From positions 62,001 to 126,000 of the forward strand of contig NZ_JAUQYP010000002.1 in NCBI RefSeq assembly GCF_030586465.1: 64,000 nt of DNA. Direction: 5' to 3'. Position numbers and translations under genes: made by a program. The number at the start of each line of letters is the position of its first letter. Position 1 is the first letter of the stretch. The stretch comes from Actinotalea lenta (GTDB taxonomy: Bacteria > Actinomycetota > Actinomycetes > Actinomycetales > Cellulomonadaceae). The notes under the pieces are model-generated. The model had not been told where the DNA came from. It saw only the letters and a program-made list of their open reading frames with translations, and did no database searches. This document shows, piece after piece, positions 1-64,000 of the stretch.

Positions 1-1
1 G

Positions 2-328
2 TTCCAGGGTCGGGAAGCCACCGTTGTGATCTTCTCCATGGCCACGTCCTCGGCCGAGTTCATGCCTCGCGACGCCAGCTTCCTGTTCTCCAAGAACCGG
101 CTCAACGTCGCCATCAGCCGGGCCCGCTGCCTGGCCTACCTGGTCTGCACCGACGAGCTGCTCGACACCCGGCCTCGGGACGTGGAACAGATGAGATTGG
201 TGTCTGCGCTGTGCGCGTTCGTCGAACGGGCTGAGATCGCCTCGACCGCGGCGGCCGTCGTGCCAGCCTCCATCGACCGGGACTCGGCGAGGGGAAGCGG
301 TGAGCAGCTGGGGCGGATCCGCCGATAG
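2..328 (+). CDS. C-terminal end of a superfamily 1 helicase / RecB-like nuclease (5' truncated by window)
   Basis: The reading frame is open from the window edge, so the start lies upstream. The visible 108 residues begin FQGREATVVIFSMA and contain KNRLNVAISRARCLAYLVC, which is helicase motif VI (NVAxSRA) of superfamily 1 enzymes. The tail with EQMRLVSALCAFVE resembles the end of the TM0106-type RecB-like nuclease/helicase proteins. Those have an N-terminal PD-(D/E)XK nuclease and a C-terminal AAA/UvrD-like helicase, which cannot be seen here. The role would be ATP-dependent nucleic acid unwinding; the family assignment is from the tail only. It is followed after 68 nt by another helicase, so this end of the window is rich in nucleic-acid enzymes. 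Confidence 0.7.
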   Translation, partial: FQGREATVVIFSMATSSAEFMPRDASFLFSKNRLNVAISRARCLAYLVCTDELLDTRPRDVEQMRLVSALCAFVERAEIASTAAAVVPASIDRDSARGSGEQLGRIRR

Positions 329-396
329 GACGAGATGTTCGTCCATCGCGGGGAGCCTCCTGCCGTTTGCGTGCGGTGGCGCGGTAGACAGTTCGG

Positions 397-2058
397 GTGC
401 CCGATCTGTACCCGCCCGAACCTCCGGCTGCCGACCGAGACGGCGGCGCGGAGCGGACGGTGTGGGAGCACCTTCGCGACCAGCTCCCGGACGATGCGGT
501 GCTGATGCATGGTCTGTCGATGGTGGAGCGCGGCGTCGAGCGGGAGATCGACTGTCTGGTCCTGTGGCCAGGGGTGGGGATCGCGGCGGTGGAGGTGAAG
601 GGCGGGCGCGTGACGCGCGAGCGCGGCCGGTGGCTTCAGGGTTCGGGCGAGCGCAGGCACGTGATCGACCCGTTCGGGCAGGTGCAGGATGCCCGGCACA
701 TGCTGACCCGGTTGTTGGCGCAGCGTGGTTTGGGTGCGGCGTCTGCGAGGACCGCGCATCTGGTGGTGGTGCCGCACACGGACGTGTCTGCGGAGTGGGA
801 GTGTCCGGAGGCGCCGTCGGGGATGCTGCTCGGACGCTCGGACCTGCCTCGTGTTGCCGAGGCTGTGCGCGGCGCGATCGAGGTCCACGGTGCTGGCCAT
901 GCGCCGCTGGACGTCGGGGCGCTGGCGCAGTTGGTGGACTACCTGGCTGGGTCGTTCCCGTCGCAGGTGGAGGCGTTGGCGTTGGCCGCGCAGCACGAGG
1001 ACGCGATCGAGCAGATGACCCGCGATCAGGCGAAGCTGCTGGATGCGCTGCGGAATCTGAACCGGATGCGGGTCGTGGGTGGTGCGGGCAGTGGGAAGAC
1101 GTGGATGGCGTTGGAGGTCGCTCGTCGTCGGGCCCGAGCGGGGGAGCGGGTCGCCCTGGTCTGCTACTCGCGTGGGCTGGGCCGGTACCTGGAGCGGATG
1201 ACCGGCGAGTGGAAGCCGGTGGAGAGGCCCGCGTACGTGGGGCTGTTCCATGATCTGCCGTTGTCGTGGGGTGCGGAGGCGGGCTCTGATGACGACTCGG
1301 ACTACTACGAGCGGCGCCTGCCGTTGCAGCTGGGCGAGCTCGCTGTCGCCCGCCCATCGGAAGAGCTCTTCGACACCGTGGTGGTGGACGAGGCGCAGGA
1401 CTTCTCCGACCTGTGGTGGCCCTCGCTGCTGCGGTGCCTGCGCGACCCGGACGCCGGCGGGTTGATCGCGTTCTCGGACGAGGACCAGCACGTGTTCGAC
1501 CGGGACGGGTCCGCGCCGATCACGTTGGCGGCGATCGCGCTGGAGGAGAACCTGCGCTCGACCCGGCAGATCGCGCAGACCTTCGGCTCGTTCGGCGACG
1601 GGATGGTCAAGCCGAGGGGGATGGCCGGGCCGCCCGTCCGGCTGGTCGACGTGTCGTTCGACGAGGCGATCAGTGCCGGGGATGACGCGGTCGAGGCGTT
1701 GTTGGCGGACGGATGGGCGCCGGGGCAGGTCGCGCTGCTCGCGACGGGGCGGCGCCACCCGTTGCAGGTGGAGGCGGTCGGCTACCACGGCTACGCGGAG
1801 TACTGGGACGAGTTCTTCGCCGGCCAGGACGTGTTCTACGGGCACGTGCTGGGGTTCAAGGGCTTGGAACGAACCGCGGTGGTGCTCGCGGTCAACGGTT
1901 TCCACGACCTGGAGCGCGCCCGGAAGATCGTGTACACGGGCATGTCGCGCGCGAGGGCGTTGCTGGTGGTCGTCGGGCCTCGGGTCGAACTGGAGGCGAT
2001 CGGTGGCGAGGGCGTGAAGCGCCGGTTGGCCGACGCGGACGCGTGGCGGCCGGCGTGA
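397..2058 (+). CDS. NERD-domain nuclease / UvrD-like helicase
   Basis: A 553-residue protein with a NERD (nuclease-related) domain at about residues 18-130, showing EREID (49-52) and VEVKGG (65-70), the D...ExK nuclease signature. A superfamily 1 helicase follows: Walker A GGAGSGKT at 228-235, Walker B VVVDEAQDF with DEAQD at 331-335, and a C-terminal GFKGLE...YTGMSRAR region (motifs V-VI). It probably binds and processes DNA in the cytoplasm. The GTG start at 397 is six bases after a TAGACA box, so the mRNA may be leaderless. Its stop is only 31 nt from that of the convergent SIR2 gene. NERD-helicases occur in housekeeping and in phage-defence contexts; the SIR2 neighbour favours the latter. 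Domain calls are strong, the role is inferred. Confidence 0.85.
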   Translation: MPDLYPPEPPAADRDGGAERTVWEHLRDQLPDDAVLMHGLSMVERGVEREIDCLVLWPGVGIAAVEVKGGRVTRERGRWLQGSGERRHVIDPFGQVQDARHMLTRLLAQRGLGAASARTAHLVVVPHTDVSAEWECPEAPSGMLLGRSDLPRVAEAVRGAIEVHGAGHAPLDVGALAQLVDYLAGSFPSQVEALALAAQHEDAIEQMTRDQAKLLDALRNLNRMRVVGGAGSGKTWMALEVARRRARAGERVALVCYSRGLGRYLERMTGEWKPVERPAYVGLFHDLPLSWGAEAGSDDDSDYYERRLPLQLGELAVARPSEELFDTVVVDEAQDFSDLWWPSLLRCLRDPDAGGLIAFSDEDQHVFDRDGSAPITLAAIALEENLRSTRQIAQTFGSFGDGMVKPRGMAGPPVRLVDVSFDEAISAGDDAVEALLADGWAPGQVALLATGRRHPLQVEAVGYHGYAEYWDEFFAGQDVFYGHVLGFKGLERTAVVLAVNGFHDLERARKIVYTGMSRARALLVVVGPRVELEAIGGEGVKRRLADADAWRPA

Positions 2059-2089
2059 GCGTCGCGGTGCGGTCCAGGTCCCGGTGTGT

Positions 2090-3688
2090 CTAGCGGTGCG
2101 GCGTGTCCAGGGGCGCGTCCAGCGCCTCTGCGATTCGGGTGAACAGGGTGCGGTCGACAGGGTCCAGGCCATGGATCGCGGACGCGAGCTCTCGTGCCTG
2201 TGCCGCGACGGGACGGGCGCGGTCGCTGAGCAGGTTCGAGTAGCGCTCATCCAGCAGGTGCAGCGGTGGTGAGGCGTACATGGCCAGGGCATCCAGGAAG
2301 ATCGCCAGGCGACGGGCCTGGGCGGAGCCCGTGGTTCCGGCGCCCCCGACGCCGAGGTAGCGGAAGCGGCCCTTCCACAGGCGTTTCGTTCCATCGTCGA
2401 CCTGGAAGGTGATGATCGTGCCGAGCTCGCGCGCGGATCCGTTGAACGCGATGACCTCGTGTGCGAGTCGCAGGAAGTTGTCGTCGGTCATGGAGGACCC
2501 CACGACGAGTAGGTGCTCGGTCATCAGGAGCGCCTGGACGACGGAGCCCATGGGGCCCGAGCGTGCCTGGTAGCCGACGAAGTCTGCACGGGTCAGGACG
2601 ATCGATTCGGGTCGGGTCACGTCGCCATGCATCTTCAGAAGCCACGGTTCGTGGGGCTCGGTCGTCGCGTCCGGCAGGACGGCGAGCGCGCTGTGGCCTT
2701 GGTCGGCCATGGCCCTCTCGTAGAGCTGGTCGTAGTTGGTGGTGACGGCGTGGCGGACCCCCAGTCCGGCCAGGAGGGCGTGGGCGACCCCATATCTGTC
2801 GTGGCCGGAGATCCGGTCTGTGACGGCCTGGCCGAGGGAGGCGCGTGCGGTGCCTTCTTCTGCATAGAGCCGTGCGAGGAGTTCCGCGCGGTCGAGGGGG
2901 GACGCCTTGTCGCTCAGTCGCGGGGTGTCTGGAAGGGCCCTGCCGAGCTCGTCGAGGAGACCGTCCCAGGAGGGTAGGCCGGCGCTCATGCTCACGCCTG
3001 CCCCGAGGAACAGCGCGAGACGGCCTTCGCGTGCGCACTCGGCGAGGTCCCGTGCGGCGGTGAGGTCGTCGCCGAGTTCGCCGTGCGACCTGTCGTTCGC
3101 GCGGCGTTCTGCCTGGAAGGCCGCGAGGTCCGAGCCGCGGAAGGCAGCGATCGCGATGTCGAGCTCGTTCTGGGCGACGAACTCCTGGCAGGTGCGGAGC
3201 AGCTGGCGGATGACCTCGCCGCGGATCTGTCCGAAGCCGCCACCGGCGACGCCGAGCGTCGGTACGGCAATCAGGGGCACGGATCGACCTGAGTCGCCGT
3301 CTCTCTGGCCTGTGAGTTCCGCGGCCATCTCCTCCAGGGCGAGGCGGAGTCTGGTGAGGAGCGCGTCGAGATCGGTCCTCGCCGCAGCGAGCTCGTCCGC
3401 ACGTCCGGTGCCCGACGTGTAGCGCGCGACGTCAACGAACCAGGTCGGCTTCGGCGTCTTCGGGTGGACGTGGGTGCTCGCCTTGCCGAAGCGGTCCTGG
3501 TTCCAGCGGCCGGGGCGGAAGTGGTTGACGAGGTCGTACCAGGTGTCGCTTCCCGCGGCGTGATCGCCAATGCCCAGGGCGGGCGCCCAGTGCGGCTCCA
3601 CGGTGAAGTACGCGTCGGTCGGGATGACGACGGCGTCGCAGTCGAGGTGCTCGAGTCGTGCGCCGAGGACGAAGACGTGACCTGCCAC
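2090..3688 (-). CDS. Macro-like / SIR2-domain fusion protein (probable NAD-consuming enzyme)
   Basis: A 532-residue cytoplasmic protein with two parts. Residues about 1-190 resemble a macro (ADP-ribose-binding) domain: VFVLGARLEHLDCDAVVIPT near the start and VPTLGVAGGGFGQIRGEVI at 142-160. Residues about 215-470 are a SIR2-like domain: FLGAGVSMSAGLPSW (227-241) for NAD binding, VTTNYDQLYE (315-324), and LKMHGD with His354 as the expected catalytic histidine. SIR2-family proteins of this type in bacteria often deplete NAD during phage infection; that role is inference here. No TIR or HerA partner is in the window. The GTG start at 3688 has GGGAG six bases upstream. The N-terminal assignment is the weaker part and could instead be another Rossmann-like module. 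Confidence 0.8.
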   Translation of the reverse strand: MAGHVFVLGARLEHLDCDAVVIPTDAYFTVEPHWAPALGIGDHAAGSDTWYDLVNHFRPGRWNQDRFGKASTHVHPKTPKPTWFVDVARYTSGTGRADELAAARTDLDALLTRLRLALEEMAAELTGQRDGDSGRSVPLIAVPTLGVAGGGFGQIRGEVIRQLLRTCQEFVAQNELDIAIAAFRGSDLAAFQAERRANDRSHGELGDDLTAARDLAECAREGRLALFLGAGVSMSAGLPSWDGLLDELGRALPDTPRLSDKASPLDRAELLARLYAEEGTARASLGQAVTDRISGHDRYGVAHALLAGLGVRHAVTTNYDQLYERAMADQGHSALAVLPDATTEPHEPWLLKMHGDVTRPESIVLTRADFVGYQARSGPMGSVVQALLMTEHLLVVGSSMTDDNFLRLAHEVIAFNGSARELGTIITFQVDDGTKRLWKGRFRYLGVGGAGTTGSAQARRLAIFLDALAMYASPPLHLLDERYSNLLSDRARPVAAQARELASAIHGLDPVDRTLFTRIAEALDAPLDTPHR

Positions 3689-3906
3689 CTGCAGCTCCCT
3701 TGGTGGTGCGCCGGGTCATCACGCCTCGGCGCCGTACGTGTGTGAGTAGTCAACCGGTGCAGGCGGGCGGCGTGAAGGAGCCCGCGCCATTCTCGGCTCA
3801 TACATCCGCGTCCGAACTCCTACGCGGTGGAGACGCCGGGCCATCGTCGCGCCGCTGTGGGTCGCCTGGTCCTGCCTCGTCCTATCCCACGGCAAGGAGA
3901 CGAGAG

Positions 3907-4251
3907 ATGCGGGTCTCCCCGTTCGATGACGGCGCCCTGCACGTGGATGTGGTGATCCGAAGCGACGGCGCCATCATCCTCGAAGGGCAGGACCTGTCAG
4001 GTGCGGGCGACTGCGAGTACTTCGTGACGGTGACCGCGGACCAGGTCCCTGGGCTGGTGGCGGGCCTCGGCGGCAGTCCCGACCAGCGCATCGTCGACCT
4101 CCTCACCGACCGTGCCGAGGAGATCGGTCGCCCTCTGCGGGGGATCCCGGCTGACGGGGCACCTGGGCGCCTGCCCCCGCGCGCCTCCCCGCCGCCCCTT
4201 GACTCCCCGCGCGCCCCCGTGGCTGAATCGCCCTACCGACCGACCACTTAG
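3907..4251 (+). CDS. Small conserved-type hypothetical protein with Pro-rich tail
   Basis: A 114-residue protein starting MRVSPFDDGALHVDVV behind AAGGAGACGAGAG, a good ribosome binding site. The first 80 residues look like a compact alpha/beta domain (VVIRSDGAIILEGQDL, CEYFVTVTADQVPGLV, IVDLLTDRAEEI). The last 35 are a low-complexity Pro/Ala/Arg tail. No signal peptide or membrane segment is present. I do not recognise a family with a known function. The stop codon lies inside a palindrome that may be the operator of the following glucosidase gene. Confidence 0.6.
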   Translation: MRVSPFDDGALHVDVVIRSDGAIILEGQDLSGAGDCEYFVTVTADQVPGLVAGLGGSPDQRIVDLLTDRAEEIGRPLRGIPADGAPGRLPPRASPPPLDSPRAPVAESPYRPTT

Positions 4252-4256
4252 TAGGT
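4239..4256. promoter_or_regulatory. Imperfect palindrome, candidate TetR operator
   Basis: ACCGACCACTTAGTAGGT is an 18-bp imperfect palindrome (12 of 18 positions symmetric) just before the GH3 gene. TetR-family proteins bind palindromes of this size, and a TetR gene overlaps the 3' end of GH3. The pairing is an inference from position. Confidence 0.45.
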
Positions 4257-4278
4257 AACGCGACGAAGGAGTCCCGTG

Positions 4279-6441
4279 ATGAGCACCCAGGCCAGCCCGT
4301 TCGACGCCGCCGTCGAGGCCGTCCGCTCCGGCGACGACCCGACCGAGCACGCCCGCCGGCTCTACGCGCAGCTGACGGACGAGGAGCGCCTCGGGCTCCT
4401 GGACGGGGACACCCCGTTCTGGGAGGGCATGGCGGAGATGTTCCTCGAGGGCTACAACCTGCGGCCCATCGTCCAGGGCCAGGTTGAGCGGCTCGGGGTC
4501 CCCGGGGTCCGGTTCGTCGACGGGCCGCGCGGCTGCGTCGCCGGCCAGGGAACCGCGTTCCCCGTCTCGATGGCCCGCGGCGCGACGTGGGACGTCGCGC
4601 TCGAGGAGCGCGTCGGCGACGCCATCGGCCAGGAGATACGCGCGATGGGCGGCAACTTCTTCGGCGGCGTGTGCATCAACCTGCCCCGCCACCCCGCCTG
4701 GGGCCGCGCGCAGGAGACCTACGGCGACGACTCGTACCACCTCGGTGAGCTCGGCGCGGCGCTGACCCGCGGGACGCAGCGGTGGGTCATGGCGTGCGCC
4801 AAGCACTACGCGCTCAACTCGATGGAGAACGCCCGGTTCACCGTCGACGTCACGGCCGACGAGGCAACGCTGCACGAGGTCTACCTGCCGCACTTCAAGC
4901 GCGTGGTCGACGAGGGTGTCGCCGCGATCATGTCCGCGTACAACTCCGTCAACGGCCAGTGGTGCGGCCAGAACGAGTACCTCCTCACCGAGGTGCTCCG
5001 CGACCTGTGGGGCTGGGACGGCATCACCGTCTCCGACTTCATCTGGGGTCTGCGCGACGCCGTGGCCTCGCTCCACGCGGGCCTGGACCTCGAGGAGCCG
5101 TTCGCGCAGCAGCGGGCCCGGGACCTGCCGGCCGCCCTGGCCGACGGCCGCACCTCGTGGGACCTCGTCGAACGCGCCGGGGTCCGGCTGCTCGCCGCGC
5201 AGCTGCGCTCCTACGCCGCGCGCACGCCTCAGGCGCCGGGCGTCTCGGTCATGGCCGACGACGAGCACCGCGCCCTCGCGCGGGAGGTCGCGGCCCGCGC
5301 GATGGTGCTGCTCAAGAACGACCCGGTCGGGGAGGCGCCCGTCCTGCCCCTCGACCCCTCGACGACGCGGATCGCCGTCATCGGGCGGCTCGCGACCGCG
5401 CCGAACATGGGTGACAAGGGCTCGTCGGACGTGCGCGCCCCCAGCCACGTCACGCCGGTCGACGGCATCCGCGCCGCCTACCCCGACGCCGACGTCGTGC
5501 TGGTCACCGACGACGACCCGGCGGCCGCGGCCGAGGCGGCCCACGCCGCCGACGTCGCGATCGTCGTCACCGGGTTCGACCACGTCGACGAGGGCGAGTA
5601 CGTGGGCTCGGACACCATGACCAACCCGGACCTGCTGGCGCTGTTCCCGCCTGCCCCCGAGGGGAACCCCCTCGCGTCGGAGCGGAACGTCGTCATGACC
5701 GGCGGTGAGGTGATGGGCGGGGACCGCGCCTCGCTCACGCTCCGGCCGGTCGACGAGGAGATCATCCGGGCGGTCGCGGCGGCCAACCCTCGCACCGTCG
5801 TCGCCGTGGTCGCCGCCGGGACCGTCCTCATGGAGCGCTGGCGGCACGACGTCCCGGCCGTGGTGATGATGTGGTACGCCGGGATGGAGGGCGGCCACGC
5901 CCTCGCCGACGTGCTGCGGGGCGCGGCGAACCCGTCGGGGCGTCTGCCCTTCGCGATCCCGACGTCGTCCGAGCACCTGCCCTCCTTCGACCGGGACGCG
6001 ACCGCGATCACCTACGACCGCTACCACGGTCAGCGGCTGCTGGACCGGCTCGGCGTCGAGCCGGCGTACCCGCACGGGTTCGGCCTCGCGTACACCACCT
6101 ACGCCGTCGAGGACGCCGCCGCGGGCCCCGTCCTCGACGGCCGCACCACGGTCACTGCCCACGTGGCCAACACGGGTGCACGCGACGGGCACCACGTGGT
6201 GCAGGTCTATGGGCGCCGCGCCGAGAGTGCGGGCGAGACCGCCCTTGTCGGCTTCGCGGCCGTCGCGGTGGCAGCGGGGGAGCGGGCCGAGGTGGAGGTC
6301 CCCGTCTCGCTCACGCCGCTGGGCAGGTGGAACGGCGACACGCGGCAGATCGACCTGCCCGACGTGCCCGTCGTCCTCGAGGTCGGTGCCCATGCGCACG
6401 ACGCCGGCGCTGTCCTCGTGCACCTCCCGGCCACGACGTGA
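4279..6441 (+). CDS. Glycoside hydrolase family 3 beta-glucosidase
   Basis: A 720-residue GH3 enzyme that hydrolyses terminal beta-linked glucose (or xylose) from oligosaccharides. The N-terminal TIM barrel contains the substrate-binding KHY (175-177) and the nucleophile Asp253 in GITVSDFIWG. The alpha/beta sandwich domain (MVLLKND) and a C-terminal fibronectin-III-like domain (from about residue 620) follow. No signal peptide is visible, so it likely acts in the cytoplasm on imported oligosaccharides. ATG 4279 is preferred over GTG 4276 because AAGGAG ends eight bases upstream of it. The gene overlaps the TetR start (GTGA). Exact sugar specificity cannot be read from sequence. Confidence 0.9.
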   Translation: MSTQASPFDAAVEAVRSGDDPTEHARRLYAQLTDEERLGLLDGDTPFWEGMAEMFLEGYNLRPIVQGQVERLGVPGVRFVDGPRGCVAGQGTAFPVSMARGATWDVALEERVGDAIGQEIRAMGGNFFGGVCINLPRHPAWGRAQETYGDDSYHLGELGAALTRGTQRWVMACAKHYALNSMENARFTVDVTADEATLHEVYLPHFKRVVDEGVAAIMSAYNSVNGQWCGQNEYLLTEVLRDLWGWDGITVSDFIWGLRDAVASLHAGLDLEEPFAQQRARDLPAALADGRTSWDLVERAGVRLLAAQLRSYAARTPQAPGVSVMADDEHRALAREVAARAMVLLKNDPVGEAPVLPLDPSTTRIAVIGRLATAPNMGDKGSSDVRAPSHVTPVDGIRAAYPDADVVLVTDDDPAAAAEAAHAADVAIVVTGFDHVDEGEYVGSDTMTNPDLLALFPPAPEGNPLASERNVVMTGGEVMGGDRASLTLRPVDEEIIRAVAAANPRTVVAVVAAGTVLMERWRHDVPAVVMMWYAGMEGGHALADVLRGAANPSGRLPFAIPTSSEHLPSFDRDATAITYDRYHGQRLLDRLGVEPAYPHGFGLAYTTYAVEDAAAGPVLDGRTTVTAHVANTGARDGHHVVQVYGRRAESAGETALVGFAAVAVAAGERAEVEVPVSLTPLGRWNGDTRQIDLPDVPVVLEVGAHAHDAGAVLVHLPATT

Positions 6442-7058
6442 CCGGACCGGGAGCGGGCCGCGTGCGGATGTCCGCGGCCGCACGGCGCCAGCAGATCCTC
6501 GACGAGGCCACCCGGATCATCGGGCAACGCGGCTACTTCGGGTTCTCCGTGCAGGAGGTCGCCGACAGCTGCGGGCTCACCCAGGCGGGCCTGCTGCACC
6601 ACGTGGGGAGCAAGGACCAGCTCCTCACCGCGGTGCTCGAGGAGCGGGACGCCCGGGACGTCGCGGCGCTCGGTGGCCTCATGGAGCAGTACGCCGTCGA
6701 CGCCCTCGCCGACGCCTTCGAGATCGGCCTCGAGGACGCGGTCGACTGCCTGCACCGCCTCGTGGAGCGCAACGCGTCGCAGCCGGAGATCGTGCGGCTG
6801 TACTCCGTGCTGCGCAACGAGTCGCTCGAGCCCGGGCACCCCAGTCACCAGTTCTTCCGGGACCGGGACGCCCGGGCGCTGCGGTTCTTCCGGCAGCTGT
6901 TCGTCGCCACGGTCGCCGAACCGGGGTCGTTCGCGCGGCAGGTGCTCGCGCTCATGGGGGGCCTCGAGGAGCAGTGGCTGCGCGCGCCCGACGAGGTCGA
7001 CCTCGTCGCCGAGTGGGACCGGGCGATGGCCGTCCTCGTCGCGGGACGGCCGGTCTGA
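6438..7058 (+). CDS. TetR/AcrR family transcriptional regulator
   Basis: About 206 residues from the GTG at 6438, which overlaps the GH3 stop; ATG 6468 is an alternative giving 196 residues. The N-terminal helix-turn-helix is typical: RRQQILDEATRIIGQRGYFGFSVQEVADSCGLTQAGLLHHVGSKDQL. The C-terminal part is a helical ligand-binding domain. Co-translation with GH3 and the palindrome before GH3 suggest it represses this two-gene operon until a sugar or related ligand binds. The ligand is unknown. Confidence 0.85.
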   Translation: MTGPGAGRVRMSAAARRQQILDEATRIIGQRGYFGFSVQEVADSCGLTQAGLLHHVGSKDQLLTAVLEERDARDVAALGGLMEQYAVDALADAFEIGLEDAVDCLHRLVERNASQPEIVRLYSVLRNESLEPGHPSHQFFRDRDARALRFFRQLFVATVAEPGSFARQVLALMGGLEEQWLRAPDEVDLVAEWDRAMAVLVAGRPV

Positions 7059-7116
7059 CGATCCGGCCGGCAACTTGACGGCGCCGCGCGCGAGGGAGGG
7101 CCGCCCCGAGATCGTA

Positions 7117-7140
7117 CGAACCGGCACCCGAAACGGTTCG
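7117..7140. promoter_or_regulatory. Inverted repeat CGAACCG-N10-CGGTTCG, candidate operator
   Basis: Perfect 7-bp arms (7117-7123 and 7134-7140) lie immediately upstream of, and overlap the likely -35 region of, the alcohol dehydrogenase promoter. A repressor bound here would block polymerase. Which regulator uses it is not known; TetR (7058) and DeoR (8243-8980) are the nearest candidates. Confidence 0.4.
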
Positions 7141-7173
7141 AGTGCGGCTGCCGCCACCCCTATAGTCCTAGGC
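7137..7173 (+). promoter_or_regulatory. Promoter of the zinc alcohol dehydrogenase, probably leaderless
   Basis: TATAGT at 7161-7166 is a strong actinobacterial -10 box, with TTCGAG at 7137-7142 as a weak -35 (18 bp spacing). The predicted transcription start falls at or next to the GTG at 7174, so the message would have no leader. Confidence 0.55.
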
Positions 7174-8190
7174 GTGGCAACGATGCACGCAAACCAGCTC
7201 CTGACCCCTGCCCCCATCTCCGAGCACCCGCTGACCTGGCGTGAGACGGACCGTCCCGAACCCGGTGAGGGCCAGCTCCTCATCAAGGTCGCGGGATGCG
7301 GCGTCTGTCGCTCCAACCTCCACATGATCGAAGGCGACTGGGTCGACGGCGGGGTCCCCGCCATCAGCCCGATCGTCCCCGGCCACGAGGCGACGGGGCG
7401 GGTCGAGGCCGTCGGCGCCGGCGTGGAGGGCTTCGCCGTCGGAGATCCCGTCGGCGTCCAGCCGTTGTGGTGGACGTGCGGGGAGTGCGAGTTCTGCACG
7501 AGCGGGCGCGAACAGCTGTGCCATCGGCGGATCATCACCGGTGAGCACGTCGACGGCGGCTATGCCGAGTACCTGGTGTCGTGGGCGGACCACACGTACC
7601 ACGTGCCGGAGAACCTGGACCTCGTCGAGGCGGCACCGCTGTTCTGCCCGGGCATCACCGCCTACGGCGTGGTCGACAAGATCGACGTGGGCCCGGGCGA
7701 CGTCGTGGCGGTGTTCGGCCTGGGCGGGGTCGGGCACATGGCCGTGCAGATGGCCGCGCTGACCGGTGCGGAGGTGGTCGCCGTCGGGCGGACGCCGGCC
7801 CACCTGGAGGTGGCGCGTGAGCTCGGGGCGGCACGGACCGTCGACTCGAGGGACCCGGCCGCGATGGAGGCGATCGCCGACTCCGCTGACGCCGTCCTCA
7901 CCTTCGCCGGTTCCGACGCGGTCACGGCCCAGGCGATGCAGACCCTGAAGTGGGGCGGCACCCTGGTCAACGCCGTGCCGATCACCGTGCAGGACTTCCA
8001 CTTCAACAAGGGTCAGACGATCAAGGGCTCCATCCTGGGCAACCGGGAGCAGATGCGGGCCGTGCTCAGGCTCGCCTCCGAGGGCAAGATCCGGACGGTC
8101 GTCGAGCGGTTCCCCATGGCCGACGCCGCCCACGCGCTCGAGGAGCTCGCCGCAGGGCGGCTGCGCTCGCGCGCGGTCCTGCACACCTGA
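7174..8190 (+). CDS. Zinc-dependent alcohol dehydrogenase (MDR superfamily)
   Basis: About 338 residues (GTG 7174; ATG 7183 is the alternative, nine bases on). Catalytic zinc ligands are seen in GCGVCRSNLH and GHEATGRVE. The structural zinc lobe CGECEFCTSGREQLC has four cysteines. The Rossmann NAD(P) site is VFGLGGVGHMAV. It oxidises an alcohol or reduces an aldehyde in the cytoplasm, class AdhP-like. It stands between the glucosidase operon and the DeoR gene and may belong functionally to the sugar operon beyond, for example by oxidising a polyol. That link is inference. Confidence 0.85.
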   Translation: MATMHANQLLTPAPISEHPLTWRETDRPEPGEGQLLIKVAGCGVCRSNLHMIEGDWVDGGVPAISPIVPGHEATGRVEAVGAGVEGFAVGDPVGVQPLWWTCGECEFCTSGREQLCHRRIITGEHVDGGYAEYLVSWADHTYHVPENLDLVEAAPLFCPGITAYGVVDKIDVGPGDVVAVFGLGGVGHMAVQMAALTGAEVVAVGRTPAHLEVARELGAARTVDSRDPAAMEAIADSADAVLTFAGSDAVTAQAMQTLKWGGTLVNAVPITVQDFHFNKGQTIKGSILGNREQMRAVLRLASEGKIRTVVERFPMADAAHALEELAAGRLRSRAVLHT

Positions 8191-8198
8191 GCGGCGCC

Positions 8199-8232
8199 GC
8201 ACGGGGGTGCGGTGAGAGCCGCGCCCCCGTGC
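8199..8232. terminator. Bidirectional hairpin between convergent genes
   Basis: Arms GCACGGGGGTGCGG (8199-8212) and CCGCGCCCCCGTGC (8219-8232) form a 14-bp stem with one G-U pair and a 6-nt loop. It lies between the stop codons of the alcohol dehydrogenase (+) and DeoR (-). There is no U tract, which is common in high-GC actinobacteria. Confidence 0.7.
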
Positions 8233-8242
8233 GCGCTCGACC

Positions 8243-8980
8243 TCACATGCTCGCTCGGATGAGGGGCACCGGGAACTGGGCTGCCCGGATCGCCGGCATG
8301 AGCTCGTCCGTGATCCCCGCGGTGAAGGCGTCGAAGTCGAACACCTTGAACAGGGCCTCCCGCCCGAACTTCGAGCTGTCCGCGACGAAGAAGGCCTGCG
8401 AGGCGATCGAGAGCATCGCGCGCTTGAGCTCGAGCTCGTAGCTGGACGTGTTGTAGATGCCGTCCTCGGTGACGGTGTCGGCGCCGAAGACCGCGACGTT
8501 GACGCGCAGGTTCTGCAGCTGCTGGACCGACGTGGGTCCCCACATGGTGTAGACGTTCGGCAGGAGCTCGCCGCCGATGAAGACGAGGTGCGCGTTCTGC
8601 TTCCGGGCGATCGCCGTGCCGATCAGCAGGTCGTTGGTGACCACCGTCAGCTGGCGGGCCTCCAGGTGCCGGGCCACCTCGAGCGTGGTCGTCCCGCTGT
8701 CCAGCAGGACGGTCTGGCCCGGGAGGATGCGCTGCGCCATCGCGCGCCCGATCGCGCGCTTCTCGGCCTGGTGCAGCGACTGCTTGAGGTCCATCGGCGC
8801 GTCGGTCTGGCGGATGGGGAGCGCGCCGCCGTGCGTCCGCTGCACGAGGTCGCGCGCCTCGAGCTCGGCGAGGGTCCGCCGCACCGTCGACTCGGTCACC
8901 TGGAAGTGCCGGGCCAGCTCCGCCACGGAGACGAAACCACGCTCCAGCAGCAGGTCCACCATCTCCGCCTGTCGCGACAC
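8243..8980 (-). CDS. DeoR/GlpR family transcriptional repressor
   Basis: A 245-residue regulator. The N-terminal winged helix has MVDLLLERGFVSVAELARHFQVTESTVRRTLAEL and the family signature L...RTHGGA. The C-terminal DeoR sensor domain has LLDSGTTTLEVARHL, TNDLLIGTAI and FIGGEL, which normally bind a phosphorylated sugar. It is divergent from the carbohydrate operon starting at 9170 and probably represses it, being released by a sugar phosphate made by one of the operon's kinases. The ligand is unknown. Confidence 0.9.
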   Translation of the reverse strand: MSRQAEMVDLLLERGFVSVAELARHFQVTESTVRRTLAELEARDLVQRTHGGALPIRQTDAPMDLKQSLHQAEKRAIGRAMAQRILPGQTVLLDSGTTTLEVARHLEARQLTVVTNDLLIGTAIARKQNAHLVFIGGELLPNVYTMWGPTSVQQLQNLRVNVAVFGADTVTEDGIYNTSSYELELKRAMLSIASQAFFVADSSKFGREALFKVFDFDAFTAGITDELMPAIRAAQFPVPLIRASM

Positions 8981-9026
8981 GGCACGGCCTCCCTTGACTG
9001 TCCGCGCACCACTCTAGCGCGCGTTG

Positions 9027-9042
9027 TGCGCGAAAACGCGCA
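9027..9042. promoter_or_regulatory. TGCGCG-AAAA-CGCGCA palindrome, candidate DeoR operator
   Basis: A perfect 6-bp inverted repeat around AAAA lies in the 189-bp divergent region between the DeoR gene and the binding-protein gene. A further partial copy (ATGCGTGCGC) follows at 9043-9052. It is suitably placed to control both directions. Binding is inferred from location only. Confidence 0.5.
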
Positions 9043-9081
9043 GATGCGTGCGCAGGCTCAAGAAAATGGTGCAGGAAACCG

Positions 9082-9110
9082 TTGACACGACGCGCGATGT
9101 CGCTCTAGCG
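9082..9110 (+). promoter_or_regulatory. Promoter of the carbohydrate ABC operon
   Basis: TTGACA at 9082-9087 is a consensus -35 box. TCTAGC at 9104-9109, after 16 bp, is a weak -10. This leaves about a 50-nt leader ending in AAGGGAG before the ATG at 9170. A consensus -35 with a poor -10 is consistent with a regulated promoter. Confidence 0.5.
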
Positions 9111-9169
9111 TCTGCTCACGTGCCGCCGCAGGCAACGGCGCAAGTGCTCAATCACAAGGGAGTGACCAC

Positions 9170-10222
9170 ATGAGGCACAGGAGACTTGCCGGTGGAGCCA
9201 TGGTCAGCGCGCTCGCGATGGCGCTCGTGGCCTGCAGCTCGGTCAACGGGGGGGACCCCGGCACCGGAAGCACGGACGGCGGATCGAGCTCGTCGGGCGG
9301 GGCCGCGGACGGCGCGTACGTCGTGGTCGTGAAGGCCACGGGCATCGGCTGGTTCGACCGCATGGAGGTCGGCGTCAACGAGTGGGCCGACGAGACCGGC
9401 ATGGACGCTCGCGAGGAGGGCCCGTCCGAGGCCACCAACGAGGGCCAGGTCGCGATCATCCAGGACCTCATCGCGCAGCAGCCGACCGCCATCTCGGTGG
9501 TCCCGAACGACCTCGCCGGCCTCGAGAGCGTGCTCAAGCAGGCCCAGGACGCGGGCATCGTCGTGGTGAGCCACGAGGCCGTGGGCATCAAGAACGTCGA
9601 CATCGACATCGAGGGCTTCGAGAACAAGGCCTACGGCGCGCAGATCATGGAGAACCTCGGCGAGTGCACCGGTGGGGAGGGCCAGTACGTCCAGTTCGTC
9701 GGGCGCCTCACCAACGGCTCGCACTCCGAGTGGGTGCAGGGCGCGTACGAGAAGCAGCAGGCCGACTTCCCTGACATGACCCGTGTCGAGGACCCGATCG
9801 AGTCCGAGGAGAACGAGGAGGTCGCCTACAACAAGGCGAAGGAGCTCCTCGCCAAGTACCCCGACATCAAGGCGTTCCAGGGCTCCGCCGGCACCGACGT
9901 CGTCGGCATCGGCCGGGCCGTCGAGGAGGCCGGCAAGACGGACAGCATCTGCGTCATGGGCACGAGCATCCCGTCGGTCGCCAAGGGCTACCTGGACAGC
10001 GGCGCCATCGACAAGATCTTCTTCTGGGACCCGGCGATGGCCGGCAAGGCGCAGCTCGCGGTCGCGAAGATCCTCGCCGAGGGCGGCACCATCGAGGAGG
10101 GTACGGACCTGGGCGTCCCCGGGTACGAGTCGCTCGTCAAGCTCGACGGGGCGGACAACGCCTACGCCGGTGACGCCGGAGTGGCGGTCGACCTGTCGAA
10201 CGTCGACCAGTACAACTTCTAG
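9170..10222 (+). CDS. Carbohydrate ABC transporter substrate-binding lipoprotein (RbsB/LsrB/RhaS class)
   Basis: A 350-residue exported lipoprotein. The signal peptide ends in the lipobox LVAC with Cys22 as the lipidation site, followed by a Ser/Gly/Asp linker. The mature part is a periplasmic-binding-protein fold of the type I sugar/autoinducer class (NDLAGLESVLKQAQDAGI, GTDVVGIGRAVEEAG, ending with LGVPGYESL as in LsrB/RhaS-like proteins). It captures the sugar outside the membrane and delivers it to the permease pair. It is the first gene of the operon and is separated from the ATPase gene by a long hairpin, fitting the usual excess of binding protein. The ligand is not predictable. Confidence 0.88.
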   Translation: MRHRRLAGGAMVSALAMALVACSSVNGGDPGTGSTDGGSSSSGGAADGAYVVVVKATGIGWFDRMEVGVNEWADETGMDAREEGPSEATNEGQVAIIQDLIAQQPTAISVVPNDLAGLESVLKQAQDAGIVVVSHEAVGIKNVDIDIEGFENKAYGAQIMENLGECTGGEGQYVQFVGRLTNGSHSEWVQGAYEKQQADFPDMTRVEDPIESEENEEVAYNKAKELLAKYPDIKAFQGSAGTDVVGIGRAVEEAGKTDSICVMGTSIPSVAKGYLDSGAIDKIFFWDPAMAGKAQLAVAKILAEGGTIEEGTDLGVPGYESLVKLDGADNAYAGDAGVAVDLSNVDQYNF

Positions 10223-10237
10223 CAGCCGCCTGCACAG

Positions 10238-10272
10238 GACCCGGGTGGGCGACGACCTCGCCCACCCGGGTC
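10238..10272 (+). terminator. Perfect 15-bp hairpin between binding-protein and ATPase genes
   Basis: GACCCGGGTGGGCGA (10238-10252) pairs perfectly with 10258-10272 around a 5-nt loop. Such intercistronic stems partly terminate transcription or protect the upstream message, giving more binding protein than transporter. Confidence 0.7.
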
Positions 10273-10296
10273 GTGTCGGATACCCGAGGGATTCCC

Positions 10297-11796
10297 ATGG
10301 CCCCGTCCGCAGCACCGGTTCTCGAGGTCCACGACGTCGTGAAGACCTACGGGGGCATCCATGCCCTCAACGGCGTCTCGTTGGAGCTCCTGCCAGGAGA
10401 GGTCCACTGCCTGGCGGGGGAGAACGGCAGCGGCAAGTCCACCCTCATCAAGATCATCAGCGGTGTCGAGAAGCCCGACTCCGGCACGGTCGTCATCAAC
10501 GGCCGCACCCACCGCCACCTCACCACCGGTGACGCGATCCGCAGCGGGATCCAGGTCATCTACCAGGACTTCTCGCTCTTCCCGAACCTGTCCGCCGCCG
10601 AGAACATCGCGATGCTGAGCGAGCTCGCGGACCGGCGCCGGATCTCGTCGCGGTCGCGCATCCGGGCGGCGGCCCGGCGGGTGGTCGAGGACCTCGGCCT
10701 CCGGCTCGACCTCGACGCCGATGTGGCCGACCTCACCGTCGCCGACCGCCAGCTGATCGCCATCTGCCGCGCGCTGGTGAACGATGCGAAGGTCCTGATC
10801 ATGGACGAACCCACGACGGCGCTCACGCACACCGAGGTCGAGCGCCTGTTCACCATCGTGCGCCGGCTCCAGGAGCGCGGGGTGGCCGTGATGTTCGTGA
10901 GCCACAAGCTCGACGAGGTGCTCGAGATCTCCCAGCGCGTCACGGTCCTGCGCAACGGTGCGCAGGTGGCCTCGGGCGCGGCCGCGGACCACACGCCGCG
11001 CACCATCGCCAAGGCGATGACCGGTCGCGAGGTCAGCGACGAGCGCCTGGTGGGCGAGGTGCCGCCGGACGCACCGGTGCTGCTCGAGCTCGACCGGCTC
11101 GGTCGCGCGGGCGGGTTCAGCGACGTGAGCTTCGCCCTGCGGGCCGGCGAGATCCTCGGGATCACCGGCCTGCTCGGCTCAGGCCGGTCGGAGATCGCCG
11201 AGGCGATCTTCGGGATCCACCCCGCCGACTCCGGCACCATCCGGGTGGCCGGGACCGAGCGGCGGATCCGGTCGATCCGGGACGCCGTCCACGCCGGCAT
11301 CGGCTACGTGCCGGAAGACCGGCTCACCCAGGGGCTCTTCCTCGACGTGTCCATCGCGGACAACATGATCGCCGCGTCGCTCGACTCCTACCGCGCCCGT
11401 GGCGGCCTGCTGGACCGGCGCCGGGTGCGCGACTCGATCGCGGACCTCTTCCGGCGGCTGCGGATCCAGGCGCCGAACGTCGGTGCCATGGTGCGCAGCC
11501 TCTCCGGGGGCAACGCGCAACGCGTCGTGCTCGCCAAGTGGCTGGACCGCAAGCCCGCCGTCCTCGTGCTCAACGGGCCCACGGTCGGCGTCGACATCGG
11601 CTCCAAGGAGGAGATCATCGCCATCCTGCGCGAGCAGGCGGCCGCGGGCATGGGCGTGATCATCATCTCCGACGACATCCCCGAGCTGGTCACGGCCTGT
11701 CACCGGATCCTCATCGTGCACGAGGGCCGGGTCGTCTCCGAGCTCACCGGCGACGAGGTCGACGCCCACGAGATCCAGCGGAGGATGGCGGCATGA
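10297..11796 (+). CDS. Sugar ABC transporter ATP-binding protein (two ATPase domains)
   Basis: About 499 residues with duplicated ABC ATPase domains, as in RbsA/MglA/LsrA. The first has Walker A GENGSGKS and Walker B VLIMDEPTTAL. The second has a degenerate P-loop GLLGSGRSE and signature LSGGNAQRVVLAKWL followed by a Walker-B-like region, VLVLNGPTVGVDIGS, in which the usual DEPT is NGPT. That D/E loss in the second domain is notable. The ATG at 10297 follows CGAGGG. The stop overlaps the first permease start (ATGA). It powers sugar uptake at the cytoplasmic face of the membrane. Confidence 0.9.
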   Translation: MAPSAAPVLEVHDVVKTYGGIHALNGVSLELLPGEVHCLAGENGSGKSTLIKIISGVEKPDSGTVVINGRTHRHLTTGDAIRSGIQVIYQDFSLFPNLSAAENIAMLSELADRRRISSRSRIRAAARRVVEDLGLRLDLDADVADLTVADRQLIAICRALVNDAKVLIMDEPTTALTHTEVERLFTIVRRLQERGVAVMFVSHKLDEVLEISQRVTVLRNGAQVASGAAADHTPRTIAKAMTGREVSDERLVGEVPPDAPVLLELDRLGRAGGFSDVSFALRAGEILGITGLLGSGRSEIAEAIFGIHPADSGTIRVAGTERRIRSIRDAVHAGIGYVPEDRLTQGLFLDVSIADNMIAASLDSYRARGGLLDRRRVRDSIADLFRRLRIQAPNVGAMVRSLSGGNAQRVVLAKWLDRKPAVLVLNGPTVGVDIGSKEEIIAILREQAAAGMGVIIISDDIPELVTACHRILIVHEGRVVSELTGDEVDAHEIQRRMAA

Positions 11797-12827
11797 GCGG
11801 CAGGCTCTCCCGGCTACGGGGCCCCAACAACGAGGGTCTGCTCGTCGCGGTGATCCTCGTGGTCGTCGTGGCGATGGCGCTGTCCAGCCCGGCCTTCTTC
11901 ACCGCCGGGACGTTCTTCGCCCTGGTCCGCAGCTCGATGGTGCCCCTGATCTTCGCCCTCGGGGTCCTCATGGTCCTGATCTCCGGCGGCATCGACGTGT
12001 CCTTCCCCGCGATCGCGATCTTCGCCGCGTACTCCACGGTCAAGTGGGTCATCGGTGCCGGCGCGGACCCGGGACCCTGGGTGATCATCGCCATCGCGAT
12101 GCTCGTGGGGGCCGTGCTCGGCCTCGTCAACGGGGTGGTCATCGCGAGGTTCCGCCTGCCGACCCTGATCGTGACGCTCGGTACCCAGAGCATCTTCAAG
12201 GGCGTGCTGATCTCCTACATCGGTTCCGTGTACATCTCGGCCGCCGACCTGCCCGACTCGGTCAACGCCCTCGCCGGGTCGCACCTGCTGGACGTGTCGG
12301 GCGGCGGCTACCTGCACTTCATGATTGTCCCGGTGGTCGTCGTGGCCGTCCTCGTCGCGCTCCTGCTGAGCCGGACCATCTTCGGGCGGAGCATCTACGC
12401 GATCGGCGGCGACACGGAGGCGGCTCGACGCGTCGGGATCGACGTCGTGCGGACCCAGGTCTGGCTGTACGTGCTGGTGGGTGCCCTGGCGGCGTTCGGC
12501 GGGATGCTCTACGTGATCCTGGGCCGCAACGCGAACCCGCAGAGCATCGTCGGCACCGAGCTCGACATCATCGCCGCGGTCGTGCTCGGGGGCGCGTCAA
12601 TCTTCGGTGGCCGTGGGTCGGTCCTCGGCACGGTCCTCGGCGTGGTCCTCGTCCAGCTCATCAACAACAACCTCGTCCTGCTCGGGATCCCCAGCACGTG
12701 GCAGCGCGCCGCCGTCGGGATCCTGCTGCTGCTCGGCGTGGGTGCCCAGGCGCTCGGCGCCCGGCGCCCGAACGGGCACTCGGTGGACGTGGAACCCCCG
12801 CTCGAGCGCGAGGAGGTGGCGGCGTGA
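11793..12827 (+). CDS. Sugar ABC transporter permease (RbsC/LsrC family)
   Basis: About 344 residues with eight to ten hydrophobic segments, e.g. LLVAVILVVVVAMAL and VPLIFALGVLMVLISGGIDVS. The conserved ISGGIDVSFPAI and the AIGGDTEAARRVGI coupling loop are typical of the family (PF02653). It forms half of the membrane channel. The start ATG overlaps the ATPase stop and its own stop overlaps the next start (GTGA), so the three genes are translationally coupled. Confidence 0.9.
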   Translation: MSGRLSRLRGPNNEGLLVAVILVVVVAMALSSPAFFTAGTFFALVRSSMVPLIFALGVLMVLISGGIDVSFPAIAIFAAYSTVKWVIGAGADPGPWVIIAIAMLVGAVLGLVNGVVIARFRLPTLIVTLGTQSIFKGVLISYIGSVYISAADLPDSVNALAGSHLLDVSGGGYLHFMIVPVVVVAVLVALLLSRTIFGRSIYAIGGDTEAARRVGIDVVRTQVWLYVLVGALAAFGGMLYVILGRNANPQSIVGTELDIIAAVVLGGASIFGGRGSVLGTVLGVVLVQLINNNLVLLGIPSTWQRAAVGILLLLGVGAQALGARRPNGHSVDVEPPLEREEVAA

Positions 12828-13915
12828 GCGAGCAGCGCAACGCCCTGCGCGACGTCAACTCCCGGGTCGAGGCGGGCTGGTCCGCCGTGCTGGAACGTGT
12901 GCACGTGGCGCACGGGGTCGGGCGGATGGCCCTGCTCCTCGTGCTGACCTTCACGTTCTTCGCGGTCCAGCGACCCGGTGTGTTCCTGAACCCCGTGAAC
13001 CTCACCAACATGGGCATCGCCGCGCCCGAGATCGGCCTGCTCTCCCTCGCGGTGATGATCGCGATGCTCACCGGCGGCATCGACCTGTCGGTGGTCGCGA
13101 TGGCCAACGGCACCGCGATCACGGTCTCCAGCCTCTACACGGCCGTCGGCGACGCGCAGGGGCAGGCGGCCGCGGAGGGCTGGGCGCCGCTCATCGTGCT
13201 CGTCGGGGTGCTCGTCGGCGTGCTGCTCGGGGCCTTCAACGGCTTCCTCGTCAGCGTCGTCGGCATCACCCCGATCCTGGCGACCCTCGGCACGATGCAG
13301 CTGTACAACGGCCTGGCGCTGGTGTGGACCGGCGGCGTGACCATCTCCGGTGCGCCGAGCGCGCTGCGGTCGATGGGCGGCACCGCCGTGGCCGGGATCC
13401 CGGTCCTCACGATCATCCTCGTGCTGTGCGCGGTCCTCCTCGCGGTGGTCATCAACCGCACGCCGATCGGCCGCAAGGTCCAGCTCCAGGGCGCCAACCC
13501 CGTGGCCGCGCGCTACTCCGGGATCAGCCCCCGGAGCACGCTGATGATGACCTACGTCATCAGCGGCCTGCTGTCCGCCGTGGCCGGGCTGCTGTTCCTG
13601 AGCCGCAACCCGTCAGCCAGCGCCGACTACGGCAGCAGCTACGTCCTGCTCGTGATCGTGATCGTGGTCCTGGGGGGCACGAACCCCGCAGGTGGCTTCG
13701 CGACCGTGCTCGGCGTCCTGCTGGCGACGCTCACGCTGCAGGTCGTGGCCAGCGGGTTCTCGGCGTTGCGGCTCTCCGCGTACGAGTACGCCATCGCGCA
13801 GGGCGTCATCCTCATCGGCGTGATGGTGCTCGACCAGGTTCGGTTCCGACGACGGCCGCTGCGCCGACGACCCGGGATGCAGGACCGCCCGGTACCCACT
13901 CCCGCCGAGAAGTAA
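12824..13915 (+). CDS. Sugar ABC transporter permease, second subunit (RbsC/LsrD family)
   Basis: About 363 residues with the same fold as its neighbour: MLTGGIDLSVVAMANGTA, GAFNGFLVSVVGITPILATLGTM, and the coupling loop LQGANPVAARYSGI. Two different permeases imply a heterodimeric channel, as in LsrC/LsrD. A roughly 37-residue hydrophilic N-terminal extension precedes the first membrane segment. It is followed 16 nt later by the DhaK-like kinase. Confidence 0.9.
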   Translation: MSEQRNALRDVNSRVEAGWSAVLERVHVAHGVGRMALLLVLTFTFFAVQRPGVFLNPVNLTNMGIAAPEIGLLSLAVMIAMLTGGIDLSVVAMANGTAITVSSLYTAVGDAQGQAAAEGWAPLIVLVGVLVGVLLGAFNGFLVSVVGITPILATLGTMQLYNGLALVWTGGVTISGAPSALRSMGGTAVAGIPVLTIILVLCAVLLAVVINRTPIGRKVQLQGANPVAARYSGISPRSTLMMTYVISGLLSAVAGLLFLSRNPSASADYGSSYVLLVIVIVVLGGTNPAGGFATVLGVLLATLTLQVVASGFSALRLSAYEYAIAQGVILIGVMVLDQVRFRRRPLRRRPGMQDRPVPTPAEK

Positions 13916-13931
13916 CGAAGGACGGAGCGTC

Positions 13932-14933
13932 ATGAAGAAGATCATCAACAAGCCCGAGGACTTCGTCGACGAGTTCGTCGAGGGCATCCTGCTCGCGCAC
14001 CCGGACCTCGTGAAGACGCCGGGCGACGACCTCCGCGTGCTCGTGCGCGCCGACGCGCCGCTGACCGGCAAGGTCGGCATCGTCACGGGTGGCGGCTCCG
14101 GACACCTGCCGCTCTTCAAGGGGTACGTCGGCAAGGGCCTGTGCTCGGGTGTCGCGATCGGCAACGTCTTCAGCTCGCCCAGCTCGGACCAGATCTTCGA
14201 AGCCACCAAGGCGGTCGACGGCGGCGCCGGCGTCCTCTACCTCTACGGCAACTACGGCGGGGACGTGTTCAACTTCGACCTCGCCGGCGACCTCGCGGAG
14301 CTCGAGGGCATCGAGACCCGCACGGTGCTGGGCCGCGACGACGTCGCGAGCCAGCCGAAGGACCGCCGGCTCGACCGGCGCGGCGTGGCAGGCATCTTCT
14401 TCGCCTACAAGGCCGCCGGCGCCGCCGCAGAGCGTGGCGACTCGCTCGACCAGGTCGCCGCCGTCGCCGAGGACGTCGTGGATCACACGGCCACCATGGG
14501 CGTGGGCCTCGCGCCGACCATCCTCCCGACGACCGGCAGGCCGAGCTTCGAGCTCCCGGACGGCGAGATGGAGATCGGCATCGGCATCCACGGGGAGCCG
14601 GGCTCCCGCCGCGGCCCGCTCGAGACCGCCGACGAGATCGCCGACCACGTGGTCGGGGCGCTCCTGGAGGACCTCGGCCTGGGCGAGGGCGCCCGGGTGG
14701 CGGTGCTCGTCAACGGGCTGGGCGCCACACCCCTCGAGGAGCTGTACCTGCTCTACCGACGGACCCACCAGATCCTCGCCGAGCGGGGCATCGAGATCGT
14801 GCGCCCGTACGTGGGCGAGTACGCGACGAGCCTCGAGATGGCCGGCGCCTCGATCTCGCTGCTCGAGCTCGACGACGCGCGGCTCCAGCTGCTCGACGCA
14901 CCCGCACTGTCCCCCTTCTTCCAGGAGCGCTGA
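13932..14933 (+). CDS. DhaK-like dihydroxyacetone/tetrulose kinase subunit
   Basis: A 333-residue DhaK-domain protein with ketose-binding GGGSGHLP (53-60) and the hemiaminal-forming His220 in GIGIHGEPG. With the DhaL-like protein it should phosphorylate a short ketose such as dihydroxyacetone or erythrulose. No DhaM phosphocarrier is nearby, so the DhaL partner may use ATP directly, as in DhaKL-type tetrulose kinases. Its place inside a sugar ABC operon points to a dedicated catabolic substrate rather than glycerol metabolism. SD GAAGGACGGAG precedes the ATG. Confidence 0.88.
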   Translation: MKKIINKPEDFVDEFVEGILLAHPDLVKTPGDDLRVLVRADAPLTGKVGIVTGGGSGHLPLFKGYVGKGLCSGVAIGNVFSSPSSDQIFEATKAVDGGAGVLYLYGNYGGDVFNFDLAGDLAELEGIETRTVLGRDDVASQPKDRRLDRRGVAGIFFAYKAAGAAAERGDSLDQVAAVAEDVVDHTATMGVGLAPTILPTTGRPSFELPDGEMEIGIGIHGEPGSRRGPLETADEIADHVVGALLEDLGLGEGARVAVLVNGLGATPLEELYLLYRRTHQILAERGIEIVRPYVGEYATSLEMAGASISLLELDDARLQLLDAPALSPFFQER

Positions 14934-14938
14934 TCCCC

Positions 14939-15562
14939 GTGCAGGGCACGAACCTCAACGAACACATCCGAGGCAGCCTCGAGATCCTCGTCGAGTCGGC
15001 GGACGAGCTGCGCGACCTCGACCAGGCGCTGGGTGACGGCGACCTCGGCATCACGATCACCGCCGGGTCCCACGCCGTCGTCGCGGAGCTCGAGAAGCTG
15101 TCGCCCACGGCGACGCCGACGGAGATCGCTCGCACGTGCGCCAAGGCGTTCGCGAGCGCCAACCCGTCGACCATGGCCGCGCTGGTGGCGGGCGCCCTGC
15201 TCAACGGGTCGCGCACGTGGGAGGGCAAGGACGAGATCGGGCTGGCCGAGGCCACCGAGTTCGTCACCGCGGCCGCGAGCAGCATCTCGCAGCGGGGCAA
15301 GAGCGAGGTGGGCGACAAGACGATCCTCGACGGCATCGCGGCGGTGGCCGAGGCCCTGCGGACGTCGTCGGACTCCACGGAAGCGACGGACGCAGCGGTG
15401 CGCGCCGCCGGACGCGCCGTCGAGGAGACCGCCGGGCTCCAGTCGCGGCGCGGTCGCGCCTCGTGGCTCCAGGAGCGCAGCATCGGCCTGCCCGACCCGG
15501 GGGCGACGGCGTTCCAGCGGCTCGTCGAGGCCTGGTCGCGCGTGTCCGCGGCCACTCACTGA
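14939..15562 (+). CDS. DhaL-like nucleotide-binding kinase subunit
   Basis: About 207 residues from the GTG at 14939, five bases after the DhaK stop. The nucleotide/Mg site LDQALGDGDLGITI (27-40) carries the three DhaL aspartates, and NPSTMAALVAGALL is also conserved. It supplies the phosphoryl donor to the DhaK-bound ketose. In PTS-type systems DhaL keeps a permanently bound ADP; in ATP-type kinases it exchanges nucleotide. The absence of DhaM supports the second mode here (inference). Confidence 0.85.
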   Translation: MQGTNLNEHIRGSLEILVESADELRDLDQALGDGDLGITITAGSHAVVAELEKLSPTATPTEIARTCAKAFASANPSTMAALVAGALLNGSRTWEGKDEIGLAEATEFVTAAASSISQRGKSEVGDKTILDGIAAVAEALRTSSDSTEATDAAVRAAGRAVEETAGLQSRRGRASWLQERSIGLPDPGATAFQRLVEAWSRVSAATH

Positions 15563-15581
15563 ACCAGCAGCACCCCAGGGG

Positions 15582-15608
15582 GCAGGGACCGCACGTGCAG
15601 GTCCCTGC
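15582..15608 (+). other. Intercistronic hairpin after dhaL-like gene
   Basis: Arms GCAGGGACC (15582-15590) and GGTCCCTGC (15600-15608) flank a 9-nt loop in the 92-nt gap before the BtpA-like gene. It could be an mRNA-stability or partial termination element. No U run is present. Confidence 0.5.
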
Positions 15609-15654
15609 CCGGGCCCTCGGGCCGCCACGACCACACGAGAGGAAGTCCGCAACG

Positions 15655-16464
15655 ATGACAACCTGGCTGAGCGAGGTCTTCGACGTCCCGAAGCCCGTGA
15701 TCGGCATGTGCCACCTGCCTGCCCTGCCGGGTGACCCGGGGTACGACGCGGCCGGCGGCATGGACAAGGTGCTGGCGCACGCCCGGCAGGAGGTCGCGGC
15801 CCTCCAGGACGGCGGCATCGACGGCATCCTCATCTCCAACGAGTTCAGCCTGCCGTACCTGACGACCACCGAGCCCATCACCGCCGTGGCGATGGCGAGG
15901 GTGATCGGCGAGATCCGGTCGGAGCTGCGGGTCCCCTTCGGGGTCAACGTCCTGTGGGACGGCGTGGCGTCGATCGACCTCGCGGTGTCGACCGGGGCGT
16001 CGTTCGTCCGGGAGGTGTTCACGGGGGTCTACGCCTCCGACTTCGGCCTGTGGAACACCGACGTCGGCAAGGCCGCCCGGCACCGGGCCAGGATGGGCGC
16101 CACGGGCGTGCGCCTGCTGTACAACATCGTCCCGGAGGCGGCCGCCTACCTGGCCGAGCGGAGCCTGGCCCAGCTCACCCGGTCGACGGTCTTCAACGGC
16201 ACCCCGGACGGCCTGTGCGTCTCCGGCCTCACCGCGGGGGCCGCGACGGACACCTCCACGCTCGCCGTCGTGAAGGAGAACGCGGGCGCCGTGCCCGTGT
16301 TCGTCAACACCGGGGTGCGCCCGGACACCGTGGCCGAGAGCCTGGAGTACGCCGACGCCGCCATCGTGGGGACGTCGCTCAAGCGTGACGGCGTGTTCGA
16401 GAACGAGGTCGACCGCGCCCGGGTCGCCGAGCTCATGGCGGTGGTGAGGGGGCTCCGGGCATGA
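15655..16464 (+). CDS. BtpA/SgcQ family protein
   Basis: A 269-residue TIM-barrel-like protein of the BtpA/SgcQ family (KPVIGMCHLPALPGDPGYD, GVNVLWDG, FVREVFTGVYASDFG, and GTSLKRDG at the phosphate-binding end). BtpA was named for photosystem I assembly in cyanobacteria, but SgcQ-type homologues sit in sugar operons of other bacteria, where they are presumed to be aldolase- or isomerase-like. Here it lies between DhaL and an FGGY kinase and overlaps the latter by 4 nt, so a catabolic role on a phosphorylated sugar is likely. The reaction is unknown. Confidence 0.8.
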   Translation: MTTWLSEVFDVPKPVIGMCHLPALPGDPGYDAAGGMDKVLAHARQEVAALQDGGIDGILISNEFSLPYLTTTEPITAVAMARVIGEIRSELRVPFGVNVLWDGVASIDLAVSTGASFVREVFTGVYASDFGLWNTDVGKAARHRARMGATGVRLLYNIVPEAAAYLAERSLAQLTRSTVFNGTPDGLCVSGLTAGAATDTSTLAVVKENAGAVPVFVNTGVRPDTVAESLEYADAAIVGTSLKRDGVFENEVDRARVAELMAVVRGLRA

Positions 16465-17969
16465 CGTTCCTCGGCATCGACGTCGGCACCTTCGAGACGA
16501 AGGGTGTCCTCGTCGGTGCCGACGGGGACGTCCTGGCCATCGCCCGCCGCCGGCACGGCATCTCGACCCCGCACCCCGGGCACGTGGAGCACGACCCGGA
16601 GTCGGACTGGTGGGCAGGCCTGACCGGGGTCGCCAGGGAGCTCATGCAGCATCCCGGAGCCGGTGAGATCCAGGCCGTCGGTGTGAGCGCCATCGGCCCG
16701 TGCGTCGTCGCGGTGACCGAGGACCTCGCCCCGCTGCGTCCCGCGATCCTCTACGGGGTGGACACGCGCGCGACCCGGCAGATCGCCGCCTGGACGGAGC
16801 GGCTGGGCGAGGACGAGGTGTTCCGCCGGTGCGGGAACCCCCTGACGAGCCAGTCGGCCGGGCCCAAGATCGGCTGGCTGCGCGAGGAGGAGCCGGACGT
16901 GTGGGAACGGGCGCGCTGGTTCATGACCAGCCAGTCCTGGCTCGTGGCGAGGCTCACCGGCGCGGTGGTCATGGACCACGCCACCGCCGGCTACTTCCAC
17001 CCCCTGTACGACCTCCGGTCCCGTGGCTGGGACGTCAGCGGGTTCGAGGACGTGGTCGCACAGGAGCGGCTGCCGCGGCTGGGGTGGACGACCGACGTGG
17101 CCGGGCGGGTGCACGAGGCGGCCGCGGCCGCGACCGGCCTGCCGGTCGGGACCCCGGTGATCGTGGGCACCACGGACGCGCCGGCGGAGGCCGTCGGTGC
17201 GGGTGTCGTCTCCGACGGCTCGCTCATGGCGATGTACGGCTCCAGCGGGTACTTCATCCGGGTGGGCTCGAGCCCTCTGACCCACCGCGACCTGTGGGCA
17301 GCGCCGTTCGTGCTCGAGGACACCTACGTGCTCGCCGCCGGCACGGCGACGCTCGGGACCGCGACCCGGTGGCTCGCGGACCTGCTGGCCCTGACCGAGG
17401 CCGAGGACACGGTGACCTTCGGACGGCTGCTCGAGCTCGCGGGCGACTCGCCGCCGGGAGCCGGGGGGGTCCTGGCCCTGCCGCACCTGGCGGGTGAACG
17501 GACGCCGTTCCAGGACCCGACGAGCCGCGCCGCCGTGGCCGGCATGGGATTGGAGCACACGCGCGCCGACGTCGCGCGGGCGGTGCTCGAGGGCACGGGG
17601 CACGCGGTCGCCGAGGCCCTCCTGACCTACGAGCGCGCCGGCGTCCCCGTCGAGCGCGTCGTCGCGATCGGGGGGGCCACGAAGAACGACATCATCACGC
17701 ACACGGTGGCGACGGTGACGGGTCTGTCGCAGGAGGTGGCGGACTCCCCGGGAGCGGCCTACGGCGACGCGCTGCTCGCGGCGGTCGGCACCGGCGCGGT
17801 GACCGACCTGGGACCGGACTGCTCCTGGTGGCCGCAGCGGCACGCCGTGCGACCCGACGCCGAGCACGCGGCACGGCTCCGGGCCGACCATCTGGCCTGG
17901 GTGGAGCTCTACAGGGCGCTGGCGCCATGGGCGCGGGCGCGGTCCGCAGCGGCGGGGGAGGAGCGATGA
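16461..17969 (+). CDS. FGGY-family carbohydrate kinase
   Basis: A 502-residue sugar kinase. The N-terminal phosphate-1 motif is FLGIDVGTFETKGVLV and the family signature region is GTTDAPAEAVGAGVVSDG. The ATP-binding C-domain has LPHLAGERTPFQDP and VVAIGGATKN. It phosphorylates a pentose, tetritol or similar sugar in the cytoplasm. Start and stop both overlap neighbouring genes by 4 nt (ATGA). The presence of two kinases (this and DhaKL) in one operon suggests two phosphorylation steps or two substrates. Confidence 0.88.
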   Translation: MTFLGIDVGTFETKGVLVGADGDVLAIARRRHGISTPHPGHVEHDPESDWWAGLTGVARELMQHPGAGEIQAVGVSAIGPCVVAVTEDLAPLRPAILYGVDTRATRQIAAWTERLGEDEVFRRCGNPLTSQSAGPKIGWLREEEPDVWERARWFMTSQSWLVARLTGAVVMDHATAGYFHPLYDLRSRGWDVSGFEDVVAQERLPRLGWTTDVAGRVHEAAAAATGLPVGTPVIVGTTDAPAEAVGAGVVSDGSLMAMYGSSGYFIRVGSSPLTHRDLWAAPFVLEDTYVLAAGTATLGTATRWLADLLALTEAEDTVTFGRLLELAGDSPPGAGGVLALPHLAGERTPFQDPTSRAAVAGMGLEHTRADVARAVLEGTGHAVAEALLTYERAGVPVERVVAIGGATKNDIITHTVATVTGLSQEVADSPGAAYGDALLAAVGTGAVTDLGPDCSWWPQRHAVRPDAEHAARLRADHLAWVELYRALAPWARARSAAAGEER

Positions 17970-19066
17970 GCGGGGAGATCGACTGGGCCAGGATCGGAGC
18001 GCTCGTCGCGGACGGCGTCCAGCTCGCGGCCGGCGACCGGGTGTCCGTCTTCACGACGGACAGCTCGGTCATGGCCGCCGTCTCGGCCTTCGTGGAGGAG
18101 GGCTGGCGCCGCGGGGCTGTGGTCCAGGTGCTGGCGACCGACGAGCGGTTCGACGCCAGCGCGCTGCGGCACGCCCCGACCGAGGTGCTCGAGCAGGCCA
18201 TGCCGCTGGAGGCGGCGGCCATGCAGTGGTCGGACGTCCACGTGTCGTTCCGCGCCATGACGAGCCCGGTGGTGCAGGCACCGCCCGAGCGCATCGCGGC
18301 ACTGCGTCACGGGCGCGGCCTCGTCTCGACGATGCGCTGGGAGAGCACGCGGTGGGCGCTCGTGCGGGTACCGACTCCGCAGTGGGCCGAGGCGATGGGG
18401 CTGGACGGCGAGACCCTCGTGCGGGAGTGGGGTGCCTCGTTCGACGCGGACTGGGCCGATGCGGGTCGGCGGATGCAGGCGCTCTGTGACCGGCTCGACC
18501 AGGCCCGGCGCGTCGTGGTGGAGGACGCGCACGGCAGGCTCGAGCTCACGACGGCGGGGCGGACCTGGGTGCCCTTCTCGGGCAGCGCCAACTGGCCGGA
18601 CGGCGAGGTGGCCACCGCGCCGGTCGAGACCCAGGTGGAGGGCTCCATCCGCTTCCCGGGGGCGCTCTCCTTCGGCGGCGTGATGGTGCGTGACCTCGAG
18701 CTCGACTTCGAGAAGGGCCACGTCGTGGCCGAGCGGGCGGCGGAGGGAGTCGCCTTCGTGCGGGACCTGCTGGATGGCGACGAGGGTGCGCGCCGGGTCG
18801 GCGAGCTGGGGATCGGTACCAACGCTGCGCTGACGACGATGACGGGCGACCTGCTCATCGACGAGAAGATCCTCGGCACGATGCACATCGCCCTGGGTCG
18901 CGCCTACCCGCAGTGCGGCGGGGTGAACTCCTCCGCCCTGCACTGGGACATCGTGAAGGATCTGCGGGGCGTGCGCGGGTCCCTGCGGTTCGACGACACG
19001 TGGCTGGTCAAGGACGGCGTGGTCCAGGACCTCCTCCGCGAGGCCTCGGTGGGGACGGCGGGCTGA
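17966..19066 (+). CDS. M29-family (AmpS/thermophilic aminopeptidase-like) metallo-hydrolase
   Basis: A 366-residue member of the peptidase M29 family. Metal-ligand regions are all present: GEVATAPVETQVEGSI (Glu), GIGTNAALTTMTGDLLIDEK, GTMHIALG (His) and SALHWDIVKDLR (His and Asp). M29 enzymes are two-metal aminopeptidases in the cytoplasm. As the last, translationally coupled gene of a carbohydrate operon its natural substrate may not be a peptide; it could hydrolyse an amide or glycoconjugate derived from the imported compound (inference). It ends 20 nt from the convergent PKD gene. Confidence 0.82.
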   Translation: MSGEIDWARIGALVADGVQLAAGDRVSVFTTDSSVMAAVSAFVEEGWRRGAVVQVLATDERFDASALRHAPTEVLEQAMPLEAAAMQWSDVHVSFRAMTSPVVQAPPERIAALRHGRGLVSTMRWESTRWALVRVPTPQWAEAMGLDGETLVREWGASFDADWADAGRRMQALCDRLDQARRVVVEDAHGRLELTTAGRTWVPFSGSANWPDGEVATAPVETQVEGSIRFPGALSFGGVMVRDLELDFEKGHVVAERAAEGVAFVRDLLDGDEGARRVGELGIGTNAALTTMTGDLLIDEKILGTMHIALGRAYPQCGGVNSSALHWDIVKDLRGVRGSLRFDDTWLVKDGVVQDLLREASVGTAG

Positions 19067-19086
19067 CGCCGCTCCTCGGATGGGTC

Positions 19087-19947
19087 TCAGGGGTTGGCGA
19101 CCAGGTGGGCGTGGAGCTCGACGACGTGGATCGGGACCGGCGCGGAGGTGGTCGTCGCGGTACCGGCGATGGGGTGGTCCGGGCCTGCGCCGTCGACGCG
19201 GTAGCGGCCGCTCCACGTGGTGGTCAGGGTGACCGCGTAGTCACCGTGGTGGGTGAAGGGTCGGGCGACGGTCTGGTGGGGGTACGGCGTGCCGGGATCG
19301 CTCGTCACCAGGGGTGGTCGGCCGTCGCCCTGGTCCCAGGCGTACGTGGCCGGTGTGGCGGTGATGGTGACCGGGACGCCGAGGATCGTCGTGTCCAGGA
19401 CCTGGGGCGTGGGATCGGTGTACATGATCAGGTCCATGCCGACGACGGCCTCCCCGCGGTCGGGTTGCAGGTGGACGGGTGACGGCCGGAGGGGGAGTGC
19501 GGCGAAGTCGGCGGCGGTGACGATCACGTCCGCGGGGGCGTCCTCGGGGCACCCGCCGTTGTCCACCTGGACCCACGGGCCCAGTGCCTTCTGCGCGGCG
19601 TCGATCTCGCGGCGGAACATCGGCGCCAGGGCCGGCGTGCCGTCAGCGCACAGCCGGGTGGCGACGCCGCCGGTGGTCTCCGCGACGCACCGTTGACCGG
19701 GCGCGACCACGCCGTCGTCCCCGCCGCAGAACCGCGACGGGATCCTCCTGCGTTCGTAGCGTGGCCGTGGGGTGCCTTCTCCCGTCGTGCGCGTGGCCTC
19801 GCGGTGGGCCTCGATGACGAGCTCATGGGGAGCGGTCCGGCCCCCGAACGTTGTGGTCCCCGACTCGCTGTCACCGGGCTGAGTCGCATGACCGGGGCTG
19901 AACGCGAGGACGCCACTGAGCGCGAGCGCGGCGATTCGCCGGATCAT
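19087..19947 (-). CDS. Secreted protein with PKD-like domain
   Basis: About 286 residues (ATG 19947, or GTG 19950 overlapping the previous stop). The N-terminus MIRRIAALALSGVLAFSPGHA is a signal peptide with an Ala-x-Ala-like cleavage zone. A central region with two cysteine pairs (FCGGDDG, RCVAE, LCADG, GGCPED) leads to a beta-sandwich with YAWDQGDG and DYAVTLTTTWSGRYRV, typical of PKD-type domains. It is probably cell-surface or secreted and is coupled to the DUF6318 lipoprotein gene. The function is unknown. Confidence 0.7.
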   Translation of the reverse strand: MIRRIAALALSGVLAFSPGHATQPGDSESGTTTFGGRTAPHELVIEAHREATRTTGEGTPRPRYERRRIPSRFCGGDDGVVAPGQRCVAETTGGVATRLCADGTPALAPMFRREIDAAQKALGPWVQVDNGGCPEDAPADVIVTAADFAALPLRPSPVHLQPDRGEAVVGMDLIMYTDPTPQVLDTTILGVPVTITATPATYAWDQGDGRPPLVTSDPGTPYPHQTVARPFTHHGDYAVTLTTTWSGRYRVDGAGPDHPIAGTATTTSAPVPIHVVELHAHLVANP

Positions 19948-20597
19948 CACCGTGCCTCGGTCTCAGGGGCGACCGGTTCGTCGCGCGCAGCGGTCTCGAC
20001 CAGAATCCAGCGGTCTCCGATGAAGCCCACGTCGACGATGGCGTATCCGGACTCCGATCCGCTCGAGGAGGTTGTCGAGCCGTCCGCTGCGACCAGGGCA
20101 GCAGGTTCCGTGACGTATGAGAACTGGACCGCGTGGATGTGCAGCGTGGTGCTGTAGCCCACGAGCGTCGGCTCCGCAGCCCTGAGCCGGCCTCCCTCGA
20201 GGCGGCCGCCGGTGCTGAACGCGCTCGTGACGTCGTCGTGGGTGTGGGTGCAGAACTGGCACTCCGGATCGGCGAGGGCGTCCCACTCCGTCAGGTCGCC
20301 CGTCGCGATGACGTAGTTGTACAGGTCCAGGAAGTACGCGGCGGCGTCGACCGCGGCCTCGTCGTCGCCGGTGGTCCAGCTCGCGGGCTTGGCGGGTTCC
20401 GTGGGCGCGGACGGCGTCGGTGACGCGCTCGCCGTCGACGGTGCCGTGGGCGGTGCCCAGATCGGTGACGCGAGCGTCGACGCCGGTCCCGGCTCCGGTC
20501 CGCCGCCCGTGCACGCGGTGACCGACACCGCCGTCCCGACCGCGACCATCACCCACCGCGTCGCGCGCGACGCCCACCGCCCGGCCCCCTGCACCAT
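19947..20597 (-). CDS. DUF6318 family lipoprotein
   Basis: About 216 residues from ATG 20597. The signal peptide ends in the lipobox VTAC, followed by a long Pro/Ser/Thr/Ala linker. The folded part contains AAAYFLDLYNYVIATGDLTEWDAL and ECQFCTHTHDDV, the cysteine-pair signature I associate with DUF6318. The upstream TTG at 20615 is rejected because the signal peptide starts properly at the ATG. It is anchored outside the membrane and translated just before the PKD protein. Pairs of this kind are common in Micrococcales; the job is unknown. Confidence 0.75.
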   Translation of the reverse strand: MVQGAGRWASRATRWVMVAVGTAVSVTACTGGGPEPGPASTLASPIWAPPTAPSTASASPTPSAPTEPAKPASWTTGDDEAAVDAAAYFLDLYNYVIATGDLTEWDALADPECQFCTHTHDDVTSAFSTGGRLEGGRLRAAEPTLVGYSTTLHIHAVQFSYVTEPAALVAADGSTTSSSGSESGYAIVDVGFIGDRWILVETAARDEPVAPETEAR

Positions 20598-20731
20598 GAT
20601 CTGGGAACCTAGCAACGCACGTCAGGGCCCGTGGCGGGTTCGGTGAGTCTGTGGACAGCGCGCAACCGCGTTCGGCGCCTGCGCGGCCCGCTGATCGATG
20701 AATCCCGGCGAGGATGGGCATACTGGCGTGC

Positions 20732-21331
20732 GTGGCACGCATGTTGCCCGTCGACGTCGACGGGACGGTCGGGTGGCGCCAGGGCCGGCGCGGAACCCAC
20801 GTGGGCAAGCGCATGGTCTACGGCATGGTCGCCGCGGCACTCGCGTGCCTCGACGTGGGGCTGGCGGACCGTGCGTTCGGTGACCACCGCGGGGTGTCCC
20901 TGGCGCTGCTGGCGATCGGGCTCGTGGGCGGCCTGGCCCTGCAGGCGGGCTTCAGCGTGGGGGTGTCGTGGTCGCCGGATGCGGCCACCTTCCGCGGGGT
21001 CCTGGTCACCCGGGTCATCCCGTGGAGCGCGGTCGCGGGGTTCCGGGTCTCTCCGGGTGCGGCCAGGCTGGTCGCGCGGCCGCTGCGCAGCGACCGGCCG
21101 CCCCTCGTCGGGCCTGACCTGCACGGCCTGGTCAACGGTGTCCCGCCCGGGTCGCCGGAGCACGCGGTGCACGCCGCGGAAGCGCTCAACGCCGTGTGGA
21201 AGCGGCGGCACCTGAGCGAGGGTGCGGTCCCGCGCCCGATCCGCACCACCGTGAGCCTGCCGGGCGCCCTCCCGCTCGCCTGGCTGCTCGTGCACGCCGC
21301 CGCCTCGGTGGTGCTGCTCGGGCTGACCTGA
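20732..21331 (+). CDS. Membrane protein with PH-like domain
   Basis: About 199 residues from GTG 20732 (alternatives ATG 20714 and ATG 20741). Two hydrophobic helices (MVYGMVAAALACLDVGL and VSLALLAIGLVGGLAL) are followed by FRGVLVTRVIPWSAVAGFRV, typical of bacterial PH-like domains. A final membrane segment (LPLAWLLVHAAASVVLLG) ends the protein. TACTGG at 20721-20726 lies six bases before the GTG, suggesting a leaderless message. The function is unknown. Confidence 0.6.
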   Translation: MARMLPVDVDGTVGWRQGRRGTHVGKRMVYGMVAAALACLDVGLADRAFGDHRGVSLALLAIGLVGGLALQAGFSVGVSWSPDAATFRGVLVTRVIPWSAVAGFRVSPGAARLVARPLRSDRPPLVGPDLHGLVNGVPPGSPEHAVHAAEALNAVWKRRHLSEGAVPRPIRTTVSLPGALPLAWLLVHAAASVVLLGLT

Positions 21332-21342
21332 GCCTCGAGGGG

Positions 21343-21356
21343 ATCATCGATAGTCT
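21343..21356 (+). promoter_or_regulatory. Promoter -10 overlapping an ATCATCGAT half-palindrome
   Basis: TAGTCT at 21351-21356 is six bases before the ATG at 21363, so the transcript is probably leaderless. The word ATCATCGATAGT (21343-21354) matches the island palindrome ATCATCGATGAT at 10 of 12 positions. It is the westernmost possible member of that set. Confidence 0.45.
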
Positions 21357-21362
21357 GGCGGC

Positions 21363-22325
21363 ATGACGATGCATGCCGTCTCCGCCGTGAGCGGGGAGCT
21401 CCACGACACCGAGGTCCCGGCACCGGAACCGCAGGCGCACGACCTGCTGGTACGCGTCGAGGCGGTCTCGGTGAACCCGGTGGACGTCAAGACGCTGCGC
21501 GCCGCCCACCCCGACCCGCGCATCCTGGGGTTCGACGCCGCGGGCACGGTGGTGGCGGTCGGCCCCGAGGTGTCGCGCTTCACCGTGGGCGACGCGGTCT
21601 ACTACTGCGGCGACTACACCCGCCCCGGGGCGAACGCGGACCTGCACGCCGTCGACGAGCGCCTCGTCGGGCACAAGCCCGCGAGCCTGTCGTTCGCCGA
21701 GGCGGCCGCGATGCCGCTGACCACGCTCACCGCCGCCGAGGCACTGTTCGACCACCTGGGCGCCGGCCCGAGCACCACCGGGACGCTGCTGGTGGTCGGG
21801 GCGTCGGGCGGGGTGGGGTCGATCCTGGTCCAGCTCGCCCGGCGGCTCACGGGTCTGCGGGTGATCGGGACGGCCTCCCGCCCGGAGAGCCGCGAGTGGG
21901 TCGCCGGCCTGGGCGCGCACGAGGTGGTCGACCACCGGGACCTCGGAGCCACGGTCCGAGCCGTCGCCCCCGACGGGGTGGACGCGATCATCTCCGCCTA
22001 CACCGACGTGCCGGTGCTCGCCGACCTCCTGCGCCCGTGGGGGCACCTGGTCGCGATCGACGGGTCGCACCACGACGTCGGCCCGCTCAAGCCCGGCTCG
22101 CAGACGTTCCACTGGGAGTACGTGTTCGCCCGCCCCGCACACCGCATGCCGGACATGGCCCGGCAGGGCGACCTGCTCGAGCAGGTCAGCGGCGAGCTGG
22201 ACGCCGGCAGGCTGCGGGGCACGGCCACACGGTTCATCCCGGGCCTGACGGCGAGCGGGTTGCGCGAGGCGTACGAGGCCGTCGGCTCCGGCCGGATGCT
22301 CGGCAAGCTCGTCGTGCACCGGTAG
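21363..22325 (+). CDS. Zinc-binding-family NADPH:quinone oxidoreductase-like dehydrogenase
   Basis: A 320-residue MDR-superfamily protein of the quinone oxidoreductase/ZADH type. The catalytic domain has VEAVSVNPVDVKTL and GFDAAGTVVAVG. The Rossmann motif is LLVVGASGGVGSILVQLA. It lacks the four-cysteine structural zinc lobe, so it probably reduces quinones or enones with NADPH in the cytoplasm. It has its own leaderless-type promoter and ends in a strong hairpin, so it is a single-gene unit. Confidence 0.85.
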   Translation: MTMHAVSAVSGELHDTEVPAPEPQAHDLLVRVEAVSVNPVDVKTLRAAHPDPRILGFDAAGTVVAVGPEVSRFTVGDAVYYCGDYTRPGANADLHAVDERLVGHKPASLSFAEAAAMPLTTLTAAEALFDHLGAGPSTTGTLLVVGASGGVGSILVQLARRLTGLRVIGTASRPESREWVAGLGAHEVVDHRDLGATVRAVAPDGVDAIISAYTDVPVLADLLRPWGHLVAIDGSHHDVGPLKPGSQTFHWEYVFARPAHRMPDMARQGDLLEQVSGELDAGRLRGTATRFIPGLTASGLREAYEAVGSGRMLGKLVVHR

Positions 22326-22355
22326 GCACGATCGCGGAGGGCGGCCGAGGACGCT

Positions 22356-22396
22356 GAGGGCGGGCATCGCCGGAAGCTCCGGCGATGCCCGCCCTC
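22356..22396. terminator. Perfect 19-bp bidirectional terminator hairpin
   Basis: The arm GAGGGCGGGCATCGCCGGA (22356-22374) is perfectly complementary to 22378-22396 around a 3-nt loop. It sits between the convergent oxidoreductase and methylmalonate-semialdehyde dehydrogenase genes. Confidence 0.85.
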
Positions 22397-22400
22397 GTGC

Positions 22401-23915
22401 CTACTTGCTCGCGTCGCCGGAGAAGTGGAACGACACCGGCCCGTTGTCCGCACGGTGCGGCCAGCGCTGCGTGACGACCTTGGCGCGGGTGTAGAACTTC
22501 ACGCCCTCGGGCCCGTAGATGTGGCTCTCGCCGACCAGCGACTCCTTCCAGCCGCCGAACGAGTGCCACGCGACCGGCACCGGGATCGGCACGTTGACGC
22601 CGATCATCCCGGCGGTGCCCTGCGCGCGCACGAAGGTGCGGGCCGCCTCGCCGGACGACGTGAAGATCGCGGCGCCGTTGCCGTAGGGGTTGGCCTGGAT
22701 CGTCGCGATCCCGGTGGCGAGGTCGGGGATCCGGATGATCTCCAGGGTCGGTCCGAAGACCTCCTCCTTGTTGATCGTCATCTCCGGGGTCACGCCGTCG
22801 ATCAGGGTCGGGCCCACCCAGTAGCCCTTCTCGTAGCCCTCGGGAGCGAACCCGCGACCGTCGACCAGGATGCGGGCGCCCTCCCGCTCCGCGGACGTGA
22901 TGAGCGAGACGATCCGGTCGCGCGCCTGCGCGCTGATGATCGCGCCCATGTCGGCGTCCGGCGTCATGCCCTCGGCGACCTTGACCCTCGCGGCCTTCTC
23001 GGTCAGCCGCGCGACCAGCTCGTCGGCGATCGAGTCCTGCACCAGGGCGACCGGGAGGGCCATGCAGCGCTCCCCGGCGGCGCCGTAGGCCGCGGCGACG
23101 AGGTTGTCGGCGGCGTGCTCGAGGTCCGCGTCCGCGAGCACGACGGCGTGGTTCTTGGCCGCGCCGAGGGCCTGGACCCGCTTGCCGTGCTCGGAGGCGA
23201 CGGCGTGGATGTGCTTGGCCGTGGTCGTGGAGCCGACGAACGACACCGCGGCGATGTCCGGGTGGGTGAGGAGTCGGCCGATGACGTCGCGGTTGCCGTG
23301 CACCACGGTGAACGCGCCGTCGGGCAGACCTGCCTCCTTCCACAGCTCCGCGAGGAACATCGCGGCACCCGGGTCCCGGGTCGGGGGCTTGAGCACGAAC
23401 GTGTTCCCGGTGGCGAGGGCGACCGGCGACATCCACAGCGGGATCATCACGGGGAAGTTGAACGGCGTGATGCCCGCGACCACGCCCACCGGCTGGCGGA
23501 ACGAGTACACGTCGATCCCGGTCGCCGCCTGATCGGAGTACTCACCCTTGAGCAGGGTCGGGATGCTGCAGGCGAACTCCACCACCTCCAGGCCGCGGCT
23601 GATCTCGCCCTTGGCGTCCGAGAAGACCTTGCCGTGCTCGCGCGTGACGATCTCGGCCAGCTCGTCGGTGTGCTGGACCAGGAGCTCGCGGAACCGGAAC
23701 ATCACGGCGGTGCGCTTGGCGAGTGAGTACTCCGACCAGATCTCGAAGGCGGCTGCCGCGCTCGCGATCGCGGTCTCGACCTCGGCCGGGGTGGCGGAGG
23801 CCACCTGACCGACGACCTCGCCGGTCGCGGGGTTCTCGACGGGGACCACGACGTCCTCGGCGCCCACGTACGGCTTGCCGTCGATCCAGTGCGGGATGGT
23901 GGGGATGGTGCTCAC
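22401..23915 (-). CDS. mmsA: CoA-acylating methylmalonate-semialdehyde dehydrogenase
   Basis: A 504-residue aldehyde dehydrogenase-fold enzyme. Signatures of the MmsA/IolA family are PFNFPVMIPLWM (151-162), the NAD loop FVGSTTTAKHI, and catalytic Cys284 in GERCMALPVAL. It converts malonate or methylmalonate semialdehyde plus CoA and NAD to acetyl- or propionyl-CoA in valine, inositol or related catabolism. The start is GTG 23915, eight bases after AAGGAGA; the longer open frame upstream is not supported. It faces away from the Mo-hydroxylase operon across a 531-bp gap and may handle its end product (inference). Confidence 0.9.
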   Translation of the reverse strand: MSTIPTIPHWIDGKPYVGAEDVVVPVENPATGEVVGQVASATPAEVETAIASAAAAFEIWSEYSLAKRTAVMFRFRELLVQHTDELAEIVTREHGKVFSDAKGEISRGLEVVEFACSIPTLLKGEYSDQAATGIDVYSFRQPVGVVAGITPFNFPVMIPLWMSPVALATGNTFVLKPPTRDPGAAMFLAELWKEAGLPDGAFTVVHGNRDVIGRLLTHPDIAAVSFVGSTTTAKHIHAVASEHGKRVQALGAAKNHAVVLADADLEHAADNLVAAAYGAAGERCMALPVALVQDSIADELVARLTEKAARVKVAEGMTPDADMGAIISAQARDRIVSLITSAEREGARILVDGRGFAPEGYEKGYWVGPTLIDGVTPEMTINKEEVFGPTLEIIRIPDLATGIATIQANPYGNGAAIFTSSGEAARTFVRAQGTAGMIGVNVPIPVPVAWHSFGGWKESLVGESHIYGPEGVKFYTRAKVVTQRWPHRADNGPVSFHFSGDASK

Positions 23916-24446
23916 GACTGTCTCCTTCGATCGGTGCTGCTCATCCGCTCGTTCCGCCGTGCGGGCCGACTCCGGGCGATCGAGCTGGGCATGTGAGGCG
24001 TCTCGACGTCGGTTCATCGATTGTTCATGAGAGAGGTGTCGACCTGCTGACGATGCCGCTCCAAGGGTTCCGGGGGGAGGGGCTGGCGGCCGCCTCCATC
24101 GTTCACCGGATCGGCGGAAGATCATCCCATCACAGGTCAGATGCCGTTTTTCCGGGCCGGCGCGATGACGAGGACGTCACCGACCGATCCCGGGCCGAGG
24201 GCCGCAGCCTCGGGGGACACCCGGCGCCACCACCTCCTCGTGTGCTCCTTGACAACGCCTCACGGCCGTACACTACAGTGAATTATCGATGATCTGCGGA
24301 GCGGTAGACAAGACCCGCTGCGCGAAGGGAGCCGGCGGCTTGGCACCACGTATCGGGATGGCGAACGGGGCGCGAGGACGCGACCGCGGAGCCCCCGGGC
24401 GCGCTGCGACCACGACCGGCTTCGTGAACCAGGAAGGGACACCCGG
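23916..24446. other. 531-bp divergent intergenic region
   Basis: There is no credible gene here. It holds the leader and promoter of the methylmalonate-semialdehyde dehydrogenase gene on the minus strand, with a weak palindrome match TTCATCGATTGT at 24013-24024 (9 of 12). It also holds the promoter and operator of the HPr-kinase-like gene on the plus strand at 24249-24293, then a leader of about 160 nt. Confidence 0.6.
24249..24293 (+). promoter_or_regulatory. Promoter with ATTATCGATGAT operator at the start point
   Basis: TTGACA (24249-24254) and TACAGT (24274-24279, 19-bp spacing) form the promoter of the Mo-hydroxylase operon. The palindrome ATTATCGATGAT (24282-24293, 11 of 12 to the consensus) starts two bases after the -10 and covers the expected +1, a classic repressor position. 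The same arrangement is seen at 39771-39814. Confidence 0.65.
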
Positions 24447-25340
24447 ATGACCAGCAAGCTGCAGCTGAGGGAGCAGTTCTCGGCATGCGGAGCGCCGCTG
24501 CGCGTCGACGTCTACGGCGACGCGCCCCGTGAGCACGTGCTCGACGACCTGACCTTCCTCAACTACCGGCTCGCCGAGGTCGTCATCTCACCCGACATCA
24601 CCGTGGACACCCCGGACATCGTCTGGCAGATGGACGGCGAGAAGGGCGTGAGCTACGACGGTCACACCATGACCTTCACCGGCGACTGGCCGGCCGGCCC
24701 GCTGCAGAAGGCGATCGTGACGATGCTGACCCTCCGGATGGAGGAGATCGGCCTGCACCCGTTCCACTCCGCGGCGGTGAACTACCGGGGCAAGACCGTC
24801 CTGATCCTCGGCGGGGAGTCGAACCACGGCAAGTCCATGGCGCTGATCGAGGCCGGCGTGCGCGGCGGCGTCCAGGTCGCCTCCGAGACCTCGGTGATCG
24901 ACGAGCAGGGCGTCGTCGTCAAGGGCTCGGTCGAGCCGTTCCTGGTCAAGCGCACCGAAGGCACCGAGCGTGCCGACAAGGCGGCCCCGAACAAGGGTGT
25001 CGAGAAGTTCTGGGGCACGATGCCCCGCTGGGAGATCACCGACCAGCCGGCCGAGATCGACGTCGTGCTGGTCCCGGCGATCGACGGCAACTTCGACCCG
25101 AGCACCACCGAGCTCATCCCCTTCGAGAAGCAGTTCCAGGCGCTGCACTCGCTGCAGAACTACCTGCTCACCAACGAGCTCCTCGCCCCCGGGCACCCGA
25201 TGCCCGTCGTCGACACCGACGAGCGCCGACAGGCGAGGGCCGACTTCCTGCAGTCCTTCTGCACCCGGCCCTTCTTCTTCATCCGTGCGGCCACGCCGCA
25301 GGTCCTGCTCGACGAGTTCGACAAGACCTATGACGCTTAG
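24447..25340 (+). CDS. HPr-kinase-like P-loop protein of unknown function
   Basis: A 297-residue cytoplasmic protein. Residues 104-131 read HPFHSAAV then VLILGGESNHGKS, which resembles the C-terminal catalytic fold of HPr kinase and related PEPCK-like P-loop proteins, with Lys129 and Ser130 in the Walker A. The usual GxSGxGKS is changed to GGESNHGKS. The rest (SLQNYLLTNELLAPG, SFCTRPFFFIRA) is not a known regulatory domain to me. It is the first gene of the Mo-hydroxylase operon, directly behind the operator, so it may phosphorylate a pathway intermediate or a protein. The substrate is unknown. Confidence 0.6.
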   Translation: MTSKLQLREQFSACGAPLRVDVYGDAPREHVLDDLTFLNYRLAEVVISPDITVDTPDIVWQMDGEKGVSYDGHTMTFTGDWPAGPLQKAIVTMLTLRMEEIGLHPFHSAAVNYRGKTVLILGGESNHGKSMALIEAGVRGGVQVASETSVIDEQGVVVKGSVEPFLVKRTEGTERADKAAPNKGVEKFWGTMPRWEITDQPAEIDVVLVPAIDGNFDPSTTELIPFEKQFQALHSLQNYLLTNELLAPGHPMPVVDTDERRQARADFLQSFCTRPFFFIRAATPQVLLDEFDKTYDA

Positions 25341-25395
25341 GACCGGCCCGGCCACCCGGCCCGCGCACGAGCGCGACGCTGCAGGAGAGGAACCG

Positions 25396-26286
25396 ATGAG
25401 CACCTACGACGAGCTCGGCCGGATGGCCGACTTCCCGGCCGGGCAGGTCGTGAAGGCCGCGTCGATGATCCGCACCGGGACCGTGGTGTCGCTCGCCGGT
25501 GTGCGGTTCCCCGGCATGCCGCTGTTCCCCGGTCACCCGCCGTTCCAGGTGCTCAACTACCGCACCCCCCGGGGCATCCGGGCCACCGGTGCCCAGCCGT
25601 GGGGCCCGGTCAACGACGTGGGCCTCGGCTACATGGCCGAGTACCTCATGGCGTCGTCCCACTCGGGCACCCACGTCGACGCCCTCGCCCACATGACGAT
25701 CGGCGAGGACATGCACTGGTACGGCGGGGGCAACCCCGACGAGCACCTGAGCGACTTCGGCCCGATGGTCGGCGACGCGTCCCACCTGCCGCCCTTCTTC
25801 ACCCGAGGCGTGCTGGTGGACGTCCCGGGGCACCGCGGCGTGCAGTCCCTGGAGGCCGGCGAGCCGGTCGACGTCGACGAGGTCAAGGAGATCCTGGCCG
25901 CACAGCGCGTCGAGGTGCGGCCCTGGGACGTGGTGCTGTTCCGCACCGGGTACCTGAGCTGGTGGCCGGACGCCGAGCAGCTCGCGGCGCACCGCACGGC
26001 AGGCCCGGACATCTCCGTGGCCCGCTGGCTGCTCGAGCAGGGCGTGGTCGCGGCGGGATCCGACACCGAGACGTTCGAGGTCCAGCCCGCGCCCGACCCC
26101 GGGCCGGAGGGCAACCCCCAGCCCGTGCACAACGCGCTGCTCATCGAGAACGGCGTCTACATCCTCGAGAGCGTCGACCTCGAGGAGATCGCACGCCGCA
26201 AGGTCTACGAGTTCTGCTTCGTCGCGCTCCCGCTGAAGATCCGCGGCGCGACGGGCTCGATGGTCGACCCGGTCGCCATCTACTGA
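25396..26286 (+). CDS. Cyclase-family metal hydrolase (kynurenine-formamidase-like)
   Basis: A 296-residue member of the PF04199 cyclase family with the metal-binding signature HSGTHVDALAH (His89, His93, Asp95, His99). The family includes bacterial kynurenine formamidase, isatin hydrolase and other amide- or lactone-opening enzymes, usually Zn or Mn dependent. Second gene of the operon, SD CAGGAGAGG. Together with a Mo-hydroxylase it suggests a ring is hydroxylated and then hydrolysed; that is an inference. Confidence 0.82.
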   Translation: MSTYDELGRMADFPAGQVVKAASMIRTGTVVSLAGVRFPGMPLFPGHPPFQVLNYRTPRGIRATGAQPWGPVNDVGLGYMAEYLMASSHSGTHVDALAHMTIGEDMHWYGGGNPDEHLSDFGPMVGDASHLPPFFTRGVLVDVPGHRGVQSLEAGEPVDVDEVKEILAAQRVEVRPWDVVLFRTGYLSWWPDAEQLAAHRTAGPDISVARWLLEQGVVAAGSDTETFEVQPAPDPGPEGNPQPVHNALLIENGVYILESVDLEEIARRKVYEFCFVALPLKIRGATGSMVDPVAIY

Positions 26287-26312
26287 CACACCCGAACAGG
26301 AGACGCACAGGC

Positions 26313-27368
26313 ATGACAGAGACGATGGAGGCCCTGGTGGTCCTCGAGCCCTCCGTGCTCGAGATCCAGCAGATCCCGGTGCCGGAGCCGGGCCCGAACG
26401 AGGTCCTGGCGCGGGTACGCGCGGTGTCGATCTGCGGCACCGACGCCCACCTGATCCACGGCGACTACCCGGGCTTCTGGCCACCGTCGTTCCCGTTCAC
26501 CCCGGGCCACGAGTGGGCCGGCGAGATCGTCGCGCTCGGCGAGGGCGCCGACAGGCTGGGGTGGAAGGTCGGGGACCGGGTGGCCGGCACGAGCCACAAC
26601 GCGTGCGGCGTGTGCCAGAAGTGCGTCGAGGGCCGGTACAACCTCTGCGAGAACTACGGCAAGCCGGGCCTGCACAAGCAGTACGGCCACAGCTATCAGG
26701 GCGTCGACGCCACCTACGCGGTGCACAACGTCAAGTGCATCTTCGCGCTGCCCGACTCGATCTCCTTCGACGAGGCCGCGGTGATCGACCCGGCGAGCAT
26801 CGCCCTGCACGTGGCCCGGCGCGGCAACATCCAGCCCGGTGACACCGTGGTGGTCACCGGCGCCGGGTCGGTGGGCCTGCTCGCGGCGGACAGCGCGCTG
26901 GTCTGCGGCGCCGCGCGCGTCGTGGTCGTCGGGCGGGGCTACCGCCTCGCCAAGGCCGCCGCGATGGGCTTCGAGACCGTCGACACCAAGGACGGCGACC
27001 CGGTCGCGGCCGTGCGGGCCCTGACCGACGGGCTCGGCGCGGACGTCGTGCTCGAGTGCGCCGGTGTGCCCGAGACCCTCGGATGGGCGATGGCCATGCT
27101 GCGGCGCGGGGGGCGGTGCGCCATGGTCGGCATCCCCACGCAGGCCGTGTCGCTGAACGTCCAGCCGCTCGTCCTCGACGAGCTCGAGCTGGTCGGCTCG
27201 CGTGCCTCCGCGGGCGAGATGCGGCGCGTCATGCCGTTCGTCGCCAACGGCCGGGTGCGGGCCGGCGAGCTCATCACCCACCACTTCCCCCTGACGGAGT
27301 ACCAGCAGGCGCTCGACACCTTCAACGACCGCACCAGCGGTGCGATCAAGATCATCGTCCATCCCTGA
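26313..27368 (+). CDS. Zinc-dependent dehydrogenase (threonine/sorbitol dehydrogenase-like)
   Basis: A 351-residue MDR enzyme with catalytic zinc motifs SICGTDAHLIHGD and PGHEWAGEIV, the structural zinc lobe CGVCQKCVEGRYNLC, and the Rossmann motif VVTGAGSVGLLAADSA. It likely oxidises a secondary alcohol to a ketone with NAD. Third gene of the operon, 26 nt after the cyclase gene. Specificity is unknown. Confidence 0.85.
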   Translation: MTETMEALVVLEPSVLEIQQIPVPEPGPNEVLARVRAVSICGTDAHLIHGDYPGFWPPSFPFTPGHEWAGEIVALGEGADRLGWKVGDRVAGTSHNACGVCQKCVEGRYNLCENYGKPGLHKQYGHSYQGVDATYAVHNVKCIFALPDSISFDEAAVIDPASIALHVARRGNIQPGDTVVVTGAGSVGLLAADSALVCGAARVVVVGRGYRLAKAAAMGFETVDTKDGDPVAAVRALTDGLGADVVLECAGVPETLGWAMAMLRRGGRCAMVGIPTQAVSLNVQPLVLDELELVGSRASAGEMRRVMPFVANGRVRAGELITHHFPLTEYQQALDTFNDRTSGAIKIIVHP

Positions 27369-27436
27369 CAGCACCGACCGACGCCGGGCAGGCGCCGGGC
27401 GGCTCCTGACAGTCGCTCGAGGAAAGGTCTACGTCG

Positions 27437-28285
27437 ATGGTGACGTACTACAAGGCACACGCCGTTGCCGACGCCCTGGAGGTGCTGGGGCGCACGGACG
27501 TCGAGGCCAAGGCCCTGCTGGGAGGCACCGACCTCCTGGTCGGGCTCGGCGATCGGCTCGACAGCGCACCGGGCGTCGTGGTGGACCTCAAGGGTCTCGC
27601 CGACGGCGAGCCGCTCGCCGTGACGGAGAGCGGCGTGCGGATCGGCCTGACCGTGACCATGGCGGACCTCCTGGCAGACCCCACGGTCAGCACGTGGTAC
27701 CCGGCGCTCGCCCAGGCCGCGGGCGAGGTCGGCTCCGTGGCGATCCGCAACCGCGCCACCCTGGTCGGCAACATCTGCAACGCGTCACCGGCCTGCGACA
27801 CCGCCCCCGCGCTGCTCGTGCACGGCGCGCAGGTGCGGATCGCGTCGGCCGCCGGCGAGCGCGTGGTCCCGATCTCGGAGTTCTTCGTGGGCCCGCGCGC
27901 CACGACGTGCGCGCGCGACGAGCTCGTCACCGCCGTCGAGCTGCCCCGCCCCGTGCCGGGCACCGGCAGCGCCTTCCAGCGGCTGACCCGGCGCTGGGGG
28001 GTGGACCTGGCGACCGTGAGCGTCGCCGCCGCCGTGCACGGCGACGGCCGGATCCAGCTCGGGCTCGGCGCCGTGGCGCCCACTCCGCTGCTGGTCGACG
28101 TGCCGGCCGGCACCGACCTGACCGATCGCGCGGCACTCGACCCGGTGCTCGACGAGGTGCTGGCCGTGGCCACGCCGATCTCGGACATCCGTGCGGGCGC
28201 CGACTACCGGGCCGCGATGGTGCGGGAGCTCGCCGCCCGCACCCTCCGGGCGGCCCTCGACTCGACGAGGAGGACCCAGGCATGA
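27437..28285 (+). CDS. Molybdenum hydroxylase FAD-binding subunit (CoxM/XdhB-like)
   Basis: A 282-residue FAD subunit with the two FAD-binding motifs LLGGTDLLVG (27-36) and IRNRATLVGNICNASPACD (about 102-120). It transfers electrons from the [2Fe-2S] subunit to NAD or another acceptor. The order FAD, Fe-S, Mo subunit matches carbon-monoxide-dehydrogenase-type and many N-heterocycle or aldehyde hydroxylases. The stop overlaps the Fe-S gene start (ATGA). Confidence 0.9.
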   Translation: MVTYYKAHAVADALEVLGRTDVEAKALLGGTDLLVGLGDRLDSAPGVVVDLKGLADGEPLAVTESGVRIGLTVTMADLLADPTVSTWYPALAQAAGEVGSVAIRNRATLVGNICNASPACDTAPALLVHGAQVRIASAAGERVVPISEFFVGPRATTCARDELVTAVELPRPVPGTGSAFQRLTRRWGVDLATVSVAAAVHGDGRIQLGLGAVAPTPLLVDVPAGTDLTDRAALDPVLDEVLAVATPISDIRAGADYRAAMVRELAARTLRAALDSTRRTQA

Positions 28286-28776
28286 GCGTCGGTACCGAGT
28301 CGCTGGTGACGGTCACCGCGACCATCAACGGCGAGCCCCGCACCTTCACCGTGCCGGGCCACCGCACCCTGCTCGACGCGCTGCGCTCGGAGCTGGGCCT
28401 GACGGGCACCAAGAGCAGCTGCACCGAGGGGGAGTGCGGGGCCTGCACCGTCATGCTCGACGGCCACGCGGTGAACTCCTGCCTGGTGCTCGCCGCCGAG
28501 GTCGACGGCCACGAGGTCCTCACCGTCGAGGGCGTCTCCGTCGACGGCGGGACCGACCTCCAGCAGGCGTTCCTCGAGCACGGTGCGGTGCAGTGCGGGT
28601 TCTGCATCCCCGGCCAGGTGATGTCCGCCGAGTACCTGCTGTCCCGCAACCCAGACCCCAGCGTGCAGGAGATCCGGGACGCGATGTCCGGGAACCTGTG
28701 CCGCTGCGCCAGCTACAACCGGATCGTCGAGGCGGTCCGCCAGACCGCTACGAAGAGGGTGAGCACCCGTGGGTGA
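28282..28776 (+). CDS. Molybdenum hydroxylase [2Fe-2S] subunit (CoxS-like)
   Basis: A 164-residue subunit with both iron-sulfur clusters: plant-ferredoxin type Cys47, Cys52, Cys55, Cys67 (CTEGECGACTV...NSCLV) and the helical-domain cluster Cys105, Cys108, Cys140, Cys142 (QCGFCIPGQ, NLCRCASY). It passes electrons from the molybdenum centre to FAD. It overlaps both neighbours (4 and 8 nt), so the three subunits are co-translated. Confidence 0.93.
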   Translation: MSVGTESLVTVTATINGEPRTFTVPGHRTLLDALRSELGLTGTKSSCTEGECGACTVMLDGHAVNSCLVLAAEVDGHEVLTVEGVSVDGGTDLQQAFLEHGAVQCGFCIPGQVMSAEYLLSRNPDPSVQEIRDAMSGNLCRCASYNRIVEAVRQTATKRVSTRG

Positions 28777-31087
28777 CGCACTGAAGGCGCAGGAGGTCGG
28801 AACCCTGCGGCCGGACGGCAACGTCGGCACCAGGACCAAGCGCTACGGCGGGCTCGAGCGAGCCAGCGGCGCGCAGAAGTACGCCGCCGACCTGGACTTC
28901 CCCGAGGCCCTCCAGGTCGCGATCGTGACGATCCCGGTGGGCTGCGCCGACATCCTCGGCGTCGACACCTCCGAGGCCGAGGCCATGCCCGGCGTGGTGG
29001 GCGTGCTCACCGCGGCCGACCTGCCGAGTCCGATGCCGCGGTTCGGTGTCTCGCACAAGGACCGCCCGGTGATGGCCGACGGCCGGGTCAACTTCTACGG
29101 CGAGCCGGTCGCGGCCGTCGCCGCGCTCACCCAGGAGCAGGCCGACGCGGCGGCGCGCGCCGTCACGGTCGACTACCGCGAGCTGCCAGGGGTCTACACG
29201 CTCGACGCCGCGCTGGCTCCCGACGCGCACCTCGTGCAGGACCCGAGCGACCCGACCAAGCGGGCCGGCGACCCGCTGCGCGAGACCAACGTCATCGAGG
29301 AGCAGACGATCGCCTGGGGTGACCTCACCGAGCAGGAGGCCAAGGCCGCCCTCGTCGTCGAGGACTCCTACAGCTACCCGATGATGACCCAGTTCCCGAT
29401 CGAGCCGCTCGCGGTGATCGCCGAGCCGACCGACGCCGGCGGGCTCACGGTCTACACCCCGGTGCAGCACCCCTACCTCATGCAGCGGATCGTCGCCGGG
29501 CTGATCGGCAAGACGCTGACCCAGGTGCACGTGATCGCGCCGGACCCCGGAGGCGGCTTCGGCGGCAAGCAGATCCCCAAGTACGAGCCGCTCATGGCGT
29601 TCCTCGCCCTCAAGCTCGACCGGACGGTCCGGCTCACGCTGAACCTGGCGGAGACGACGACGGCGATCCGCCGGGCCGGCGCCAAGGTCCATGCCAGGAC
29701 CGGCTTCAGCGCCGAGGGCGACATCCTCTTCCACCACGTCGTGATCGACTACCAGATCGGCGCGTACGCCGATGTCGCCCCGCGCGTGATGACCAAGGGC
29801 AGCTACGTGGGAGGCGGCCCCTACCGCCTGCCGGCGTGCCGGATCGAGGCGCGCGCGGTGCTGACGAACACGCCCGTCAGCACGGCCATGCGTGGCTACG
29901 GCGCCCCACAGATCAGCTGGGCCACCGAGTCGCAGATCACCGACGGCGCCCGGCGCCTCGGGCTGGACCCGGCCCGCGTGCGGCTGCGCAACCTGGTCGA
30001 CAACGGCGAGGAGTTCGTCCAGGGCGAGTTCGCGGGCAAGGCCGACGGCGAGTGGAAGGAAGCCGTCGTCAAGGCCATGGAGCTCGCGGGCTGGGACGAT
30101 CCGCTGCCCCCGAACCGCGGCCGCGGCATCGCGGTCGGCATCAAGTCCAGCGCGACCTCCGGGCTGTCCCAGAGCCTGGTGCGACTGCTGTACGACGGCA
30201 GCGCTATCGTCTACGCGGGGACCTCGGACATGGGTCAGGGTGCCCGGACCATCTGGGCCCAGACCGTCGCGGACGAGCTCGGCGTCCCGGTGGGCAAGGT
30301 CCAGGTGATCAGCGGCGACACCGACCTGGTGCCGTTCGACCTGCAGACCTCCGCCAGCCGCTCGACGGTCTTCATGGGCACCGCGGTGCTGCGGGCCTGC
30401 CGGGACGTGCGGCGCCAGGTGCGGGAGATGTACGCGGAGCGCGTGGGTGCGGACCCCGGTGACATCGACGACGAGCCGGGTGCGCTCCTCACCCCCGAGG
30501 GTGCCGTCACGCTGGACGAGGCGGCCCGGATCGGGCTGGGCGCGCTGCGCGGCGAGGTCCTCGGCCAGGGCACGTGCCGTCTCGAGGGGCGCAAGGGCCA
30601 CCCGCTGGGCGGCGACGCGTCGTTCTACGAGTTCAACTGCACGATCAGCGAGGTGGAGCTGGACCGGGGGACGGGCCAGTACGTCATCACCCGGCACGTG
30701 TCGGTCAGCGACGTGGGCACCGAGCTGAACCCCATCCAGGTCGTCGCCCAGGAGGAGGGCGGCGCGATCATGGGACTCGGCCAGGCCGACATGGAGCAAC
30801 TCGTGTTCGACGAGCACGGTCGGCTGCTGAACGCGAGTGCGATCGACTACCGGGTGCCCACCTACAAGGACGTGCCGCTGGAGCTCCTGACGGGCTCCGT
30901 CGAGAACCACGACGGACCAGGCCCGTACGGCTCCAAGGGCATGAGCGAAGGCCCGATCCTGTGCACCGGCGCCGCTCTCGGGGCGGCGGTCACGGCGGCA
31001 GCGGGGGTCAAGGTCACCGACCTCCCCCTGACGGCCGAGCGCATCTGGAGAGCGACCCGAGCCGCGGCGGAGGGCGCCATCGCCTGA
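28769..31087 (+). CDS. Molybdenum hydroxylase large (Mo-cofactor) subunit
   Basis: A 772-residue xanthine-oxidase-family large subunit. Molybdopterin-contact regions include PDPGGGFGGKQ, AMRGYGAPQ and GTSDMGQGARTIWAQ. The catalytic glutamate lies in GPYGSKGMSEGP near the C-terminus. It lacks the AYXCSFR loop of true CO dehydrogenase, so it is a hydroxylase of an aldehyde, purine-like or N-heteroaromatic substrate. The GTG start at 28769 overlaps the Fe-S gene by 8 nt. The substrate cannot be read from sequence. Confidence 0.92.
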   Translation: MGDALKAQEVGTLRPDGNVGTRTKRYGGLERASGAQKYAADLDFPEALQVAIVTIPVGCADILGVDTSEAEAMPGVVGVLTAADLPSPMPRFGVSHKDRPVMADGRVNFYGEPVAAVAALTQEQADAAARAVTVDYRELPGVYTLDAALAPDAHLVQDPSDPTKRAGDPLRETNVIEEQTIAWGDLTEQEAKAALVVEDSYSYPMMTQFPIEPLAVIAEPTDAGGLTVYTPVQHPYLMQRIVAGLIGKTLTQVHVIAPDPGGGFGGKQIPKYEPLMAFLALKLDRTVRLTLNLAETTTAIRRAGAKVHARTGFSAEGDILFHHVVIDYQIGAYADVAPRVMTKGSYVGGGPYRLPACRIEARAVLTNTPVSTAMRGYGAPQISWATESQITDGARRLGLDPARVRLRNLVDNGEEFVQGEFAGKADGEWKEAVVKAMELAGWDDPLPPNRGRGIAVGIKSSATSGLSQSLVRLLYDGSAIVYAGTSDMGQGARTIWAQTVADELGVPVGKVQVISGDTDLVPFDLQTSASRSTVFMGTAVLRACRDVRRQVREMYAERVGADPGDIDDEPGALLTPEGAVTLDEAARIGLGALRGEVLGQGTCRLEGRKGHPLGGDASFYEFNCTISEVELDRGTGQYVITRHVSVSDVGTELNPIQVVAQEEGGAIMGLGQADMEQLVFDEHGRLLNASAIDYRVPTYKDVPLELLTGSVENHDGPGPYGSKGMSEGPILCTGAALGAAVTAAAGVKVTDLPLTAERIWRATRAAAEGAIA

Positions 31088-31121
31088 GCCGTACGCAACA
31101 CCGGTCCGTCGACCGTCCGGC

Positions 31122-31144
31122 CACGCCGTGGGCGCCACGGCGTG
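31122..31144 (+). terminator. Hairpin after the Mo-hydroxylase genes
   Basis: CACGCCGTGG (31122-31131) pairs with CCACGGCGTG (31135-31144) around a 3-nt loop, 35 nt after the large-subunit stop. A second stem (ACGGTGCC/GGCACCGT) lies just before the ribosome binding site of the next gene. Partial termination or processing is likely. Confidence 0.55.
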
Positions 31145-31230
31145 ATCCGGTCGCGCCGTCGAGCCGTACATACCGCCCACAGCGCAGTGGAGACGGTGCC
31201 TCGGCACCGTGGTAGCAAAGGAGGAGTTGC

Positions 31231-32487
31231 GTGACCAGGAAACCGACCGTATGTCTTGCCGGCACCCTTGACACGAAGGGCGTCGAGTACAAGTACGTCA
31301 AGGAGTGCATCGAGAACCAGGGCGTCGACGTCCTGATGGTCGACTGCGGGGTGATCGGTGAGCCCTACTTCACCCCGGACATCCCCTCCAGCGAGGTGGC
31401 CGCGGCCGCGGGCATCGACCTGGCCGAGTTCGCCGAGCGCAAGGAGGGCGCCGACGGTCGGACCAAGGCGGTCCTGTCGATGGGTCGTGGTCTCGGCGTC
31501 GTGCTGCAGAAGCTGTACGACGAGGGCCGCATCGACGCCGTCTTCGGCATGGGCGGCACGGGTGGGACCGACCTGCTCAGCCCCGCCTTCCGCGAGCTGC
31601 CCATCGGCTTCCCGAAGATGATCGTGTCGACGATGGGGTCGGGCAACACCAAGCCCTACGTCGGCCCGTCCGACCTGATCATGGCGAATGCCGTGACCGA
31701 CATCGCGGGCCTCAACCGGATCTCGCTGCTGGTGCTCGGCAACGCCGCGCACGCGATCGCCGGCATGGCCAAGGGCTACAGCTACGCCCAGAGCCAGGCC
31801 AGCGGGAGCAAGCCGCTCGTCGCGATCACGATGTGGGGCGTCACCACGCCCGGCGTGATGCGCATCCGCGAGCAGCTGGAGCGGGACGGCTTCGAGGTCA
31901 TCATCTTCCACGCGGTCGGCGAGGGCGCGGGCATGGAGGCGCTCATCGACGGCGGCGTCATCGACGGCCTGATCGACTACTCGCTGCCGGAGATCCTCAA
32001 CCACTGGCACAAGGGTCTGTTCGACCCGGGCATCGACCGCATGGAGGCCGCGATCCGCGCCGGCATCCCGATGGTGGTGGCCCCGGGTGCGCTCGAGGCG
32101 TTCAACTTCGGTGCGCTGTCCACGATCCCGCCGGAGTTCGACGTCCCGGAGCGGTACGTCATCGAGCACAACCCGAACGTCAGCTCCCTGCGGGCGACCC
32201 CCGAGGAGATGACCAAGCTCGGTGAGTACGTGGCCGACCACGTGAACCGCGCACCGGGGCCCAAGGCCGTGGCGATCCCGTGGAAGGCGACCTGCAACTA
32301 CGCGCGCGAGGGCAGCCCGTGGGAGGGCCTGGACCTCCACCCGATGTTCGACCCGCTGCTGGCGACGCTCGACCCGAGCGTCGAGGTCGTGCAGATGGAC
32401 GCGAACATCAACGACCCCGAGTTCGCCGACGCCGTCTACGCCCTGTTCCAGGCACGTTGGGAGCAGGCCAAGGCTGCCCAGGCCTAG
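31231..32487 (+). CDS. Tm-1-like ATP-binding / UPF0261 family protein
   Basis: A 418-residue protein of the UPF0261 family: the N-terminal nucleotide-binding half TVCLAGTLDTKGVEYKYVKE and FGMGGTGGTDLLSPAFRELP, and a C-terminal half with MWGVTTPGVMRIREQLE. Plant homologue Tm-1 binds ATP and tobamovirus replicase. Bacterial members often pair with a TIM-barrel partner in catabolic clusters; no such partner is found here. The start is GTG 31231 behind AAAGGAGGAG. It probably catalyses a carbon-chain step after the Mo-hydroxylase (inference, reaction unknown). Confidence 0.8.
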   Translation: MTRKPTVCLAGTLDTKGVEYKYVKECIENQGVDVLMVDCGVIGEPYFTPDIPSSEVAAAAGIDLAEFAERKEGADGRTKAVLSMGRGLGVVLQKLYDEGRIDAVFGMGGTGGTDLLSPAFRELPIGFPKMIVSTMGSGNTKPYVGPSDLIMANAVTDIAGLNRISLLVLGNAAHAIAGMAKGYSYAQSQASGSKPLVAITMWGVTTPGVMRIREQLERDGFEVIIFHAVGEGAGMEALIDGGVIDGLIDYSLPEILNHWHKGLFDPGIDRMEAAIRAGIPMVVAPGALEAFNFGALSTIPPEFDVPERYVIEHNPNVSSLRATPEEMTKLGEYVADHVNRAPGPKAVAIPWKATCNYAREGSPWEGLDLHPMFDPLLATLDPSVEVVQMDANINDPEFADAVYALFQARWEQAKAAQA

Positions 32488-32512
32488 GTCGCTCGGGTAC
32501 GTTCCCGGGGGT

Positions 32513-32540
32513 CCGGCGGCCACGCACACCTGGCCGCCGG
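32513..32540 (+). terminator. Hairpin between UPF0261 and xdhC-like genes
   Basis: CCGGCGGCCA (32513-32522) pairs with TGGCCGCCGG (32531-32540) around an 8-nt loop in the 135-nt gap. The following sequence is GC-rich with further weak stems. Confidence 0.5.
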
Positions 32541-32622
32541 GCCTCCGGGCCACCGCGGGCCCGTCCGGGCCCGCCGCGCGACACCCGGCCGTGCGCGGCC
32601 GCGAGGGGAAGGAACCAGAGCT

Positions 32623-33705
32623 GTGCGCGAGATCCTCGAGGCACTCGGGTCGCCGGTCTCGTGCGCGCTCGTGACCGTGACCCGCACGTTGCACTCGTCG
32701 CCGCGCCCGGTCGGTTCCTCGATGGTGGTCCGCGCCGACGGGTCGATCATCGGCAACGTCTCGGCCGGGTGCGTGGACGGTGACGCCGTGCTGACCGCCG
32801 AGGACGTCCTGGCCGGCGGGAGGCCCGTGGTCACCCGGTACGGCGTGAGCGACGAGACGGCGATGTCCGTGGGCCTGGCCTGCGGGGGCGAGATCGACCT
32901 CGTCGTGTCGCCCGGACCGGCCCCGGCGCTCGTGGACCTGCTGCGCGGGCTCGAGCGCGAGGAGGTGGGCTGCGCGCTGGTCACGGTGGTCTCGCCCGTG
33001 GCCCTGCGCGGCCAGCACCTGGCCGTCGGGCCGCAGGAGGTGCGGGGCACCACGGGCGCACCGGCCCTCGACTCGGCCCTGGCCGAGCAGGCTCGCGCGC
33101 TGGTCGAGTGCGGGCGGAGCGGCACCGTGACGGTCGCCCCCGATGACACGCAGGCCGAGCCGGTCGACGCCGTGGTGCAGGTCGCGGTCCCGGCACCGCG
33201 CATGCTGATCTTCGGTGCCGGAGCCTTCGCGGGCCCGCTCGTGACCGCCGCCCGGTTGGTGGGCTACCGCGTGACGCTCTGCGACGCGCGCGCGGCGTTC
33301 GCGACGTCCGCGCGGTTCCCGGACGCCGACGAGGTGGTCGTGGACTGGCCGCACCGCTACCTGGCGGGCACCGTCCTCGACTCCCGCACCGTCCTGTGCT
33401 CGCTGGTGCACGACCCGAAGTTCGAGATCCCGCTGCTGGTCGCGGCGCTGCGCAGCCTCGCGGGTTACGTGGGCGCCCTCGGGTCCCGGCGCACCCATGC
33501 CGAGCGTGTCGCGGCGTTGCGCCGTGCGGGCCTGGGCGAGGAGGAGATCGCCCGGCTGCGCGCGCCGATCGGGCTCGACCTCGGAGCCGCCAGCCCGGAG
33601 GAGACCGCGATCTCGGTCGTCGCCGAGGTGATCGCGGTCCGGTCGGGCGGCACCGGGCGCGAGCTGCGTGACACGACCGGCCGCATCCACGGGGGGTCGA
33701 CGTGA
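32623..33705 (+). CDS. XdhC/CoxI family Mo-hydroxylase maturation protein
   Basis: A 360-residue protein. The N-terminal XdhC/CoxI domain (ALVTVTRTLHSSPRPVGSSMVV, GNVSAGCVDGDAV, LACGGEIDLVV) contains the conserved cysteine, and a C-terminal Rossmann domain follows (MLIFGAGAFAGPLVTAARL, GALGSRRTHAERV). XdhC proteins bind and sulfurate the molybdenum cofactor and insert it into the large subunit. Here it must serve the hydroxylase encoded just upstream. It overlaps the next gene by 4 nt. Confidence 0.88.
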   Translation: MREILEALGSPVSCALVTVTRTLHSSPRPVGSSMVVRADGSIIGNVSAGCVDGDAVLTAEDVLAGGRPVVTRYGVSDETAMSVGLACGGEIDLVVSPGPAPALVDLLRGLEREEVGCALVTVVSPVALRGQHLAVGPQEVRGTTGAPALDSALAEQARALVECGRSGTVTVAPDDTQAEPVDAVVQVAVPAPRMLIFGAGAFAGPLVTAARLVGYRVTLCDARAAFATSARFPDADEVVVDWPHRYLAGTVLDSRTVLCSLVHDPKFEIPLLVAALRSLAGYVGALGSRRTHAERVAALRRAGLGEEEIARLRAPIGLDLGAASPEETAISVVAEVIAVRSGGTGRELRDTTGRIHGGST

Positions 33706-34301
33706 GCGCCGGGGCGCTCGGGCTGCTCCTGGCTGCCGGCGCCGGCCGCCGGATGGGTACGCCCAAGGCACTCATGGGGACCGTCGAGGGGGGGACCTGG
33801 GCCGCGCGCGCCGCCCGGGTGCTGGCCGACGGCGGCTGCACGGACGTGCTCGCCGTCCTGGGGGCGCGTGCCGCTGAGGCGGCCGCGGCACTGCCCGTCG
33901 AGGTCGCAACAGTGGTGGCCGAGAACTGGCGCGACGGGATGGGTGCCTCGCTGGCCGCGGGCCTGCGTGCGGCCGCGGAGCACCCCCGTCGACCTGCCGT
34001 GGCGGTGGTCCACCTGGTCGACCTGCCCGACGTGCCCGCCGCGGCGGTGCGGAGGGTGCTGGACAGAGCGGACGGGCGGACCGACGCCCTGGTCCGCGCG
34101 ACGTACGCCGGCCGACCCGGGCACCCCGTGGTCCTCGGCCGGGCCCACTGGGACGCGGTGGCGGCCCAGGCGGGCGGGGAGCGCGGGGCGAACCGCTACC
34201 TCGCCGAGCACGACGCCCTCACGGTGGAGTGCGGGGACCTGGCCGAGGGCCGGGACGTGGACACGCCTGAGGCGCTGCGGCGCCCGGCGGCCGGGCTCTG
34301 A
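33702..34301 (+). CDS. MobA-like/MocA molybdenum cofactor cytidylyltransferase
   Basis: A 199-residue nucleotidyltransferase with GLLLAAGAGRRMGTPKAL, the MobA/MocA NTP-binding signature (LAAGxxxRMGxxK), and HLVDLPDVP for metal binding. It attaches CMP to molybdopterin to give the dinucleotide cofactor used by CoxL-type hydroxylases. The GTGA overlap with the XdhC-like gene shows co-translation. It completes the dedicated maturation pair for this enzyme. Confidence 0.85.
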   Translation: MSAGALGLLLAAGAGRRMGTPKALMGTVEGGTWAARAARVLADGGCTDVLAVLGARAAEAAAALPVEVATVVAENWRDGMGASLAAGLRAAAEHPRRPAVAVVHLVDLPDVPAAAVRRVLDRADGRTDALVRATYAGRPGHPVVLGRAHWDAVAAQAGGERGANRYLAEHDALTVECGDLAEGRDVDTPEALRRPAAGL

Positions 34302-34356
34302 CCCCGGCGGACGGACGACATGACGAATCCACACGGGGGTGAGGCCGATCTCAACG

Positions 34357-34368
34357 ATCATCGATGAT
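34357..34368. promoter_or_regulatory. Perfect palindrome ATCATCGATGAT upstream of the DUF1097 gene
   Basis: This is the only exact copy of the 12-bp island palindrome. It lies in the 157-nt gap between the cytidylyltransferase and DUF1097 genes. No good -10 box is visible directly before it. Confidence 0.6.
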
Positions 34369-34370
34369 TC

Positions 34371-34399
34371 GGTGCGCTCAGGCGCCGCCTGAGCGCACC
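34371..34399 (+). terminator. Hairpin next to the palindrome
   Basis: GGTGCGCTCAGG (34371-34382) pairs with CCTGAGCGCACC (34388-34399) around a 5-nt loop. It begins two bases after the operator. It could end the upstream operon or act in the leader of DUF1097. Confidence 0.55.
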
Positions 34400-34458
34400 C
34401 CCGTGACATCCCCCAGCGGGCACCGACGCCCGCGTCGAACAAAGGAGTTCTGGGTCCA

Positions 34459-35052
34459 ATGGAGAAGAAGGAACGCATGCCCCTGTGGCTGGCGGTCGCG
34501 ATCACCGTGGTGATCGCCCTCCCGCTCGGCCTCTGGCTGAAGGAGTTCAGCCTCCCCCTGTGGATCGTCTTCGCGGTCTGGGCGGAGTACTTCGCATTCG
34601 GCGGGACGCTCAAGGGCGCGCGCACGCTCGCGCCGGCGTTCCTCACCGGTGCCGGCGTCGCCCTGGCCGTCCAGGCGTTCGCGACCTTGCTGATCGACCT
34701 GTTCGGCAGCGCACAGCTGGTGGTGCCCGGTGACGTCGCGATCCTCGTGGCGTACTTCATCGGGTTCTGCGTGTTCGTGTGGATGATGAAGTTCTTCCAG
34801 GTGCTCCAGGGCGGCTCGCTGGCGTACTTCCAGGGGATCGCGCTCACCCTCGGGTCGATCTTCACGGGCCAGGGCGCGGCGTGGGTCGGTCACTCGACCA
34901 ACAGCTACGCCCTTCTCATCGGCGCGGCGATCGTCGCGATCGTGTCCTGCTTCGCGGGCATCCTGATCGGCTGGATCAACATCTGGCTCAACGGGGTCAG
35001 GGACGTCCCGGAGGCAGCTGCGGCCACCGAGGCGGCGGCGGCGACAGCCTGA
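34459..35052 (+). CDS. DUF1097 family membrane protein
   Basis: A 197-residue integral membrane protein with about five hydrophobic helices (LWLAVAITVVIALPLGLWL, LWIVFAVWAEYFAFGG, FLTGAGVALAVQAFATLLI, VAILVAYFIGFCVFVWMM, YALLIGAAIVAIVSCFAGILIGW). The layout fits DUF1097 (YcdZ-like). The C-terminus is Ala/Glu/Thr-rich. The ATG follows AAAGGAG at 34441. It may be the transporter or a transport accessory of the island, since no other permease is encoded there. Family identification is moderate. Confidence 0.7.
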   Translation: MEKKERMPLWLAVAITVVIALPLGLWLKEFSLPLWIVFAVWAEYFAFGGTLKGARTLAPAFLTGAGVALAVQAFATLLIDLFGSAQLVVPGDVAILVAYFIGFCVFVWMMKFFQVLQGGSLAYFQGIALTLGSIFTGQGAAWVGHSTNSYALLIGAAIVAIVSCFAGILIGWINIWLNGVRDVPEAAAATEAAAATA

Positions 35053-35065
35053 CGCCCGCGGTCGC

Positions 35066-35107
35066 CGGCGGGCCGGCCACGCCTCACGAGGGTGGGCCGG
35101 CCCGCCG
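35066..35107 (+). terminator. GC-rich hairpin after the DUF1097 gene
   Basis: CGGCGGGCCGGCC (35066-35078) pairs perfectly with 35095-35107; the loop is 16 nt. It starts 14 nt after the stop and overlaps the beginning of the phosphotransferase remnant. Confidence 0.65.
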
Positions 35108-35300
35108 TCGTCCGCTCGGGGAGCACTCCGCGACCGTGCACGCGGTGCTGCGGCACCTCGAGGCGGTCGGTTTCGACGGAGCGCCCCGGTTCCTGGGGGT
35201 CGGCGCGCGTGGCCGGCTCCTCGCGGACGCCTACGGGTTGGACGTCGGCCTGCGGACCCACGTCGTGCCCACGTCGAACGCCCTGGTTCATGCCCGGTAG
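35091..35300 (+). pseudogene. Remnant of an aminoglycoside-phosphotransferase-like gene (internal deletion)
   Basis: The frame reads a stretch strongly like the N-terminus of APH-family kinases (RPLGEHSATVHAVLRHLE, then AVGFDGAPRFLGV). It then jumps to RLLADAYGLD, which resembles the C-terminal end of the same family, before a stop at 35298. About 70 residues remain of a normal 250-300, with no catalytic HxDxxxxN or IDxD motif and no plausible start. This looks like an ancient in-frame deletion remnant. Family identity is by pattern memory. Confidence 0.6.
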
Positions 35301-35323
35301 GCGTGCCGCTGCGGCGACGGCGC

Positions 35324-36634
35324 TCAGCGCGGGTGGGGCGCGACCTGCACAGGCAGCTCGGGTGACCACGGCGGGAGCGGGATCGCCGCCATCGCCTGAC
35401 CGGCCTCGACCTGGGTCACCTCCGCCGGGACCACCGCCAGCGCGTGGGCCAGGTGCAGCGAGCCGACCAGGTGCGAGGCGGAGCCGAGCCGGTGGGTGGG
35501 GCGGGCCAGGAACGGCTCGCCCGGCCGCTCCGGCGGCTCGAGGCGCACCGGCGCGTACTGCCGGCGACCGGCGGGGGAGCGCCACGCCTCGGCAGCCCTG
35601 ACCGGCACCGTGGCGGTCTCGGCGTGCGGGTCACGGCCGGCGAGGACCGCCAGGGCGGGTCGGACGAGCACCCGGAACCCGACGAACGAGCTCACCGGGT
35701 TGCCCGGGAGGGCGAGCACCGGCACGTCCCCGTGGGAGGCCGCCAGCGTGCCGAGGCCTTGCGGCTTGCCCGGCTGCATCGCGACCTGGACGAAGCGCAC
35801 CCGGGGCGACTCGAGGGCCTGGCGCACCACCTCGTACGCGCCCGCGGAGATCCCGCCGCACGTCACCACCAGGTCGGCGGCCTCGGCCGCGCGGGCCAGG
35901 ACCGCGCGCAGCGTGCCCGGGTCGTCACCCACCCGCTCGGCGACCGGGACGTCGGCACCCCACTCGGTCGCGAGCGCGACGAGCATCGTGAGGTTCGAGT
36001 CCGGGATCGTGCCCCCGCCGAGCGCCTCACCGGGCGCCGCGAGCTCGTCGCCGGTCGAGACGACGGCCAGCCGGGGCCTGCGCGCCACCGGCAGCTCGCC
36101 GTAGCCCACCGCCGCGGCCGCGGCGAGCGCGGCCGCTCCGAGCCTGGTCCCGGCCGGCATCACGGGCGCGCCCACCGCCACGCCCTCGCCGCGGTGGCGC
36201 ACAGAGGCGCCGACCACCACGGGCTCGAGGACGCGCACCGCGGGGGGCAGCGGCACCGACCCGCGCGGCTGGTCGGTCAGCTCGACGGGCACCACGGCGT
36301 CGGCGCCCTCGGGCAGGGGAGCGCCGGTCATGATGCGGATCGCGGTGCCGGGGGCGAGCACGGACGCACCGCGTGGCCCGGCGGGCTGGTCGTCCGCGAC
36401 CGGCAGCTCGACGGGCCGCCCGGCGGACGCGCCGGCCACGTCGGCGGCGCGCACGGCGAACCCGTCCATCGAGGAGTTGGTGAACGGGGGAGCGGGCAGC
36501 CGGGCGGTGAGGTCCGCCCTGAGCGTCAGCCCCAGGCACGCGGCGAGCGGAAGCGTGGCTGCCGGCGGTGGGCTCACCAGCTCCAGGATCTCGGCGAGGT
36601 GCTCGTCAACGGTCCTGGTGGGCGACTCGGGCAT
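35324..36634 (-). CDS. moeA: Molybdopterin molybdotransferase MoeA
   Basis: A 436-residue MoeA. Typical stretches are PPFTNSSMDGFAVRAADV, IMTGAPLPEGADAVVPVE, VVSTGDEL, DSNLTML, TCGGISAGAYEVV and ALPGNPVSS. It inserts molybdate into adenylylated molybdopterin in the last common step of cofactor synthesis. The ATG at 36634 follows GAGGAACGCG. The minus-strand gene has a palindrome copy 38 nt upstream of its start, placing it in the island regulon. Confidence 0.92.
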   Translation of the reverse strand: MPESPTRTVDEHLAEILELVSPPPAATLPLAACLGLTLRADLTARLPAPPFTNSSMDGFAVRAADVAGASAGRPVELPVADDQPAGPRGASVLAPGTAIRIMTGAPLPEGADAVVPVELTDQPRGSVPLPPAVRVLEPVVVGASVRHRGEGVAVGAPVMPAGTRLGAAALAAAAAVGYGELPVARRPRLAVVSTGDELAAPGEALGGGTIPDSNLTMLVALATEWGADVPVAERVGDDPGTLRAVLARAAEAADLVVTCGGISAGAYEVVRQALESPRVRFVQVAMQPGKPQGLGTLAASHGDVPVLALPGNPVSSFVGFRVLVRPALAVLAGRDPHAETATVPVRAAEAWRSPAGRRQYAPVRLEPPERPGEPFLARPTHRLGSASHLVGSLHLAHALAVVPAEVTQVEAGQAMAAIPLPPWSPELPVQVAPHPR

Positions 36635-36671
36635 CCGCGTTCCTCTCCTCGCGGGCAAGGGCGCTTGCCCG

Positions 36672-36683
36672 ATCATCGATCAT
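36672..36683. promoter_or_regulatory. ATCATCGATCAT palindrome between moeA and the GntR gene
   Basis: An 11-of-12 match to ATCATCGATGAT lies in the 162-bp divergent gap between moeA and the GntR/FCD regulator gene, 114 nt before the regulator start. The regulator's likely -10 is TAGACT at 36761-36766. The site could serve autoregulation and control of moeA. Confidence 0.6.
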
Positions 36684-36796
36684 CCGGCGCGCGGAGCGCG
36701 CCAGCCGTGTACCCTCACCGCAACCTGCCGTAGTACCGCAGGTGGGAGGGGCGATCTCGGTAGACTGGGCCAACGGTACGGGTGGGAGGTGCGGGG

Positions 36797-37534
36797 ATGG
36801 TCAGCCGCTCGGCAGGGCCGCTGTGGGAGCAGGTCAAGGAGATCCTGCTCAAGCGGATCATCGCCGGTGAGCTCGCGCCGGACGCCCGCATCGTCGAGGT
36901 CCAGGTCGCCCGGGAGCTCGGGGTCAGCCAGGCCCCGGTGCGGGAGGCGCTGAAGTCCCTCGAAGCCCTCGGGCTGGTCGACATCCTGCCGTTCAGCGGT
37001 GCCCGGGTGCACCGCCAGACCCCCAAGGAGCTCCTGGACGCCTACTCCGTGCGCGCCGAGCTCGAGGTGCTCGCGATCCGCTTCGCCTCGGCCCGCGGCG
37101 CGAACTTCTCGTCCCTGACGGCGCGGATGGGGGACATGTACCACGCAGCGGCCGAGGGCGACATGATGCGTCTGTCGATCGCCGACACGGCCTTCCACGA
37201 GGAGATCATCAAGGCGTCGGACAACGCCGAGCTCCTGCGGCTGTGGCACAACCTGCAGCCGAGCACGCGCGCGTACATCACCCTGATCAGCCCCGGGGCG
37301 GACCCGAACTGGACGGTGGGCCTGCACCCCCCGATCCTCAACACGCTCCTGGCGGGCGACCTCGAGGGTGCGACCGAGGCGATGCGTCAGCACTTCGCGC
37401 TCGCGCGGGCACGGCTGGAGGTCGGCATCGCTCACCGCGGTGAGGACGAGCCGCCTGCCGCGCTCCAGGCCGCCGTCGAGGCAGAGGCGACGGCCAAGGC
37501 CGCCGCCGAGGCGAGCAGCGCCGTCATCGCCTGA
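36797..37534 (+). CDS. GntR/FCD family transcriptional regulator
   Basis: A 245-residue regulator. The N-terminal GntR winged helix is LWEQVKEILLKRIIAGELAPDARIVEVQVARELGVSQAPVREALKSLEALG. The C-terminal FCD domain has YSVRAELEVLAIRFA, DTAFHEEIIKASDN (Asp and His metal/ligand residues), and a last conserved His in MRQHFALA. FCD regulators normally sense organic acids or sugar acids. It is the only regulator inside the 22-42 kb island and therefore the first candidate to bind ATCATCGATGAT. Its stop overlaps the convergent transketolase gene by 11 nt. Confidence 0.88.
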   Translation: MVSRSAGPLWEQVKEILLKRIIAGELAPDARIVEVQVARELGVSQAPVREALKSLEALGLVDILPFSGARVHRQTPKELLDAYSVRAELEVLAIRFASARGANFSSLTARMGDMYHAAAEGDMMRLSIADTAFHEEIIKASDNAELLRLWHNLQPSTRAYITLISPGADPNWTVGLHPPILNTLLAGDLEGATEAMRQHFALARARLEVGIAHRGEDEPPAALQAAVEAEATAKAAAEASSAVIA

Positions 37535-38465
37535 GTCGCTCGGCCACCTGCGCGGCCACCTTCGCCGGGGTGAGGCCGTACAGGTCCAGGAGGTCGTCGT
37601 TGGTCCCGGACTCGGGATACACGTCCTGGAAGCCGAGCCGGTCCAGCCTGGTCGGGCGGTGCTCGGAGAGGACCTCCGCCACCGCGCCACCCAGCCCACC
37701 GAGCACGGAGTGCTCCTCGATGGTGATGACGCGCCCGGTGGACGCGGCGTCGACGATGCCGTCCACGTCGAGCGGCTTGAGGGTGGGCACGTGCACCACG
37801 CGCGCGTCCACGCCCTGCTCGGCGAGCAGGTCCGCGGCCTGCAGAACGCGTGGCGTCTGGGTTCCGGTGGACAGCAGCGACACGTCGGAGCCCTCGCGCA
37901 GGACGGCGACCGTCCCGATCTCGAAGGGGCGCCCCGGTTCGAAGACCCGCGGCGTGGCGTCCCGCACCAGGCGGACGTACACCGGTCCCTCGTACTGCGC
38001 GGCCCACCGCAGGGCGCCCTCGGCCTCGACGTCGTCCGCGGGTGCGATGACGACCATGCCGGGCATGTCGCGCATGATCGCGAGGTCGTCGACGATGATG
38101 TGGCTCATCCCCGTGGACCCGGTGAACAGACCCGCGTAGCTCGGCGTGATCTTGACGTTGGCGCCGGTCTGCGCGATGAGCACGCGCACCTGGTCCAGCG
38201 GCCGCACCACGGCGAACGCGACGAACGTCGACACGAACGGGATGAGCCCGGTCGTGGCCAGGCCGGCTGCGACCCCGAGCATGTTCTGCTCCGCGATGCC
38301 CATCTCGAGGAACCGGTCCGGGTGAGCCTTCTCGACGATGTCCGCCTTCGTCGAGCTCGCCACGTCGCCGTCGACGACGACGATCCGCGGGTCGTCGTCG
38401 GCGAGCGCCGCGACCACCCGGCCGAACACCTCGCGCTGGGCCACGCCCATGGGGAGCGTCATCAT
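37524..38465 (-). CDS. Transketolase C-terminal subunit (split type)
   Basis: A 313-residue protein with the transketolase pyrimidine-binding domain (VVVDGDVASSTKADIVEK, RFLEMGIAEQNMLGVAAGLA with the conserved Glu) and C-terminal domain (VITIEEHSVLGGLGGAVAEVL). It pairs with the N-terminal subunit encoded immediately upstream (stop/start overlap) to form a thiamine-diphosphate transketolase. Such split enzymes often replace the housekeeping one in particular sugar pathways. Confidence 0.9.
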   Translation of the reverse strand: MMTLPMGVAQREVFGRVVAALADDDPRIVVVDGDVASSTKADIVEKAHPDRFLEMGIAEQNMLGVAAGLATTGLIPFVSTFVAFAVVRPLDQVRVLIAQTGANVKITPSYAGLFTGSTGMSHIIVDDLAIMRDMPGMVVIAPADDVEAEGALRWAAQYEGPVYVRLVRDATPRVFEPGRPFEIGTVAVLREGSDVSLLSTGTQTPRVLQAADLLAEQGVDARVVHVPTLKPLDVDGIVDAASTGRVITIEEHSVLGGLGGAVAEVLSEHRPTRLDRLGFQDVYPESGTNDDLLDLYGLTPAKVAAQVAERLRR

Positions 38466-39364
38466 CACTGCCTCACCGCCTCGGTCCCGGCGCCGAGATC
38501 GGCGAGCGCCGTCGCGTAGTCCTCGGGGCTCAGCGGCTTGCTGTGCCACGTGTAGTCGTCCTCCATGTACGACACGCCCTTCCCCTTGACCGTCTGGGCG
38601 ATGATCGCCGTCGGACGCGAGTCCGTCTGCTCGATCGCCTGGCGCAGGGTCGCCAGGATGTCCCGCATGTCGTGCCCGTCCATGTCGAGGACCCGCCAGC
38701 CGAACGCCCGCCACTTGTCGGCGAGCTGACCGGGCGTGTGCGGCGGCTTGACCAGCCGGGTCGGGCCGTCGCGGTCGACGAGCCAGCCGAACTGCTGGAG
38801 GTGGTTCTCGTCGACGATCACCACGAGGTTGTCCAGGCGGTGGCGGGCGGCGGCCATCGCGGCCTCCCAGACCTCGCCCTCCTGGCACTCTCCGTCGCCG
38901 AGCATCGCGAACGCGAGGAAGTCCTTGCGCTGCAGGCGTGCGCCGAGCGCCATCCCCATCGCGGCGGAGATCCCCATGCCCAGGGACCCGGTGGACATGT
39001 CGATGCCGGGCAGCCGGGTCATCTCGGGGTGGCCCTGGAGGCGTGAGTGCACGGCGTCGAACGTCAGGAGCTCGTCGACCGGGAGGTAGCCACGGTGCGC
39101 CATCGTGGCGTAGAGGCCGATCGCGGAGTGCCCCTTGGAGAGCACGAACCGGTCGCGGTCCGGCCACGTCGGCTCGTCCGGCCGGATCCGCAGGACCTTG
39201 AAGTAGAGCGCGGTGAGGATGTCCGCCGCGGACAGCGGCCCGCCGAGGTGACCGGCCTTGGCGACGTTGATCGCCTCGATCACCGAGATGCGCACCTGGC
39301 GGGCTGTCTCCTCGAGCGCGGCGATCTCCGCGTCGTCGAAGGAGGCGGGCAGTCGTGGCGCCAT
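38465..39364 (-). CDS. Transketolase N-terminal subunit (split type)
   Basis: A 299-residue thiamine-diphosphate-binding half: KAGHLGGPLSAADIL, FVLSKGHSAIGLYA, and GDGECQEGEVWEAAMAA followed by VDENHLQQFG (the GDG...N thiamine motif). It transfers two-carbon ketol units between sugar phosphates. The gene lies between the cupin gene (2-nt gap) and the C-terminal subunit. The presence of a transketolase in an island with a Mo-hydroxylase implies a ketose or sugar-like intermediate. Confidence 0.9.
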   Translation of the reverse strand: MAPRLPASFDDAEIAALEETARQVRISVIEAINVAKAGHLGGPLSAADILTALYFKVLRIRPDEPTWPDRDRFVLSKGHSAIGLYATMAHRGYLPVDELLTFDAVHSRLQGHPEMTRLPGIDMSTGSLGMGISAAMGMALGARLQRKDFLAFAMLGDGECQEGEVWEAAMAAARHRLDNLVVIVDENHLQQFGWLVDRDGPTRLVKPPHTPGQLADKWRAFGWRVLDMDGHDMRDILATLRQAIEQTDSRPTAIIAQTVKGKGVSYMEDDYTWHSKPLSPEDYATALADLGAGTEAVRQ

Positions 39365-39365
39365 G

Positions 39366-39728
39366 TCAGCTCTCCTTCTCGTAGGAGCCGGCGCGCACCG
39401 AGGGCGTGAAGACGCACAGCAGCTCGAGGTCCTCGGGTCCGTCCGACTCCGTCGCGTGGAAGGTGCCGGGGGCGACGTGGACCAGGACGCCGGGCGTCAG
39501 CTCCGCCGTGGCGTCCGGGGAGACGATGCGACCGCGTCCCTTGACGCAGAAGATCGTCTCCTCCTCGGCCGGGTGGATGTGGCCTTCCGGGCGCGAGCCG
39601 GCCGGGTACACCGACAGTCCGATGGACAGGTGCTCGGCGTCGCTGTTCCAGGGGCCGAAGTAGGTGTGGAACGTGCGTCCAGGCAGATCGATGGACTCGG
39701 CGTCCTCGAGGACGTAGCGCGTGATCAC
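39366..39728 (-). CDS. Cupin-domain protein
   Basis: A 120-residue single cupin with metal-binding motif 1 (GHIHPAEEETIFCVKGRGRI) and motif 2 (PGVLVHVAPGTFHATES). It is first gene of the minus-strand cupin-transketolase operon. The start is GTG 39728 with AAGGAG about 10 nt upstream. Small cupins in sugar pathways are often isomerases or mutarotases; the reaction here is unknown. Confidence 0.8.
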   Translation of the reverse strand: MITRYVLEDAESIDLPGRTFHTYFGPWNSDAEHLSIGLSVYPAGSRPEGHIHPAEEETIFCVKGRGRIVSPDATAELTPGVLVHVAPGTFHATESDGPEDLELLCVFTPSVRAGSYEKES

Positions 39729-39770
39729 GGCACCGTCACTCCTTCTCCGGCACCACCGCCGGCTCCGGGA

Positions 39771-39814
39771 ATTATCGATGATTTACACTAGTGACGGCCG
39801 CGATCGAGCGTCAA
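39771..39814 (-). promoter_or_regulatory. Promoter with ATTATCGATGAT operator for cupin-transketolase operon
   Basis: Read on the minus strand: TTGACG (39814-39809), 18 bp, TAGTGT (39790-39785), two bases, then the palindrome (39782-39771) over the expected +1. This matches the layout at 24249-24293 and strongly suggests one repressor controls both operons. Confidence 0.7.
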
Positions 39815-39902
39815 GGCGGGGTCGCGCGGGCACGGAGGCGATGGAGGAGGGCACGTGCATGCAGGTCGGCGGCCTGATCGTGGCCAACCGGACGGAGATC
39901 GC

Positions 39903-40961
39903 ATGATCATCGATGACAACCCGGTGCTGGTGATGCCGAGCCGTGAGCCGGCGGACGGTGCGGAGCTCGTGGACTCCCTGGGCCGGGTCGCACGCACGCT
40001 GCGTGTCTCCCTGACGGATCGCTGCACGCTCCGCTGCCGCTACTGCCTGCCGGCCGACGGCGTGCCGTGGATGCCCACCGAGGAGATGCTGACCGACGAC
40101 GAGGTCGTGCGGCTCGTCCGCCTCGCCGTCGAGCGGCTCGGCGTCCGTCGGGTGCGGCTGACCGGGGGGGAGCCGCTGCTGAGGCGCGGTCTCGTCGGGA
40201 TCGTGGCGCGGATCGCCGAGCTGCGGACGGCCCTCGGGACCCCGCCCCGCATCGCGCTGACGACGAACGGGGTGAGCCTGGCGCGATGGGCCGACGACCT
40301 GGCCGCGGCGGGGGTGGGCCGGGTCAACGTCTCGCTCGACACGCTGGACCCCGAGCTCTACGCCGCGATGACCCGACGGGACCGGTTGGCCGACGTGCTC
40401 GCCGGGCTCGCAGCGGCGCGGCGGGCCGGCCTCACGCCGATCAAGGTCAACGCGGTCCTGCTGCGCGGGGTCAACGACCACGAGGCCGTGCCGCTGGTGC
40501 GCTGGGCCGTGCGCGAGGGGTACCGGCTCCGGTTCATCGAGCAGATGCCGCTCGGGCCGGCGCAGGAGTGGGACCGCAGCCGGCTCGTGACGGCGGCGGA
40601 GATCCTGGAGCGACTGCGGGCCGAGCTGGACCTGGTGCCCCTGCCCGCGGCTCAGCGGGGCTCGGCACCCGCAGAGATGTGGCAGGTGGCCGGGACGGAC
40701 GCCGAGGTCGGGGTCATCGGGGCTGTCACGCGCCCGTTCTGCGCGGCGTGCGACCGTGTGCGTCTGACCGCGGACGGGCACGTGCGCACGTGCCTGTTCG
40801 CCGCGACCGAGACGGACCTGCGCTCGCTGCTGCGCGCGGGCGCGGGCGACGAGGAGCTGGCACGTGCGTGGCGCACGGCGATGCTGACCAAGCCGGCCGC
40901 CGGCATCCGCACCGGGCTGGTCGCCGCGCCGGATCGGCTCATGAGCGAGATCGGCGGTTGA
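39903..40961 (+). CDS. moaA: GTP 3',8-cyclase MoaA
   Basis: A 352-residue radical SAM enzyme. The N-terminal cluster is Cys41, Cys45, Cys48 (DRCTLRCRYCLP), the C-terminal GTP-binding cluster is Cys280, Cys283, Cys297, and the required C-terminal Gly-Gly is present. It converts GTP to 3',8-cyclo-GTP, the first step of molybdenum cofactor synthesis. ATG 39903 is preferred over GTG 39855. The palindrome ATCATCGATGAC covers codons 2-5, so the regulator would sit on the start of the gene. It is likely a dedicated copy for the island. Confidence 0.9.
   Translation: MIIDDNPVLVMPSREPADGAELVDSLGRVARTLRVSLTDRCTLRCRYCLPADGVPWMPTEEMLTDDEVVRLVRLAVERLGVRRVRLTGGEPLLRRGLVGIVARIAELRTALGTPPRIALTTNGVSLARWADDLAAAGVGRVNVSLDTLDPELYAAMTRRDRLADVLAGLAAARRAGLTPIKVNAVLLRGVNDHEAVPLVRWAVREGYRLRFIEQMPLGPAQEWDRSRLVTAAEILERLRAELDLVPLPAAQRGSAPAEMWQVAGTDAEVGVIGAVTRPFCAACDRVRLTADGHVRTCLFAATETDLRSLLRAGAGDEELARAWRTAMLTKPAAGIRTGLVAAPDRLMSEIGG
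39906..39917. promoter_or_regulatory. ATCATCGATGAC operator copy at the moaA start codon
   Basis: An 11-of-12 match to the island palindrome starts directly after the ATG of moaA. It is partly coding (Ile-Ile-Asp-Asp), so the constraint is double. Confidence 0.5.
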
Positions 40962-40963
40962 GG

Positions 40964-41530
40964 TCAGGGGCTGTTCACCCACTGGGAGGTGCCGTCGGCG
41001 AACACCTGGCGCTTCCAGACCGGGACCCGCTGCTTGACCCGGTCGACGAGCGCCGCCGTGGCGGCGAACGCCTCGGCGCGGTGCGCGGAGGAGACCGCCG
41101 CGGCCAGCGCGCAGTCGCCGACCTCGAGCCGTCCCACCCGATGCGTCACCGCCAGCGCGTCCAGGCCGAAGTCCGCCACGACCTCCTCGGCGATCTGGCG
41201 CATCAGGGCGGCGGCCGAGGGGTGAGCGCTGTACTCGAGGTGGTCGACCGACGACCCGTGGTCGTGATCGCGGACGACGCCGGCGAACGTGACGAGCGCC
41301 CCGGCGTGGTCCCGCGCGACCAGCCGGGCGAGAGCCTCGGCGTCGATCGGCCGATCCGTCACGTCGGCGGTCACGCCGGGGATGAGCGCACCCCGGGGAG
41401 CATCATCGATGGGGAGATCGCGCGCCTCCGGTGGGGGCGCCGCAGCGTCGACGAGGACTCCCCAGGCGCGACCGGCGTTCCTTTGCGACGATTCCACGGC
41501 GGCCAGCGTACTGTCCGATGCGCATTTCAT
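40964..41530 (-). CDS. moaE: Molybdopterin synthase catalytic subunit MoaE with N-terminal extension
   Basis: 188 residues from ATG 41530. The last 140 are MoaE: GALVTFAGVVRDHDHG, LEYSAHPSAAALMRQIAEEV, HRVGRLEVGDCALAAAVSSAHRAEAF, and KQRVPVWKRQVF with the catalytic lysines. It adds sulfur to precursor Z together with MoaD. About 50 extra residues at the N-terminus are unusual; a start further in is possible, but no good one with a ribosome site was seen. No moaC, moaD or mogA is in the window. The gene is convergent with moaA. Confidence 0.85.
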   Translation of the reverse strand: MKCASDSTLAAVESSQRNAGRAWGVLVDAAAPPPEARDLPIDDAPRGALIPGVTADVTDRPIDAEALARLVARDHAGALVTFAGVVRDHDHGSSVDHLEYSAHPSAAALMRQIAEEVVADFGLDALAVTHRVGRLEVGDCALAAAVSSAHRAEAFAATAALVDRVKQRVPVWKRQVFADGTSQWVNSP

Positions 41531-41537
41531 CGATGAT
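41526..41537. promoter_or_regulatory. TTCATCGATGAT operator copy between moaE and the MBL gene
   Basis: An 11-of-12 match to the island palindrome overlaps the moaE start codon (41530-41528) and lies 55 nt before the divergent MBL-fold gene. It could control both. Confidence 0.55.
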
Positions 41538-41591
41538 CCTGTCGCGGCCTGCACGGGGACGCCCGAGTGGGCGCCGAGCACGAGGAGACCG

Positions 41592-42605
41592 ATGCCAGCC
41601 CACACAGGCACGCAGCTGCTGCTCCTGGGTACCGCCGGTGGTGCGGCCACCTACCCGGTCCGCGGAGCAGGCGCGTCGGCGCGCAGCGGGATCGCGTCGG
41701 CGATCGTGGTGGGTGGCCGCGTCCACCTGGTCGACGCCGGTCAGGGTGTCGCGCGGCAGCTGACCTTCGCGGATGTCGCGGGGGCGGGACCGGCCCACGC
41801 CCTGCGGCCCCTGCGGGCCGTGTACCTGACGCACCTGCACTCCGACCACACGATGGACCTGGTCAACCTGCTGCACTGCGGGTACGTCCAGGGCTGGCCC
41901 GACGCTCCGGTGGACGTCTTCGGACCGGGACCGCGCGACGGCGTGCCCGGGGCGCCGACGGACCGGCGTCGGGCCGGAGCGCACCTGGGCACGACCCGCT
42001 TCCTCGAGCGGCTCATCGACGCGTTCGCCGCGGACTTCGACGACCGGGTCTCGGCGTCCCGCCGCCCCGAGCCGTCGACGTTGGTCACGGCCCACGACGT
42101 CCTGCCGCCGGCCGGTTCGGCGGACGTGTCAGCCGGCATCCCGCCGGTCGACCCGTGGTTCGTCGCGGAGTACCCCGACCTGCGGGTCACCGCGACGCTG
42201 GTCGACCACGGCGAGATGCTGCCGTCCCTGGCCTATCGGTTCGACACCGAGGCCGGCTCCGTGGTCTTCTCCGGCGACACCTCGCCGTCCCCGAACCTGG
42301 TCCGGCTCGCCCAGGGCGCCGACATCCTCGTGCACGAGGTGATCGCCGCCCGCTACGCCACGTGGCAGTACGGCCCCGAGCCGCTCACCGAGCGGCAGCG
42401 GCTCGCCGCCGCCACGGTCATGGCCAAGCACACGCCTTCCGACCAGGTCGGTGCCATCGCGGAGGCCGCCGGGGTCCGCACGCTCGTCCTGACCCACCTG
42501 GTGCCAGCATCGGTGCCCGCCGCGCTGTGGCGGGAGGCCGTGCGGGGGTTCAGCGGCGAGGTCGTGGTGGGGGAGGACCTCCTGACGATCCCCGTCGGTC
42601 GCTGA
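41592..42605 (+). CDS. MBL-fold metallo-hydrolase (RNase Z / lactonase-like)
   Basis: A 337-residue metallo-beta-lactamase-fold protein with the zinc signature THLHSDHTMDLVNLL, SGDTSPSPNLV, the later histidine in HEVIAA and the C-terminal THLVP. It resembles RNase-Z-like hydrolases that act on small molecules such as lactones or phosphodiesters. There is no signal peptide. Its divergent position to moaE with a shared palindrome suggests a step of the island pathway, perhaps hydrolysis of a cyclic intermediate (inference). The start ATG 41592 follows GAGGAG. Confidence 0.8.
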   Translation: MPAHTGTQLLLLGTAGGAATYPVRGAGASARSGIASAIVVGGRVHLVDAGQGVARQLTFADVAGAGPAHALRPLRAVYLTHLHSDHTMDLVNLLHCGYVQGWPDAPVDVFGPGPRDGVPGAPTDRRRAGAHLGTTRFLERLIDAFAADFDDRVSASRRPEPSTLVTAHDVLPPAGSADVSAGIPPVDPWFVAEYPDLRVTATLVDHGEMLPSLAYRFDTEAGSVVFSGDTSPSPNLVRLAQGADILVHEVIAARYATWQYGPEPLTERQRLAAATVMAKHTPSDQVGAIAEAAGVRTLVLTHLVPASVPAALWREAVRGFSGEVVVGEDLLTIPVGR

Positions 42606-42662
42606 CGGCGGACCGGGGCCGCGCTCGCCGGACCGCGCTGCACCGAGTGCGCTGCCGTCGGC

Positions 42663-42863
42663 TCAGTCCCGGCGCAGCCGTCGGATGCTCACCGGGATCA
42701 ACCCCACCACGAGCACCGGCAGCAACCACCAGGCGTTCACCCCGGCCAGGTGCGTGAGCGCTGCCGTCGCGGCCAGGCCCACCACGACGGCCGCCGCGAT
42801 GAGCCAGTCGTCGCCGATCACGAAGTCCCACCAGAACACCCCGAAGGCCCGCAGCCTGCGCAT
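42663..42863 (-). CDS. Small two-helix membrane protein
   Basis: A 66-residue protein with one or two hydrophobic helices (DDWLIAAAVVVGLAATAALT and AWWLLPVLVVGLIPVSI), a positively charged start (MRRLRAF) and end (IRRLRRD). It starts 2 nt after the stop of the FTR1-like membrane protein and is thus co-translated with it. It may be an accessory subunit. The function is unknown. Confidence 0.65.
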   Translation of the reverse strand: MRRLRAFGVFWWDFVIGDDWLIAAAVVVGLAATAALTHLAGVNAWWLLPVLVVGLIPVSIRRLRRD

Positions 42864-42865
42864 CC

Positions 42866-43618
42866 TCAGACCTCCTCCGCCACGAGGGCGCCGCGGCCCC
42901 GCGGCGCGAGCAGCCGGACGTAGCCCCACGAGACCGCCAGCACGGCGGGGACCAGCACCAGCAGGGCGGCGTCCTGCCCGGGCCACGTCACGCCGGCGCC
43001 CTCCGCCCCCCAGAAGATCCCGAACCCGGTGAGCATCACACCCACGACGAACTTCATGGCGTTCTCCGGCACCCGCGACAGCGGGCCGCGCATCGCGAGC
43101 CCCAGGCCTGCGACCAGCAGCACCGCGGCCCCGGCGGCCAGTGCCGCGAGGGGGACGTCGCGCTGGTTCGTGCCGAACGTCAGGACGATGAAGACCACCT
43201 CGAGGCCCTCGAGCAGCACTCCCTTGAAGCTCAGCGTGAACGCGTACCAGTCCCCGACCAGCGGGCGCCGCGTGCTGACCGCGGCACGGGCGGCGGCCAC
43301 CTCGTCGGCGAAGATCTGCTCCTCGTCGTGCAGCGCCTTGAGCCCGCCGGCGCGCATGATCGCCTTGCGCAGCCACCCGACGCCGAAGATCAGCAGCAGG
43401 CCGCCCACGAGCAGCCGCAGCGCCGACATCGGGATCGCCGCGATCGCCGGGCCGAGCACGGCCACCACTGCCGCGAGCACCACCCCGGCGGAGCCGGCCC
43501 CGGTCAGCGCCGACCGCCACCCCCGGGTCGTGCCGGCGGCCAGCAGGATGGTGAGCGCCTCCACCGCCTCGACGATGCAGGCGAGGAACACCGCGAGGAA
43601 CAGCGCGAGACTCGTCAC
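42866..43618 (-). CDS. COG4280-type predicted membrane protein (FTR1/UPF0016-like)
   Basis: A 250-residue membrane protein with two similar halves. It starts LALFLAVFLACIVEAVEALTILLA and contains FKGVLLEGLEVVFIVLTFGTN. The paired EAVEA and LEGLE motifs resemble the REGLE metal-binding motif of FTR1 iron permeases and the acidic motifs of cation transporters. A cytoplasmic loop with DEEQIFADEVAAARAAV separates the halves. It is probably a metal or cation transporter; the substrate is not known. Confidence 0.65.
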   Translation of the reverse strand: MTSLALFLAVFLACIVEAVEALTILLAAGTTRGWRSALTGAGSAGVVLAAVVAVLGPAIAAIPMSALRLLVGGLLLIFGVGWLRKAIMRAGGLKALHDEEQIFADEVAAARAAVSTRRPLVGDWYAFTLSFKGVLLEGLEVVFIVLTFGTNQRDVPLAALAAGAAVLLVAGLGLAMRGPLSRVPENAMKFVVGVMLTGFGIFWGAEGAGVTWPGQDAALLVLVPAVLAVSWGYVRLLAPRGRGALVAEEV

Positions 43619-43738
43619 CAGGATCCTTCCGACGCGGCACGGCGGGCTGCGTTGCGCGGCGGGGCGTGCCGGCGGGCAGCCTACGCCCGGGCCGTGCTCG
43701 TCCGGTGCGACGTCCAGGGAAAGTCCAGGTTGCCCCCC

Positions 43739-43751
43739 TAGCGTCCGGCGC
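43739..43751 (+). promoter_or_regulatory. -10 box TAGCGT before uppP
   Basis: TAGCGT at 43739-43744 is followed by seven bases and the GTG at 43752, the spacing of a leaderless promoter. No clear -35 is seen. Confidence 0.4.
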
Positions 43752-44726
43752 GTGTCGCTGACCTACCTGGAGTCCGTCGTCGTCGGTGCCTTCCAAGGGT
43801 TCTCCGAGCTCTTCCCGATCTCGTCCCTGGGGCACAGCGTGCTCATCCCCGCGCTCGTCGGCGGCCGGTGGGCCAGGGACCTGAGCGTGTCGGCACCGGA
43901 GTCGCCGTACCTCGCGTTCATCGTGGGCCTGCACGTGGCCACCGCGGCGGCGCTGCTGGTGTTCTTCTGGCGCGACTGGGTGGCGATCATCGGCGGGTTC
44001 TTCACCTCGATCCGCCGGCGCAGCCTGGCCGACCCCTACCAGCGCCTGGCCTGGCTGATCATCATCGCGACCATCCCGGTGGGTCTGGCGGGCCTGGCCC
44101 TGGAGCACCTGTTCCGCACGACGTTGGGCAAGCCCGTGCCGGCTGCGGCGTTCCTCGTCGTCAATGGGCTCGTGCTCCTCGCGGGTGAGCGCCTGCGCCG
44201 TCGCGCGCCGGTCGCCGTGCTGGCCGGACAGACCGAGGCCGTCGCCGCGGGCGGCCTGACCATGGGTGATGTGGCCGCCGAGCGCCGCGCCGCCCGGGAG
44301 GCGGGCCAGGACGTGCACAGCGGACCGGTGGCCGACGGGCGGCTGGCCGGGCTCTCGGTGCGGTCCGCGCTCGCGGTCGGGTCGGCGCAGATCCTGGCCC
44401 TCCTGCCGGGGATCAGCCGCTCGGGGTCGGCCATGGTCGCGGGCCTGTTCCGGGGCCTGTCGCACGAGGATGCCGCCCGGTTCTCCTTCCTGCTGGCCAC
44501 GCCCGTCATCCTCGCGGCGGGTGTGCTGAAGATCCCGGACCTGTTCGGACCGCTCGGCGCCGGCATCCACGGGCAGGTGCTGGTCGGCAGCATCGCGTCG
44601 TTCGTCACCGCATACCTGTCGGTGCGCTACCTGACCCGCTACTTCCGCACCCGCACCCTGACCCCGTTCGCGATCTACTCGATCGCGCTGGGCGCCGGGG
44701 CGCTGGTCTGGCTCGCCGTGCACTGA
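43752..44726 (+). CDS. uppP: Undecaprenyl-diphosphate phosphatase
   Basis: A 324-residue membrane enzyme (BacA/UppP family) with both catalytic motifs: GAFQGFSELFPISSLGH (Glu19, PISS, His28) and LPGISRSGSAM. It recycles undecaprenyl phosphate for cell-wall synthesis. It is about 50 residues longer than typical because of a hydrophilic insert (RLRRRAPVAVLAG ... AERRAAREAGQDVHSG) between the fourth and fifth membrane segments. The start is GTG 43752. Confidence 0.9.
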   Translation: MSLTYLESVVVGAFQGFSELFPISSLGHSVLIPALVGGRWARDLSVSAPESPYLAFIVGLHVATAAALLVFFWRDWVAIIGGFFTSIRRRSLADPYQRLAWLIIIATIPVGLAGLALEHLFRTTLGKPVPAAAFLVVNGLVLLAGERLRRRAPVAVLAGQTEAVAAGGLTMGDVAAERRAAREAGQDVHSGPVADGRLAGLSVRSALAVGSAQILALLPGISRSGSAMVAGLFRGLSHEDAARFSFLLATPVILAAGVLKIPDLFGPLGAGIHGQVLVGSIASFVTAYLSVRYLTRYFRTRTLTPFAIYSIALGAGALVWLAVH

Positions 44727-44875
44727 GAGCGCCCCGTCGCTCGGCCGTCGGGGTCCCGGCGGCCCACGCGGCGAAGCCGGCCACAGACACCGAGCCCTGC
44801 GTGGCCGTCCGCGATGCGGACGCCGACGAGGGGCGACCGACCCTCCGCCGCGTGGGGCGCCGCGGCCCGCCCTCG

Positions 44876-44888
44876 TACGATCGACCCC
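44876..44888 (+). promoter_or_regulatory. -10 box TACGAT for a leaderless transcript
   Basis: TACGAT at 44876-44881 lies seven bases before the GTG at 44889. The spacing fits leaderless transcription of the pseudouridine synthase gene. Confidence 0.5.
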
Positions 44889-45812
44889 GTGCCGCCCCGC
44901 TCCCCGCTCCCGGCGCGCCACGGGCTCGACGCCGCCCGGATCCACACCCCCGCGGCCGACCGCGAGCCCGTGGACCGGTGGCCGACGATGGGCGCGTGGC
45001 TCCGGGACCGCCTGCCGGATCACGTGGACGTGCCGGGCATGCTGGCGCAGGGGCGGTTCGTGGACGAGAGCGGCACCGCGGTCCGCGACGCGGATCCCTA
45101 TGCGCCGCTGCGCTGGGTGTGGTTCCACCGCGACCTGCGTGACGAGCCGCCGGTGCCCGGGAAGATCCACCTGGTGCACCGCGACGAGCGCCTGGTCGTC
45201 GTCGACAAGCCGCCGTTCCTGGCCACGATCCCGCGCGGCCGCCACGTGCTCCAGAGCGCCGTCGTGCGGCTGCGCGACGAGCTCGGGCTGCCGGAGCTGT
45301 CGCCGGTGCACCGGCTGGACCGGGTCACCTCCGGCCTGCTCATGCTGGCGACCGAAGCCCGGTGGCGCGGCGCCTACCAGACCGCCTTCGAACGGCGCGC
45401 GGTGCACAAGACCTACCGGGCGCTCGCGCCGCTGCGCGCCGAGCTCGAGCTGCCCCGTGTGGTGCGCAGCCACATCCGCAAGGAGCGAGGCACGTGGTGC
45501 GCCGAGGTGGTCCCGGGTGCGCCCGCCAACGCCGAGACCCTGGTCGAGCTCGAGCGCGAGGTCGACGGCCTCGGGGTATACCGGCTCACCCCGCGCACGG
45601 GCCGCACCCACCAGCTCCGCCTGCACATGGCCGAGCTGGGCATCCCGATCATCGACGACCCGCTGTACCCGCAGGTGCGCGACGTCCCGGTCGACGACGT
45701 CCGCCATCCCCTGCAGCTGCTCGCCGCCGAGATGGCGTTCACGGACCCGGTGGACGGGCACCAACGGTGGTTCACCAGCGCCCGGTCGCTGCCCATCACG
45801 CCGGGAGGCTGA
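44889..45812 (+). CDS. RluA-family pseudouridine synthase
   Basis: 307 residues from GTG 44889. The catalytic motif is HRLDRVTSGLL (Asp nucleophile), with VDKPPFLATIPRG and the RTHQLRLHMAELGIPI region conserved. It isomerises uridine to pseudouridine in rRNA or tRNA. An N-terminal extension lacks a clear S4 domain. The upstream in-frame ATG at 44814 is less likely given the -10 box. Neighbouring genes suggest a stand-alone unit. Confidence 0.88.
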   Translation: MPPRSPLPARHGLDAARIHTPAADREPVDRWPTMGAWLRDRLPDHVDVPGMLAQGRFVDESGTAVRDADPYAPLRWVWFHRDLRDEPPVPGKIHLVHRDERLVVVDKPPFLATIPRGRHVLQSAVVRLRDELGLPELSPVHRLDRVTSGLLMLATEARWRGAYQTAFERRAVHKTYRALAPLRAELELPRVVRSHIRKERGTWCAEVVPGAPANAETLVELEREVDGLGVYRLTPRTGRTHQLRLHMAELGIPIIDDPLYPQVRDVPVDDVRHPLQLLAAEMAFTDPVDGHQRWFTSARSLPITPGG

Positions 45813-45868
45813 GCCGCCGGCCACGCCGGCGTGGTGGCGTGCCGGGACGCCGTCGCGCGGCTGCCTCG

Positions 45869-45880
45869 TAGGCTTCGCGC
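45869..45880 (+). promoter_or_regulatory. -10 box TAGGCT for a leaderless transcript
   Basis: TAGGCT at 45869-45874 is six bases before the GTG at 45881. Confidence 0.45.
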
Positions 45881-46861
45881 GTGAACACCCCCACTGCCGG
45901 CGGCTCCGGCACGTCCCGTGGCTCGTCGCTCCCCATCCTGCGCGTCGGCAACGACGAGCTCGAGCTCGCCTTCCTGCCGACCGTGGGTGCCCGGCTGATC
46001 TCGCTGCGGGTCGGCGGTGCCGAGCTGCTCTGGCGGAACCCCGACCACCTCGACGACGACCTCGGCACCGTGCTGCCCCGCGACCAGTGGCCACCCCTGG
46101 ACGGCACGATGGGCTCCTGGGCGAACCTCGGCGGGTCCAAGACCTGGCCGGCGCCGCAGGGGTGGTCAGGCCCCGACGAGTGGCCCGGGCCGCCCGACCC
46201 GGTCCTCGACTCGGGCGACTGGCGCCCGGAGGTGCTGCGCACTCCGGACGCAGCGACCGTCGTGACCTTCACCAGTCCGGAGGATCCGCGCACCGGCCTG
46301 CGCGTCGAGCGCCGCTTCGAGATCCCGGCGGCGGGCACGGCGTTCAGGCAGCGCATCACGTTCCGGTGCGTGGCGGACCACCCCGTGCGCTGGGCCCCGT
46401 GGGAGGTGTGCCAGGTCGACACCGCGATGTTCGCCGGGCACGACGAGCCCGACGCCGGGGTGTGGGTCGGCGTCACGGGGTGCCACGAGCCCAGCGCACT
46501 CGTCCGGCTGGACGGGGAGATCGCCGTGGGGGACCCGGCCGACGGTCGCCGGCGCGTCGAGGTGGCAGACGTGATCGCGAAGGTCGGTTTCACCGACGCG
46601 GACGGCACCATCGAGGTCGTGCGTCCGGACGGCGCCGGGCTGCGCTGGACGTACCACGTCGCCCCGGGGGCGTACCCGGACGGGGGCTGCGCCGCGGAGA
46701 TCTGGATGCAGTACCCGGCCGCCGGGCCCGTGCCCGGGGGCCTGTGGCCCACGGCTCGCCTGCTCGAGCTCGAGGCGCTCGCCCCGCTGACCACGCTCGA
46801 CCCCGGTCAGGAGCTCGCGTTCGAGATCGGGTGGTCGGCGTGGGGCCCGGCGGCGCCGTGA
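45881..46861 (+). CDS. DUF4380-like / aldose-epimerase-fold hypothetical protein
   Basis: A 326-residue protein whose N-terminal part (LELAFLPTVGARLISLRVGGAELLW) and beta-rich sequence resemble galactose-mutarotase-fold domains, in particular DUF4380. Aromatic residues typical of a sugar-binding groove are frequent (WPPLDGTMGSWANLGGSKTW). No signal peptide is seen. It may bind or isomerise a carbohydrate in the cytoplasm. The function is unknown. Confidence 0.65.
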   Translation: MNTPTAGGSGTSRGSSLPILRVGNDELELAFLPTVGARLISLRVGGAELLWRNPDHLDDDLGTVLPRDQWPPLDGTMGSWANLGGSKTWPAPQGWSGPDEWPGPPDPVLDSGDWRPEVLRTPDAATVVTFTSPEDPRTGLRVERRFEIPAAGTAFRQRITFRCVADHPVRWAPWEVCQVDTAMFAGHDEPDAGVWVGVTGCHEPSALVRLDGEIAVGDPADGRRRVEVADVIAKVGFTDADGTIEVVRPDGAGLRWTYHVAPGAYPDGGCAAEIWMQYPAAGPVPGGLWPTARLLELEALAPLTTLDPGQELAFEIGWSAWGPAAP

Positions 46862-46890
46862 CGGCCTGAGGAGGGCGCGACCCGCGTCCG

Positions 46891-47304
46891 CTACCCCCGC
46901 ACCCAGACCGGCGCGGAACCGGGCTCGAGCCTGGCGTAGTCGGGCGCGGACCGCAGCGCCTTCTCCGAACCACCAGGGTTGTACACCGCCAGGAGCCGGA
47001 GCTGCTTCCACCCCGTGTTGAACGTCGAGTGCTCCACGCCCCGAGGGATGTAGATCGAGTCGCCGGCCCGCACCGGGAACTTCCCGGAGTCCGCGACCGT
47101 CTGCTCGCCCTCGCCCTCGATGATGTACAGCACCTCGTCCGAGTCCGGGTGGGTGTGCACGTCGTGCCCGAACGTCGGGTTGATGACCACCTCACCGACC
47201 GTCAGGGACGCCTCGGGGAAGTGCTCGTCGGTCACCCCCCACTTGATCGAGCCCCAGTCGAAGACCTCGGTCGCGATGTCGTCCTGGTGGGTGCGCGCTG
47301 CCAT
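46891..47304 (-). CDS. Cupin-domain protein downstream of heliorhodopsin
   Basis: A 137-residue cupin with motif 1 VHTHPDSDEVLYIIEGEGE and motif 2 VRAGDSIYIPRGVEHSTFN, giving the usual three His and one Glu metal ligands. It starts 52 nt after the heliorhodopsin stop and is probably co-transcribed. Cupins of this kind bind small molecules or act as dioxygenases or isomerases. A link to the rhodopsin chromophore or to photo-oxidative stress is only a possibility. Confidence 0.8.
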   Translation of the reverse strand: MAARTHQDDIATEVFDWGSIKWGVTDEHFPEASLTVGEVVINPTFGHDVHTHPDSDEVLYIIEGEGEQTVADSGKFPVRAGDSIYIPRGVEHSTFNTGWKQLRLLAVYNPGGSEKALRSAPDYARLEPGSAPVWVRG

Positions 47305-47356
47305 CGTCCGCTCCTTTGCCGGCGATCCCGGGGGGCTTGGTGCCCGCTTCTCGATG

Positions 47357-48148
47357 CTACGCGGAGGTCGGCGCGAGCGTGTTGGCGAACACCTGCCACG
47401 CGAGCAGCGACTTCGCGACCAGGCTCAGGGTGATGTAGGCGCGCTCACCGACGAGGTAGTCCTTCCAGCGGCCGACCTGCTTGTACTGCAGCCACTGGTT
47501 GATCGCGAAGGTGTTGAACAGCAGGAAGATCGACACGATGATCCCGTAGACGAACGCGGGCGGTTCGGCGCCGGACGTCGACCCGGGCGCGATCAGCAGG
47601 AACACCACGGCGAGCCACGGGACGACGCCGACCATGCTGCCGAACACGAACGGCAGCATGCCGCCCTCGCCCGGCACCTCGTACTTCTCCTGCAGCCAGC
47701 CGAACAGGATCATGGCCGCGTTGACGGCGAAGATCGCGCTGAGCGCGACGATGTCGGTGATCCCGGTGATCTGCGCGATGAGGAAGATCATGATCGAGGA
47801 CGACAGCCCGTACTCGACCCACCGCGCGATGTTGCGCTGCTGAGCGAGGTCGGCGCCGTAGCGCCGGAACCCGGCGGGCGTGACCAGCCACAGGTGGGCG
47901 ATCGCGCTCAGCGCGAAGAAGCCGAACACCCCCCACGCCAGCTGCACGTCGAAGAGCGCGACGCGCTCGAAGCTCGTCGACCCGGGCGGGCCGCCGAGGT
48001 ACTGGGCGGTCACCGGCAGGCCGAAGTCGGTCGCGAGCAGCACGATCGCGACGGCCTGGACCGCGTGCACCAGGCCGGCGATCAGGTTGTAGCGGCGCAG
48101 GCGCGCGAGCCTGCCGGCCGGGATCTGGAGTGGGGTACGGGCGGCCAT
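47357..48148 (-). CDS. Heliorhodopsin (HeR family microbial rhodopsin)
   Basis: A 263-residue seven-helix membrane protein. Helix G has SLVAKSLLAWQ with Lys246 for the retinal Schiff base. Helix C has RNIARWVEYGLSSSIM with Arg109 and the counterion Glu112. His28 and His85 match the two conserved buried histidines of heliorhodopsin 48C12 (positions 23 and 80, Lys241, Glu107 there), a constant offset of five. Heliorhodopsins are inverted in the membrane and do not generally pump ions; most are thought to be light sensors. SD CCAGGAG precedes the ATG. It follows a TerC-regulator gene pair. No retinal synthesis gene is in the window. Confidence 0.93.
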   Translation of the reverse strand: MAARTPLQIPAGRLARLRRYNLIAGLVHAVQAVAIVLLATDFGLPVTAQYLGGPPGSTSFERVALFDVQLAWGVFGFFALSAIAHLWLVTPAGFRRYGADLAQQRNIARWVEYGLSSSIMIFLIAQITGITDIVALSAIFAVNAAMILFGWLQEKYEVPGEGGMLPFVFGSMVGVVPWLAVVFLLIAPGSTSGAEPPAFVYGIIVSIFLLFNTFAINQWLQYKQVGRWKDYLVGERAYITLSLVAKSLLAWQVFANTLAPTSA

Positions 48149-48239
48149 CGCTCTGTCTCCTGGGCTTCTGGGACCGCGGCGGGTCCCTGTCGGTGGGTTC
48201 GGAAGTTCGGTTGGTTCTGGTTCTGGTGCCGGCTGCTGC

Positions 48240-48560
48240 TCAGACCTGCGGCTTCAGGACCGCGATGAGCTCGTCGATCTCGTGCCCGCGGTGCTCGGGG
48301 TGACGTAGCGGGCGGTGGCGCGCGACCCGGTAGTGCGTGCGTCGGCCCACGCGCTCACGGGTCAGGTACCCCGACTCCTCCAGGTCGGCCAGGATCGTGA
48401 GGGTCGCTCGTCCGCTGACCCCCACCCGGGTGGCGATGTCGGCCACCCGGGCGGTGTGATCAGCGGCGACGACCAGCAGGACCTGGGCGTGGTGGGTCAG
48501 GAACGTCCACCGTGGGACCTCGGGTCGTGACCGGTCCAGATCTGGCACGGGAGCCATCAT
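48240..48560 (-). CDS. Small winged-helix transcriptional regulator (ArsR/MarR-like)
   Basis: A 106-residue protein with a single winged helix: FLTHHAQVLLVVAADHTARVADIATRVGVSGRATLTILADLEESGYLTRERVGRRTHYRV. It has no cysteine metal site and no sensor domain. ATG 48560 overlaps the TerC stop (ATGA), and the heliorhodopsin gene begins 91 nt later. It may autoregulate this operon; the palindrome at 50906-50919 is a candidate site. Confidence 0.82.
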   Translation of the reverse strand: MMAPVPDLDRSRPEVPRWTFLTHHAQVLLVVAADHTARVADIATRVGVSGRATLTILADLEESGYLTRERVGRRTHYRVARHRPLRHPEHRGHEIDELIAVLKPQV

Positions 48561-49639
48561 CGCGCCCCCGCCCCGTCCCGCGTGGGCCGGGCTTCCCGGC
48601 CGTCCTCGACGGTCGGGGCCAGGCGCCCCTCCCGCCGACGTCGCCACACGGGTTCGAGCTCGTCGAGCTCGGCGGCCGTGGCGAACCGGAAGGGCGGATC
48701 GACGGGTGCCGCGACGGAGCGCCGGCCCTGGCCTCGCGTGGCCCGCAGGCTCGCGGTCAGGGCGACCGCGAGGATCGTCACGATGACCGTCAGGGAGACC
48801 CACGTGGGAACGTAGTAGAGGTCGATCTTGAGGATCATCTTGATGCCCACCCAGACCAGGACGAGCGCCAGGCCCGTCTTGAGGTAGACGAACCGGTGGA
48901 CGAGGTCGGCCAGCAGGAAGTACATCGCACGCAGTCCCAGGACGGCGAAGGCGTTCGCGGTGAACACCAGGAAGGGCTCGTCGGTCACCGCGAAGATCGC
49001 CGGGATCGAGTCCACGGCGAACACGACGTCGGTCACCTCGACCAGCACCAGGACGGCGAGCAGCGGGGTCGCGAGCAGCACCCCGCCGCGGCGGACCACG
49101 AAGCGCTGCCCGTGATACGCGTCGGTCATCGGCACCCAGCGGCGGAACAGCCGCAGCGTGCGCGACCGCGTCGGGTCGACGTGCTCGTTGCGAGCCCGCA
49201 GCATGCGGTACCCGGTGACGAGCAGGAACGCCCCGAACAGGTACAGGACCCAGGAGAACCGCTCGATGATCACCGCGCCCGTGGCGACGAACACTCCCCG
49301 GAACACCAGCGCACCCACGACCCCCAGGAACAGCACCCGGTGCTGGTACTCGCGCGGGACGGCGAAGTAGGTCAGCAGGATGGCCCAGATGAACACGTTG
49401 TCGACCGCGAGCGACTTCTCGATCAGGTAGCCGGCGAAGTACTCCCCGCCCCGCTCGGCGCCGTAGACCTGCCAGACCACCGCCCCGAACCCGACTCCGG
49501 CCGCCACCCACGCGACCGACCACGCCGCTGCCTCGCGCACGCCGATGACGTGCGCGCGGCGGTGCGCGACCAGGTCGATCGTGAGCATCGCCAGGATCAC
49601 GCCGATGACGGCGAGCCAGACCCCCACGGGTGTCTCCAT
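48557..49639 (-). CDS. TerC family integral membrane protein
   Basis: A 360-residue TerC/Alx-type protein with about nine membrane helices. Acidic intramembrane motifs are typical: EKSLAVDNVFIWAILLTYF, EVTDVVFAVDSIPAIFAVTDEPF and YVPTWVSL. TerC proteins are linked to metal (Mn, tellurite) homeostasis and metallation of exported proteins. The C-terminal 60 residues are a hydrophilic tail. Start and stop overlap the neighbouring genes, so it is co-translated with the release-factor-like protein and the regulator. Confidence 0.9.
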   Translation of the reverse strand: METPVGVWLAVIGVILAMLTIDLVAHRRAHVIGVREAAAWSVAWVAAGVGFGAVVWQVYGAERGGEYFAGYLIEKSLAVDNVFIWAILLTYFAVPREYQHRVLFLGVVGALVFRGVFVATGAVIIERFSWVLYLFGAFLLVTGYRMLRARNEHVDPTRSRTLRLFRRWVPMTDAYHGQRFVVRRGGVLLATPLLAVLVLVEVTDVVFAVDSIPAIFAVTDEPFLVFTANAFAVLGLRAMYFLLADLVHRFVYLKTGLALVLVWVGIKMILKIDLYYVPTWVSLTVIVTILAVALTASLRATRGQGRRSVAAPVDPPFRFATAAELDELEPVWRRRREGRLAPTVEDGREARPTRDGAGAR

Positions 49640-50781
49640 CAGAACCTGTCCAGGACGGTCAGCGCGACGCCGTCGTGGTCGCGCAGCGCGCCGTCGGAGA
49701 CGAGCGCGACCCAGCCCCCGCGGTGCAGCACGGTCTCGATGAGCTCGTCGACCAGGTCGTCGATGACGTCCGGGTGGTCGACGTCGTCGGCCGGGGTCAG
49801 GTGGTCGCCGTCGGGGCTGAGCCGGGCGGGCACGTACAGCCCTTCCTCCACGGCGAGCATCTCGGGGCGTTCGTGCCGGCCCGCGAGCCAGGCGGCTGCC
49901 ATGCCACTCACGGTGCGTCCCTCGCCCGTCCGGCGCTCGAGCAGTGCCAGCGCCTCGGCCTCCCGGGAGCGCAGGTAGGCCTCCACGACGGGTCGGATGC
50001 GGGTCGCGAGCTCGTCCAGCGGGAGGCCGCCGAGGTTGCCGACCACGGTTCCGGCGAGTCGTGCGAGGTTGCGCGACACGTCCGTGAAGAGCGCCAGGAG
50101 CCTGGCGGGACCGACGACGACCAGCGGCATCGGGCGGGCCGCGAGGTGTGCGCCCAGGGCGGCATCGACGTCCCGCAGGAATGCGGTGGCCTCGGCCTCG
50201 TGCAGCCGCGGCCGATCAGGGTGCCGGCCGCGCGGTCTCGCGTCGCCCCGGTCGCGCTCGAGCGGGAAGCGGTGCCCGGGCGCGGGCCGGAGGCCGCCCA
50301 CCACCCCTTCGTACAGCTGCGCGTGCCGCTGGGAGAGCACCAGGACGCTGTGCCGGGGCGTGCGGTGCATCGCCCGCACGAGGTCCCGGGTGGCGAACGT
50401 GGGGTCGACGACGACGCGGTCGGCGACGGGCAGGGGGAGGACCACGCGCACCGCGGTCGAGGCGTTCACGAAGATGCCCAGCGCCGCTCCGGTCGCCTCG
50501 AGCACGGCGGCGTCGGCGATCTGCTCGAGCTCGTGGAGCAGGTACCGGTGCTCCTCGGCGCCGCCGTCCTCGGCCGCGAGCCGCAGTGCGACCTCCCGGG
50601 TCAGGGCCCGAAGTCGGGTGCGGTCGGTCTGGTGCATCGCAGCGCCCGGCCGGGTGCTCATCAGCACGGACACCGAGGGGTAGGACCGTGCCGCCTGCAG
50701 GCGCAGGACGAGGGCGGGGTCCGGCGGCTCGGCCGGGGCCAGGGTAGACGGGCGGGTGGGGTGGTCGTGCGTCGTGGTCAT
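49639..50781 (-). CDS. baeRF (bacterial release-factor-like) domain protein
   Basis: A 380-residue protein resembling the bacterial archaeo-eukaryotic release-factor families: an N-terminal VSVLMSTRPG region, a central RNase-H-like part (HSVLVLSQRHAQLYEGVVG) and a C-terminal L7Ae-like part ending in GWVALVSDGALRDHDGVAL. Such proteins are presumed to act on stalled or hibernating ribosomes. It is the first gene of the TerC-heliorhodopsin string, start ATG 50781 after GGAGG. The exact subfamily is uncertain. Confidence 0.7.
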   Translation of the reverse strand: MTTTHDHPTRPSTLAPAEPPDPALVLRLQAARSYPSVSVLMSTRPGAAMHQTDRTRLRALTREVALRLAAEDGGAEEHRYLLHELEQIADAAVLEATGAALGIFVNASTAVRVVLPLPVADRVVVDPTFATRDLVRAMHRTPRHSVLVLSQRHAQLYEGVVGGLRPAPGHRFPLERDRGDARPRGRHPDRPRLHEAEATAFLRDVDAALGAHLAARPMPLVVVGPARLLALFTDVSRNLARLAGTVVGNLGGLPLDELATRIRPVVEAYLRSREAEALALLERRTGEGRTVSGMAAAWLAGRHERPEMLAVEEGLYVPARLSPDGDHLTPADDVDHPDVIDDLVDELIETVLHRGGWVALVSDGALRDHDGVALTVLDRF

Positions 50782-50905
50782 GCGTCCTCCGGTCCGGTGA
50801 CCGGAGGTCTCTCCCAGCCCCTCAGGGCCCGGCTCGCCGGGCCGGCATGGGCCGGCCGTCCTGACGACGATGCTCGCTCGGGGATACTCCCCTCCGTGCG
50901 ACAAG

Positions 50906-50919
50906 TGAAGCACACTTCA
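50906..50919. promoter_or_regulatory. Palindrome TGAAG-CACA-CTTCA upstream of the TerC/heliorhodopsin string
   Basis: The inverted repeat sits about 130 nt upstream of the baeRF start, beside a weak minus-strand promoter (TTCACT, 17 bp, TATCCC). It is of the size bound by ArsR/MarR proteins, and such a gene is third in this string. Confidence 0.45.
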
Positions 50920-50954
50920 TGTGTCTGCGCCAGTGCCTGAACCGCGCGGTGGAC

Positions 50955-50990
50955 GAAGCGAGGGGGAGCCGGCCGGCTCCCCCTCGCTTC
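50955..50990. terminator. Perfect 36-bp palindrome, terminator of the subtilase gene
   Basis: GAAGCGAGGGGGAGCCGG (50955-50972) is fully complementary to 50973-50990. It begins 13 nt after the subtilase stop on the minus strand. Confidence 0.85.
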
Positions 50991-51002
50991 CTCACAGCGG
51001 CG

Positions 51003-53123
51003 TCAGCGGTTGACCACGGCGCCCCACGGGAGGTGGTAGCTCCCGTCGGCCCCGCAGTCGACCTGCACGTAGCCGTCGTACAGTCCGGTCGCGGCCGCCC
51101 GCGCACCGGTGAAGTCCACCGTGAGCGTCGAGCCGTCGATCGACGCATCGGCGTACGCCGAGCCGGTGGTGTCGACCACCGAGCAGGCGCTGCTGCTCAG
51201 CGCGATGTCCACCGAGCCGTTCGCCGGGGCGTTACCGGTGAACACCCCGAATGAGGCGTTCGCCGGGGAGAACGTCACCGCCGCGGCATCGGCCGCCGGG
51301 AGGCTGATCAGGCCGCCGCCCTGCTCCCAGACCGACCCGCCGGGCTTGCTCGCATCGGCGGTGGTGACCAGGGCGGACTTCACGTCCTGGGGCGTCCAGG
51401 TCGGGTGCGCGCCCAGGAGCGCCGCGGCCGCGCCGGTGACGTGCGGGGACGCCATCGACGTGCCGTTGTACAGCTCCCAGCTGGTCCCGGTGATGCCCAG
51501 GTAGTTGAACTGGACCGTCGAGGACAGGATGTTGACACCCGGGGCCACGACGTCGGGCTTGACCGCGTAGGTGAACGGCACGGGCCCGCGGCTGGAGAAG
51601 TCGGCCAGCAGGTTGGGCGTCTCCGGCACGATCTGCGGCGGGGTGATCACCGCGTCCGCACCGGCCTCGAGCGCCTTGCCGGCGTCGTAGGAGACCATGA
51701 CGGCCGGGATCTGGTCGTCGTAGCCGGGCGACGTGGCCATGCCGATCGGGTCCTGCCCGGCGTAGGTGTAGATGATCGCGCCGGCCGCGCCCGCCGCCTT
51801 GGCGTTGGCCACCTTCTGGCTGAAGGAGCAGGTGCCACGGGCGATCACGACGACCTGGCCGGTGTGGTCACCGGCTCCTGCCGCCGAGCAGGCCTCGTTG
51901 TCCGTCCCGCTCCAGTCGACGATGTGGTACGTGCTGCCGTCGAAGTTCGGGAAGTCGCCGGGCACGGCCGCGTAGGTGGGGCCGTTGTCGGCGACCTTGA
52001 TCTGCACACCCATGCCGCGGTTGTTGGTGCTCGCCCCGACGGCGATGACCTCCGACGCGCTGCCCGGCGAGCCGACCGTGTAGCTGCCCGGACCCTCGTT
52101 ACCGGCCGAGGCGACCACGACGACGCCGGCCTGGACGGCCTCGTTCGACACCTCGGCGAGGAAGTCGTGCGGGCCCTGGGGGGTGCCCCCGAGGCTCATG
52201 TTGATGACGTCCATGCCGTCCTTGACCGCGTCCTCGATGGCGTGGGCGATGTCGTGCGAGAACGCCGAGCCCCCGAACGCCACATAGCCGGCGCCGAACA
52301 TCGGGAACACGTTGTAGTCGTACAGCTCGGTACCCGGGGCGACGCCGGACAGCGTCGTGCCGGCCGTCGCCCACGGCTCGGTGTCCCTGATCGTGGTGCC
52401 TGCGCAGCCGCCGATCGTGCCGGCCACGTGCGTGCCGTGCGAGGAGGAGAAGTAGAACGGGTCGCCGGGCGACGGGACGTAGCCGGGGCCGACCATGGCG
52501 GGCAGCGCCGGAACCTTGGGCATCACGCCGACGCCGCTGTAGTAGATGCCACCGAAGTGGATGGTCTTGCAGGCGAAGAACGGGTGGGTCGGGTCGATGC
52601 CCGAGTCGATCACGCCGACCTTGACGCCCTTGCCCGCGTTGGCCGCACCGCTGACCGAGCCCCAGAACTGGTCCGCGCCGATGAGGCCGACGCTCTGGTC
52701 CATGTCGAGCGAGTACAGGTTCGAGGTCTGCGTGCGCTGGACGCCGGAGATCTTCGCGACGTTCGACCGGCTCGCGCCGTTCAGCTTGATCGCGACGGCG
52801 TTCGCCGTCACGTAGTACTGGTCCACGATCTCGGCGCTCGGCGCCACCTTGGCGAGCTGCGCCGCGAAGCGCTCGTGCTGCCGCTGCATGCGGGACAGCG
52901 CCTTGGCGTAGCCCTGCGAGGTCGGGTCGAAGCGACCGTTCGTCTTGGTCGCATCGTCGGCCGCCGCTGGCTGGCCGTTCAGCGTGATGACGACGTAGTC
53001 GTCACTCGCCGTCGTCGTCGCGGTCGGATCGTCGCTCGTCGTCTGGGCGCTCGCCGCGCCAGGCACGAAGGCGCCTGCTGCGAGGACGAGTGCCGCCAGC
53101 ACTGTCGTCAGTCGTCGTGACAC
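51003..53123 (-). CDS. Secreted S8 subtilisin-like serine protease with PA domain
   Basis: A 706-residue exported protease. The signal peptide ends near PGAASAQ. An I9-type prodomain (about 40-135) precedes the catalytic domain with Asp173 (VIDSGID), His229 (SSHGTHVAGT) and Ser556 (NGTSMASPHV). A protease-associated domain (CSAAGAGDHTGQVVVIARG, KAAGAAGAIIYTY) is inserted at about 400-500. A beta-sandwich tail follows. It degrades extracellular protein. The start is GTG 53123. Confidence 0.92.
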   Translation of the reverse strand: MSRRLTTVLAALVLAAGAFVPGAASAQTTSDDPTATTTASDDYVVITLNGQPAAADDATKTNGRFDPTSQGYAKALSRMQRQHERFAAQLAKVAPSAEIVDQYYVTANAVAIKLNGASRSNVAKISGVQRTQTSNLYSLDMDQSVGLIGADQFWGSVSGAANAGKGVKVGVIDSGIDPTHPFFACKTIHFGGIYYSGVGVMPKVPALPAMVGPGYVPSPGDPFYFSSSHGTHVAGTIGGCAGTTIRDTEPWATAGTTLSGVAPGTELYDYNVFPMFGAGYVAFGGSAFSHDIAHAIEDAVKDGMDVINMSLGGTPQGPHDFLAEVSNEAVQAGVVVVASAGNEGPGSYTVGSPGSASEVIAVGASTNNRGMGVQIKVADNGPTYAAVPGDFPNFDGSTYHIVDWSGTDNEACSAAGAGDHTGQVVVIARGTCSFSQKVANAKAAGAAGAIIYTYAGQDPIGMATSPGYDDQIPAVMVSYDAGKALEAGADAVITPPQIVPETPNLLADFSSRGPVPFTYAVKPDVVAPGVNILSSTVQFNYLGITGTSWELYNGTSMASPHVTGAAAALLGAHPTWTPQDVKSALVTTADASKPGGSVWEQGGGLISLPAADAAAVTFSPANASFGVFTGNAPANGSVDIALSSSACSVVDTTGSAYADASIDGSTLTVDFTGARAAATGLYDGYVQVDCGADGSYHLPWGAVVNR

Positions 53124-53195
53124 TTCCCGCTTCCTTCCCTTTGTCCCCCAGGGATCGGCGCGACAGCACTGGAGCCCAGTGGACGTCGACGGACC

Positions 53196-53229
53196 GGTCA
53201 CCCTTGATCGGTGAGGTCACCCTAATCGG
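53196..53229. repeat. Tandem direct repeat GGTCACCCT in the subtilase upstream region
   Basis: GGTCACCCTTGATCGG (53196-53211) and GGTCACCCTAATCGG (53215-53229) are repeated 19 bp apart, on the same face of the helix, between the divergent subtilase and hypothetical genes. Such repeats often bind regulators. Confidence 0.5.
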
Positions 53230-53289
53230 GACAGAAGGCCCATGGGTAGCGTGAAGATATCGATTCGCAGACCGGCCGAAGGGGAGCGC

Positions 53290-53592
53290 ATGAGCGATCA
53301 GCCCGTGGTCCCGGACGCCGTCGAGCCCGTGGCGGCCGTGGTCGCCGACCTCGCGTCACGGCTCAGGGTCGACTCGTCCGCCGTGACCGTCCGGTCGTAC
53401 GAGGACGTGACGTGGCGCGACGGCAGCCTCGGGTGCCCGGTGCCGGGGATGATGTACACCCAGGCGCTCGTCGCCGGGTCGCGCATCGTGCTGGAGGTCG
53501 CGGGCCGGACCTACGAGTACCACGCGGCAGCCGGCGGGCGGTTCCTCTTCTGCCCGGACCCGGCACCGCCGGTCGGGGGCGTCACCAGGTAG
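53290..53592 (+). CDS. Small conserved-type hypothetical protein
   Basis: A 100-residue protein from ATG 53290, four bases after GGGGAG. The core YEDVTWRDGSLGCPVPGMMYTQAL and EVAGRTYEYHAAAGGRFLFCPDP with two cysteines is a pattern seen in short proteins of actinobacteria and cyanobacteria. It has no signal peptide or membrane helix. The function is unknown. It lies 28 nt before the hut regulator and may be co-transcribed with it. Confidence 0.65.
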   Translation: MSDQPVVPDAVEPVAAVVADLASRLRVDSSAVTVRSYEDVTWRDGSLGCPVPGMMYTQALVAGSRIVLEVAGRTYEYHAAAGGRFLFCPDPAPPVGGVTR

Positions 53593-53620
53593 ACGCCCGA
53601 GCGGGACGGAGGTGGGTGCG

Positions 53621-54409
53621 ATGGGCCAGGGTCCGCCCGCGGCGCGCGCCGCACTCGCGGTGCTCACCCACCTCGCGCGCCAGGCGGCTCCAGTGGGAGC
53701 CGCGGCCGTGGCGCGCGACCTGGGTCTGCCGCGCTCGACGGCGTACGAGCTCCTGCAGGCGCTGGTCAGCGAGGGGTACGTCGTCCACCTGGCCGACGAG
53801 CGCGCCTACGGGCTCGGGCTGAGCGCGCTCGACCTCGGGTCGGCGTACGCCCGTCAGGCCCCCCTGGCGCGGGTCGCCCGTCCGGTGCTCGCGGCCCTGG
53901 TCGACGAGACCGGGCTGCACGCGCACCTGTCGGTGCTGCACGGCCGGGACGCGCTGTACCTCGTCGAGCAGCGGGCGACCCGCGGGCCGACGCTGGTCAC
54001 GGACGTCGACGTGCGGTTGCCCGCCCACCTCACGGCCAGCGGTCGTGCAGTCCTCGCGTCCCTGCCCGGCGCGCAGGTACGGGCGCTGTTCCCCAGCTCG
54101 GCGGCGCTCGCCGACCGCAACGGCTCGGGCCCCCGCACGCTGGCGGCGCTCCGGGCAGAGCTGCGCCGGGTCCGGGCCCGCGGCTGGGCCGAGGAGGACG
54201 GTGAGATCACCGAGGGCCTGGCCTCGGTGGCCGTGCCGGTCCGCGACCACCTCGGCTATCCGGTCGCCGCGGTCGCTCTGACCTTCCGTGCCGACCTCGT
54301 CGCCGCGAAGCGCAGGGCGGAGCTCGCGGTGGCGGCGCAGCGCGCGGCGGCGCAGATCTCCCGGCGCCTGGGCGGTCGGGCGCCCCTCACCGCCCCGCGC
54401 CCGGGCTGA
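53621..54409 (+). CDS. IclR family regulator of the hut operon
   Basis: A 262-residue IclR-type protein: N-terminal winged helix (AALAVLTHLARQAAPVGAAAVARDLGLPRSTAYELLQALVSEGYV) and a C-terminal GAF-like effector domain (HLSVLHGRDALYLVEQ, LPAHLTASGRAVLA, EITEGLASVAVPVRD). ATG 53621 is 8 nt after GGAGG. Being just upstream of hutH it probably controls histidine use, sensing urocanate or a related compound (inference). Confidence 0.88.
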   Translation: MGQGPPAARAALAVLTHLARQAAPVGAAAVARDLGLPRSTAYELLQALVSEGYVVHLADERAYGLGLSALDLGSAYARQAPLARVARPVLAALVDETGLHAHLSVLHGRDALYLVEQRATRGPTLVTDVDVRLPAHLTASGRAVLASLPGAQVRALFPSSAALADRNGSGPRTLAALRAELRRVRARGWAEEDGEITEGLASVAVPVRDHLGYPVAAVALTFRADLVAAKRRAELAVAAQRAAAQISRRLGGRAPLTAPRPG

Positions 54410-54420
54410 GCGTCCAGGAT

Positions 54421-54443
54421 CTCGGACACTGGACCGGTCCGAG
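54421..54443. promoter_or_regulatory. Inverted repeat CTCGGAC-N9-GTCCGAG before hutH
   Basis: Perfect 7-bp arms enclose most of the 10-bp palindrome GGACCGGTCC (54431-54440) in the 72-nt gap between the IclR gene and hutH. It is a plausible IclR operator. Confidence 0.5.
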
Positions 54444-54481
54444 GCCTTCTGCACCCGCCGCGGGAGGGCTTGACTGACGGC

Positions 54482-56074
54482 ATGCTCACCCAGCCGGGCC
54501 GGTCGCGCAGCGACCTGGCCGTCCTGGTCGACGTCGGCCCGCTCCGACCCGAGGACGTCGTGGCCGTGGCCCGGCACGGCGCACCGGTGCGGCTCACCGA
54601 TGCCGCACGTGCCGCGGTCGCCGCCGGGCGTGCCGTGATCGATGAGCTCGCCGCCGACCCCCGTCCGCACTACGGCGTGTCCACCGGCTTCGGCGCGCTC
54701 GCCACGACGAGCATCCCGCCGGAGCGCCGGGGGGACCTGCAGCGCTCCCTGGTCCGCTCGCACGCCGCCGGCTCGGGCGCCGAGGTGCCCCGCGAGGTGA
54801 CCCGGGCGCTCATGCTGCTGCGCCTGTCGACGCTCGCCACCGGGCGCACCGGGGTACGGCCGGTGGTCGCGCAGACCTATGCCGATGTGCTGTCCGCCGG
54901 GATCACGCCGGTGGTCCACGAGTACGGCTCGCTGGGCTGCTCGGGCGATCTGTCGCCCCTCGCGCACTGCGCCCTGGCCGTCATGGGCGAGGGCACGGTG
55001 CGCGACGCGACCGGGACCCTGCTCCCGGCCGCCGACGCGCTGGCCGCCGCGGGCATCGCGCCGGTCACCCTCGTCGAGAAGGAGGGCCTGGCCCTGGTCA
55101 ACGGCACCGACGGCATGCTCGGCATGCTGCTGCTGGCCGCGCACGACCTGGCCGCCCTGATCTCCACCGCCGACCTCGCCGCGGCACTGACCGTCGAGGC
55201 CCTGCGTGGCTCGTCCACGGTGTTCGACGCCGACCTGCAGGACCTGCGTCCGCACCCGGGCCAGGCTGCGTCGGCGGCGAACCTGCGCCACGTGCTGAGC
55301 GGCTCGCGGCTCGTCCAGCACCGCACCGACGGCGTGTTCACCCGGGTCCAGGACGCCTACTCGCTGCGCTGCGCCCCGCAGGTGCACGGCGCCGCCCGGG
55401 ACACCCTGGACCACGCACTGACCGTGGCGCGCCGCGAGCTCGCCGCCGCGATCGACAACCCGGTCGTGACGCTCGACGGCCGGCTGGAGTCCAACGGCAA
55501 CTTCCACGGCGCGCCCGTCGCCTACGTGCTCGACTTCCTCGCGATCGCGGTGGCGGACCTCGCCTCGATCAGCGAGCGGCGCAGCGACCGGATGCTCGAC
55601 ACCGCGCGCAGCCACGGCCTGCCGCCGTTCCTCGCCGACGACCCCGGCGTGGACTCCGGCCACATGATCGCCCAGTACACCCAGGCCGGGATCGTCGCCG
55701 AGCTCAAGCGGCTGGCGGCGCCGGCGAGCGTCGACTCGATCCCCTCGTCGGCCATGCAGGAGGACCACGTCTCGATGGGTTGGTCGGCGGGTCTGAAGCT
55801 GCGCCGGGCGATCGACGGCCTGCGCGACGTGCTCGCCATCGAGATCCTCACCGCGTGCCGGGCGCTGGACCTGCGCGCCCGCACAGAACCGGACGCCGCC
55901 CCGTCCGCCACGGCCGCCGCGGTGCGCGCCGCGCTGCGCGCGTACGTCGCCGGGCCCGGCCCCGACCGGTTCCTGTCCCCGCAGATCGAGGCCGCGGTGG
56001 ACCTGGTCCGCGACGGCACCCTGCTGGCCGCCGCCCGCGCCGCACTCGCCGCGCACGGACACGACCTCCTCTGA
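54482..56074 (+). CDS. hutH: Histidine ammonia-lyase
   Basis: A 530-residue HutH that removes ammonia from L-histidine to give urocanate. The MIO prosthetic group forms from Cys153-Ser154-Gly155 ([14 protein letters not shown]); actinobacterial enzymes often have Cys in place of Ala. Other conserved parts: [24 protein letters not shown], and the [12 protein letters not shown] region. The start ATG 54482 is chosen; TTG 54470 is too close to the ribosome site. Confidence 0.95.
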
Positions 56075-56106
56075 CCCTGTCCGCCGCACCCCGGAAGGAC
56101 CCCGCG

Positions 56107-57774
56107 ATGACCGACCTGTCCGTCCCGCACACCGTGCGCGCCCCGCGCGGCACCACCCTGACGGCCCGCGGCTGGGGCCAGGAGGCCGCGCTGCGGATGC
56201 TGCAGAACAACCTCGACCCGGAGGTGGCCGAGCACCCCGAGGAGCTCGTGGTCTACGGCGGCTCGGGCAAGGCCGCGCGGGACTGGCCGTCCTACGCCGC
56301 GCTGGTGCGGACCCTGACCACGCTCGCCGACGACGAGACGATGCTCGTCCAGTCCGGCCGGCCGGTCGGCGTGCTGCGCACGCACGAGTGGGCGCCGCGC
56401 GTGATCCTGGCGAACTCCAACCTGGTGGGGGACTGGGCGACCTGGGACGAGTTCCGCCGGCTCGAGGCGCTCGGCCTGACCGCCTACGGACAGATGACCG
56501 CCGGGTCGTGGATCTACATCGGCACCCAGGGGATCCTGCAGGGCACCTACGAGACGTTCGCGGCCGTCGCGCGCAAGCGGTTCGGCGGCACGCTCGAGGG
56601 CACCGTCACCCTCACCGGTGGGCTCGGCGGGATGGGCGGCGCCCAGCCGCTCGCCGTCACCATGAACGGTGGTGTGGCGATCTGCGTGGACGTCGACGAG
56701 TCCCGGATCCGGCGGCGCATCGAGCAGCGCTACCTGGACGTGATGGCGGACTCGTTGGAGCACGCGCTGGACCTCGCGACCGAGGCCAGGCGCGCGCGGC
56801 GCCCGCTGAGCATCGGCGTGCTCGGCAACAGCGCCGACGTCGCCCCCGCCCTGCTGGCCGGCGGTGCCGAGATCGACGTGGTCACCGACCAGACCTCGGC
56901 GCACGACCCGCTGGCCTACCTGCCGCTGGGGATCGCGTTCGAGGACTGGCACGAGGCGCGCACCAGCGACCCGACCGGCTTCGCCAAGGCGGCTCGGGAG
57001 TCGATGGCCCGCCACGTCGAGGCGATGGTCGGCTTCCAGCGGGCCGGCGCCGAGGTGTTCGACTACGGCAACAACATCCGCACCGAGGCCAAGGCCGCGG
57101 GCTACGCCGACGCGTTCGCGTTCCCCGGCTTCGTCCCCGCGTACCTCCGGCCGCTGTTCTGCGAGGGCAAGGGCCCGTTCCGCTGGGCGGCGCTGTCCGG
57201 TGACCCGCAGGACATCCACGCGACCGACCGGGCGATCCTCGACCTCTTCGGTGAGAACGAGTCGCTGACCCGCTGGATCCGGCTCGCCCAGGAGAAGGTC
57301 GCGTTCCAGGGCCTGCCGGCGCGGATCTGCTGGCTGGGCTACGGCGAGCGCGACCGTGCTGGCCTGCGGTTCAACGAGCTGGTCGCCTCCGGCGAGGTGT
57401 CGGCACCGATCGTGATCGGCCGCGACCACCTGGACTCCGGCTCGGTGGCCAGCCCCTACCGCGAGACCGAAGCCATGCTCGACGGGTCCGATGCGATCGC
57501 CGACTGGCCGCTGCTCAACGCGATGGTCAACACGGCGTCGGGCGCGACCTGGGTGTCCATCCACCACGGCGGCGGGGTCGGCATCGGCCGGTCCATCCAC
57601 GCGGGCCAGGTCACCGTCGCCGACGGCACCCCGCTCGCGGCCGAGAAGATCGCGCGTGTGCTCACCAACGACCCGGGGACGGGCATCATCCGGCACGTGG
57701 ACGCCGGCTACCCCGAGGCGAAGGCGGCCGCCGCCGAGCACGGCGTGCGGATCCCGATGCAGGAGGGCCGGTGA
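56107..57774 (+). CDS. hutU: Urocanate hydratase
   Basis: A 555-residue urocanase with the NAD-binding and active-site regions [26 protein letters not shown] and [19 protein letters not shown] (conserved Cys). It hydrates urocanate to imidazolonepropionate using bound NAD as electrophile. The stop overlaps the next gene start (GTGA). Confidence 0.95.
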
Positions 57775-59111
57775 CGGGCGACGCGGTAGCCGGTGTCGCA
57801 CCGGGCTCCGGCTCGGGTCCCGTGCTCGACCCCGTCGCGCTGCTCGCCGAGATCGACGACGTCGGCCGCGCGGCCGGCGGCGGGTGGTCCCGGTTGGTGC
57901 ACACCGACGCCGAGCGGACCCTTCGCGACTGGTTCACCGAGCACGCCACCCGCCTCGGCCTGGCGGTCGAGACCGATCGGAACGGCAACCTGTGGGCGTG
58001 GTGGGGCGGCGACCTGCCTGGCGCCGACGGACCCGGAGCCGTGCTCCAGGTGGGCTCGCACCTGGACTCGGTGCCGGCAGGGGGCGCGTACGACGGACCG
58101 CTCGGCGTGGTGAGCGCGCTGGCTGCGGTCTCCCGGCTGCGCGCCGAGGGGTTCACGCCCCACCGCCCCGTCGTGGTGCCGGTGTTCGCGGAGGAGGAGG
58201 GCGGCCGGTTCGGCATCGCCTGCGCCGGGTCCCGCCTGATGACCGGGGCGCTGGATCCGGCCCGCGCGGGCGCCCTGGCCGACCCGGACGGCGTCACCGC
58301 GGCCGACGCCGCACGGCGGGTCGGCGCCGACCCGACGGCCTGGGGCCCCGAACCGGCGCGGCTGGCCAGGATCGGCGAAGCCGTGGAGCTGCACGTCGAG
58401 CAGGGCCACCTGCCGACCTCCGGCGGCTGCCGGCATGGCGCGCTGGGCCTGGCCGAGGCGGGTGCGCCGCTCGGCCTGCTCACCGAGATCTGGCCGCACG
58501 GCCGCTGGCGGTTCGACCTGGTGGGCGAGGCCAACCACGCCGGGACCACGCCGCTGGACCGCCGCACCGACCCGATGCTCGTGCTCGCCGAGGGCGTCCT
58601 CGCGGCTCGCCGGGCTGCCGAGCGGCACGGTGTGCTCGCCACGGTCGGCAAGGTCAGGGTGGATCCTGGCGCGGTGAACGCGATCCCGTCGGCCGCCAGG
58701 TTCTGGCTCGACGCGCGCGGTGCGGACGCCGGCGCCGTCGACGCCGCCGTGGCCGACGTCGCCGCGGCGCTCGGCACACCGGCGGTGCGTGAGTCGTGGA
58801 CGCCGGTCACGCAGTTCGACACCGGCCTGGGCGCCCGGCTGGCCGCCCCGGTGCGAGTGGCGCTCGCGGCTGCCGGCGCCCCCGTGGGTGCCGACGGGCT
58901 GCCGTTGCTGCCGAGCCTGCCCTCGGGCGCCGGGCACGACGCCGGGGTCCTCGCCGAGGCGGGGGTTCCCACGGCGATGCTCGTGGTGCGCAACCCGTCC
59001 GGGATCTCGCACGCCCCGGGCGAGCACACCGAGGACGGCGACGTCCGCCTCGGTGCGGCCGCGCTCGTCGAGATCATCCGGGACCGCGCCGGCGCCGGCT
59101 GGCGGGGATGA
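57771..59111 (+). CDS. Allantoate-amidohydrolase-like M20 enzyme, probable N-formylglutamate hydrolase
   Basis: A 446-residue member of the AllC/HyuC branch of peptidase family M20. Metal sites are visible: [15 protein letters not shown] (His, Asp), [10 protein letters not shown] (Glu-Glu), ELHVEQG (His), SGAGHDAG and the C-terminal [10 protein letters not shown]. Family members hydrolyse allantoate, ureidoglycolate or N-carbamoyl amino acids. In this operon HutF yields N-formylglutamate, and no HutG deformylase is present. The simplest reading is that this enzyme removes the formyl (or formimino) group. It is coupled to hutU and hutF by 4-nt overlaps. Confidence 0.85.
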
Positions 59112-60478
59112 CCGCCACGACGGCCCGCCCGGCCGGGACCGACGGCGCGTACTGGCTCCCCGTGGCCCGGCTGGGCCGGCCACCGGCCGGCCGGGTCGCC
59201 GCCGGGGTGCGGGTGCGGCACGGTGCCGGTCTGGTGGTCGGGATCGACGAGGGGGTGCCGCCCTCGCCCGGTGACGTCGTGCTCGACGGACTCGGTCTGC
59301 CGGCGTTCGCCGACGCGCACTCCCACGCCTTCCACCGCGCGCTGCGCGGGCGGACGCACGCCGGGGGCGGCACCTTCTGGACGTGGCGTGAGCAGATGTA
59401 CGCCGTCGCCGCCCGGCTCAGCCCGGAGGCCTACCTCGACCTGGCCACCGCGGTGTACGCCGAGGCCGCGCTGTCCGGCGTCGGCGTGGTGGGGGAGTTC
59501 CACTACGTGCACCACCGCCCGGGCGGTGTGCCGTATGCGCCACCGACCGCGATGGCCGAGGCGCTGGTCGAGGCCGCCGCGCGCGCCGGCGTACGGCTGA
59601 CCCTGCTCGACACGCTGTACCGGCGCGGCGGCGTGGACGCCACCGGGCGGCCGCTGCCGCTGTCCGCCGAGCAGCGCCGCTTCGACGACGGCTCGGTCGA
59701 GGCGTGGGCGGCCCGGCGCGCCGCGCTGCCTGCTGCCGCGCACGTGCGAGCCGCCCGCGCGTTGCACTCGGTGCGTGCCGTCGGTGCCTCCGACCTCGCC
59801 GCGGTCGCCGCGCTGGGCGAGCACGGGCCGCTGCACGTGCACGTCGCCGAGCAACCGGACGAGGTGACGGCGTGCCTGGCCGAGCACGGCCTCACGCCGG
59901 TCGGGCTGCTGGACCGGCACGGCCTGCTCGGCCCCGACCTGGTCGCGGTGCACGCCAACCACGTGACCGACGCCGACGTGGCGCTCCTGGCCGGGCGCGG
60001 CGCGGGCGTGTGCGCCTGCCCGACCACCGAACGCGACCTGGCCGACGGCCCGGGGCGCCCCGGCGACCTCGCCGCAGCCGGCGTGCCCCTGAGCCTGGGC
60101 ACCGACCAGCACGCCGTGCTCGACCTGCTCGAGGAGACCAGGGGCCTGGAGATGCACGAACGCCTGCGCACCGGTCGGCGCGGCACCTTCAGCCCCGCCG
60201 CCCTGCTGGCGGCCGCGACCGCGCACGGGTATGCCGCCCTCGGATGGGACGGCGGCCGGCTCGAGGTGGGGGCGCCGTGCGACCTCACCGTCCTGGACAC
60301 CGCGTCGGTGCGCACCGTCGGCGCCCGGCCGGACCAGCTCTGGCTGGCCGCGACGGCCGCGGACGTGCGGCACACCGTCGTGGCGGGGCGACAGGTCGTG
60401 CGCGACGGGCGGTCGATCGCCGGTGACCCCGTTGACCTGCTCACCCGGGCGCTAGCGGCCCTGGACGGCCCGCCATGA
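59108..60478 (+). CDS. hutF: Formimidoylglutamate deiminase
   Basis: A 456-residue amidohydrolase. [32 protein letters not shown] is the HutF signature with the metal-binding HSH. Further ligands lie in [21 protein letters not shown] and [11 protein letters not shown]. It converts formimidoylglutamate to N-formylglutamate and ammonia, giving the five-step histidine route. It overlaps both neighbours by 4 nt. Confidence 0.93.
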
Positions 60479-61740
60479 GCCCCGACCTCGCCCGTCCGCT
60501 CGAGATCCCCGCGCCGGCCCCGGGTCGGTCCCTGCTCCTGGACGACATCGGTGTGCTCGTCACCAACGACCCGGGCCGCGGGCCGTGGACCGCACCGTTG
60601 CCCGACGCGGCGGTGGTCGTCGCGGACGGGCGGATCGCCTGGGTGGGGCGGTCGGTGGACGCGCCGACGTGCGACGAGCGGTGGAGCGCCGAGGGGCGCA
60701 CGGTGCTGCCGGGCTGGGTCGACTCGCACGCGCACCTGGTGTTCGCGGGCGACCGCTCGGCGGAGTTCGCCGCGCGGATGGCCGACCGGCCCTACGTCGC
60801 GGGCGGCATCCGCACCACGGTCGCCGCGACGCGTGCCGCGACCGACGAGGCGCTGCGAGCGCGGGCGGTCGCGCTGGTGGCGGAGATGCGCCGGCAGGGC
60901 ACCACGACCGTCGAGATCAAGTCCGGGTACGGGCTGGACGTCGCGACCGAGCGACGGTCGCTCGCGATCGCGCGCGAGCTCACCGACGAGACCACGTTCC
61001 TCGGCGCGCACGTCGTGCCGGAGGAGTACGTAGGGCGGCCGGACGACTACGTCGACCTCGTGGTGGGCGAGATGCTCGACGCCTGTGCGCCGCACGCTCG
61101 ATGGGTCGACGTGTTCTGCGAGGTCGGCGCGTTCGACCTGGACCAGTCGCGCCGCGTGCTCGAGGCGGGGCTGGCCCGCGGGCTCGGCGCGCGCGTGCAC
61201 GGGCACCAGCTGTCCCGGACCGGTGCCGTCGCGTTGGCCGTCGAGCTCGGCGCCGCGAGCGTGGACCACTGCACCGAGCTGGACGCCGAGGACGTCGCGC
61301 TGCTGGCCGGCGCGGCGCCCGCCGTACCCGACGGGACGACGCAGGGCGTGGCCGGGCGCGGCACCGTGGCGACCCTGCTGCCCGTCGTCGAGCTCTCGAC
61401 GCGGCGCCCGATGCCGGACGCCCGGGCGTTGCTCGACGCCGGCGCCACGGTCGCACTCGCCACGGACTGCAACCCCGGCTCGGGCTACTCCTCCTCGATG
61501 CCGCTCGCCGTGGCCCTCGCCGTCATCCAGGCGCGGATGACCCCTGCGGAGGCGGTGTGGGCCGCCACCGCCGGCGGCGCCGCCGCGCTGCGGCGCGCGG
61601 ACGTCGGCCGCGTCACGGTGGGCGCGCGCGCGGACCTCCAGGTGCTCGACGCCCCGGACCCGGTGCACGTCGCGTACCGCCCCGGCGTACCGCTGGTCAC
61701 CGCCGTGCTGGGCGGCACCGCGCGCGCACGCCTTCCCTGA
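60475..61740 (+). CDS. hutI: Imidazolonepropionase
   Basis: A 421-residue amidohydrolase with [16 protein letters not shown] (metal His pair and substrate Arg), [24 protein letters not shown] and [17 protein letters not shown]. It opens imidazolonepropionate to formimidoylglutamate, so it acts between HutU and HutF although encoded last. The operon ends here, 14 nt from a convergent gene; no strong hairpin was seen. Confidence 0.95.
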
Positions 61741-61754
61741 CGTCGGCGTCGAGC

Positions 61755-62348
61755 TCAGTGGGCCGGGCGGGCCGCAGGTGGCAGGTGCCAGAACCTCCCG
61801 GACTGGTGCGCCAGGCCCCCGGCGACGAGGAACAGGGCGCCGACGAGGAGCATCGGGACGACGATCACACCGGACGACGTCGTCAACAGGTCGCCGAGCC
61901 CGGGCCCGCCGCCGCCGCGCCACTCGTCGACGAACCCGACACCCGTGGCGACCAGCTGGACGACACCGAGGCCGACGAGCAGGATGCCGGCGAGGGACAT
62001 CCGGCGTCGGCCGAGGAAGGCGAGCGACACGGCGAGGGCGAAGACCCCGATCGCCGCGACCGGACCGATCGCGTCGCGGTCGACGAGGTGGGTCGTGGCG
62101 TCCAGGACCGTGAACGTGGCGACCAGCCCGGACAGGACGACGAACACCGTCGGGACAGCCGGGTGGGCCGAGAAGCTGAGCAGGCACAGCAGCACGGTCG
62201 GCACCAGCCACGCCGCCGTGCTGCCGATGGCCGCCCAGGTGCTCAGGTCCTCGAACGCGTAGCCGGCGATGAAGAGCCCGCCGATCACGCCGAAGAGGAC
62301 CATCATCGCGAAGGCGAGGTTGGTGAGGAGCTTCGCAGTGCCGGTCAT
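61755..62348 (-). CDS. Six-to-seven-helix membrane protein of unknown function
   Basis: 197 residues from ATG 62348 (ATG 62357 is too close to AGGAGG). Hydrophobic segments: FAMMVLFGVIGGLFIAGYAF, WAAIGSTAAWLVPTVLLCLL, TVFVVLSGLVATFTVL, IGVFALAVSLAFLG, LAGILLVGLGVVQLV and GVIVVPMLLVGALFLVAGG. No catalytic motif is visible. It is convergent with hutI. The function is unknown. Confidence 0.65.
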   Translation of the reverse strand: MTGTAKLLTNLAFAMMVLFGVIGGLFIAGYAFEDLSTWAAIGSTAAWLVPTVLLCLLSFSAHPAVPTVFVVLSGLVATFTVLDATTHLVDRDAIGPVAAIGVFALAVSLAFLGRRRMSLAGILLVGLGVVQLVATGVGFVDEWRGGGGPGLGDLLTTSSGVIVVPMLLVGALFLVAGGLAHQSGRFWHLPPAARPAH

Positions 62349-62549
62349 CGCACTCATCCCCTCCTGGGGGCGGGGGCGGCGCGCGAGCCACGGGCGGGTG
62401 TCCACGGAGCGGTCGCCCTTGTCCCCATTGTCGCGCAGAGTCGTCGTCCTGGAACCTGCCTGCGCGCCTCCACCGGGGCCCGGTTAGTCTCGGACACGTC
62501 GGCGGGCGCCGTGGCAGGCAACCGGCGAGCCACGACAGCGGAAGGTCCC

Positions 62550-63197
62550 ATGCCTGAGCACTTCGCAGCAGATGCCGTCCTCTTCGACTCCGACGGGGTC
62601 CTGGTGGACTCCAAGGAGGTGGGAGAGCGCGCCTGGATCGAGTGGGCGCACCTGCACGGCCTCGAGCCGCGCGCGGTGCTGACGGACCTGCACGGCCGCC
62701 GGTCGCGCGAGACCGTCGCGCTGCACGTCGCGCCCGAGGCGGTCGAGGCGGCGACCGCCGTGATCGACGGCCTCGAGCTCGAGCGGGTGGACGGCACCCG
62801 GGCGCTCCCCGGCGCTGCTGCGCTCGTGGCGTCGTTGCCCGAGGCGTGCCGGGCCGTGGTGACCTCCGCCCCGCACGCCCTCGGCGTGGCACGGCTCGAG
62901 GTCGCGGGCGTACCGGTGCCCGCCGTCCTCATCACGTCGGAGGCGGTCGCGCGTGGCAAGCCGGCGCCCGACCCGTACCTCGCAGCGTCCGCGGCGCTCG
63001 GCGTGCCGATCCACCGCTGCCTGGTGTTCGAGGACTCCGAGCACGGGATCGGCGCGGCCCGCGCGGCGGGGGTCGGCACCCTCGTCGGTGTGGGCGAGTC
63101 GGCGCTCGGGCTCGGCTGCGACGCGGTCGTGCCTGATCTCGCTGCCGCGAGATGGACGGGTGACGGCGTCGAGATCACGCGGCGCCTGGACGCCTGA
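62550..63197 (+). CDS. HAD-superfamily sugar phosphatase
   Basis: A 215-residue HAD hydrolase. Motif I is VLFDSDGVLVDS (nucleophile Asp and acid/base Asp), motif II VVTSAP, motif III Lys in ARGKPAPDPYL, motif IV VFEDSEHGIGAARAAG. The small helical cap is of the sugar-phosphatase/beta-phosphoglucomutase type. It dephosphorylates a small metabolite in the cytoplasm. The gene ends in front of a long inverted repeat. Confidence 0.88.
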   Translation: MPEHFAADAVLFDSDGVLVDSKEVGERAWIEWAHLHGLEPRAVLTDLHGRRSRETVALHVAPEAVEAATAVIDGLELERVDGTRALPGAAALVASLPEACRAVVTSAPHALGVARLEVAGVPVPAVLITSEAVARGKPAPDPYLAASAALGVPIHRCLVFEDSEHGIGAARAAGVGTLVGVGESALGLGCDAVVPDLAAARWTGDGVEITRRLDA

Positions 63198-63231
63198 CGA
63201 GCAGCCGCCGGCCACGCCCCCACCCCCTGGC

Positions 63232-63280
63232 GTGATCAAGGAATTCGTGCTCGGCCGGCGGGCACGAATTCCTTGATCAC
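63232..63280. repeat. Perfect 19-bp inverted repeat, AT-richer than surroundings
   Basis: GTGATCAAGGAATTCGTGC (63232-63250) is exactly complementary to 63262-63280 with an 11-nt GC-rich loop. It lies between the convergent HAD and GH31 genes. It may be a terminator for both, but its arms are far less GC-rich than the other hairpins here, suggesting a repeated extragenic palindrome type element. Confidence 0.7.
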
Positions 63281-63303
63281 CCCGCGGGGGTACGGGTCAT
63301 GGG

Positions 63304-64000
63304 TCAGTGGATCCGGGTGGGGGCGGTGCGGCCGTCCTCGGCGACCGCCCGGACCCCCCCGCCGGACCCGGTCACCCGGAAGGTCACGCGGTCGCCGTCG
63401 GTGGTGACGACGTCGACGGTCGTGTCGAGCTCCGCCCCGCCGGAGTACACCTCGAGCACCAGCCCGTCGAGGTAGTCGTAGTCCGGCCGGTCGTCCCGTG
63501 CGCCCCGGGCGAGCACGGCGCCCTCGCGCACGTACAGCGGCAGCGAGTCGAAGCCGTGGCGCTCCCGCACCCACCGACCACCGGCCACCTTCTCGCCGGT
63601 CAGGAGGTGGGTCCACGTCCCGGCCGGCAGGTACACCTCGACGGTCCCGTCGGCGGACATCACCGGGGCGACCAGCAGGTCCGGTCCCAGCATGTACTGC
63701 CGGTCCAGGTGCGTCACCGCCGGGTCGTCGGGGAACTCGAACACCATCGGGCGTGCCACCGAGACCCCCGTCGCGGCCGCATCGGCGCCCACCCGGTACA
63801 GGTACGGCATGAGCGAGCACTTCAGCCGGCTGAACCGGCGCGTGACCTGCACGGCCTCGTCGTCGAACGCCCACGGGACGCGGTAGCTGTCCGACCCGTG
63901 CAGCCGCGAGTGGCTGGACAGCAGGCCGAACGGCACCCACCGCTTGAACACCGCCGGGTCGGGCGTGCCCTCGAAACCCCCGATGTCGTGGCTCCAGTAC
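63304..64000 (-). CDS. Glycoside hydrolase family 31 alpha-glucosidase/alpha-xylosidase, C-terminal part
   Basis: The gene enters from beyond the window; 232 residues are visible, starting YWSHDIGGFEGTPDPAVFKRW. The HDIGGF and LLSSHSRLHGS stretches match the GH31 barrel end, close to YicI-type alpha-xylosidases. PLYVREGAVLARG begins the beta-sandwich C-terminal domains. It cleaves alpha-linked glucose or xylose from the non-reducing end. Whether it has a signal peptide cannot be seen. Confidence 0.85.
   Translation of the reverse strand, partial: YWSHDIGGFEGTPDPAVFKRWVPFGLLSSHSRLHGSDSYRVPWAFDDEAVQVTRRFSRLKCSLMPYLYRVGADAAATGVSVARPMVFEFPDDPAVTHLDRQYMLGPDLLVAPVMSADGTVEVYLPAGTWTHLLTGEKVAGGRWVRERHGFDSLPLYVREGAVLARGARDDRPDYDYLDGLVLEVYSGGAELDTTVDVVTTDGDRVTFRVTGSGGGVRAVAEDGRTAPTRIH

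Follow-up and report, generated by a model that had tools for sequence, protein, structure and literature searches.

The oxidative inositol pathway has an MmsA-type end, and MmsA-type enzymes serve other routes as well; the literature that mentions UPF0261 proteins reportedly includes studies of Brucella. In the breakdown of phloroglucinol, a BKACE acts after the cyclase and the dehydrogenase (PMC10470551). The UPF0261 domain has been called uncharacterized (PMC5028733), and the D469T substitution in Escherichia coli transketolase is described as freeing Arg91 for binding of the acceptor carboxylate (PMC5073344). The window analysed here, a whole stretch of 64,000 nucleotides from Actinotalea lenta, holds an island in which a cyclase-family hydrolase, a UPF0261 protein, a split transketolase and an MmsA-type dehydrogenase accompany a molybdenum hydroxylase. 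Literature searches turned up no described pathway with this gene set, in agreement with the preliminary description of this DNA, whose author knew of none.

Genes of the island

Genes were called with a codon-usage script, their starts being approximate, and domains were assigned by Pfam and NCBIfam profile scans. All 16 products named in the preliminary description, which had claimed an island of about 19 genes, were found; with a GntR regulator, a DUF1097 protein and a P-loop protein the number comes to 19, beyond which the island holds two doubtful short open reading frames. Assignments are from domain scans unless otherwise given.

21363..22325, plus strand: zinc-binding dehydrogenase (adh_fam_1; TIGR02817, 320.9 bits, cut-off 284), just outside the island limits
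22401..23915, minus strand: malonate/methylmalonate-semialdehyde dehydrogenase (MmsA type; TIGR01722, 656.3 bits, cut-off 448.5)
24447..25340, plus strand: P-loop protein of 297 aa, Walker A GESNHGKS; no family matched
25396..26286, plus strand: cyclase-family hydrolase (PF04199, Pfam), HxxTHxD-type motif, proposed ring opener
26313..27368, plus strand: zinc dehydrogenase (Pfam/NCBIfam)
27437..28285, plus strand: CoxM, FAD subunit of the molybdenum hydroxylase
28282..28776, plus strand: CoxS, 2Fe-2S subunit
28769..31087, plus strand: CoxL, molybdopterin subunit
31231..32487, plus strand: UPF0261 (Tm-1-like) protein
32623..33705, plus strand: XdhC/CoxI maturation factor
33702..34301, plus strand: MocA-like nucleotidyltransferase (Moco maturation)
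34459..35052, plus strand: DUF1097 protein, perhaps a membrane transporter
35324..36634, minus strand: MoeA (molybdenum insertion)
36797..37534, plus strand: GntR/FCD regulator, candidate palindrome binder
37524..38465, minus strand: split transketolase, C-terminal chain, altered acceptor site
38465..39364, minus strand: split transketolase, N-terminal chain
39366..39728, minus strand: small cupin, which accompanies the transketolase in relatives
39903..40961, plus strand: MoaA (TIGR02666, 356 bits, cut-off 284.05)
40964..41374, minus strand: MoaE
41592..42605, plus strand: MBL-fold hydrolase, beside a shared operator-like site

The hydroxylase is of the xanthine-oxidase family, with its FAD, 2Fe-2S and molybdopterin subunits all found, and a genome-wide profile search returned CoxL as the sole MoCoBD_1 match. 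CoxL carries a Glu in the motif KGMSEGP, which we take to be the catalytic Glu. Its best family and best PDB match are both 4-hydroxybenzoyl-CoA reductase, an identity that was rejected at 403.9 bits with the alpha model (cut-off 994.55). Aerobic CO dehydrogenase was dropped on scores of 251.9 and 277.3 bits against curated cut-offs of 991.15 and 950, and also on the loop AMRGYGAPQ, which has no Cys at what is presumably the position of the Cys active-site loop of CO dehydrogenase.

The metal-type motif of the cyclase-family hydrolase is conserved, and this enzyme is the proposed ring opener. The P-loop protein had no match in Pfam, NCBIfam or the PDB at E < 0.5, and its structure model, built from only 4 sequences, has a mean pLDDT of 46.3; a likeness to HPr kinase is possible at most.

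Conservation of the core and variation around it

The zinc dehydrogenase, the cyclase-family hydrolase, CoxM, CoxS, CoxL and UPF0261 lie together in 12 of 12 genomes whose dehydrogenase shares 60% identity or more with that of the window, all of them picked by this one of the six core genes; across the 11 other clusters the dehydrogenase is 60-95% identical. No core genes surround any of three dehydrogenases of 46-48% identity (L048-L050), which were excluded from the 12. The P-loop protein and GntR each recur in 9 of the 12 clusters and bring the number of conserved genes to eight. Judged from this co-occurrence, the island is, as the preliminary description had held, a real catabolic unit; it is conserved beyond chance, and its core genes are not scattered in the relatives, the check that had been suggested for UPF0261, cyclase and CoxL. 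The idea of a single gene set stands for the six core genes (eight with the two found in 9 of 12) and falls for a fixed set of 19.

Around this core the gene content varies. In the relatives' stretches examined, MoeA, MocA, DUF1097 and MoaA recur in the close relative L007 only, XdhC in L007 and L041 only, and Moco genes beyond XdhC are present in 2 of 12 clusters; the transketolase and cupin are found in 4 of 12, representing three lineages (the window and L007, L041, and L046). This patchiness is what would be expected if the hydroxylase operon (24447-35052) and the transketolase, cupin and Moco housekeeping genes were two units with merely a common promoter motif. We consider that reading highly improbable, and the recurrence of the transketolase-cupin pair with the core, under the same kind of site in each of the three lineages, argues against it.

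The cluster is rare in the taxa sampled. A close dehydrogenase was found in 1 of 394 genomes sampled in the class (the source genome itself) and, with the seed genome included in each count, in 2 of 249 in the order of L006, 1 of 199 in the genus of L004, 1 of 176 in the order of L005 and 9 of 148 in the class of L008, six of these nine being at least 60% identical. Within the order, 1 of 297 genomes has the P-loop protein, and in the phylum sample 1 of 396 has it, in both cases the source genome; a search of a plasmid collection found none.

A scan for UPF0261 gave 10 loci, five with the cluster and five, at 38-41% identity, without it. The family is widespread, with 343 plasmid records, every one below 60% identity; six plasmid neighbourhoods were viewed, five of them annotated, and just one of these five (Thermomicrobium roseum) has a hydroxylase and a cyclase nearby, so UPF0261 as such is not bound to this pathway. 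The cyclase gave 53 plasmid records, four of which were viewed: pAO1, where the molybdenum hydroxylase beside the cyclase has three subunits, one of R. opacus whose molybdopterin oxidoreductase, a single-chain one, lies some 6 kb away, one of Streptomyces with no molybdenum hydroxylase annotated nearby, and one of Shinella, a stretch without annotation in which none was recognised after gene calling. An ABC transporter of branched-chain-amino-acid type adjoins the cluster in T. roseum (by annotation) and in L043 (binding protein PF13458), and transporters by the clusters of L063, L064 and L065 look to be of the same type.

The genes for carbon-carbon cleavage differ among clusters. The split transketolase keeps its catalytic histidines and ThDP domains, and its acceptor site is altered in all four island enzymes (His to Tyr, Asp to Thr, Arg to Asp). 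The natural Thr presumably occupies the E. coli position engineered to Thr; the carboxylate argument from D469T is not directly transferable, because the Arg freed there is Asp in the island enzymes. Three of the 12 clusters (L004, L006, L040) have a BKACE in place of the transketolase, each of which, at 468-479 bits, passes the 430-bit threshold of the model for 3,5-dioxohexanoate:acetyl-CoA acetone transferase. From these replacements we infer that the cleaving step may be served by interchangeable enzymes, namely the split transketolase, a 3,5-dioxohexanoate-type BKACE or an E1 pair. A full MmsA adjoins 5 of 12 clusters (the window, L007, L047/L062 on one contig, L064 and L065); in the window, L064 and L062 the enzyme scores as MmsA type over the curated threshold. 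The gene faces the core operon across the site in L047, and in L064 and L065 it does so from behind E1 genes. Genes for SDR proteins adjoin the L046 and L040 clusters.

An operator-like palindrome shared by the sub-operons

The palindrome ATYATCGATRAT precedes the sub-operons of the island. The whole genome has eight sites with at most one mismatch, seven of them in the island, and a reversed-pattern control gave none; WTNATCGATNAW occurs at five sites in the window against 0.01 expected. The sites, given without strand, are as follows.

21343..21354: operator-like site ATCATCGATAGT, one mismatch, ending 8 bases before the called start of the 21363 dehydrogenase
24282..24293: operator-like palindrome ATTATCGATGAT, in the gap separating MmsA from the core operon
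34357..34368: operator-like palindrome ATCATCGATGAT, ahead of DUF1097
36672..36683: operator-like site ATCATCGATCAT, between MoeA and GntR
39771..39782: operator-like palindrome ATTATCGATGAT, in the gap from cupin to MoaA
39906..39917: second site ATCATCGATGAC, at the called MoaA start; may be coding
41402-41413: two-mismatch site, between MoaE and the MBL gene
41526..41537: operator-like site TTCATCGATGAT, in the same gap as the preceding site

A matrix made from the window alone matched at 11.8 bits or more in 19 of 22 cluster promoter gaps of relatives and in 0 of 85 control gaps, the gaps and the threshold having been selected after an initial inspection of the sites. The misses lie before GntR in L004 (1.6 bits), before the BKACE in L040 (8.3) and before GntR in T. 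roseum (10.3), and four matches of at least 13 bits fall outside the chosen gaps (L007 6119, L008 13707, L045 6442 and window 39906). A promoter scan gave a single match, which overlaps the 24282 site (mean in shuffles, 0.3). No site within two mismatches was found in a sugar-type cluster at 8.2-19.1 kb, which was dropped as a part of the island.

The Moco genes have these operator-like sites in common with the pathway genes, and the presence of one kind of site at the sub-operons favours their common regulation. By co-location, the GntR/FCD regulator is a candidate to act at ATYATCGATRAT; in L008, L041 and L047 the site is present and GntR was not recognised in the stretch examined. The 21363 dehydrogenase, which has a relative at 83% in the same place of L007, is a possible member of the regulon outside the core.

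A proposed degradation route and its closest counterparts

We give about even weight to the proposal that the island is a GntR/FCD-controlled catabolic regulon for a cyclic compound, acting by the following steps. As the site positions suggest, the regulator would act at the palindrome and switch on the pathway enzymes together with the cofactor genes for the single xanthine-oxidase-family hydroxylase. CoxMSL would hydroxylate the ring, the zinc dehydrogenase would form a ketone, and the cyclase-family metal hydrolase would open the ring hydrolytically, at a C-C bond (retro-Claisen) or at a C-O or C-N bond, on the model of dihydrophloroglucinol cyclohydrolase or isatin hydrolase. UPF0261, with ATP, might then activate or rearrange an intermediate. 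The split transketolase would cut the hydroxy-oxo acid so formed and transfer two of its carbons to a sugar phosphate; what is left would be a short aldehyde with a carboxylate group, plausibly malonate semialdehyde, which MmsA would convert to acetyl-CoA and CO2; in relatives, the 3,5-dioxohexanoate-type BKACE or an E1 alpha/beta pair would do the cutting. The oxidation, the opening of a ring, the formation of a ketone and the semialdehyde end envisaged in the preliminary description fit the genes found, as does C-C cleavage.

None of the island genes names the substrate. The BKACE of three relatives and the branched-chain-amino-acid-type transporter rather suggest a cyclic diketone or an aromatic-derived acid; the sugar or polyol proposed originally stays as one reading beside others, with the BKACE replacing the transketolase in those three relatives. 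Another reading is of a cyclitol or carba-sugar route, a variant of the oxidative inositol pathway in which the dehydrogenase would make a diketo-cyclitol, the cyclase open it, and transketolase and MmsA finish. IolM (NF041097) is the best family of the dehydrogenase in the window (209.7 bits) and of those in L040 (208.3) and L046 (203.1), at less than half the cut-off of 450 and close to the window enzyme's score for threonine dehydrogenase (204.0). A polyhydroxylated skeleton would suit the transketolase and MmsA, and also the glycerate kinase seen in L040, and a gene of the Gfo/Idh/MocA family, that of inositol dehydrogenase, lies near the cluster in L008 and, by similarity of the sequence start, in L062. 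In the window island, neither an inositol dehydrogenase nor a dehydratase was recognised, the adjoining transporter is of branched-chain-amino-acid type (T. roseum, L043; apparently L063, L064 and L065), and we regard a cyclitol as unlikely.

Similarly doubtful is an N-heterocycle pathway, in which CoxMSL would hydroxylate a pyridine- or pyrimidine-like ring beside the nitrogen and the cyclase would hydrolyse the cyclic amide, in the way that may be presumed for the nicotine cluster of pAO1 (L025). That cluster has a molybdenum hydroxylase (Kdh), a Dabb protein, a cyclase 34% identical to the window's, XdhC and nicotine blue oxidoreductase, the family that is also the best match of the window's MocA-like protein, at 106.7 bits far below the cut-off of 260. 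The cyclase family includes isatin hydrolase, an amide C-N hydrolase, and a glutaminase-like gene (from its first residues) lies just past the L006 cluster (12047-12958). Against this, neither the core genes of the 12 clusters nor the genes lying directly between them include a recognised amidase, deaminase or aminotransferase, many neighbours being judged by similarity or first residues only. By eye, an amidase-like gene lies about 9 kb off (L061 1400-2812) and an acetylornithine-aminotransferase-like gene of L063 sits further off in an arginine-type run, and the malonate-semialdehyde and 3,5-dioxo-acid enzymes do not require nitrogen.

To return to the regulon reading, its fullest form would be a novel way of breaking down rings: UPF0261, the domain family to which the plant virus-resistance protein Tm-1 belongs, would serve catabolism as an ATP-dependent enzyme, a specialised two-chain transketolase would yield malonate semialdehyde from a ring-opened hydroxy-oxo acid, and three interchangeable C-C cleaving modules would stand under one operator in distant actinobacterial lineages and, in remoter form, in Thermomicrobium. 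We put this forward tentatively, as unlikely in its entirety. UPF0261 here lies in a pathway whose genes are tightly conserved and for which a candidate operator is defined, and operator-based inducer screens, with work on a handful of the enzymes, could show what the substrate is and what UPF0261 does. The core cluster, which probably serves the breakdown of a ring-shaped compound, and its candidate operator are common to distantly related bacteria, which makes the degradation route and UPF0261 testable.

Each known system shares a part of this arrangement. The oxidative inositol pathway has IolM, with the score given above; to our knowledge, neither a molybdenum hydroxylase nor UPF0261 is part of it. 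The anaerobic phloroglucinol pathway of Clostridium scatologenes (PGR, DPGC, dehydrogenase, TAL; PMC10470551) has in common with the island a cyclase-family ring hydrolase and a dehydrogenase, and the likeness extends to the BKACEs of L004, L006 and L040. It differs in that its dehydrogenase is of the 3-hydroxyacyl-CoA-dehydrogenase type and the island's a zinc enzyme, in that domain scans found no BKACE/TAL in the window island and no SDR, the type of phloroglucinol reductase, among the scanned island genes, and in that the island adds the molybdenum hydroxylase, UPF0261, transketolase and MmsA. The pAO1 cluster, like the island, brings together molybdenum hydroxylase, cyclase, XdhC and a MocA/nicotine blue oxidoreductase-like gene; UPF0261, zinc dehydrogenase, transketolase and GntR are not annotated in the listed stretch, where a monooxygenase and a carbon-nitrogen hydrolase also lie. 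The split transketolase of Carboxydothermus (6yaj/6yak), the closest solved one, is two-chained like the island's (E 1.2e-84 and 6.3e-82) and keeps all three of the acceptor-site residues that the island enzymes have changed. The plasmid cluster of T. roseum (L014), in whose stretch no zinc dehydrogenase is annotated and a PEP-synthase-like pair and FAH are present, has UPF0261, GntR, cyclase and CoxMSL as in the island, with the cyclase 26% and CoxL 36% identical to those of the window, and the palindrome lies 75 bp before its transporter operon.

Gene content and conservation of the island

The 3.3-Mb genome lies on three contigs, and the window (C2:62001-126000; G+C about 72%) was annotated with our own codon-usage script, so that gene starts are approximate. 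Pfam and NCBIfam scans found the 16 island gene products named in the preliminary description, and one further gene was called:

24447-25340, P-loop protein, 297 aa, with a Walker A motif

This protein matched no family in Pfam or NCBIfam, gave no relative in a plasmid search and had nothing better than E 0.54 in the PDB. With UPF0261 as the query on named genomes, ten loci were recovered, five of which carry the cluster:

L004, Streptomyces cellulosae, cluster present
L005, Propionibacteriaceae MAG, cluster present
L006, Saccharopolyspora flava, cluster present
L007, Actinomycetales MAG, cluster present (78-97% per protein)
L008, Actinobacteria MAG RBG_16_68_21, cluster present

A dehydrogenase query added L040, from the order of L006 (85%), and five loci from the class of L008 (L043-L047; 61-66%). 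The core genes for the dehydrogenase, cyclase, CoxM, CoxS, CoxL and UPF0261 lie within about 12 kb in 12 of 12 genomes, the window included; each genome was selected via one core gene, and the test therefore covers the remaining five. The P-loop protein recurs in nine of the 12 clusters, as does a GntR relative (at least 38%), a candidate binder of the proposed operator. The island is a genuine catabolic unit of patchy distribution and a putative regulon; the preliminary description was right about its nature, and literature searches on such a unit found no description of it. That description was also right to name no substrate.

The candidate operator and neighbouring genes

One palindrome recurs across the intergenic gaps. 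As WTNATCGATNAW it has five window sites against 0.01 expected, all inside 24.2-41.6 kb; ATYATCGATRAT, with one mismatch allowed, has eight genome places, seven of these in the island, and the reversed control has 0. One of the seven lies 1.06 kb before the island limit first proposed and another at the called start of MoaA; the eighth (C1:295024) is within a called gene in a different region. A matrix derived from five sites in the window was applied to 22 promoter gaps in relatives' clusters, picked with some site positions already known, and 19 of these (15 of 18 without L007) reached at least 11.8 bits, the lowest accepted score. None of 85 control gaps did so (best 11.0); these were of at least 73 bases, from the same loci and the window, with at least one counted twice. 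The misses were the gaps before GntR in L004 (1.6), before BKACE in L040 (8.3) and before GntR in Thermomicrobium roseum (10.3). Beyond the chosen gaps, at L007 6119, L008 13707, L045 6442 and window 39906, there are matches of at least 13 bits. The site separates an E1-MmsA operon from a transporter-UPF0261 operon in L064 and L065, the upstream stretches of L044 and L043; in L047 it lies between an MmsA-like gene and UPF0261, and in T. roseum 75 bp before a transporter operon leading into UPF0261.

Other genes were seen in the window:

8243-19066, DeoR regulator, sugar-type ABC transporter, Dak1, Dak2, BtpA-family protein, FGGY kinase and M29 peptidase
47357-48148, minus strand, heliorhodopsin gene (PF18761, 321.7 bits)
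49639-50781, minus strand, bacterial archaeo-eukaryotic release-factor-like (baeRF) protein

The first group forms a distinct cluster, of sugar or polyol type, that lacks the palindrome; on a Shinella plasmid (L022), Dak1/Dak2 and ABC relatives adjoin a cyclase relative (48%). The T. roseum plasmid (L014 7059-24343) has a related operon of transporter, UPF0261, PEP_hydrolase, GntR, cyclase, PEP-synthase-like pair, FAH and Mo hydroxylase genes, with the palindrome ahead as in the island. FAH-family hydrolase, glyceraldehyde-3-phosphate-dehydrogenase-like and phosphoglycerate kinase genes adjoin the cluster in L008 (6455-9846, by Pfam) and in L062, on the contig of L047 (1549-5485, by look). Several kb past the latter cluster (L062 8283-13963) are 2-oxoacid:ferredoxin-oxidoreductase-like and homogentisate-dioxygenase-like genes, and one gene past UPF0261 in S. 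flava (L006 12047-12958) is a glutaminase-like gene, both judged from first residues.

The molybdenum hydroxylase and the variable end-modules

CoxL is the sole match in the genome to the MoCoBD_1 family. MoeA, MoaA and MoaE adjoin shared candidate sites, and cofactor synthesis therefore appears to be wired to the CoxL enzyme; the gene for MoaC maps to another part of C2. The active-site loop typical of CO dehydrogenase is missing from CoxL, which falls under every curated NCBIfam cut-off tested; its closest solved relative is 4-hydroxybenzoyl-CoA reductase.

Within the stretches examined around the 12 clusters, a split transketolase with cupin occurs in four (window, L007, L041 and L046) and BKACE in three (L004, L006, L040), all three BKACEs scoring above the threshold of the family model of 3,5-dioxohexanoate:acetyl-CoA acetone transferase. 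E1 occurs in four, with alpha and beta in L043, L044 and L045 and alpha alone in L046, at a contig edge; L043 and L044 were counted via L065 and L064, and the Pfam check of E1 covered L064 alone. The stretches of L008 and L047 have neither transketolase, BKACE nor E1. MmsA-type dehydrogenases are present in the window, L007, L043, L044 and L047, with a fragment adjoining L045, and a PEP-utilising protein (PF00391 in L043) in all six L008-class clusters and T. roseum. PEP_hydrolase (PF09370) adjoins UPF0261 or BKACE in L043 and L061 (by Pfam), T. roseum (by annotation) and L044 (by similarity). A second UPF0261, 42% to the first, lies about 45 kb past the window on C2 (L042 9556-11608) beside a gene that is PEP_hydrolase-like by its first residues.

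Comparison with known enzymes and pathways

Two MmsA arginines, which we take to be carboxylate-binding, are kept in the alignment in the window, L064 and L065, and L062 has Lys at one. The transketolases were aligned to the human and the split Carboxydothermus enzymes, with human numbering counted from the alignment. The island transketolases keep the catalytic histidines, Arg318, Ser345 and Arg474; in those of the window, L007, L041 and L046, Tyr stands for His416, Thr for Asp424, and Asp for an Arg located nine residues ahead of the GHP histidine. This Arg is retained in the N-terminal transketolase half that lies close to the UPF0261 of L010 (38%). The altered positions presumably correspond to E. 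coli H461, D469 and R91. For the E. coli enzyme, PMC5073344 reports a salt bridge between D469 and R91 and describes how D469T acts.

The HxxTHxD-type motif of the cyclase is kept across the aligned clusters, with Gly-Ala variants at one place. According to PMC10470551, dihydrophloroglucinol undergoes retro-Claisen ring opening in C. scatologenes by a cyclase-family hydrolase, and a dehydrogenase and then a BKACE act on the product. L004, L006 and L040 likewise combine cyclase, dehydrogenase and BKACE, although the dehydrogenase of the phloroglucinol route is of a different family. The chemistry proposed for the island, with BKACE, E1 pair and split transketolase as interchangeable C-C cleaving modules, is plausible.
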